IMG/VR virus record: IMGVR_UViG_3300034789_000823
Span: 1-33,967 of that record
Source of the DNA: a virus
Strand: one strand, 5' to 3'
Length of the DNA: 33,967 bases
Both the position numbers and the translations under genes were made by a program. Shown here piece after piece: positions 1 through 33,967 of this stretch (its first letter is position 1; each line of letters begins with the position of its first letter). The notes beneath the pieces are model-generated. The model searched no databases and had not been told where the DNA came from. It was given only the letters and a program-made list of their open reading frames with translations.

Positions 1-2010
1 ACCATCAATCTTTGCAGTTTGATTAGCAAAATCAAAGATAACAGCGTTAGCATTAACAGTAGACTTTTTATTATTAGCAGTTGTTCCAATAGCAGTAGGA
101 TCAACTCTCAAAATACGATGAGTATTGTTTCCTTCGAGGTCAGCGATAGTTGGAGTAACTACATCACCAGGACGAAGATCTTTCTCAAATCTGGTTCTGA
201 AACCAGTAATTTCATCATCAGTAGTATCATCAACATCAACTGTAGTTGCTTCAATAGGACGTGTATCATTAAGAATCCAGTTACAACCAAATCTAATTGT
301 GCTAGTACCAGTAAGACCAAAGGATGATCTAACATCAGATAATTCGTAACTATGTGCCGCTTCTAATGTTCCGACATTTCTTCTATTAACTTCAAGAATT
401 TCACCATTTAAGAAGACACCATTTACCTGCTCAAGATAAATGTAGTGAGTGTTATTACCAGTATCGGCAATAAATCCAGAAGCACCAGAAGTTTTACCTG
501 TGATTCTAGTTCCTGCTTGATATGGAGTTACAGCATTAGCAATGTTCAGAACAGTAAACATCTGAACATCCATGAAGAACATATCATACACACCACCAGT
601 AATGGTGGGGTTAGTTCCAAAAGCAGATGTTGCTGTCAAAGCAGTGCTTGCCTTAGACATTTGAACTACACGACATCTACCAATTCTGTTAGCACCAGAC
701 TTAACAGAGGAAGTAGCGTTTGCTGCCCAATCATCATACAGATCTAAAATCTGATATGCATCACTAACACCATCACCAGAAACTTCTGGCCAACCGTAAA
801 CATCGTAGACTTTTACAAAGTTACCCAGTGTAAAGTTGATAATACCGTTTTGACGACTTTCAAAGTCTCTTGGTTTATCTACATCAACATAACGAGGTGT
901 CAAGAATTCATTTCTATAACCTCTAATATATGCTTTACCAGGAGAAACTTCAATTGCTAATTTATCATCTGATGCTACATTACCATCAGGAGATGTTCTA
1001 CCCGCATCATACACACCATTATTAAACCCATCGTTAAGATGCTCTCTTAACTTAACATCAAACGTATCGATAACATAATCACCAGACTCTTCAAAAGTTC
1101 TACGAGCCATTGACTTCTCAAGCTCGCTATATGATGTTCTTTCAACAAAATTTTCTACAACACTATTATTAATTCTAAGCAGTTCAATAAAATCTTTATC
1201 CGCCTCATCATCAAGGAGACGTTTTACAAATTGCGTGCTAATTTTAAATCTATGAGCACCAGGTGCTGAATAATTAGATGTACCAGCAGCATTATCATTT
1301 AGAGATTCATCATCTTCTGGAGTAACAATAGATTCTAAAATCTCCAGACCAACTCTATAGGAAGGATTGCCATCATACTGATTAAGAATCAAATAATTAG
1401 TAGGAACATTTACAAAATGACCTCTAATATAATAAACACCTTCACTGATATATGCAGTAGAACCAACAGCAGTTGCATTAACAGGGAGCAACTGAGCGAA
1501 AGGTGTACCAATCTCAATCAGAGTTGTGCCGAACGTAATCTCCTTATCGGTGATCAACTGCTCATTGATTTGGAATGTTTTAAGACCCTCGGAAGAAGTT
1601 GTATCACCAGAGTCGATATACTTAACATACAGAGTGATATAACCTCTATCAGACTCTGTAGCAGAAATACTGTAAAGAACTTTCGCTCTAACACCAGTAG
1701 TAAGACCTTCAATAATCGTTCCGTTTAATTGTGTCCTGTAGGTTTCGACATCACTACCCAGAAAAGACTCTTGTAACAGAATTGCTTGAACGTTAAGATC
1801 ATAACCTACCTGACCAGGAATGACCATTGCGCCATCTTTGAACAGGTGTGTTCCGATTGATTCTACCTGATTTTGCAGAACACTCTGCATCGTAGTGAGT
1901 TCCCTCGCTTGGATTGGGAATCCAGGGCGAAACAGCACTCGATAAAAATTCTTATCCTTATCGAAATCGTCGTAATAAGGGGTGACGTTTAGGTTGGTAT
2001 TTTGTGCCAT
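1..2010 (-). CDS. DUF4815-type virion structural protein (3' part missing, runs off left edge)
   Basis: This is a partial gene: 670 codons are open from the ATG at 2008-2010 to the window edge with no stop. The N-terminus starts MAQNTNLNVTPYYDDFDKDK and continues with a segment containing FRPGFPIQARELT, TMQSVLQNQ and HLFKDGAMVIPGQ. I recognise this as the start of the DUF4815 family of T4-like cyanophage virion proteins. Family members are thought to be baseplate or tail components; their exact role is not known to me. Further in are a segment around SPGKAYIRGYRNEFLTPRYV and later beta-rich sequence. The start overlaps the gp8 stop by one base (TAATG), which implies translational coupling and expression with the wedge genes. 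No Shine-Dalgarno sequence is visible. The family name is fairly secure; the role is inference from family and position. Confidence 0.85.
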   Translation of the reverse strand, partial: MAQNTNLNVTPYYDDFDKDKNFYRVLFRPGFPIQARELTTMQSVLQNQVESIGTHLFKDGAMVIPGQVGYDLNVQAILLQESFLGSDVETYRTQLNGTIIEGLTTGVRAKVLYSISATESDRGYITLYVKYIDSGDTTSSEGLKTFQINEQLITDKEITFGTTLIEIGTPFAQLLPVNATAVGSTAYISEGVYYIRGHFVNVPTNYLILNQYDGNPSYRVGLEILESIVTPEDDESLNDNAAGTSNYSAPGAHRFKISTQFVKRLLDDEADKDFIELLRINNSVVENFVERTSYSELEKSMARRTFEESGDYVIDTFDVKLREHLNDGFNNGVYDAGRTSPDGNVASDDKLAIEVSPGKAYIRGYRNEFLTPRYVDVDKPRDFESRQNGIINFTLGNFVKVYDVYGWPEVSGDGVSDAYQILDLYDDWAANATSSVKSGANRIGRCRVVQMSKASTALTATSAFGTNPTITGGVYDMFFMDVQMFTVLNIANAVTPYQAGTRITGKTSGASGFIADTGNNTHYIYLEQVNGVFLNGEILEVNRRNVGTLEAAHSYELSDVRSSFGLTGTSTIRFGCNWILNDTRPIEATTVDVDDTTDDEITGFRTRFEKDLRPGDVVTPTIADLEGNNTHRILRVDPTAIGTTANNKKSTVNANAVIFDFANQTAKIDG

Positions 2011-3542
2011 TAGAATTCGATTACGATTTTGATGTCTTCTACTTGGTCGTTAGCACGACTAATTGATCTCCTATTATCTATATAAACAACCTGACCGCTG
2101 TTTGGTTCAATCTCTGCTTTTGCATAACCATTATTGAACTTCATACCCAAATCGTATTCAGTGTTGTTAATGGTTCTAGAAGATGAGTTAGGAACTGCAG
2201 GGAAGTTCACGTCTGGTTGACCAGCAGCACCAGAAACACCACCGTTAATAACGTTGGATCCGTCAAACTCATTTTGTGTACCTGTAACTTCAGGGAAAAT
2301 ACCATCAACTGAGTTCTGATAATACTTCAGGACTTTTGTTGTAGCGTTCCAAGAAATAACACGAGCACGAGCAGTAATATTCTGTCCACCAACAACACGA
2401 GTTTGTGTAATGATTTCGTCAGGCACATAATTGCCTTGGAAAGTTGGAGGGAAAATTGCTGCCTTTGTTGCAGATACAGTCAAATCTGCAATCAACTCAG
2501 AAGTTCCAAACTTCAGAGGGTTGGTAATCAAACCGATACGACGATAATCGTTATCAATAGGGAAGTCGCCTGCACCCTCATCATAAGAGAGTTTAGCGTT
2601 AATCATAACTCGGAAAGCACCAAGTTCAATGGTGGGTTCAGCACCATGACCATTTGGAGGAGGAATAATTACATCAACTTCACCAGCAGTTCCTGTTCCA
2701 ATACCCTGAATATTACTAATACTAATTTGTCCAAAGGTGTATCCTGTTCCACCAGAGGTAACAGTAGCAGAAATAATCTTACCACCATCAACAACGATAG
2801 AAACACGACCACCAGTTCCGTCACCGTTAATAGCAACGTTATCATAAGTGCCGTTATTATATCCTGTACCAGCAGAGTTAATTACAACAGTATCAATTTC
2901 ACCAGCGACAGCATTTGTTTTTACTGCGTCGTTTGTGAACGCAGGCATGTAATCGTTGGAGAAAAACTTAAGGACTGAAGCGACAGGAATGGTATACATG
3001 TATTTCCAACGATATCCATCACCAGTAGTGATGATGCTAGTGGAAGTACCAGTAGGCTCAACTGTAGAAGGTTTACCATTAGGATCAGAAGGCGAGGTTC
3101 CATTATAAATGCACTTATAGACTTGATATTGTGAATTCACAACATAGAAGTCAGAATCATAAAGTTTGGTAGCACCAGAGGAAGCAGTCTTAGAAGGAGA
3201 ATAATCGTGACGATACATGTCATAGGTAAAACCTAAACCACCAGTGGTTTGTTCAGGAGTAACCCAATCAATACGACGGACAACTTGAACTGTATCTGAA
3301 GCGAGAACTCGCTTTAGAGAGATCATGTCATCATAAGAATTAGAGAATTCCGCAAACGAGTCAACCGCTTGAGGTGGTGAGTTCTCATTATCCCATGCTT
3401 GCGGTCTGCCGATAAAGACATAAAGTCTGTCACGACTAGAACCCGCCGCACTATCGCTTTGAGTCGCGTCAGGACCTTCTAGAGATTTAATGAATTTTTT
3501 CGCAGAAAAAATTCTAAATTGATCAGTTAATAGAGCTGCCAT
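2010..3542 (-). CDS. 8: Baseplate wedge protein gp8
   Basis: This 510-aa protein is gp8-like. In T4, gp8 is a dimeric wedge subunit that joins gp7, gp10 and gp6. The N-terminus reads MAALLTDQFRIFSAKKFIKS, followed by DRLYVFIGRPQAWDNE, a conserved pattern in cyanophage gp8. The C-terminus carries YIDNRRSISRANDQVEDIKI, a strong gp8 signature. T4 gp8 is 334 aa, so this version is long. Part of the excess is a pair of GxGY beta-repeats around AGTGYNNG and GGTGYTFG, roughly residues 215-275, of the same type seen in the giant and 1392-aa proteins. The gene follows a 39-base gap holding a late-promoter-like CATAAATA and an AGGA just before the ATG. It overlaps the DUF4815 start by one base. The identification is confident; the dimeric role is carried over from T4. 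Confidence 0.88.
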   Translation of the reverse strand: MAALLTDQFRIFSAKKFIKSLEGPDATQSDSAAGSSRDRLYVFIGRPQAWDNENSPPQAVDSFAEFSNSYDDMISLKRVLASDTVQVVRRIDWVTPEQTTGGLGFTYDMYRHDYSPSKTASSGATKLYDSDFYVVNSQYQVYKCIYNGTSPSDPNGKPSTVEPTGTSTSIITTGDGYRWKYMYTIPVASVLKFFSNDYMPAFTNDAVKTNAVAGEIDTVVINSAGTGYNNGTYDNVAINGDGTGGRVSIVVDGGKIISATVTSGGTGYTFGQISISNIQGIGTGTAGEVDVIIPPPNGHGAEPTIELGAFRVMINAKLSYDEGAGDFPIDNDYRRIGLITNPLKFGTSELIADLTVSATKAAIFPPTFQGNYVPDEIITQTRVVGGQNITARARVISWNATTKVLKYYQNSVDGIFPEVTGTQNEFDGSNVINGGVSGAAGQPDVNFPAVPNSSSRTINNTEYDLGMKFNNGYAKAEIEPNSGQVVYIDNRRSISRANDQVEDIKIVIEF

Positions 3543-3569
3543 TTCCTATGGGATTATTGTCCTCTTGTT

Positions 3570-3577
3570 TATTTATG
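3570..3577 (-). promoter_or_regulatory. Late promoter candidate upstream of gp8
   Basis: The minus strand reads CATAAATA, one base off the T4 late consensus TATAAATA. It sits 28 bases before the gp8 ATG inside the only sizeable gap in this part of the cluster. T4-like phages use such an element with gp55 sigma factor and the gp45 clamp. A start about six bases downstream would leave a leader of roughly 20 bases ending in AGGAA before the ATG. Confidence 0.6.
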
Positions 3578-3581
3578 AAGG

Positions 3582-6500
3582 TTACGAGCGAACGATTGTT
3601 TGATAATCGATTCTCTTGATTCTATAACTTGCACCACCATTACCACCCAGTTTTTCACCACCCAACACCGCATACCCAACAGCACCTGCACCAGTAGTAT
3701 CAGATCCAGCATTTGTAAATGTGATTGTTGGGTGAAGATTGTAAGTGCCATCAACAGTTTGCGGGATTCCATAACCACCATTTGTAATGGTAACACTAGC
3801 AACCTGGTCACCTGCACCTGTCATAACAACTGTTCCTGTTGCCTGAATATCTCCAGTATTTTCAATAGTAACTGTTGGTGTAGCAGTATAGTTTGTTCCA
3901 GGATTTTGAATAAAAATATCAACTACAGTACTATCCTCTGAGAATTGATGTAACAAACCCGCATTACCAACAGCGACATTATTGGTATTGAAAGGTGTAA
4001 TTGCTTGAACAGTAAGTGCAGAATTGTTTGGATCCCAAGCAACTACAGTTGCCTGAACACCAGATACATCTCCAGTCACTGTTTCATTAACACTATAATC
4101 TTGTCCGTTTCCATCATTAGGATCTAAGTAAATAGTTGCAATAGCATTGTGGTCAACACCTTCATTTAGACCACCGACAGATGCCATCGAAGCATACTTA
4201 AATGGAATCGTTGCATCTTTAATTTCATCACCAAGTGCAAATAAAGTGGTATTTTGTCCACCTACAGTTTCTTCGATACCATAGAGAGAACTGTAAATAC
4301 CACCGTCAAGACTGATTTGATTAGCATAGGCGGTATTTGTATTTACCAAGTCTGCAATACCATCTCCAGCACCATCTTGCTCATCATCATCTTCAAATTT
4401 TCTATTAGTAAGGACTGAAACTGGTTCAGTTAACAAGTAAATAATATCAGTTGCATTTTCAGTTGTTAAAACAACATGTGGTGCTGCACTATTAATAGCG
4501 GAGTTCGCAACTCCAGCATCAAACTGAACAATATTATCTTCAGTAGAAGGAATACCACCATCAATAAATGCTAGTTCATCAACCTCAAAAGTAACTAAAA
4601 GCGTTCTTGTTACAGGATCCCAGTCATATACTTTAGCAACTTTACTGTCCTGATTTTCAATTCTTCTAATTAGTCTATCACCTACATTAAATTTGTAAGT
4701 TGATATACCATTTTGATCATTTTGAGAATCATCTAAAATAACACGTTGATCATACTTAAAGTTTACACCTCTGGTTAATCCAGTAAAACTTTCTTCAGTT
4801 TTTGCAGTATATGAAATTGTTTCATATCCAAGAATAAGATCGCCAGATCCAGGAAATGATGATGTACTCTTAACAAAAATAACATCATCATCAGGTGCAA
4901 CACTTTTAGACAAACCTGCTAAGAAAATTGCATAAGAGTTAAATGCCTGACGAGCACGAGACTTTCTCTTAAGATTTACAAGACGATTAAAAACTACATT
5001 AGGAGGACTGGTATATCCCTGACCTTCATCAGTAACTGTAATTCCAGTAATTTGACCTTGATCAATAGTAGCAACTGCTTTTGCACCTGTACCTCCACCA
5101 CCAGTTAATAAAATATAAGGAGCAGTTTGATAGAACTCGCCAGGATCTGCAAGAATAATATTAGTAACCTTACCGTTCTGATCAATTTTTGCAGAACCCT
5201 GAGCACCTTGTCCGCCACCACCTTCAAAAATTAGTGTAGGAGCAGACGAATAACTTCTACCAGAATTTAATAATGATAAACCTGTTACAGTTTGAACAGT
5301 TGGTGTTGCAGTAGCACCACTACCTTCACCACCAAGAATTTTTGCTTTAGCGGGACCAAAGAAATTATCACCATTAGAAGTCATCTTAATATAAGAGACT
5401 CTTCCAGCATTATCCAATACAACATCACCCTGTGCTCCAGCTGGGAACTCAGAAACAATAGCAGGAACAGTATCTCCTTCAAATAAAGGAGCACCATAGA
5501 ATCTAGGACCAATAGCGTATGGATATACAGGATTTCCGCTGCTATCCTCTGTCATAAAATATGCATACGTTCCATTAGGATATTCAGGAGTTACATCAAA
5601 TTTACCATTGTATGCATCCAAAGTACCTACACTAGAATCGTAAATATAATCTTCAACTAAATCTCCGAGCAAATAACCATCTTGAACCGTTCTAATACCA
5701 AGATTGGTGGTTGAATATGCAAAGAGATATAAAATTCTAGGTGCAGTTGCAGGCACCGTAAATCTAGTTTCTCTATTAGATGCACTATTAAATTGACTGA
5801 TATAAGTCGCTAAAGATACTGCAGTTCCATCAATATAATACTCAACACCTAATTGATACAAATAATTTGTATCACCAATATCAGATGAATTACCTGTAGA
5901 ATGCCAACCATTCTCAGTTTCTGAGATTAGTAAAAACTCGTCTAAATTTGTTACATTATTTTGTTGGAAGACATATGTCTTACCCCTTTCAAGATTGAGT
6001 AGTGGTGGTACAGTAGCATCAAAGTTAAATTTACCAGCATCAACAGTAACTGCATATGTTACAGTCCCTGCAGTAGTTACTGCGGCACGACCACCAGAAA
6101 GTTCTGCAGTAGTTTTTAATCTAAATGATGATACTTCTCTCGCTGCATTACCGCTGGAATTATATCCATATGGTCCGTAGATAGGATATCCATCAAAGGA
6201 CATACCAAGAATCTTAGAGTGTCCGTCTACATGTCTAGATTTATCAATCGTATTAGGATCATTTGCATCCGATTGATAATATCTTCTAGTATAATAATTA
6301 TTAGCATGTTCCTCATCTTCAATCTCAGAACTGAGGACCATATAACCTTCATGTCCATCATATCCAGACATGTAAGGGTGGAACTTACAATAATAATAAA
6401 TTCTATTATTTTCATCCGCATTCATGATGAATAACGGTTGGAACTCATTTTCATAATCCGCAGCAGGTGCTGCAGAAACGCCTGTACTGTTGTAATACAG

Positions 6501-7760
6501 TGTTCCAGGTGTTTGGTTAATCAATCCATCAGGAGTCGTGCTGAACTGCATTGGGTGACCACCTGGATGCATATCTGATGGTTGATTACTCTGATCAGAT
6601 AAATTCCATACAATCAGATAATTTCTCTGGACCTGAATATTTTCTGGAGCAAGATAATATTGTCCTGGTGTGAAAGGACCAAACTCTTGTGCTTCTGGAC
6701 CAAAATCAATGTAGAAAATACCATTGTTAAAAACATATGGATTTCCATTAACAGTAAAAGTAAAACCATTAGATCCAAGACATCTATCTCCATCCTCAAA
6801 TGATGCACCAGTAGATACATTTCTCAAATAAATTGCTGTGATTAAATTATTAGAATCCCTAATAATTTTAGCAATCTCACCTCTAGCTCCACCAGAGACT
6901 TCATCTACAATTCTACCAATTTCAATATTACCAAGTGTCTGATCAACATTATTAATTGGAAGCATGATATTATCATGCTCAACCTTTACATTCCAAACAA
7001 ACTTTTCAAAATTACCCCAGTCAAATACACCATTTTGTAAAGCAAACTGATCAATAGTTTTACTTGACTGATAATATTGAATATTACCTTCGGTAACAGT
7101 GTCGTAAATATCATTACCTTTTACATAACTATATTTTACAGAATCAATAGAGAATCCTGCAGGTGCTCCACCATCAGCACCCCATTCTGGAGTGTGTAAG
7201 AGACCACCATTTGCTAAAATACCAGTTACTTTATCTTTTTGATCTACACGAATTCCAGGATTAGGTACATCTTTACCACCCCTGTAGATAAAAGTTTGAT
7301 CAAAAGATCTATCTACTAAAGGACCACCACCAGGTGCTCTTTCAGCAAGGATTGGTGTAGGTTTAGGATGATTATCAGATACAATACGAAGTCTATCTGT
7401 GTCTGTAGTAAACGTTCCTGAAGTAGAAGAATTTGGATGACTTTGCCAAATTCTATTAAAATTAAAAGAATTTACAACCGTGGGTGTTTCTTGTTCGGGA
7501 ACAATTTGAAGTCTTAATGGATCATATCCACGACCCCTAGTTAAAACACGAACATGAACGATTTTACCAGAAGATTGATCAATTATAGGATATAACAACG
7601 CCTCCTCATCTGGAGTGCCACAACCTTCCACAGTAAGTCTAGGTGGATCTGTTTGCACATATCCACTACCACCATCTTTAACTAATACTGCACGAACACC
7701 GAAAAACTCATCAAAGATTGGTTCGATGACGGCACCAGATCCAGGAACTGTTCTTGCCAT
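3582..7760 (-). CDS. Tail-fibre-like structural protein with GxGY repeats, cupredoxin-like and YHYH-type domains
   Basis: This 1392-aa protein has no overall family I can name, but its domains can be read in order. GxGY beta-repeats (GGSGYVQTDPP) lie near residues 30-80. A cupredoxin-like domain covers about 370-480, with H402 (HPMQFS) and C458-KF-H461-PY-M464. A YHYH-type domain covers about 510-760, starting at H514 (HSKILG), with DGYPIYGPYGY and PEYPNGTYAYF. Three more GxGY repeats lie around 810-930, and further beta-rich sequence with GxNYTATP and GGYG motifs ends the protein. In the YHYH domain the terminal Y-H-Y-H is Y732-A-Y-F735, so the name-giving histidines are lost. No signal peptide or membrane helix is visible, as expected for a virion protein. 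It lies between a fibre-like gene (6-base gap) and gp8, which suggests a fibre or spike attached to the baseplate. The domains are seen; receptor or metal binding is inference. Confidence 0.75.
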   Translation of the reverse strand: MARTVPGSGAVIEPIFDEFFGVRAVLVKDGGSGYVQTDPPRLTVEGCGTPDEEALLYPIIDQSSGKIVHVRVLTRGRGYDPLRLQIVPEQETPTVVNSFNFNRIWQSHPNSSTSGTFTTDTDRLRIVSDNHPKPTPILAERAPGGGPLVDRSFDQTFIYRGGKDVPNPGIRVDQKDKVTGILANGGLLHTPEWGADGGAPAGFSIDSVKYSYVKGNDIYDTVTEGNIQYYQSSKTIDQFALQNGVFDWGNFEKFVWNVKVEHDNIMLPINNVDQTLGNIEIGRIVDEVSGGARGEIAKIIRDSNNLITAIYLRNVSTGASFEDGDRCLGSNGFTFTVNGNPYVFNNGIFYIDFGPEAQEFGPFTPGQYYLAPENIQVQRNYLIVWNLSDQSNQPSDMHPGGHPMQFSTTPDGLINQTPGTLYYNSTGVSAAPAADYENEFQPLFIMNADENNRIYYYCKFHPYMSGYDGHEGYMVLSSEIEDEEHANNYYTRRYYQSDANDPNTIDKSRHVDGHSKILGMSFDGYPIYGPYGYNSSGNAAREVSSFRLKTTAELSGGRAAVTTAGTVTYAVTVDAGKFNFDATVPPLLNLERGKTYVFQQNNVTNLDEFLLISETENGWHSTGNSSDIGDTNYLYQLGVEYYIDGTAVSLATYISQFNSASNRETRFTVPATAPRILYLFAYSTTNLGIRTVQDGYLLGDLVEDYIYDSSVGTLDAYNGKFDVTPEYPNGTYAYFMTEDSSGNPVYPYAIGPRFYGAPLFEGDTVPAIVSEFPAGAQGDVVLDNAGRVSYIKMTSNGDNFFGPAKAKILGGEGSGATATPTVQTVTGLSLLNSGRSYSSAPTLIFEGGGGQGAQGSAKIDQNGKVTNIILADPGEFYQTAPYILLTGGGGTGAKAVATIDQGQITGITVTDEGQGYTSPPNVVFNRLVNLKRKSRARQAFNSYAIFLAGLSKSVAPDDDVIFVKSTSSFPGSGDLILGYETISYTAKTEESFTGLTRGVNFKYDQRVILDDSQNDQNGISTYKFNVGDRLIRRIENQDSKVAKVYDWDPVTRTLLVTFEVDELAFIDGGIPSTEDNIVQFDAGVANSAINSAAPHVVLTTENATDIIYLLTEPVSVLTNRKFEDDDEQDGAGDGIADLVNTNTAYANQISLDGGIYSSLYGIEETVGGQNTTLFALGDEIKDATIPFKYASMASVGGLNEGVDHNAIATIYLDPNDGNGQDYSVNETVTGDVSGVQATVVAWDPNNSALTVQAITPFNTNNVAVGNAGLLHQFSEDSTVVDIFIQNPGTNYTATPTVTIENTGDIQATGTVVMTGAGDQVASVTITNGGYGIPQTVDGTYNLHPTITFTNAGSDTTGAGAVGYAVLGGEKLGGNGGASYRIKRIDYQTIVRS
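5490..6230 (-). other. YHYH-type domain (1392-aa protein), degenerate signature
   Basis: The region encodes H514-SKILG, DGYPIYGPYGYN, LDAYNGKFDVTPEYPNG and TYAYFMT, followed by YPYAIGPRFYG. This is the order seen in YHYH-domain proteins (PF14240-type). The final signature here is YAYF rather than YHYH. The giant protein carries a second copy ending YCYF. Confidence 0.65.
6321..6653 (-). other. Cupredoxin-like domain with full type-1 copper ligand set (1392-aa protein)
   Basis: This covers residues about 370-480 of the 1392-aa protein. The pattern is NIQVQRNYLIVWNLS, then HPGGHPMQFSTTPDG, then YYYCKFHPYMSGY. Candidate ligands are H402, C458, H461 and M464. The C-x2-H-x2-M spacing matches that of amicyanin. 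Related-looking sequences recur in marine phage structural proteins as far as I recall, but I know of no proof that they bind copper. Confidence 0.65.
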
Positions 7761-7766
7761 TTATAC

Positions 7767-8066
7767 TCAGACGATAACGTTAATAGTTCCATTCATTTGA
7801 GTATGAATGGTGCATTGATAATAAAGAGTATTGGGAGCATCCATTGGTACAGTCCAATACAGAACTCCAGTTCCACTACCAGACTGACCAGCAGTATATG
7901 CTGTTCCGCTCAAACCTTGACTAGACTGGATTCTGAATGGGTGTGATCCACCTTGAACACTGTTATCAAATGCGTAGGTCGCACCACGCTGAACATATAT
8001 TGTAGGATCGTTAGTAGCACCACTGAATCCAGGTCCATTAAATGTGTAATGGTTTGATCCATCAGC
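7767..8066 (-). other. C-terminal cupredoxin-like domain (408-aa protein)
   Basis: The domain has the typical order: PTIYVQRGATYAFDN strand, GGSHPFRIQSS with H351, a GTLTW-like strand (GVLYWTVP), then YYQCTIHTQMNGTINVIV. Ligands would be H351, C394, H397 and M400. Spacing C-x2-H-x2-M is the same as in the neighbouring 1392-aa protein. The domain closes the protein, so it would lie at the distal end if the N-terminus attaches to the baseplate. Confidence 0.7.
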
Positions 8067-8993
8067 ATTTAATTCCCACCATGTAATAGGACTACGAGTT
8101 ACCACCCACTGAGTTCCATTCCAGAACAAAGAATCACCTTGCGTGATACCAGTAACATCAGTATCAGTTAACGCTGCTAACGTAGACACAACAGTTCCAG
8201 AGAAAGAAACCGTCACAGTATCACCAGTAATTGCTGTTTGAATATTACTACCACCAGCAATAGTTAATGTATCTGAAGCAGTGTTTGCTGTTGTATTGCC
8301 TGTATCTGCAGCAATAGTTGCAAAAATATTTTGTTCACCAGCACCTGCAACATCATCACCAGGAATCCATTTGCTAGTAGCAGCATTCCACTTTAAAACC
8401 TGATTATTTGTAGGTGCCGCAGTAGTGGTATCAACGTCACTCAAAAGATCAATACTGGAATATTCAGTCGCTAACTTCGCTCTTACATCCCCCGCACCAC
8501 CAGCAGTGATATTCATATTTACATATGGATTATCATCACCGTCAATAGTGAAAAAATATCCAGGATACGTTGCAGCAGCAGGAGCGTTGCCAAGTGCAGT
8601 ATATTCGTTCTTATACGAAATAGTTGTTGCAACATCAAAATTGCCAGTGGCACCATCAAAGATGGATGTTACACCACCAACTGTAATTCTTACGTCTCCA
8701 GTTCCGTTAGGAGCAAGGGTTACATTACCATTACTTGCAGAAGTAATATTATTACCAGCAACATCAAGTGCAGAAGTCAGAGCATTAAAATTCGACGGTG
8801 CAAAAACTGTACCGTTATATCTCAGAACTTGCCCTACTGCAGGGTTAGAGACGGAAATACCAACAGTACTTCCGTCTCCAATAGCACCATAAAGTTCATC
8901 AAAGTTTCCGTTGATCTTAAGACCACCACTTCGTAGGGTATCACCAGTGTTATCATTCGCGGCAGAGCCGACATTTAGTGATTGCTTAGTCAT
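7767..8993 (-). CDS. Tail-fibre-like protein with C-terminal cupredoxin-like domain
   Basis: This protein has 408 aa. The N-terminus contains LNVGSAANDNTGDTLRSGGL and KINGNFDELY, a start motif shared by many T4-like cyanophage fibre and structural proteins. I take it as an attachment segment. The middle is a low-complexity Thr/Ala/Asn/Gly fibre-like stretch, with NNQVLKWNAATSKWIPGD and GDSLFWNGTQW, which look like short repeated W-containing fibre motifs. The last 100 residues, about 310-408, form a cupredoxin-like domain with H351 (GGSHPF) and C394-TI-H397-TQ-M400, close to the C-terminal end. The ATG lies 23 bases downstream of the giant gene, just after a perfect TATAAATA. Only a weak GCGAG precedes it. 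The location suggests a short fibre or tip attached to the baseplate. Fibre nature is supported; the ligand and any copper are unproven. Confidence 0.75.
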   Translation of the reverse strand: MTKQSLNVGSAANDNTGDTLRSGGLKINGNFDELYGAIGDGSTVGISVSNPAVGQVLRYNGTVFAPSNFNALTSALDVAGNNITSASNGNVTLAPNGTGDVRITVGGVTSIFDGATGNFDVATTISYKNEYTALGNAPAAATYPGYFFTIDGDDNPYVNMNITAGGAGDVRAKLATEYSSIDLLSDVDTTTAAPTNNQVLKWNAATSKWIPGDDVAGAGEQNIFATIAADTGNTTANTASDTLTIAGGSNIQTAITGDTVTVSFSGTVVSTLAALTDTDVTGITQGDSLFWNGTQWVVTRSPITWWELNADGSNHYTFNGPGFSGATNDPTIYVQRGATYAFDNSVQGGSHPFRIQSSQGLSGTAYTAGQSGSGTGVLYWTVPMDAPNTLYYQCTIHTQMNGTINVIV

Positions 8994-9013
8994 TACTCGC
9001 TACATTTTTTAGT

Positions 9014-9021
9014 TATTTATA
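9014..9021 (-). promoter_or_regulatory. Late promoter, perfect TATAAATA, overlapping the giant gene's stop codon
   Basis: The minus strand reads CCTATAAATAAC, an exact match to the T4 late consensus. The TAA in the middle is the stop codon of the 7136-codon gene. The next ATG (8993) is 20 bases past the element, fitting a short leader for the 408-aa fibre gene. Confidence 0.75.
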
Positions 9022-12000
9022 GGATCTCTGGATCAACAATTTCTTCTCCATACAGACTGAGGTCTGGAGCAGTCCAATCATCGGGGACTGTGCTGTCAAC
9101 TTGTACTCTAGGAGCAACATAACCACTTCCCTGACTCTGAAGTGTAACACCAGCAACACCAACTAATGCGCGGATGTTACCATCAAAACCAGAGATAGAA
9201 TCTAGTCTTACTGTAGGTCTGCTACTATATCCAGATCCACCAGAAGTAACATTAACTCTTGTGATATAACCGCTAGTTAATTGTGTATTAGCGATAGCAC
9301 CTTGACCGAAGACAGAACCAAGATAATCGAAAGTGATTAGAGAGTTTGAAGATTCAATAACCGCAACTTCACGATTTTCGGTTTCACCCTCAATCTCCAG
9401 AAGATCATTGACCTCAACAGGAGGAACAACAACTTCGGCATCAACGTCTGCCTCAGAACCGACGTAGGAGAATGCTACAAATGTAGATCCAACACGAGGA
9501 ATTTCGGAGAAGATGATTCTAGAACCAACAATCTCAAAACCAATTCCAGGTTCCTGAAGAACACCATTGATAGAAACAATAATATTATTTTCTGGACGAA
9601 TTGTGGAAGATTGTACACCATCCGTGAGCGTAAGTGAATAGAAGGAATCATTACGCTTGAGGTTGAATGATTGACGTAAAGAATCAAATTCAAACGAGAT
9701 ATCATCAAGTTGTCTCAGTTTACCAACATAGAATCCAGTGAAAGATGCACCAAGATCGGGGGGTTCAGTAAACTGAATTTTGTCAGAGAAAGCGGTGTAA
9801 GAATTCGCTGCACCAGGAGGTTGCAGAACACCATTGACAAAGATGAGCATATGACCCTCAGGATCGGGAAGATATTGAGTTCCATTGCTAAAGGAAAGAT
9901 CGAATAGAGTTTGAGTTCCATCGAAACCTCTGAAGAATCTCTTCACGCGAGCTTTCATCACTTTTCTCTGAAGAACAACAGATCTGTGATCTGCAGGACC
10001 GCGAAGACCATCTCTGTCAGCAAATGTGCCATTAACCTCTGTGATATAAAGTCTCTTATTGAGACCTGCAGGTCTGATATCTTGAATCCTTGCAGATGCT
10101 GCGCCAGCGTAATCAACCTTAGTTACGATAGTTCCAAGACCTTCCAGAACCGCACCACCAAGACCATAGTCACCAATCACATCACCGTTAGCAAAACTGC
10201 CTTCAACTTGAACGATGTAGATGTAACCATTATCAACATCAACTTCAGAGATAATTGCGTAAATGTTATTTTGCTTATTACCATTTACAACTTTGTGTAG
10301 ACGGTTACCCACGGTAAAGGTTCGGAACTGCTCGTTAGAGTTGTAATTGAATCCCAGTCTTGTGTGACCAGAGGAAGCAATTTTTTCACCAACTTGAAGA
10401 TCAAGACCCGCGTATTTACTAACAATTAAATATTCTTCAGAAGATGCTGGATAAACAACAGAGTTAACTTCTAAGGATCCTGTTAGAGTTTCAGTATCGA
10501 CAGTTAGTACACCGCCTTGATTATTAGTGACCGCTGCTTCATTTCTTGAGAACGTTACAGGATCTGCAATCGCTCCACTAGTAAATCCTTTAAAGGGAAT
10601 ATCAGCGATAAAGGAACCTTTAAGATCAATTATATGTAAACGATCTTCGATCGTAGAGTTAATATCAATTGTTGCTGATGTAGCAGGTGCATCTTCAATA
10701 ACTTCAATTGCATCATTAATAGCAAATGTTCCTGCGGTAACTTCAACATCCAGATAAGTAAAGTTTGTATCGCTAGTTAATCCATAGATAACACCCGTTA
10801 CAGCAGCATCTGCAGTCTTTTTAATTGTTTGGTTAACAAGGAAAGGTCCGTTTTGAATACTAGCATTTGTGAGACGGAATCTCTTATACACCTTGACAAC
10901 TTTTCCTTGATTTTCAACGATTGATTGAACTTCAGCACGAGAGTTAGAACCAAGAGCGTAGATAAAGTCAGAACCAATAACTTCGCCACTAATACCAACG
11001 GGAATATCACGTTCACCATATTTTTTAGTAAGAGTTGGAATACCATTAACAGTTGTAATAGTAGTGTAGTAAGCACTAGATCTTAACTGCTCAGTAATAA
11101 TATTCAAACTCTTCTTGGCAACACCAAAGATAGAATTTGGATTATAATTTGATGAAATACCAGCATCATAGAACTTAGTAAATCCTGCATTGGGAGAAGG
11201 ATTGGCAAGTTGATTATTTAATGCCTGACGAATATATTCTTCAATCAAACTAATTGAATATTTCTTGATATTGAATTCTGCATTCGCATAGAATTCTTCA
11301 CCAGATTGAGAAACATAAGTTCCAAGTGCTGAAGATCCTAACTTAGCACCCCAAACAAGGAATCCAGGATTACCAGCGAGATCAAGAATGTACAACGATC
11401 CTGTATTGCTAAGGAAAGAATTTCCAGGACCATCATCATCGTAACGAGAAGTGCCGTAAAGTTTTGAATTAGAAATTGCTACAGCCCAACCAAACTGATC
11501 AGCGGATGATTCATCTCCAGAAGTGAAGACCGTTTGATTAGTTCCATCCAGATCATAAAGAACGACAGTACCAGAAGAACTAGGTTTACCAGATGCTTCA
11601 TCAGATCTTGCACCAACTGCAAGTTTACCATTACCAATCGCAACAGAGGAACCGAAATAATCACTACTTCCAACTGTTGATGGAGGAGTTAGACTTATCT
11701 CACCAGAACCATCAATATTGTAGACCCAAGCAGCACCTTTATTACTGGTCCCACCAGGATCAGCATAGGAAGAACTGACTAAGATCTTACCCTCACCAAC
11801 TGCAACCTGTCTACCGAAGTTTGCATTTGCGTATGCACTGCTATCAGTAATTTTAACTTCACCTGTGCCATCTAAGTTATAGACATACACAGAACCAGAT
11901 CCACTCTGACTATTGTCATCATCATAAGGGGAACCAACAACCAGTTTATTGTTTCCTACTGCAACAGAGTAACCAAAGTAATCATAATCTGCTTCATCCG

Positions 12001-15000
12001 AAGCAGTAATTTCTTGAATAAAATCACCAGTATTTACATTATATACCTGAACTGCACCTCTTCGTGTTCCATTGCCAGATCCAGGATCTCCATAATTACC
12101 AACAAATAACTTATCTCCACCAATCGCTATCGAGTAACCAAAGTAATCGTTAGTTACAACATTGTTGGGTTTGATAACTCTGGTTTCATTTGTTCCATCT
12201 AAATCGTAGATGTATACTGCACCAGCATTACTTCTAGAACTGTGGTTTTCATATGGTGCCGCAATCGCAAGTTTATTATCACCAACTGCCACTCTAAAAC
12301 CAAAGTAAGCACCAGATTGAACTACAGATGGTAGAATCTTAATCTGAGTATTAACGGGATCACTTTCAGAAGAAACATATGCAGAACCTGAAGAGTTCTG
12401 ACCACTAATATCATCATAAGGGGCACCGACGAGTACCTTTCCGTCACCTACTGCGACTGAGTATCCGTAATAAGAATTGGATGCGATAGTTGGATTATTT
12501 GGTCCATCAAAACCATTAAGTTCAATAGAATTAGAGGAAGCAGTAAAGGACTGATTACCATTTAAATCCTTCATAATAATTCTAGTTCTGAAAGTGCTGA
12601 AACCAAATCCAAATCTAACGGTGAGGTATACACGATACCAACCACCACCAAACGGAATTGCACCATGATCAAGGACAGTAACAGATCCATTAGATTGATT
12701 GAAGAGTGAACCAATAGATCCTGTGACAAGATCAACATCAAAGAATACCTGATTAGATCCATCAAGTAATGTGTTAAATCTAATAGAATTATACTGTGCT
12801 GCCTTAATAAAGATAGATGTGCTATATGTTTGAGTATCTAAATCAGCACCAGTATCAAATGTAGTGGTTCCGCTATCAAATCTAGTTCCCGTTCCGTCAA
12901 ATGTAGTGTAAGAAGACAGAGAGTAATCTCTGTGCAATTCCTTAGTTCCAGCTACATCAGTAGTAATACCAAACTTATCTGCAGTATTTGTATTATCTGG
13001 AGCAAGACCAACATTAGGAGTTACTAGAGCTCTAGTTGCAACCCATCCAGAATTATACTGTTCAGGATTTGTCCACAAATTAAGACTTGTTACTGAACCC
13101 TCAATCAAAGAGGAAATGCCAGCAGCACTCTCAATAGTTCTTACAGTAGAAATATTATTATACCAAGGATATGTGTTACTAGGAACAAGATCAACAACAC
13201 ATGTAGAAAGTGTGAGTGAACCAGTCAGAGTATCACCAGTAACAACATTGCCACCCGTAAACGTGCTGGTAACTAGGAGATTACCTTGCGCGTAAAGTAC
13301 AGTCGCTGTATATCCATTACCAGTGGTGACGGTTTCACCTTCTGAGAAATTACCAACTGTTGAAGAAACTGTAAGACCATAAGAATCGGTAGACTCAGTA
13401 GTATCAGTAGTCATCAAATCATATTGAATATTATTCAATAATTCATCGACAAACGTATCATACTGCCAACTTCCAGAACCAAACTGAGTTCCAATAATAG
13501 AAGCAAGTTCTGCTTTGTAATATGCTTTGTTAAATCCAATATTCTTATATCCAGATCTTGCTTCATTACCACCAGGTGTGATTGCTCTTAGAGCAATATT
13601 TACAAGTTCGATCATGTCACAAGAAACTTTAACCTCATCGGTCATAGTCAAAGCGTCACGATAAGCACTGCCATTATTGTTACCAACGCCAGCATATACC
13701 GCTTGATATTGATTACCAGTTACTCCCTCATTATTGTTGTAAAGAAGATTTAATATTGCAAACTCAGCAAGTTCCTTAATTTGCTCAACTGCAAAGTTAA
13801 AGATGTAAAGTTCGTCAGTAACAGTGATGACTTTCTTCTGAGCATCTAAGAATAATTCAAGTTCAGCAATAGTGCTGTTGTTTCCACCAGTTTGAAGATC
13901 AGAAATAATTGCGATAATGATATTCTTAATATAAGAATCATAATCTCCAGAGTTCAGAGTAAATGCTTGATAAGTATTGCCTCCAACTGTATATGTGTTC
14001 TCGGCATCAATTCTACCAACAATCTCTTCTGCAATATAATCTCTATTGAAATAAAGTCTATCTGCAGCAATATTATAATCTTCGTCAGTAGGTGCAATGA
14101 TATCATTAATGGTCTGGAAAAGTGTGTCGATTGCAGACTCAACGTTTGCACAACCACCCGCTGTGCTTACTGCGTTTGCAGCAGCACTTACAAATGTATG
14201 AACATATTGATCAGATGCAGAAGACGCACCAACATTTACTGTGATTGTTGTTGCAGTAGTAGCAATAATCTCAAGTTTTGCGCCAGATGCAGGATCAGTT
14301 GTTCTTGGATATGTGTGGTTTGTAGCATTACTATTCTGTGAGCAGGTAAACGTCAGAGAATTATCTGCAATTGTAATACGGCGTCCTAAAGCAAGACCAT
14401 GTGTTCCAATAGTAAGAACCAGAAGACCATTTGCAGGATCATAAGTTGCACCTGTAGGTGTGAAATTAACTACAGCATCATTAGTAATACCCCAATCACC
14501 AGTAATAATGTCATCTGTATTATCATAAGTTAAATCTCCATTAATTGCTTGCTTAGCATATACTGCAAGACGATCATGAGCATAGACAGACTGCCAAACT
14601 TGCTTACGAATATGTTGAAGTTCGCCATTTGTATTCACATAGAACTTAGAAACAGTAACAGTATTTGCGTTGCCACCAAATTCTAAATCATTTGCAACTT
14701 CTGCAAGAATCAATGCCATATCAGTCTTACAACGGAGTGTACCGTCACCACTACCATTTTGATTTCTAGGCATCTCTGTTGCAAGATCGGGATATCTAGT
14801 GATCAGATCATATGCAGCTTTATCTACAATAACAGCAGAGTTTGCACGAATCAGATTTGCAGCATCACGATATCTGTAACGAGCGTCAGTATCAATTTGA
14901 TGTGTGTAGATATAATCATCCGTTCCATTATGAGCAGTTGCAGTCAAAGGAACTTCATAGAATGCATCAATTCTACCACCAATAAATTCACGAGCAGGTT

Positions 15001-18000
15001 CAACCTTAGTAACAACACCAAGGTGATCTCTATTTGTATCATTAGTAGTGGTTCCGCTACCTTCTTCAATAGTGTCAATAATAATGTCCATGAGGTTATT
15101 GACAGCAGACTTAACATCAGCACAATCACCAGATGTGAAATTAGACTTCTTGATAGCACCAGTGGTTGCACTGATAAATTGGTGAGTATATTGTGCTCCG
15201 CTTGGAGATGCACCAACATTCACAGTAAATGTATTAGTATCCGCTGCGCTGATTCTCAGAACTTGATTATATGCGATTGGATCAGAAGGTCTTGGATGTA
15301 CAATAGGACACTTGTAACCATCACTAGAACACTTAAATGTCAAAGACAGTGGTTCAAAGTATACAAAGTCACTGGTTGTCAATCCATGACCATTTGATGT
15401 AATAACCATATCGCCAGTAGCAGCATTATAGTTAATAGCAGTTGGAGTATACGCTGTTAAGGTTGCATAATTTGATTCAGTGATAGTTGTATCAGTAATC
15501 TGTCTCAATCCATGAGATCCCTGAACAGTAATCAGAGCATTGTTAATAATGCTGTCAAGCAAAGTCTTTGTTGTATTGTGTGCTGTAATCAACGCCGCTT
15601 CTTCACCAATAAATGATGTTAGAGAAGTAATAGGTAGAGTTGTTCTATCAACAAATGTATTTGCTTGATCCCATGTATGACTGTTACTTGCATTTCTAAT
15701 ATCTTGTGCAACTGCACTCATTGCATTCTTAAGAGGTGCTAAGAATGCCGCACTAGAAGCACCTTGAGTAAACTGATAAACTGCAACTTTACCACTACTG
15801 TTAACATTATTAGTATCTGCATTATGAGCACCAACAACAAATCTATTAGATCCAACATCCATGCTTTGAGGATCTGAACCCCAATAATCGAAGTTTGCTG
15901 CTTCCGAAAGAGGAAGTTTAATTTCATTCGTTCCGTCTAAATCATAGGAATAAATGATACCTGTTCCACTTCTACCATCTTCTTCTGCATATCTTGCAGC
16001 AACAAAGATCTTATCTATACCAACTGCAACAGCAGAACCAAACTGATCACCCGTAGCAGCGTCAGATGGAGTAATAATGATTTCATTAGTGCCATCTAAG
16101 TTATAGACGTAAACTTTACCAGATGAACCTCCAGAAGGATCATCATACTGAGCACCAACAACAACTCTATTACTTCCGATAGCGATTGAACGACCGAACT
16201 GATCATTATTGGTTCCATCAGATGCAGTAAGTTTTACCTGACCTGTACCATCAAGGTTGAAGACATATGCTGATCCAGAAGAACTTCCGTTATCATCATC
16301 GTAAGGAGCACCAACTGCAAGTTTACTATTGCCGATACCAATCGAATAACCAAAATAATCACTAGTTGCTCGATCAGAAGCAGTAACTTTTACTTGATTA
16401 GTTCCATCAGTATCAAAGACATAAACTGCACCACGATAATTATCATCACCATATGCACCAACCGCAACTTTATTATCTCCACATGCTGTAGACCAACCGA
16501 AATATTCGTATGATTGAGCAGGTGAAGGTGTCAATGTAACTTGATTAGTTCCATCTTCATCAAAGATATATGCTCTACCAGATTGTGAACCATTGGGATC
16601 GTCATAAGGAGCACCAACAACAATCTTACTACTACCAGCAGCAACAGAATGACCAAATCTATCATTTGTTCCAGATGCTGAAGGAGCAAAGACCTTAATT
16701 TCATTTTCACCATTGAGATCAGTGATATAAATTGCACCTCTGTTATCAAAACCACTATCATCAGCACCAAAGGAACCTGTTACGATTTTATTAGTTCCTA
16801 CTGCAACTGAATAACCATAATATGTGAAGGAATTATAATCTGATGCACGAACGATTGTAGGTTGATTGACAGTATCCAACTCGAATGGTAAAGAACTTGC
16901 TGTTCTATCTGCAACTTCTCTAGAAACGAAGTCCAAGTTAGATTCAATCAAATCTGCAGCATTGTAATACCTGTGAATTCTACCCTCATATCCTCTAGGA
17001 GAAGTTCCAACATTTACAGTGACTGTAGTTCCAGTTACTGCGGTTACATTTAGCGTAGCACCAAATGCAGGATCGGTTGAACGAGGATATGTGTGATTTG
17101 TAGCAAAATTATCTCTATCACAAGTGAATGTTAAGGAGTTTGCTGCAATGGTAAGTGTAGAAGAAGTTGTGTAACTATGAGATCCGATTGTAAGTACAAG
17201 ATTTCCTGTAGCAGAATCATAAGTTACATCAGTTGGAGTTTTATTATCACCATCAATAGTAACTGCATTTGTAGAGGCACTTACGAACTGGTGAATTCCA
17301 CCATAAAGTTTGCTGGACTCAGTGATAGCATCATTATTAAAGTATTCATAATTTGTAAATGCTTCAGCACCCGACCAATCTTGAGTATGAGTATCACCAT
17401 AAGCACCATCGAAGTGAAGAAGTAAAACTGTATCAGTATCTCCTTGATGCATCTTAGGAGCAGTGAATGTTGATGTATAACGAGCAACAGTAGAAACCCT
17501 GAGATCGTCAACATAACCAGCCATTACCTGTGATGTAGTGTCATATGCTGCACCAACAGTAATAGGTTTGGTAGATCCATAGTTGTTGCTATCAGTATAT
17601 GTGCTTCCTTCTTGTGTTCCGTTCAAGAACATCTTAGTAGAAGTTCCAGTTCTAGAAATAGCAACGTGATACCAAGTATTAACTGCAAGAGCACTAGCAC
17701 CAGTAATTCGATTATTACCATTTACATAATAGTTCAGACCTGTTCCAGAGACATAGAGGTATGGAGAAAGTTCAGTTCCAGTAGTTCTAAAGTCGATGAT
17801 ACCCTGAGATCCAGAAACACTGTTCAGTTTAATCCAGCACTCAATCGTGAAATCACCTGTACCAAAACCAAATTCAGTAGAAGTTGGGATTGTGATATAT
17901 TCATCGATAGGAACTGCACCAACGTTGATTGTAATTGTTGTTGCAGATACTGCTGAGATATTGCGTGCAGAACCAGCAGCAGGATCAGTGGAGCGAGGAT

Positions 18001-21000
18001 ATGCCTTATTGGAAGTATTGTTATCTTGAGCACATGTGAAGACTACACCATCATTTGCAATGGTAACGCTATCTGATGTGGTAAGAGAGTGCGTGCCAAT
18101 CTCAATAACCATGAGTCCTGTCAGAGGATCATATGTGGTTCCTGTAGCAGCAGTGAAAGGACCACTACCACCGCCAGTGACAGTGATGGCATCAGCAACA
18201 CCACTTACGAAAGTATGGGCAGAAGTTCCAGGAGACAATGCAAGAGCACCACTACCATACTTTTTATTGTATGTGTTGATAGTTGACTTAACAAAGTTAA
18301 CCTGATGATAATCAGCACCATTTCTTTGACATCTACCAATCTTGCCAAGATAAATTGTATTTCTTGCTTGACTGAAACCAATGATTTCTGCTTTGGTATC
18401 ACGGGTTCTAATTACATCACCCTCACGGAAGAAACCATCGCCCTGTTTATCAGTAAAGGTTAGTTTTCTAACAGTAATTTCATCGCCTGCAGCAAATTCA
18501 CCAGTGTTGCTGGAATAATTGAATCTGTAATTTCTAATAATTTCATTATCTTGGAATGTTCCAGTAACATTGTCATAAGACAAGATATTATTACTGATAA
18601 TTTCGTTATTGGGGAAGTCAGAGTTAAATGCTAAAGTTGTATCAGTGAAATCAACAATATTAACCTGAGACTTAGAAATATCATCTAGAATAACATTAGG
18701 ATATTCAGTAGACGTTCTTCTATTGAATAGAAGACCGAAGAATGAAGATCCATCAGAGATATTGACCTGTTCAATAAATGCTTGTGTGCTGGGATCTTGA
18801 TATGCAGATGTAGATGTAACTTGAGCAACAACACCAGATTTTGCACCAATAATAGTATCATTTAACTGAATGTCGAAGAGACCTACAGTAGACTGATATG
18901 TACCAGTTGTCTTACTAAGAGTAAGTGCATTGGTTATGGAAATATCAGTTCCATAGAAGGGAGTGTCTTCTTGATGAGAGATACTAGCAGTTCCTAACTG
19001 TGCTCTAGAAACCTGAATAGTAGTAGACTCTGGACCATTTGAAATACCATTAATTAGGATAATTTCAGATCCGATCTGATATGTTTCACCTAAGACAAAC
19101 GTTCCAGCATCAACAGGAGTATCTGTAGGATTGGTTGCATTAATAGTTTCAATAGTAGTTGTAGCAGCACCAATAGTATAACGAAGTTTTGCAATAGGAG
19201 TTTCTTGACCAGTTTCAAGGTTGATTTGCTCAACTCTTGCAACATCACCTGTCAGGTTAGTGATGGTCTCATTAAACTCAAACAAACCATTATTTGCAAT
19301 ATCTGTAATCGTATTCAAGTTAGCAGCAAATCCAGTAGCACTAACTTGGCAAAGTTCACCAGACTGGAAAGTTCCCTCTGTAACGAAACCAATAATATCA
19401 TCGCCCTCTACCTTAGTAACTGTCAAACGAGCACCAGATACAATACCAACAAGTGTATTGTTGATAACTGGGAAAATACCACTGACATTAGTAAACGTTA
19501 GTCTCTTAGTCTGAATTTGATTAATAGTGATATTTACATATTTGACACTAGCAGGTGGTTGAGGTGGTTCAGCAAATACAATAGAATCACCTTGAATTTC
19601 AAAAGATGAACCAGGATTCTGAGCAACACCGTTGAGGTTGATCAAAATTTGATTTGCATTTGCAATGACAGGATTACCATCAACTGTCATAGGGAATGAC
19701 GTTCTCTCACCATCAAAGAGATTTGAAACATCATCCAAACGTTGAACAACAGAAGTAAGGATGTTCTCAGAAGAAGTCAATCTCTTTTGACGGAACAGAA
19801 CCTCTGTATTATTGAACTCGGAATAAATTGGTTCTGCAAGAGCAAAGGATTGAATATTAGGAACAATCGCATCTCTAGCGAGTTCAACAGACTTGGTTAA
19901 TTCAAAATCAGTTTCTTTATTAGGAATGAAACTATACTCATTAAGATTCAGTTCACCAAAGACTTTGAAGGATGCGGGGTGTACATTCTTGATAAGAATT
20001 TCTTTCCAGTCATCGATAGAAACAGAAGACTGAACCGCATAAGAGAAGTCTTGATAATAATAAGAGTCTTGAATCTTCTGAATGATTTCAGAAGGTTTAC
20101 CAACATCATCGATGAATTGACCAGTAGTCTTAGTAATAGAACCAATTTCAAGAACACCCTTAGCAATGTTCAGATCACTAATAACACCAGAAGATTTAGA
20201 AATAACACCAGTGATAGATTGACCTTCGATGAATTCACCATCATAATCAACAATCTTGACGATTCTAGGACCAACTTGCCAACCACTGTTAGTAGAAACA
20301 AAACCAGTTGCAGTTGCTTGATCAAAAGATGGACCTTGATATACAAGTTCACCTTCTAAGAAAGTAGATGTAATAACATTTGCTGTTGCAGCAGCACCAA
20401 AAGATTCAGTTAATACTTGCTGACGACCTGTGCCAGCGTTTACAAATCCAATTGCATCACCAAGTTCTGCGTTTGCTTGAGTGATTGCAAGTTTTAATTG
20501 ATCATCTTCTAAAGAGTTTGCAGTTCCAGAGATTGCATAATATGTTGTATTACCATTCAGTCTACCAAGAGCACCTGCTGCTAATGGATATTCAATACCT
20601 TCACCAGTATCAATGGAGTTCAGAGTGACCTCAGCACCGTTCTGAATGCCATGTGGGAAAGCAAACTGTAAAAGACCCAAGTCAACGTTAACAACGTAGT
20701 TAAAGGACGATTTGAGTGCAATTGTGGGTGCAGAAGAATAACCAGCACCAGGATCTTTAACAATAATTTGATCAATACGACCATTCTTAATTGTTGCCTC
20801 AGCAATAGCACCAGATCCACCACCACCAGTAACTACAACTGCAGGTGCCTGAGAATAACCAGAACCAGGATCAGTAACGGTAATACTATCAAGAATATTA
20901 GTAGAGGTTAACTGTGCGTTGATTGGGAAAGTAATTTCTGGACGCAAAGTATAGTCATGAGAATAATCATAACCAAAGTTATTATTCTTGAGTTTCTTAA

Positions 21001-24000
21001 TCTTACCAATATTGTTACCTTGAGCAAATACAACTGCACCAGAACCTGAAGGAGGAATAACAACTTCTAATTCTGCACCAGATCCCGTAAGACCAGGACC
21101 AAGAATTCCAGGAACAGATACAATATCAATAGATGCTGTGGTATATCCCTTACCAGGAGATGTTACAGAAACTTTTTGAACTTGACCAGGAATGTTTACA
21201 CCCTCGTCAGTTGTACCATCAGCAACAGTAATTTCAACCAATCCACCTTCTCCATCACCTGCAATAGGAACACTTCTGTATACACCTACAGCATATTCAG
21301 TGCCAGGTTCTTTAATTTGAACTCTCTCAATCTGTCTAGTTGATTGAATACCAGTGATAACAGGAATCTTAGAGTAGAAACCACCACTGTTAACAATTCT
21401 AATGTCAGCAATAGCACTTACTGCTTTCTTAGAAGATGTGCTATATTTTGCGCGAGAAGTTGTTGCAACACCCTCTGGTTCGTTAATAAGAGGGAATTTC
21501 ATAGTAATAGGACCAGTTGTAATAGTCTCACCAGCAGTGCTACTTACTCTGAATGTTCCAAGATAAGGTGAATCAACAATATCAAGATAACTTCTACTTG
21601 CAATAGGAGAATCAGAACCAAGTCTTGAAGGATCAAAGTAATAAGAAATATTAGTAACAATGTCTCTATCAACTTTTAATTTAACAGTAGGAGTGGGTTG
21701 TCCTTCTCCCGTTACACCAGGAGTTCCAACTCTTTCGATAGAGTTAAAAGAATACTCCAGTTTAAACAAATTATCCTTAGAGAATGAAAGGTTGGTTCCA
21801 ACCATCGAGGAGTGACTAAGGTCAAACAGATATTGATGACCATAATACATCTTCAGAACAGGAGACTTAGCAAATATACTGACAGAAGATGCACTTGATG
21901 CAGGATCAGTTTGTGCAACTGCAGGTAACTTGTAAATAAATTCTCTAGAACTTACTACACGATCAACAGTAAATGATCCATCATATTCATCAAATACGTC
22001 TGAACCAATTTGTTGAGATGGATTACCATCAACAAAAATATTTTCTCCATCCGAGAGGTAATGTCTATCACTCGTGATAATATATACTTCATTAGTATTT
22101 GTAACAGCAGTACACTGAAGAACCTTATCTAAGGTAGTAATAATCGTTGCAGTAAGAACACCTGTCAAACCAGTGATTTGAGCGGTAGTAAATTCTGCAT
22201 TAAAGGTAATTTGATTTGAAGCGATAGTAACTACAGATCCAGGAATAAAAGTAGATCCACCAGCGATAGAATCAATTCTAATGCGATAGTTATCAGTATC
22301 AGTAGCATCATATGCACGGAATACTGCAAAGTCATCAAGATTACCCTGACCAGTAGATGCTGCAGGAGTTCTATTCAGATTAAAATCGTTTAAAGCAATA
22401 TCAAAGGTTCCAGGAGTTGTATTCTGAATAGTTGTAAAGGTATAATCCTTAATTTCATTAATATCAGTTGGAATGGGACCAACAATACCATAAGTGCTTG
22501 CTTCACTGAACTGTTCGGTCGAAAGTCTACCAGTGTTCAAATCATTGGACCAAGCATTATTATTAACCGCGACAAATACTTTATTATTAACTGTATCTGT
22601 GCTTAAAATATAACCACTGTTTACAAATGCACCAGCGGCAGTAGAAAGTTTTAATTTTGAACCAACTTTAAAATTGAAGCTCTGGTTAATGGTAAGTTCT
22701 TGAACATTATCAATTTTGATAGTGTTCGTAACCTTCATATAATATCTGTCCTTAACACTCGCAGTAACAGAAAGTTTTTGCGATCCAGGTGAAGGTACAG
22801 TTGCAGTTCTGGAACTCCAAATATCTGTGGTCTGAGTAATAGACTCACTATCTTGGAACATGTTGATTGTAGCATCGTCATAATCCAGATTCTGTAATCC
22901 TGACTCACCCAAAGCAAGACCAATATTAGTTACAGTGAGACCTACTCCAGTTACAGGAGTTACAGCAGTTCTAGTAAATGCTACATTGGTATTCGTATTT
23001 CCAGTTTTGGAACCAAGACGGGTGGAATCAGAATTCTTATCAGTTTTAAGGACCCAACCAATGTAATCAATATAATCATAACGACTGAGATAATTTGTAA
23101 AGAATGCAGTATCATTCCAAGTAATATTAAGACCAAATCCTCCAGAAGTAGGTAGAGCACCAGCATCACTAGGAGCAGTAGGGGTGATTGCTCTATTCTT
23201 GAGACGGATATTGTCGAGATAACCTTGGAACTGTTCATTTGAACGGAACTGTCCCAATGTACCGCTTCTACCAGGAATATTACCAAAGAACAGATCTTTA
23301 GAACCAAGAGAAGTATTTGTAATGGTTCCAGTAAAGACTTGGATACCATTTACATATCCAGTAAAGACATCACCTTCTTTCTTCAGACCAATAAACTGCC
23401 AAGTGTTATCAGCAAACATTGTTGTCTGAGTAGACTGAAGTGCCGAACCTGCAGAGTTCAAAGCAGTTACATTATTAGTAACTACAAGTTCAAGTCTTCC
23501 ACTACTTAAATCATAATACAACCAGAGACCACCAGTAGTGACTGTGGCATCACCGATTGCCATCAGGGTTACTTGTGTCTGACTGAAAGTATTGTATTCA
23601 GATCCATTCTTATAGACCATGAACTCACAAGTCCAATCACCAGCAAGTTTTGTTCCTAATTGTGCTGCGGGCATCTTGATTGCAGCATTTTCCCAAGATG
23701 AAGGAGATGCGGTTTGATAACCCTGAATAAGAGCAGATTCTGCTAAGAATCTTACAGATTCACCAGTGCTTAAGAAAGTAGGTGTGTAATGTGCAGTAAT
23801 ATCAGTAGTTTCGCCAGAACTAAATGGGAAGATAAACTCATTTCTATTCCAAGATGTCTGACCCATAGGATAAACATCACCAGAGTTATCAACTGCAAGA
23901 GCATTTACACTCAAACCTTCGATATTGTTAATAGTAAAGGCATTGTTGGTTTGCTTAACCATCTTGCCATCATAATCAATTTTAACAGTATCTACAGTCT

Positions 24001-27000
24001 TATAACCAGTAGTATCGTCAGTTCTACTATATGCAACATTTAGTTCACCAAAGATATCAATTACACTTCTATTCACCATCTGAATACTATTTCCAGTAGG
24101 TGCTGCATAACGATAATTCCAAATTAAAGAACCATCGGTATCAAACTTACCAACCCAGAAACCATCTTTAGTTGTATTATTAGATTTAAGTCTAGTGGTA
24201 GAAACGACATATAATTCGTTGAATTCATCTACAACCAGACTAGTATCTAAGAATGAATAAATGCTATTACCAATTTCTTTAGTCCAATCAACTGTAATAA
24301 TAGAAGTACCAATAGTTGCTTTACCCAGAGAAATTTTAATATCGGTAGCACTAGAATTATCCGCAACTTCCATGATGAAGTATACAGAATCACCAAGAAC
24401 AACTAAATCAGTAAGTTTTTCAGATCCAGATGCAGTTGCAATCTTCCTCTTAGCTGCAAAACCACCAGTGCTATCAATACTAGCGATAAAAGCATCAAAA
24501 GGATTTGAAGAGTTGGTATTAGTGTAACCACCAATAATGAAACGAGAATCAGAATATGCCTTAATAGAAGTTACATAGTCTGCTCTAGTAGAACCAGAAA
24601 TACCCGCATATCCTTTTTGGAAATCTAAAGTTGCACTAAGACCATCTTCTGATTGAGTATATTTTGCAAGGAAAACATCTGGGTTGTACACCGCAAGAAT
24701 CGATGCATTGGGTTTATTCTCACCAACTAACCAAATAGCATCTCCTCTAACATCCATACGGATGAATTCTGTGTATGTTTCACCAACTTGACTTTCTAAA
24801 CTCTTTTCCCACTCTTTAATACCAAGTTCGGAGAATTTAGCAACAAATGCAACTTCATTGTTGTTTGCATCGAGAGTTTTACCACAAACATACAGTTCTT
24901 TATCACTATTGATATAAGAATCATTAATTTTTACATAATTTTGATTTGAAAGCAGAGAAACATAATAATCTGCTTTTTTAAAGATTTGAGGATGACTAAT
25001 AATAACTCTGGGATCTTTAGTATATGAAGAACCAGAATTTACAATGTTAACTTGTTCAATCGATCCGACTTGACTTACAACTGCTTGTAAAGAAGCAGAG
25101 TTACCATCACCATCAATTTTGATTGTAGGGGGAATTTCATCATCATAACCAGAACCTGTCTGATTGATGATAATTTCTTCAATACCTTTTAATTGTCTTA
25201 CTACAAACTGTTTATTGGTAGACTCCATGACAGGAGTGTAATCAACAAAAATTTCATCTCCAGTAACAATATTGTGAGGTGAAGAAGTTGATAAAACACC
25301 GTAGTAAGTATCTTCAATGTTTTCAAATGTATATGAAGATACTGTCTCACCAGTAACTTTAGAAACTCTAGCAGAAACACCCGTTCCATCAGTTCCAGCA
25401 TTATCAAAGATAATGATATCATCAACCTGATAACTTGTTCCTGGATCTTCAATTGTAAATCCAGTTACAGCAGCATCTTCAAACTTAGTGATCGTTTCAA
25501 CTTCAATATCAACCTTAGAGTCAAGTCTTACTGAAGGGAAGTAATCAAAGAGTTGTAAAGGAGACTCCTCAAAAATTTGATCGGGATCATCAATTTCATC
25601 TTGACTGATAATACCATCGCGATTTTCATCCTCAACTTCAAAAAGGAGAACATCACCATTTTCAAGTGTCAGAGCGTTAGTAGACGCATTAGGAGCACGT
25701 TCAACATCAATATCTACGTTCTCATAAGGATCTCTAAATCTAACAACACCAGATGGAATATTTTGCTGAATTGCATTTTCATCAAGATTCCATATATCAA
25801 CAACCGAGTTATAGCTTGGTCCAATTACATATGGGAAAACAGGATTACCATCTTCTGTAGCGTCAACAGTAACAAAATAGCAATATCTGCCCTCAGCAAA
25901 CTCTGGAGTTTTACAGAAACGTCCATTATATTGATCTAAATCACCAGAACCAAAAATGTACTCATAGTCTTCTACAAATTTGCCAGCGATTTCATCATTT
26001 AAAGAAGGACCAGCAGTTCTCTTAGGATATGGATTAGTAATTTCATCATAAACTAATTCAGTCTTCAGAGAGTAAGAACTATTCAATCTAGCAATAGAAG
26101 AAGACTGATTAGTTGGGTCAGAATAACCATAAGGACCATAGATGGGATTACCATCATACGCCCAACCAATAATAGGTGAGTGATCTAATTGAGTCTCTTG
26201 TTCTTTAATTTGAGAAAGATTATTTACAAATAAATTATCGCCAAGAATATATCTTAATCTTTGAGGATTGGATAAGTGTGCATATTCACCACCATACTGA
26301 TTATTAAGACCTGCAAATACAGAACCCTTTGCAGTATCAAATGTAGTGGTTTCTTGTAAGTTATAAGTCCACTGGAAAACATTTGCTGTGAATTTAGCAT
26401 CTTGACCAATAGAATTCAGGTTAATAATAGTAGTTCCCTGAATATAATTAATACCTCTGTTTAAAATTTCAATTCCAGTAACTCTACCAGCATTTTCACC
26501 ATCAGTATCAATTGTTGCACGAGCAACCGCACCAAAACCATCACCTTGAATTGTTACTTCAGGTGCAGTGGTATAACCTTGACCTGCAGAAATAATAGCG
26601 ATCGAAATAATACGACCGTTTTGAACAATTGCTTGAGCAACTGCACCTGCACCAGAACTCAAAGTAACATCTGGAGTAGATGTGTAAGATGCACCACCAC
26701 TAGTAACACCAATAGATTTAATAGGACCACGAACAGATGCAGTTGCTGTAGCACCTGTACCGCCGCCACCAACAATAGTGATAGAGGGTTGAGATGTATA
26801 TCCAGTTCCTCCAGAATTCATCAAGACCCGAGAAACTACACCTTTGGTTACAATAGCAGTTGCTGCTGCACCAGAACCACCTCCACCAACAATAGAAACG
26901 AGAGGAGAAGAAGTATATCCAGATCCACCATCGTCAACTACAATTTCAGTAATAGATCCATCAACAACAACACTTGCAGATGCACCACTACCACCACCAT

Positions 27001-30000
27001 TAGCAATAGTAATTACTGGTGGTGAAGCAGCATCATAGTCCTGTCCAGCATTATCAATACTAATACTAGTAACAGGTCCAAAAGTTTTCTTAACTGTAGA
27101 TTTGTAAGACCAAATTGATACACCATTAACCCAAGTTCCAATAGAACCAGGATTAATCAAGTCTTTTGTCGAAATAGTATTTGGAAGCAGAGGGAATCTG
27201 TTCAGTTTTCTCTGGTTGCCAGGAAGCAATGCAGAACCTGGAAAAGGACCAATGTTGTAGTTGGGAATACCAGTAGACGCAACATAAACATAATTGTCGT
27301 TAAAGAACGAGTTTTGAATATTGGTTGTATAAGGTCCAATACTATTTGCAATGGCAGTATTCTCAGACTTACCTTTGTTAAGGTCAACTGAAACAAGGAT
27401 ATTGCCCTGAGGTGTAACTTCAGCAGGTTGTGGTAATTGATACTGGAATACAGTTGCACTATCTCTAGAAGTTACTAAAAATGATCCATTATAAAGAATG
27501 GGATTTGCACCGTAGACAGTAACTTGATCACCAACCAAAAGACCATGAGGATTTTCACATGTAACTGTAGCAAATTGATTATTAACACCACCATAGGTAA
27601 TACTGGTGACTGTAACTAATTTTTTAACATTATACAACCAAGTAGTCAATTCAGGTTTAATTGAAGTACCACCTAATTTGGAAACAGTCAGTTTATCACC
27701 AGCAAGGTAATATGAACCAGTATCAGTTAGAGTTGTTTGTTGAGCATCAACAATACCAACAATATTCATTACTACTTCTTGAGAAGTTCCTTTGTTGACA
27801 TATACAACTAAGTTTGATGTAACTTCTGTAGCAGAATCCCAATCTTCAACAACATCGTTTACAGAACGAGTACACTCAATAAACTGGTTAAGAGATTTTT
27901 CTTTATATTGAACAACTTCTGCTCCACCAATAATAAATTCACCGTTTCTTTCTGGCCAACCAATTGTGGAGTCAACAGTAATAATACTGTTATCTGTGCC
28001 GAGAGGTTCCGCTAATTTTGTCTTATAAGGAACTGTAAATACACCTTGAATAGTTTCTTCTGAAAGAACTAATTCAAAAATTTCTAAATTGGATGTTTTA
28101 ATGGAAATATAATTTTCAATCAAAGCACTTGCTGCTTTTACATTAGTATCAGCAATACTTTCTTCCTGTGTTAACAGACCATCTTTAATATTTCTAGGAT
28201 CACCACTAACTAAAGTTGCACGCAAAATAGTATCAATAGACCAAGTTGCCGCAGAAGGTTTTGTGATCTGATCTTTTGGATATGAAATAGTGACTTCTTC
28301 ACCATAAAGAAGTTTAAACAAGTATGCAACGCTGTAAGAAGTACCTTTTGTAGAGTAAAAATCTTTTACAGACTTAATTGCTGTACGAACGTCAATCTTC
28401 GTATAGTCTAATTCAGGAACATCTGGCAAGAATTGTTCCGTATATTTGTCAAGAAGTCTCTTAACAAAGAGAGCATCAAGACATTTTACTTGAGAGTCTA
28501 CGGAAGCTGTTGCTGCAGTAGTATTATTAGAGAAAATTGCATTACCACTTTCAGTATATCCAGTGATTCCACTTGCCGCTCTAGCGCACCCATTAAATGC
28601 TGCTTTCTTATACCCTTTACCACTTTTATTTACTTTAAAACCAGTAACTTCATTCAGACCTGGTTCAACAGATGCTCTTGCTTGAGGGGGACTTTGAATT
28701 ACAACAGTAGGAGGATTTGCAGAAGAATATCCAGAACCAAAATTGCTGATGTTAATATCAGTAATCTTACCATTAAAAATAGCAGCAGATGCGGTTGCAC
28801 CTGTTCCATTTCCTGCAGGATCAACAATATAGACGGAAGGAATATCCTCATATCCGCTACCACCATCTAATAGTTCCACACTGACAACACGTCCATCAGC
28901 GTCAACCAAAGTTTCTAAGACTTGAGCGCCAACTGGATCAATAATAGCAACTCTAGGTGTAGAAGTATAACCTTGTCCAGCATTTAAGATAGTAATACTA
29001 GTAACCTTTCCGTCAGTTATATTCGCTCTCAGTGCCGCTCTAATGCCGTCTGCACCCAAAGGTTCATCAATGTATACCAGAGGAGCAGTTGTATACCCCT
29101 GACCGCCATCTGTGACAGGAATAGTTCCGCTTAATGATCCACTAATAATAGTTGCAGAACCAAGTTTAGCGCCACCTGGTTGTTTGAAAGTGATTCTAGG
29201 ATTAAAAGTATATCCACTACCCGAACCAATGATCTCAACATCAGTAACAGAACCGTTAGTTACAGTTGCCTTTAGAGTTGCAGGTGTAGAACCTGCGGCA
29301 GTAGGTGACTGAATTTCTACAGTTGGAGGGTTGGTATCACTATAACCCTTACCACCATCAAGAAGTACAGCGTTTTTAATTCCGTTAACTAAAGCAGTTG
29401 CGGATGCACCTGCGCCAGTTTCTCCCTGAATACTGACTTGAGGCGGATATTCATATCTGTATGCCGCACCAGTTTTATTAATCGAGATGTCAGAAAGTTG
29501 TCCATCGTTATTAACACGGGCATATCCAAGAGCACCCGCGCCAAAACTAGGAATAGGTGCCTCAATTGAATACAGAGACAGGAATCTACCATTTAAAGGA
29601 GGAACTTCAAAAATGAAAATATCACCATCAATAAAATAGTCTACTCTAGGGATAAGCAGTTTATTGTCATAAACCGCAAGAACATATTCATCAACAATAG
29701 GACTATAAGATTCACCATTACGAGTGATCTTAAATTCCGTTACGCCCTCACCAAAAGAACCTGAAATATTATCGAGTGCAAGAATATTACTATCAATGAA
29801 ACCACCAAGATAGAAAATACTGGTTTCAGATACATCATCACCCGTTTCCTTGGTTCTAGGAGCAGTTGTGAAGACAATATCAGTACCATCAACTGTATAA
29901 TCAAGATTAGGAATTAAGACCTTACCATAGGTCTCTACAATTAAATGCTGTGCAGAAGGTGCAGGAATTGGTGTAGATTGAGAAGTAAGAGGGAATCTAA

Positions 30001-30427
30001 CAGTAGTTCCATCATACTCATTAATGAGTTGAGCAAGGTCAGTCCACTTTAATTTTACCTGATCATAGGAAATACCAGGACTCAGAGAAATAGCAGGAGC
30101 AGAGGTTGTATTTTCATAGTAAATTACCTCATCACCAATAAGGATACTACCATCATTCGATAAAAAACTATCAACAGACTCAACAACGATCGTATCATCA
30201 GTATCACCAACTGCTTCTACAATTTTGGTGGCACCATCAAGAATATCAACTTCCAATTTGTCAATATCAAGATATGACAAGAAGTTATTAATAATGTTCT
30301 GTCCTAAACCCGTTTTTTCTTGAGATCTATAATAATACTCAATAAACTTGTTAAACAGAGGATATTCCGTCCTCAAAAAGTCGGGAGACTGAGAGGGGAT
30401 AGACTGGGAGACCTTATTAATATTCAT
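9017..30427 (-). CDS. Giant multidomain baseplate/tail protein in the gp7 position
   Basis: A single open frame encodes 7136 aa, roughly 0.75 MDa. The N-terminus has YPLFNKFIEYYY and FLSYLDIDK near residues 22-57. FLPDVPELDYTK, IKSVKDFYSTKGTSYSVAYL and LLYGEEVTISYPKD follow near 655-720. Together these resemble one helical N-terminal domain of phage baseplate proteins, split by about 590 residues of GxGY repeats. Later come more GxGY blocks (about 1117-1333, 1649-1805, 3005-3239, 7056-7112) and a YHYH-type domain (1410-1540). These are followed by an EF-hand loop (1600-1611), a PQQ/SBBP-like propeller (about 1818-2196) and LamG-like folds (about 2217-2420, 4056-4330). The second half holds four copies of a 100-aa module, two seven-bladed FG-GAP propellers (about 4520-4886, 5975-6350) and NGVLQ-PG repeats near the C-terminus. 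It starts one base after gp6. T4 gp7 is 1032 aa; equivalence is inferred from position only. It probably scaffolds the wedge and bears surface-binding domains. Confidence 0.85.
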   Translation of the reverse strand: MNINKVSQSIPSQSPDFLRTEYPLFNKFIEYYYRSQEKTGLGQNIINNFLSYLDIDKLEVDILDGATKIVEAVGDTDDTIVVESVDSFLSNDGSILIGDEVIYYENTTSAPAISLSPGISYDQVKLKWTDLAQLINEYDGTTVRFPLTSQSTPIPAPSAQHLIVETYGKVLIPNLDYTVDGTDIVFTTAPRTKETGDDVSETSIFYLGGFIDSNILALDNISGSFGEGVTEFKITRNGESYSPIVDEYVLAVYDNKLLIPRVDYFIDGDIFIFEVPPLNGRFLSLYSIEAPIPSFGAGALGYARVNNDGQLSDISINKTGAAYRYEYPPQVSIQGETGAGASATALVNGIKNAVLLDGGKGYSDTNPPTVEIQSPTAAGSTPATLKATVTNGSVTDVEIIGSGSGYTFNPRITFKQPGGAKLGSATIISGSLSGTIPVTDGGQGYTTAPLVYIDEPLGADGIRAALRANITDGKVTSITILNAGQGYTSTPRVAIIDPVGAQVLETLVDADGRVVSVELLDGGSGYEDIPSVYIVDPAGNGTGATASAAIFNGKITDINISNFGSGYSSANPPTVVIQSPPQARASVEPGLNEVTGFKVNKSGKGYKKAAFNGCARAASGITGYTESGNAIFSNNTTAATASVDSQVKCLDALFVKRLLDKYTEQFLPDVPELDYTKIDVRTAIKSVKDFYSTKGTSYSVAYLFKLLYGEEVTISYPKDQITKPSAATWSIDTILRATLVSGDPRNIKDGLLTQEESIADTNVKAASALIENYISIKTSNLEIFELVLSEETIQGVFTVPYKTKLAEPLGTDNSIITVDSTIGWPERNGEFIIGGAEVVQYKEKSLNQFIECTRSVNDVVEDWDSATEVTSNLVVYVNKGTSQEVVMNIVGIVDAQQTTLTDTGSYYLAGDKLTVSKLGGTSIKPELTTWLYNVKKLVTVTSITYGGVNNQFATVTCENPHGLLVGDQVTVYGANPILYNGSFLVTSRDSATVFQYQLPQPAEVTPQGNILVSVDLNKGKSENTAIANSIGPYTTNIQNSFFNDNYVYVASTGIPNYNIGPFPGSALLPGNQRKLNRFPLLPNTISTKDLINPGSIGTWVNGVSIWSYKSTVKKTFGPVTSISIDNAGQDYDAASPPVITIANGGGSGASASVVVDGSITEIVVDDGGSGYTSSPLVSIVGGGGSGAAATAIVTKGVVSRVLMNSGGTGYTSQPSITIVGGGGTGATATASVRGPIKSIGVTSGGASYTSTPDVTLSSGAGAVAQAIVQNGRIISIAIISAGQGYTTAPEVTIQGDGFGAVARATIDTDGENAGRVTGIEILNRGINYIQGTTIINLNSIGQDAKFTANVFQWTYNLQETTTFDTAKGSVFAGLNNQYGGEYAHLSNPQRLRYILGDNLFVNNLSQIKEQETQLDHSPIIGWAYDGNPIYGPYGYSDPTNQSSSIARLNSSYSLKTELVYDEITNPYPKRTAGPSLNDEIAGKFVEDYEYIFGSGDLDQYNGRFCKTPEFAEGRYCYFVTVDATEDGNPVFPYVIGPSYNSVVDIWNLDENAIQQNIPSGVVRFRDPYENVDIDVERAPNASTNALTLENGDVLLFEVEDENRDGIISQDEIDDPDQIFEESPLQLFDYFPSVRLDSKVDIEVETITKFEDAAVTGFTIEDPGTSYQVDDIIIFDNAGTDGTGVSARVSKVTGETVSSYTFENIEDTYYGVLSTSSPHNIVTGDEIFVDYTPVMESTNKQFVVRQLKGIEEIIINQTGSGYDDEIPPTIKIDGDGNSASLQAVVSQVGSIEQVNIVNSGSSYTKDPRVIISHPQIFKKADYYVSLLSNQNYVKINDSYINSDKELYVCGKTLDANNNEVAFVAKFSELGIKEWEKSLESQVGETYTEFIRMDVRGDAIWLVGENKPNASILAVYNPDVFLAKYTQSEDGLSATLDFQKGYAGISGSTRADYVTSIKAYSDSRFIIGGYTNTNSSNPFDAFIASIDSTGGFAAKRKIATASGSEKLTDLVVLGDSVYFIMEVADNSSATDIKISLGKATIGTSIITVDWTKEIGNSIYSFLDTSLVVDEFNELYVVSTTRLKSNNTTKDGFWVGKFDTDGSLIWNYRYAAPTGNSIQMVNRSVIDIFGELNVAYSRTDDTTGYKTVDTVKIDYDGKMVKQTNNAFTINNIEGLSVNALAVDNSGDVYPMGQTSWNRNEFIFPFSSGETTDITAHYTPTFLSTGESVRFLAESALIQGYQTASPSSWENAAIKMPAAQLGTKLAGDWTCEFMVYKNGSEYNTFSQTQVTLMAIGDATVTTGGLWLYYDLSSGRLELVVTNNVTALNSAGSALQSTQTTMFADNTWQFIGLKKEGDVFTGYVNGIQVFTGTITNTSLGSKDLFFGNIPGRSGTLGQFRSNEQFQGYLDNIRLKNRAITPTAPSDAGALPTSGGFGLNITWNDTAFFTNYLSRYDYIDYIGWVLKTDKNSDSTRLGSKTGNTNTNVAFTRTAVTPVTGVGLTVTNIGLALGESGLQNLDYDDATINMFQDSESITQTTDIWSSRTATVPSPGSQKLSVTASVKDRYYMKVTNTIKIDNVQELTINQSFNFKVGSKLKLSTAAGAFVNSGYILSTDTVNNKVFVAVNNNAWSNDLNTGRLSTEQFSEASTYGIVGPIPTDINEIKDYTFTTIQNTTPGTFDIALNDFNLNRTPAASTGQGNLDDFAVFRAYDATDTDNYRIRIDSIAGGSTFIPGSVVTIASNQITFNAEFTTAQITGLTGVLTATIITTLDKVLQCTAVTNTNEVYIITSDRHYLSDGENIFVDGNPSQQIGSDVFDEYDGSFTVDRVVSSREFIYKLPAVAQTDPASSASSVSIFAKSPVLKMYYGHQYLFDLSHSSMVGTNLSFSKDNLFKLEYSFNSIERVGTPGVTGEGQPTPTVKLKVDRDIVTNISYYFDPSRLGSDSPIASRSYLDIVDSPYLGTFRVSSTAGETITTGPITMKFPLINEPEGVATTSRAKYSTSSKKAVSAIADIRIVNSGGFYSKIPVITGIQSTRQIERVQIKEPGTEYAVGVYRSVPIAGDGEGGLVEITVADGTTDEGVNIPGQVQKVSVTSPGKGYTTASIDIVSVPGILGPGLTGSGAELEVVIPPSGSGAVVFAQGNNIGKIKKLKNNNFGYDYSHDYTLRPEITFPINAQLTSTNILDSITVTDPGSGYSQAPAVVVTGGGGSGAIAEATIKNGRIDQIIVKDPGAGYSSAPTIALKSSFNYVVNVDLGLLQFAFPHGIQNGAEVTLNSIDTGEGIEYPLAAGALGRLNGNTTYYAISGTANSLEDDQLKLAITQANAELGDAIGFVNAGTGRQQVLTESFGAAATANVITSTFLEGELVYQGPSFDQATATGFVSTNSGWQVGPRIVKIVDYDGEFIEGQSITGVISKSSGVISDLNIAKGVLEIGSITKTTGQFIDDVGKPSEIIQKIQDSYYYQDFSYAVQSSVSIDDWKEILIKNVHPASFKVFGELNLNEYSFIPNKETDFELTKSVELARDAIVPNIQSFALAEPIYSEFNNTEVLFRQKRLTSSENILTSVVQRLDDVSNLFDGERTSFPMTVDGNPVIANANQILINLNGVAQNPGSSFEIQGDSIVFAEPPQPPASVKYVNITINQIQTKRLTFTNVSGIFPVINNTLVGIVSGARLTVTKVEGDDIIGFVTEGTFQSGELCQVSATGFAANLNTITDIANNGLFEFNETITNLTGDVARVEQINLETGQETPIAKLRYTIGAATTTIETINATNPTDTPVDAGTFVLGETYQIGSEIILINGISNGPESTTIQVSRAQLGTASISHQEDTPFYGTDISITNALTLSKTTGTYQSTVGLFDIQLNDTIIGAKSGVVAQVTSTSAYQDPSTQAFIEQVNISDGSSFFGLLFNRRTSTEYPNVILDDISKSQVNIVDFTDTTLAFNSDFPNNEIISNNILSYDNVTGTFQDNEIIRNYRFNYSSNTGEFAAGDEITVRKLTFTDKQGDGFFREGDVIRTRDTKAEIIGFSQARNTIYLGKIGRCQRNGADYHQVNFVKSTINTYNKKYGSGALALSPGTSAHTFVSGVADAITVTGGGSGPFTAATGTTYDPLTGLMVIEIGTHSLTTSDSVTIANDGVVFTCAQDNNTSNKAYPRSTDPAAGSARNISAVSATTITINVGAVPIDEYITIPTSTEFGFGTGDFTIECWIKLNSVSGSQGIIDFRTTGTELSPYLYVSGTGLNYYVNGNNRITGASALAVNTWYHVAISRTGTSTKMFLNGTQEGSTYTDSNNYGSTKPITVGAAYDTTSQVMAGYVDDLRVSTVARYTSTFTAPKMHQGDTDTVLLLHFDGAYGDTHTQDWSGAEAFTNYEYFNNDAITESSKLYGGIHQFVSASTNAVTIDGDNKTPTDVTYDSATGNLVLTIGSHSYTTSSTLTIAANSLTFTCDRDNFATNHTYPRSTDPAFGATLNVTAVTGTTVTVNVGTSPRGYEGRIHRYYNAADLIESNLDFVSREVADRTASSLPFELDTVNQPTIVRASDYNSFTYYGYSVAVGTNKIVTGSFGADDSGFDNRGAIYITDLNGENEIKVFAPSASGTNDRFGHSVAAGSSKIVVGAPYDDPNGSQSGRAYIFDEDGTNQVTLTPSPAQSYEYFGWSTACGDNKVAVGAYGDDNYRGAVYVFDTDGTNQVKVTASDRATSDYFGYSIGIGNSKLAVGAPYDDDNGSSSGSAYVFNLDGTGQVKLTASDGTNNDQFGRSIAIGSNRVVVGAQYDDPSGGSSGKVYVYNLDGTNEIIITPSDAATGDQFGSAVAVGIDKIFVAARYAEEDGRSGTGIIYSYDLDGTNEIKLPLSEAANFDYWGSDPQSMDVGSNRFVVGAHNADTNNVNSSGKVAVYQFTQGASSAAFLAPLKNAMSAVAQDIRNASNSHTWDQANTFVDRTTLPITSLTSFIGEEAALITAHNTTKTLLDSIINNALITVQGSHGLRQITDTTITESNYATLTAYTPTAINYNAATGDMVITSNGHGLTTSDFVYFEPLSLTFKCSSDGYKCPIVHPRPSDPIAYNQVLRISAADTNTFTVNVGASPSGAQYTHQFISATTGAIKKSNFTSGDCADVKSAVNNLMDIIIDTIEEGSGTTTNDTNRDHLGVVTKVEPAREFIGGRIDAFYEVPLTATAHNGTDDYIYTHQIDTDARYRYRDAANLIRANSAVIVDKAAYDLITRYPDLATEMPRNQNGSGDGTLRCKTDMALILAEVANDLEFGGNANTVTVSKFYVNTNGELQHIRKQVWQSVYAHDRLAVYAKQAINGDLTYDNTDDIITGDWGITNDAVVNFTPTGATYDPANGLLVLTIGTHGLALGRRITIADNSLTFTCSQNSNATNHTYPRTTDPASGAKLEIIATTATTITVNVGASSASDQYVHTFVSAAANAVSTAGGCANVESAIDTLFQTINDIIAPTDEDYNIAADRLYFNRDYIAEEIVGRIDAENTYTVGGNTYQAFTLNSGDYDSYIKNIIIAIISDLQTGGNNSTIAELELFLDAQKKVITVTDELYIFNFAVEQIKELAEFAILNLLYNNNEGVTGNQYQAVYAGVGNNNGSAYRDALTMTDEVKVSCDMIELVNIALRAITPGGNEARSGYKNIGFNKAYYKAELASIIGTQFGSGSWQYDTFVDELLNNIQYDLMTTDTTESTDSYGLTVSSTVGNFSEGETVTTGNGYTATVLYAQGNLLVTSTFTGGNVVTGDTLTGSLTLSTCVVDLVPSNTYPWYNNISTVRTIESAAGISSLIEGSVTSLNLWTNPEQYNSGWVATRALVTPNVGLAPDNTNTADKFGITTDVAGTKELHRDYSLSSYTTFDGTGTRFDSGTTTFDTGADLDTQTYSTSIFIKAAQYNSIRFNTLLDGSNQVFFDVDLVTGSIGSLFNQSNGSVTVLDHGAIPFGGGWYRVYLTVRFGFGFSTFRTRIIMKDLNGNQSFTASSNSIELNGFDGPNNPTIASNSYYGYSVAVGDGKVLVGAPYDDISGQNSSGSAYVSSESDPVNTQIKILPSVVQSGAYFGFRVAVGDNKLAIAAPYENHSSRSNAGAVYIYDLDGTNETRVIKPNNVVTNDYFGYSIAIGGDKLFVGNYGDPGSGNGTRRGAVQVYNVNTGDFIQEITASDEADYDYFGYSVAVGNNKLVVGSPYDDDNSQSGSGSVYVYNLDGTGEVKITDSSAYANANFGRQVAVGEGKILVSSSYADPGGTSNKGAAWVYNIDGSGEISLTPPSTVGSSDYFGSSVAIGNGKLAVGARSDEASGKPSSSGTVVLYDLDGTNQTVFTSGDESSADQFGWAVAISNSKLYGTSRYDDDGPGNSFLSNTGSLYILDLAGNPGFLVWGAKLGSSALGTYVSQSGEEFYANAEFNIKKYSISLIEEYIRQALNNQLANPSPNAGFTKFYDAGISSNYNPNSIFGVAKKSLNIITEQLRSSAYYTTITTVNGIPTLTKKYGERDIPVGISGEVIGSDFIYALGSNSRAEVQSIVENQGKVVKVYKRFRLTNASIQNGPFLVNQTIKKTADAAVTGVIYGLTSDTNFTYLDVEVTAGTFAINDAIEVIEDAPATSATIDINSTIEDRLHIIDLKGSFIADIPFKGFTSGAIADPVTFSRNEAAVTNNQGGVLTVDTETLTGSLEVNSVVYPASSEEYLIVSKYAGLDLQVGEKIASSGHTRLGFNYNSNEQFRTFTVGNRLHKVVNGNKQNNIYAIISEVDVDNGYIYIVQVEGSFANGDVIGDYGLGGAVLEGLGTIVTKVDYAGAASARIQDIRPAGLNKRLYITEVNGTFADRDGLRGPADHRSVVLQRKVMKARVKRFFRGFDGTQTLFDLSFSNGTQYLPDPEGHMLIFVNGVLQPPGAANSYTAFSDKIQFTEPPDLGASFTGFYVGKLRQLDDISFEFDSLRQSFNLKRNDSFYSLTLTDGVQSSTIRPENNIIVSINGVLQEPGIGFEIVGSRIIFSEIPRVGSTFVAFSYVGSEADVDAEVVVPPVEVNDLLEIEGETENREVAVIESSNSLITFDYLGSVFGQGAIANTQLTSGYITRVNVTSGGSGYSSRPTVRLDSISGFDGNIRALVGVAGVTLQSQGSGYVAPRVQVDSTVPDDWTAPDLSLYGEEIVDPEIL
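9440..9960 (-). other. C-terminal NGVLQ-PG repeats of the giant protein
   Basis: Two close repeats encode a FVNGVLQPPG ... IQFTEPPDLGASF unit and a SINGVLQEPGIGF ... IIFSEIPRVGSTF unit. A third (NLNGVAQNPGSSF ... VFAEPP) lies further upstream at about 19550-19670. This is a short beta motif common in T4-like fibre proteins. It is followed by two last GxGY units before the stop. Confidence 0.65.
11370..12505 (-). other. Seven-bladed FG-GAP propeller 2 in the giant protein
   Basis: Residues about 5975-6350 again hold seven blades: YYGYSVAVG, YFGFRVAVG, YFGYSIAIG, YFGYSVAVG, NFGRQVAVG, YFGSSVAIG and QFGWAVAIS. Turns such as GAPYDD, GSPYDDD and GARSDE follow, with YxxDLDGTN/G strands. The flanks (NLWTNPEQYNSGW about 300 aa before, FLVWGAKLGS after) look like one carbohydrate-binding-like jelly roll interrupted by the propeller. 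Confidence 0.8.
14168..14472 (-). repeat. Repeated ~100-aa module, copy D
   Basis: Residues about 5319-5420: TYDPANGLLVLTIGTHGLAL, LTFTCSQN, TYPRTTDPASG, TTITVNVGAS and VHTFVSAAANAV. It is followed by GGCANVESAIDTLF, which parallels GDCADVKSAVNNLM after copy C, so the helical segment is duplicated together with the module. Confidence 0.75.
15155..15465 (-). repeat. Repeated ~100-aa module, copy C
   Basis: Residues about 4988-5091: NYNAATGDMVITSNGHGLTT, LTFKCSSD, HPRPSDPIAY, TFTVNVGASP and THQFISATTGAI. It is the most divergent copy (HPRPSDP instead of YPRSTDP). Confidence 0.7.
15770..16850 (-). other. Seven-bladed FG-GAP (integrin-like) propeller 1 in the giant protein
   Basis: Residues about 4520-4886 hold seven blades of about 52 aa. 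Blade starts are YYGYSVAVG, RFGHSVAAG, YFGWSTACG, YFGYSIGIG, QFGRSIAIG, QFGSAVAVG and YWGSDPQSMDVG. Most are followed by a GAPYDD-type turn, an S/G-x-xYVF/YVY strand and xLDGTNQxxxT/P. This is the FG-GAP_2 type of integrin-alpha-like propeller. The last blade is degenerate (no FG) and could be the closing one. Confidence 0.8.
17003..17294 (-). repeat. Repeated ~100-aa module, copy B
   Basis: Residues about 4378-4475: HQFVSASTNAVTI, TYDSATGNLVLTIGSHSYTT, LTFTCDRD, TYPRSTDPAFG and TTVTVNVGTSP. It directly precedes the helical YYNAADLIESN segment and the first FG-GAP propeller. Confidence 0.75.
17440..18268 (-). other. LamG-like domain 2 in the giant protein, split by an inserted module
   Basis: The first strand KYGSGALALSP is at residues about 4055-4065. 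The rest, DEYITIPTSTEFGFGTGDFT then IECWIK, NTWYHVAISRTGTSTKMFLN and GYVDDLRVSTVARY, starts near 4173. In ordinary phage LamG domains these two parts are adjacent (GSGSLALDG..YLxIP). About 105 residues of the repeated module lie between them here. Confidence 0.65.
17911..18218 (-). repeat. Repeated ~100-aa module, copy A (of 4)
   Basis: Residues about 4070-4172. The order is HTFVSGVADAITV, TYDPLTGLMVIEIGTHSLTT, VTIANDGVVFTC, YPRSTDPAAG and TTITINVG. Shared landmarks in all four copies are YDxxTGxxVxTIGxHxL, a C after the LTFTC-like strand, YPRxTDP and a closing NVGxSP. This copy lies inside LamG-like domain 2. Confidence 0.75.
20705..21415 (-). repeat. GxGY beta-repeat block 4 in the giant gene (5 units)
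   Basis: Residues about 3005-3239 contain SGGFYSKIP, PGTEYAVG, PGKGYTTAS, PGSGYSQAP and PGAGYSSAP. The last two units are joined by a GGGGSGA turn as in block 2. A smaller block of three units (PGTSYQ, TGSGYDDEIPP, SGSSYTKDP) lies at about 25010-25480, and two units (GGSGYSSRP, QGSGYVAP) lie near the C-terminus at about 9090-9260. Confidence 0.75.
23170..23780 (-). other. LamG/concanavalin-like domain 1 in the giant protein
   Basis: Residues about 2217-2420 include GDWTCEFMVYKNG, GLWLYYDLSSGRLELVV, NTWQFIGLKKEGDVFTGYVN and GYLDNIRLKNRAI. The strand order and the closing GYxDxIRL motif are typical of LamG-like jelly rolls, which often bind glycans in phage fibres. Confidence 0.65.
23840..24975 (-). 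other. PQQ/SBBP-like beta-propeller region of the giant protein
   Basis: Residues about 1818-2196 repeat a four-strand pattern of the type ELYVCGKT, AFVAKFSELGIKEWEKSL; RFIIGGYT, AFIASIDSTGGF; LYVVSTTR, FWVGKFDTDGSLIWNYRY; and VYPMGQTSW. The order of GxY strand, A-K-D-DG-x-W is characteristic of SBBP or PQQ-like propellers. The blade number is uncertain, about five or six. Confidence 0.55.
25595..25630 (-). other. Canonical EF-hand/dockerin-type calcium loop in the giant protein
   Basis: The 12 codons encode DENRDGIISQDE, residues 1600-1611. D1600, N1602, D1604, G1605, I1607 and E1611 fill loop positions 1, 3, 5, 6, 8 and 12 of a canonical EF-hand. The next residues (IDDPDQIFEES) are acidic and could start a helix. 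It lies between the YHYH-type domain and a GxGY block. Confidence 0.6.
25810..26200 (-). other. YHYH-type domain in the giant protein, degenerate signature
   Basis: Residues about 1410-1540 read H1416-SPIIGWAYDG, NPIYGPYGYSD, LDQYNGRFCKTPEFAEG and then Y1515-C-Y-F1518, followed by NPVFPYVIGPSY. The order matches the YHYH-type domain of the 1392-aa protein. The last motif is YCYF where the family name expects YHYH. Confidence 0.7.
26430..27080 (-). repeat. GxGY beta-repeat block 2 in the giant gene (6 units)
   Basis: Residues about 1117-1333 repeat AGQDYDAASPP, GGSGYTSSP, GGTGYTSQP, GGASYTSTP, AGQGYTTAP and RGINY, separated by GGGGSGA-type turns. It is the most regular block in the window and sits just before the YHYH-type domain. 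Confidence 0.8.
28580..29500 (-). repeat. GxGY beta-repeat block 1 in the giant gene (8 units)
   Basis: Residues about 309-616 contain eight units of the form GxGYtxxPxVxI followed by a Gly/Ala-rich turn and a GxVtxIxI strand. Examples are GKGYSDTNPP, GSGYTFNPR, GQGYTTAP, GQGYTSTP and GSGYEDIP. Units are about 32-45 aa. The block lies between two halves of what looks like one helical N-terminal domain. Confidence 0.8.
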
Positions 30428-30428
30428 C

Positions 30429-32459
30429 TTAGAAGCAAGAAGAGTCGCTGAGTGAACCTAAATTGGTTAAATCTGGGATATCCAAAAGCGTAGGCGTTTG
30501 GTTGAAATCCGTTGGTGTCAAACTATTTAGAGGGATTGTTGGTGGAGGAGAGGTTCCAATAGGATTGACTGAAATGTTTGGAGTAATGATATTAATAATC
30601 GTTCCAGGAGTTGTTGCTGGAATAGTCGAATTGTTTGCTGGAATGAACACTACAGGGATCTGTAGACCCGTTGGAAGCAGATTAGGATCAGTTACCTCAC
30701 CAGCACCAGTTGAGGGGTCACTGATGGTCGTAGAACCTGCTGGAGGCAAGTTATTACCTGCACCGATTACATTAACAGGACCGAAACAAATCTGACCTGT
30801 TTCATAGTTGATAGTTCCTGCTTTATTATTGGTGTAGATCTTTCTAATACCTGTATTGTAGAAAGTTCTTAAGTTACCATATCCATCATCTTCAAACTGT
30901 TGATCAACACCAGGTCTATCAGCAGTTCTGAATGTACCAGAGACAACTACAGGTTCCTTTTTACAACTTCCATCCGATCCATCAAGACTAGGAGCACTAT
31001 TGTAAAGAGGATTACCAATAGAAATGCAGTATGTGTTAGTTTGATTAGTATTTGGTTTAATATACTTTAAAATTGTTACTTGTAAGGAAACATCACTAAT
31101 TGCTTTGTTGGAAAGTGTAATTGCTTTCTCTAATTGCTGTGCTCTAAAAGTAGAATTGAAATTATTAATTCCTGTTTGAGTTCCCCAATCTAATACACCA
31201 CTATTAATGTTTGCTTCAATCTCAGTAGCATTAGAACCGCCACCAGTATCATACAATGCAAACACTTTAATATTGATAAACATATCGTCAGGATCGACAA
31301 TAATTGGATCAATAGATGCCATTGCATAAGATCTTAAATTTGATGCAATGTCTTTTTTAGTCTGATCGTTTAGAGTAGTGCCTGATTTTGTTTTAATTAC
31401 GATGTATACTTTTCCGTAAATAGGCGGATTTAACGTATCACCACCATATGCAACTACAGAAGATGCGTTATCGTAAATATTTTTAGTAATAATTGCGTAA
31501 TCTTGTGCTGTTACAGCGCGATATTGTGCAGAATAGTATCTTGGTGCATTATATTTGATAGATTCAACGCTCTCGGCCGCGGCACCCTGTTGAGATTTAT
31601 CTTTAACAGTGACATTTACAGTGGTTGGAGTGTATGCTTGATCAAAATTATCAATCATTCTGCCAGTAAAAGAAAATCTAGCATTGTTATTTGCCTCTGG
31701 ACCAGAAGTAACAAGATATTCAAGATCTACAACTTCCCCATCTCTAAGTTTTCTACCAACACTATCATCACCAAAACGAATCTCATAGCGCATATCCTCA
31801 CCTTCTGCAAGGAAATATGATCTACTAGTAGGTGATATTGTAGAAACTGTCTCTACTCTATTGTAAATATCAAACTGTGTTGAAGATTCATTGGGTCTAA
31901 CTTTTACAGTTAGGGTGCTAATGTCCGCATCTTCAGAAGGAATTTTATAAGTTTGTTTTGCAAACGTATTAACAACGTATGAGAAGGTCACTAAACTACC
32001 TTCATATACCATTAAGTTGTCAAAAAATACTTTACCAGTAGTTTGATCGACAGAAGCAGTTTTATCATTCAGAATATTCCAAATATAATTTCCACCAGTA
32101 CAAACAGCACCCTTCTTAAGGGTAACTGAAGTAGGATACTCTCCGTTAACTTGTGTAGTTTGTAATTCTAGATATAAGCACGCTTTTGACGATATAATCG
32201 ATCTTGGGACATAATTTAAGAGTTTTGCAATATTAACAATATTATCCCTTACCGTTGCTGACGTTAAAAACGTCTCATTCAGTGCCATGTTGGCATTGAA
32301 CGCTGTGTAATATGTGTTATACGCTAAAATGTCAATAAGATACGACAAAGACGAACCATCAAAGTCGTAATCGGTAAACTCAGTGCGAGTTCTCAGATAC
32401 GACTTGATAGAAGACTTTACATCTTCAAAATCTAATGCTGTTAAATTGTTGGGTTGCAT
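30429..32459 (-). CDS. 6: Baseplate wedge protein gp6
   Basis: This 676-aa protein is gp6-like (T4 gp6 is 660 aa), a wedge ring subunit that dimerises around gp25 and gp7 and belongs to the baseplate J-like family. The N-terminus holds DYDFDGSSLSYLIDILAYNT and FNANMALNETFL, followed by a segment with AKLLNYVPRS, all strong gp6 signatures. The middle includes MRYEIRFGDDSVGRKLRDGE and APRYYSAQYRAVTAQDYAI, which are conserved in J-like proteins. The C-terminal ~110 residues, after INYETGQICFGPVNV, form a low-complexity Pro/Thr/Asn-rich tail (TIPATTPGTIINIITP, TSPPPTIPLNSLTP) that T4 gp6 lacks as far as I know. The start shares one base with the gp25 stop (TAATG), so the two are probably coupled. 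It ends one base before the giant gene. Confidence 0.92.
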   Translation of the reverse strand: MQPNNLTALDFEDVKSSIKSYLRTRTEFTDYDFDGSSLSYLIDILAYNTYYTAFNANMALNETFLTSATVRDNIVNIAKLLNYVPRSIISSKACLYLELQTTQVNGEYPTSVTLKKGAVCTGGNYIWNILNDKTASVDQTTGKVFFDNLMVYEGSLVTFSYVVNTFAKQTYKIPSEDADISTLTVKVRPNESSTQFDIYNRVETVSTISPTSRSYFLAEGEDMRYEIRFGDDSVGRKLRDGEVVDLEYLVTSGPEANNNARFSFTGRMIDNFDQAYTPTTVNVTVKDKSQQGAAAESVESIKYNAPRYYSAQYRAVTAQDYAIITKNIYDNASSVVAYGGDTLNPPIYGKVYIVIKTKSGTTLNDQTKKDIASNLRSYAMASIDPIIVDPDDMFINIKVFALYDTGGGSNATEIEANINSGVLDWGTQTGINNFNSTFRAQQLEKAITLSNKAISDVSLQVTILKYIKPNTNQTNTYCISIGNPLYNSAPSLDGSDGSCKKEPVVVSGTFRTADRPGVDQQFEDDGYGNLRTFYNTGIRKIYTNNKAGTINYETGQICFGPVNVIGAGNNLPPAGSTTISDPSTGAGEVTDPNLLPTGLQIPVVFIPANNSTIPATTPGTIINIITPNISVNPIGTSPPPTIPLNSLTPTDFNQTPTLLDIPDLTNLGSLSDSSCF

Positions 32460-32878
32460 TATTCGGGTCTCTGTAAGATAAATTCGATTGTTTCCACGAT
32501 AGGCAAACCAACTACTTGGTACTCAACAGAGACGTTAAGTTTATTTCCCTCGTAAATCGGCGTCACAATCACTTCTGTGAGTCTTACCCTAGGTTCATAC
32601 TGATTAATGGTATTTATGATCTCATCCTTAATTGAATCTGCAGTGAAACCATCCAGAGGTTCAAAAAGTAACTGAGTTACGTTAGAACCTTTAACTGGTT
32701 GAAATGGTTTCTCTCCAGGAGCAGTCATAATTAAATTTTTGACTGCCTGTTTGATTGAATTGTCATTGACAACGGCAGAGAGGTCATCAGTGAAAGGATT
32801 TCGTGCAAAATTGATCGCCACGTCTTTAAACGAGCGGGATTTTGTAAATTCTTTCCCTCCTATTTTCTTAAGAGCCAT
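32459..32878 (-). CDS. 25: Baseplate wedge protein gp25
   Basis: This 139-aa protein matches gp25 (T4: 132 aa), the small wedge protein that sits on the gp6 dimer next to the hub and is homologous to TssE of type VI secretion. APGEKPFQP and GSNVTQLLFEP lie at residues 53-73. The conserved EPR motif is E95-P96-R97 in QYEPRVRLTE. The ATG at 32878 follows a 27-base gap with a GATAAATA late element and no clear Shine-Dalgarno. The gene is coupled to gp6 by TAATG. The product identity is secure. The name gene-25 lysozyme is historical and I do not claim enzyme activity. Confidence 0.93.
   Translation of the reverse strand: MALKKIGGKEFTKSRSFKDVAINFARNPFTDDLSAVVNDNSIKQAVKNLIMTAPGEKPFQPVKGSNVTQLLFEPLDGFTADSIKDEIINTINQYEPRVRLTEVIVTPIYEGNKLNVSVEYQVVGLPIVETIEFILQRPE
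32611..32618 (-). promoter_or_regulatory. Possible internal late promoter inside gp25
   Basis: The minus strand reads CATAAATACC, one base off the T4 late consensus, about 150 bases before the gp6 ATG. It lies in codons for IINTI, so it could be chance. In T4, late promoters within upstream genes do occur. Confidence 0.3.
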
Positions 32879-32902
32879 CGCTGCCGTAGTTTATACCAAT
32901 AG

Positions 32903-32910
32903 TATTTATC
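32903..32910 (-). promoter_or_regulatory. Late promoter candidate upstream of gp25, overlapping a stop codon
   Basis: The minus strand reads CGATAAATACTATTGG. GATAAATA is one base off the T4 late consensus and the CTATT that follows is also typical of T4 late promoters. The TAA is the stop of the 48-aa gene. A start site about six bases on would give a leader of under 20 bases for gp25. Confidence 0.6.
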
Positions 32911-33052
32911 GTCCTTGACCACGATAACGCTTTTTAGCGTTATTTCTGCTAGTTGAAGCGTATTTTGTATGTTGTCCAGATCCTTGACGAGTTTTTTTGG
33001 GAACGGACTCGATCATGTTGCTGCCACTGAGTGACTTTTTAACTTTTGCCAT
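32906..33052 (-). CDS. Small basic protein (48 aa)
   Basis: An ATG at 33050-33052 opens 48 codons ending TAA at 32906-32908. The protein begins MAKVKKSLSGSNMIESVPKK and ends NNAKKRYRGQGR. It has about 13 Lys or Arg and two acidic residues or fewer, so it is strongly basic and has no membrane segment. I recall very similar short basic proteins between the tail-tip and gp25 genes of T4-like cyanophages, but their function is unknown. It lies 10 bases after the PAAR-type gene on the same strand and its stop codon forms part of the gp25 late promoter. A structural or RNA/DNA-binding role is possible; neither is shown. I call it real because of its position, codon pattern and recognisable sequence. 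Confidence 0.75.
   Translation of the reverse strand: MAKVKKSLSGSNMIESVPKKTRQGSGQHTKYASTSRNNAKKRYRGQGR
32924..32943. other. 8-bp perfect inverted repeat with a 4-base loop
   Basis: The minus strand reads ATAACGCT-AAAA-AGCGTTAT inside the codons for NNAKKRY of the 48-aa gene, 14 bases before the GATAAATA element. There is no following U run on either strand that would make a standard terminator. It could be a transcript end or processing site before the gp25 promoter, or chance. Confidence 0.35.
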
Positions 33053-33062
33053 AATTAAATGC

Positions 33063-33611
33063 TTAAATTCCTATAAAAACGTTAATACTAGAACCCGTTA
33101 CCACTGATAAACAGGGGAAGGCGGTGGAACCATCGCCAAACGGGTCGGAGAAGCGTCCAGCACGTCTGCCATTGATAAAGACAGTCTTGCTGGTTGCAAA
33201 TAGTTTACGGGCGTGTCCTACTGGCGCTTCTCGACCCGCTGTAGTGCCCATTGTACACCACCAAGCAGGTGTATTCAAGGTAGTGAAACATTTATAACCA
33301 ATAGAACTGGTTGTAAATTGTGTAGGTGTTGGGTGAGTAGTTAAAAGATCCTGATCAATGATCGGATATGCTTTATTGATGAAAACATTCCTAGTCGCTG
33401 TTAAGGGAGTAAAAGGTGCTTGCATCAGCGGTGGCCAGATAGCAACCGCATTGACCGCTGGCATGGCAACAGGTTTGATTGTAGGACTCAGAGAGGGGTG
33501 TGGGCAGTTAGGGAGTAGTCCACCACCCAAACCAGGATGGTGAGACGCCCCTGATCCAACACCGTGACCACTACAGGGTCCTTGATAGATTGCTGCTGCT
33601 AAACCTGCCAT
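33063..33611 (-). CDS. PAAR-type tail spike tip protein
   Basis: This 182-aa protein resembles PAAR-type tips of contractile tails, which form a metal-stabilised cone on the gp5 spike. GPCSGHG is at residues 11-17, NVFINKAYPIIDQD at 75-88, KTVFINGRRAGRFSDPFGDG at 142-161 and a closing GSSINVFIGI at 173-182. The two VFIN strands and the final NVFIG are typical PAAR hairpins. It is longer than minimal PAAR proteins (about 90-100 aa) because of a Pro/His/Cys-rich N-terminal part and a middle stretch with WWCTMG. Candidate metal ligands include C13, H16, H93, H133 and C167, but I cannot tell which ones bind. It follows the 114-aa gene after one base. The position next to gp25 fits a tip loaded before wedge assembly. 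Good confidence for the fold. Confidence 0.75.
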   Translation of the reverse strand: MAGLAAAIYQGPCSGHGVGSGASHHPGLGGGLLPNCPHPSLSPTIKPVAMPAVNAVAIWPPLMQAPFTPLTATRNVFINKAYPIIDQDLLTTHPTPTQFTTSSIGYKCFTTLNTPAWWCTMGTTAGREAPVGHARKLFATSKTVFINGRRAGRFSDPFGDGSTAFPCLSVVTGSSINVFIGI

Positions 33612-33612
33612 T

Positions 33613-33957
33613 TTAATCTGCGAATGGATTACCTTTTGCGTCAGTAGCGAGTGATACTGTTTGTGCTCCCTGAGTTAAATCATGAAATATTCTCATAGTT
33701 CCAGTTGCAGTCCATTGTTGAACACCTGGTCCTGTAGGAGGTGCAACTGTTGGAAACATTGTATATTGAAGACTCGTTGTAGTTGTTGTCCCAGTAGGTT
33801 GACCATTTTCATCAACATCATTAGTTTGTGAACTTGAATCTGAGTTGCCTGCAGGAGCATTACAGGTAAAGTGAGAACAACCAGTTTGAACAGGAGTCAT
33901 TGAAAGAGTTACAGTAATAGTCCTCTCCCTTGCAGGATCAGGTCTATACTGCCGCAT
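33613..33957 (-). CDS. Hypothetical structural protein (114 aa)
   Basis: The complete frame from ATG at 33955-33957 to TAA encodes 114 aa beginning MRQYRPDPARERTITVTLSM. I do not recognise a named family. It has two cysteines (TGCSHFTCNAP), a Thr/Ser/Asp-rich stretch (SSSQTNDVDENGQ, TTTTTSLQY) and a beta-like C-terminal half (QQWTATGTMRIFHDLTQGAQ). No signal peptide or membrane helix is visible. It lies directly upstream of the PAAR-type gene with a one-base gap, so it probably belongs to the tail-tip or baseplate set. TAAATAC just before the start leaves almost no leader. A later start at M21 is possible but less likely. Confidence 0.6.
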   Translation of the reverse strand: MRQYRPDPARERTITVTLSMTPVQTGCSHFTCNAPAGNSDSSSQTNDVDENGQPTGTTTTTSLQYTMFPTVAPPTGPGVQQWTATGTMRIFHDLTQGAQTVSLATDAKGNPFAD

Positions 33958-33960
33958 AAT

Positions 33961-33967
33961 GTATTTA
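33961..33967 (-). promoter_or_regulatory. Truncated late-promoter-like TAAATAC at the window edge
   Basis: The minus strand begins TAAATACATTATG. TAAATA matches the last six bases of the T4 late consensus; the first two bases lie outside the window. It may equally be the stop codon of an upstream gene, or both, as seen at the other junctions. Confidence 0.3.

Follow-up and report, generated by a model that had tools for sequence, protein, structure and literature searches.

A 7136-residue protein in the gp7 slot of a marine T4-like baseplate cluster: a probable gp7 orthologue with a split core

Introduction

Two described gp7 proteins serve here for comparison. In T4 gp7 a helical domain occupies residues 643-689, domain V (766-861) lies between the segments that we call blocks B and C below, and domain VI spans 920-1012. 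In Vibrio phage XM1 one helix-turn-helix of the (gp6)2-gp7 core bundle comes from the orthologue, gp17, which holds the tail spikes via a loop inserted in domain I and via its C terminus (PMC10457771). For pelagimyophages and cyanomyophages gp7 has been declared absent, apparently replaced by VrlC (PMC7029224).

We describe a giant gene in the gp7 position of a virus sequence from IMG/VR. The stretch of DNA analysed, called the window in what follows, is an entire IMG/VR record, an uncultured metagenomic fragment of 33,967 bp. In the records for P-HM2, S-WAM1, Bellamy and S-SZBM1 the corresponding gene already bears the name gp7 or wedge initiator, and a gp7 also appears in a table of the DLP6 paper, so identifying the gene as gp7 is not wholly new. 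What the literature searched apparently does not describe is the split core and the size series presented below.

Locus and reading frame

Read along the minus strand, the window holds the end of a phrog_719 protein, then PAAR, gp25, gp6, the giant, a gp9/10-like connector, a YHYH protein, gp8 and a VrlC-like protein. By coordinate these are:

1..2010, minus strand: VrlC-like protein, truncated at the contig end (phrog_358; DUF4815); VrlC is annotated at the same place in S-SM1
2010..3542, minus strand: gp8 (phrog_438; Phage-Gp8)
3582..7760, minus strand: YHYH baseplate protein, 1,392 aa (phrog_708)
7767..8993, minus strand: gp9/10-like tail-fibre connector (phrog_677; T4_gp9_10_N)
9017..30427, minus strand: giant, probable gp7 orthologue, 7136 aa, predicted 764 kDa (reading frame, phrog_701, gp7 profiles)
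30429..32459, minus strand: gp6 (phrog_219, E 1e-226; Pfam Gp6-like helical domain)
32459..32878, minus strand: gp25 (PHROG and Pfam matches)
33063..33611, minus strand: PAAR-like tip protein (phrog_281)

The giant thus occupies the gp7 slot by gene position, following gp25 and gp6 and preceding gp8, with two genes between it and gp8. The initial annotation had put it between gp6 and gp8; gp6 does adjoin it, but gp8 is the third gene after it and not the next.

A glycine-rich repeat of ~40 aa (GSGY...P.V.I) is common to the giant (9017-30427), the YHYH protein (3582-7760) and gp8 (2010-3542), and it cross-links many PHROG families. Patterns of the form HPF/HPM...YYxCxxHxxM occur in the C-terminus of the gp9-like connector (7767-8150) and within the YHYH protein (3582-7760). 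They resemble cupredoxin copper-site motifs and would be candidates for such sites; searches of Pfam and PDB returned no match for them.

The giant frame starts with ATG and runs for 7136 aa to its stop codon with no internal stop. In 50 shuffles of the same bases the longest stop-free run was 156 codons, and codon-position GC (~0.48/0.44/0.21) is constant over the full length, confirming the single uninterrupted frame of the initial annotation. The phrog_701 model (6,136 positions) follows most of the giant, with gaps only at variable cassettes. A tandem-repeat search of the window DNA found none. A metagenomic origin might suggest that so long a frame is an assembly chimera, but the cultured isolate P-SSM7 encodes a 7,124-aa copy at this position, an open frame of between 6,000 and more than 6,900 aa is found in dozens of independent contigs, and one of them (L026) holds both propellers described below, in the same order and in an open frame. 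Since relatives carry the same open frame, a mis-join has a negligible probability and is ruled out for practical purposes.

Profile evidence for gp7

A Straboviridae gp7 hidden Markov model (HMM) was built from T4, RB43, CC2, phi-ST2 and 1.081.O, the last two being schizotequatroviruses. Among 2,367 ORFs of the window and other fetched regions it placed gp7-slot ORFs on top, with E 3.8e-5 for that of the window. The T4 block 737-766 falls on aa ~686-715 of the giant, and a second block (HMM positions 866-899) is found at aa ~3460-3600 in several giants, with the order kept.

A second profile, A2, was made from an alignment of 38 compact (700-950 aa) gp7-slot proteins from IMG/VR. Its best matches among all PDB sequences are gp7 proteins, from Klebsiella phage KP1 (9f4a, E 2.9e-10, two collinear blocks matching) and from T4 (5hx2, E 1.2e-6). 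Against the window giant it scores E 1.6e-56 overall, with 2.1e-9 for block A, 3.4e-25 for block B and 4.9e-18 for block C; A2 positions 5-62 correspond to aa 3-58, positions 64-191 to aa 656-798, and positions 503-721 to a segment ending at aa ~3517. A search of reversed decoys with A2 gave no match. In each of seven complete phage records the core blocks fall in one gene, that of the gp7 slot, and in T4 they fall in gene 7 only. The Pfam model PF23786 (Baseplate_wedge) picks block B in the window giant, and block C weakly.

Direct similarity between the giant and T4 is short, ~30 aa in block B plus the weaker block C. Block A has no match to T4 with its own profile and is linked through the collinear alignment in compact relatives. 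A PDB search with the giants' own N-terminal profile has gp7 as its top match, at a non-significant E of 0.11. With T4 gp7 as a tblastn query against phages, no cyanophage is among the 60 records listed of 1,452 matching; a distant match to Xanthomonas X1 at E 1 forms the bridge to compact gp7, and an IMG/VR search with X1 gp7 gave one partial relative. T4 gp7 domains V and VI (PF21427, PF21456) and the N-terminal domains found no match in the giant or its compact relatives, and are treated here as T4-group features outside the core that defines orthology.

A different reading is that gp7 is absent, with VrlC as its substitute, and that the giant, a structural or fibre protein of other descent, lies in the slot by chance. 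Absence is what PMC7029224 states, PMC3037559 lists gp7 only in the non-cyanophage core, and most records label the giant 'structural' or 'hypothetical'. Yet the T4-group and compact gp7 profiles both pick the slot gene and the core blocks are found nowhere else, while VrlC-like ORFs match A2 only weakly, outside blocks A, B and C, and genomes with the gp7-slot gene also have VrlC, downstream of gp8. We consider this reading very unlikely. The absence claim of PMC7029224 is contradicted for both phage groups, which have gp7 in its canonical place and a VrlC that does not contain the core.

With both profiles matching and the core blocks confined to the slot gene, the gp7 position and gp7 equivalence proposed at the outset hold up; far from failing to match gp7, the giant gives collinear core-block matches and is homologous to gp7 by profiles. 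The giant is very probably the cyanomyovirus orthologue of T4 gp7; its core blocks would lie in the wedge and its inserts outside.

Split core

The core segments and the sequence around them, all on the minus strand, are as follows:

30254..30418, minus strand: core block A (aa 4-58), putative N-terminal helix-turn-helix, counterpart of T4 gp7 helical domain 643-689 (profiles; helices predicted at low confidence)
28463..30253, minus strand: insert 1 (aa 59-655), beta-rich, with glycine-rich 'GSGY' repeats (block models and predicted structure)
28034..28462, minus strand: core block B (aa 656-798), motif DFYSTKGTSYSVAYLFKLLYGEEVTI, PF23786 (profiles and Pfam)
20228..28033, minus strand: insert 2 (aa 799-3400), between B and C at the site of T4 domain V; contains YHYH
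19937..20137, minus strand: core block C (aa 3431-3497), motif WKEILIKNVHPASFKVFGEL (profiles)
9020..19936, minus strand: C-terminal extension (aa 3498-7136)

Because the compact profile matches the giant in three collinear, separated blocks, its predicted gp7 core is, at the level of sequence, split in three, with ~600 residues inserted at the first site, ~2,680 at the second and a further ~3,640 behind the last block. From the T4 layout it follows that the giant starts at the T4 core, lacking the ~640 residues that precede it, and that its large inserts occupy the positions of a short T4 link (site 1), of domain V (site 2) and of domain VI (tail). The proposal that gp7 had been expanded about seven-fold must therefore be revised: only about 200-300 residues, the T4 helical core, are common to both proteins, in three separated blocks. 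The bulk of the giant is lineage-specific inserted sequence, in which none of the T4 domains I-IV, V and VI can be recognised.

The A-B, B-C and post-C gaps were measured with separate models for the three blocks, and the distances between blocks increase from compact to giant proteins. Among giants the values (A-B/B-C/tail) are 605/2,684/3,639 in the window, 606/2,682/3,627 in P-SSM7 and 604/2,683/2,679 in S-SM1. Intermediate values are found in P-HM2 (118/2,327/1,787) and S-PM2 (120/1,557/1,171), and compact ones in X1 (32/232/53), Cr30 (19/519/26), phiM19 (20/773/9) and DLP6 (10/302/770). Melnitz and HTVC008M have ~100 aa between A and B, and smaller relatives in general hold about 20-120 aa at the insert 1 site.

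In two of the compact gp7 proteins (L193:3983-6094 and L018:6737-8233) the sequence between B and C includes a segment similar to domain I of gp18, the tail sheath protein of T4, by Pfam (PF22639, E 2e-4 and 2.9e-6) and by Foldseek (match to 3fo8, probability 1.0, E 0.03).

An AlphaFold model of a compact relative of 704 aa (pLDDT 67) has gp7 chains as its three best Foldseek matches in PDB, with T4 5iv5 at E 2.1e-4 and probability 1.0; as TM-scores are low, we take this match as supportive only. For aa 1-767 of the window giant, insert 1 is predicted as confidently folded beta domains, while helices in blocks A and B have very low confidence (below 50), as expected if their partners and block C are missing from the fragment. 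A structure search with these 767 aa gave no meaningful PDB match and no gp7 fold, so the fragment model does not confirm the assignment. No kyanovirus baseplate structure was found.

Relatives, annotation and virion evidence

The first 800 aa of the giant match 485 phage records, nearly all of them Synechococcus and Prochlorococcus myoviruses. More than 400 further IMG/VR relatives match the central part of the gene; wherever this was examined, they have a single open frame of up to 20 kb. Giant slot proteins of isolates measure 6,064 aa in S-MbCM100, 6,180 in S-SM1, 6,198 in S-RIM14, 6,378 in S-RIM2, 6,395 in S-RIM8, 6,619 in S-SZBM1, 6,737 in S-WAM1, 6,932 in S-SSM4 and 7,124 in P-SSM7 (ADO99013). 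Shorter ones occur in P-HM2 (4,454 aa), Bellamy (4,067), S-RIM44 (3,328), S-H9-2 (3,224) and S-PM2 (3,048), and the smallest in HTVC008M (1,016), phiM19 (1007), Melnitz (896), Cr30 (767) and X1 (498). Across phages of proteobacteria, SAR11 and cyanobacteria (L015-L019, L106-L266) the proteins in the gp7 slot make up a size series that begins at 498 aa and extends beyond 7,000 aa. The size that the initial annotation found unusual for a phage is so in general, but 6,000-7,100 aa is normal within one large Kyanoviridae branch.

Two annotated genes call for correction. HTVC008M I899_gp055 (L008:9856-12906), annotated 'head closure Hc2', is a gp7 orthologue (A2 E 1.5e-84); its label probably stems from the shared glycine-rich repeats. 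S-MbCM100_076 (L002:13603-16632, phrog_719), annotated gp7, was rejected as a true gp7 because it has no gp7 core and shares only the glycine-rich repeats.

Relatives of the giant have been detected in particles. According to PMC9146016, S-SZBM1_208, a 'baseplate wedge initiator' of 6,619 aa, was found in purified particles with 71 peptides covering 13.5% of it; its gene directly follows gp6, and all three core blocks are present. PMC3037559 reports T4-GC 969, the annotation borne by the S-SM1 giant, as a detected virion structural protein, and PMC10665884 gives 91 peptides for the 1,937 aa slot protein of S-CREM2 (ORF122). Peptide positions along the proteins are not given in the texts read. 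In the relatives S-SM1 and S-SZBM1, giants of the phrog_701 family are virion proteins. Cleavage during assembly, with the gp7 core and the C-terminal half as separate virion proteins, would fit the size of the giant, the end of the core about half way (~aa 3,500) and the modular C-terminal half. No protease or cut site was identified, and such a polyprotein seems unlikely.

Inserted modules

Pfam content of the giant comprises Baseplate_wedge, YHYH, Laminin_G_3 and FG-GAP_2. The matches are patchy, and long stretches have none, so the description of structural domains throughout the protein was too broad. Modules and conserved segments outside the core are:

25859..26395, minus strand: YHYH domain PF14240 in insert 2 (aa 1345-1523), E 1.6e-32
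17480..17905, minus strand: Laminin_G_3 (LamG)/concanavalin-like domain (aa 4175-4316), common to most relatives
15818..16900, minus strand: FG-GAP array 1 (aa 4510-4870), seven repeats of ~52 aa, predicted seven-bladed propeller, rare cassette
11393..12550, minus strand: FG-GAP array 2 (aa 5960-6345), seven repeats of ~54 aa, rare cassette
9020..9880, minus strand: highly conserved C-terminal 287 aa (aa 6850-7136)

In most giants aa 1-4000 and 6400-7136 are collinear, with mean identities mostly of 50-90% and ~90% over aa 6900-7000. The FG-GAP arrays (aa ~4500-4900 and ~5950-6330), 43% identical to one another, are nearly private to the window giant. The independent contig L026 has both, at 79% and 56% identity, and five other contigs have one. 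Only 20 phage records match array 1, mainly from the S-MbCM6 and S-TIM5 groups; P-SSM7, S-SM1 and S-SSM4 have LamG with no FG-GAP match.

Discussion

In the arrangement that we propose, the giant would be the T4 gp7 counterpart and single-copy partner of two gp6 per baseplate wedge. Blocks A, B and C would fold back together with two gp6 helical domains, forming the wedge core bundle and the neighbouring core, and the inserts would loop out of the core and form the periphery of the baseplate. Six copies, a number assumed from T4, would amount to ~4.6 MDa of baseplate protein. With less certainty, LamG and the FG-GAP propellers may be displayed at the periphery, contacting the host envelope or anchoring fibres.

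A host-contact role for the inserted modules is plausible on sequence grounds, because the propellers are rare, variable cassettes and because of the YHYH, LamG and FG-GAP content. When S-PM2 and Synechococcus coevolved for 500 days, the gp7-slot gene of the phage, S-PM2d081, was among those in which mutations arose late (PMC9910659), a result weakly compatible with host contact of the inserts. As a tentative possibility, the gp7 chain took over the outer baseplate in marine T4-like phages: with the core threaded through a chain of 7,000 residues, the inserts would give six giant arms with exchangeable adhesin modules, and one wedge subunit would be both scaffold and host-contact array.

The inserts may instead be mainly architectural (armour, fibre sockets or stiffening), with other proteins, for instance VrlC or fibres of the YadA type, contacting the host. 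This reading leaves the gp7 identity untouched, differing only on the role of the inserts, and we give it somewhat less than an even chance. It agrees with the strong conservation of aa 1-4000 across relatives and with host-adaptation mutations lying mostly in other genes, for example that for the S-TIM4 YadA protein (PMC6224464) or, in S-PM2, those for gp8 and short fibres (PMC9910659). The main text on S-TIM4 does not mention ORF_101 among such mutations. The domain content, the rare and exchangeable propeller cassettes of the C-terminal half and the late S-PM2d081 mutations speak against a mainly architectural role.

If the giant is gp7, then cyano- and pelagimyophages, which rank with the most abundant marine viruses, do have the gp7 that they were supposed to lack, and conflicting annotations (gp7 on another gene, 'head closure', 'replaced by VrlC') are corrected. 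An attachment site is predicted for 4-5 MDa of unassigned baseplate mass, and the origin of a giant phage protein by insertion into a conserved wedge core becomes testable.

Comparison with known systems

T4 gp7 (1,032 aa, PDB 5iv5/5hx2) resembles the giant in blocks B and C, in block A by collinearity, and in the order gp6-gp7-gp8. It differs in having ~640 residues (domains I-IV) ahead of the core and no insert 1.

The compact proteins of X1, Cr30, Melnitz, phiM19 and HTVC008M (from phages of Xanthomonas for X1, Caulobacter for Cr30 and Pelagibacter for HTVC008M) agree with the giant in the order of blocks A, B and C and in operon position. Their inserts are of about 20-100 and 230-770 aa, compared with 605 and 2,684 in the giant, and they have little or no C-terminal extension.

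XM1 gp17 (242 aa) is about 30-fold smaller than the giant and may, by analogy, be built alike, with a core helix-turn-helix and loops bearing peripheral attachments.

Closest are the Kyanoviridae giants of phrog_701 (T4-GC 969, 643 and 402), which occupy the same slot after gp25 and gp6, have the same three gp7 blocks with the same insert sites and sizes, and are collinear with the window giant over aa 1-4000 and the last 700 aa. The window giant differs in its two FG-GAP propellers, which nearly all sampled phrog_701 relatives lack at those places, and at 7,136 aa is slightly longer than the longest isolate copy found (P-SSM7, 7,124 aa). It belongs to an already known giant gp7 family of cyanophages.
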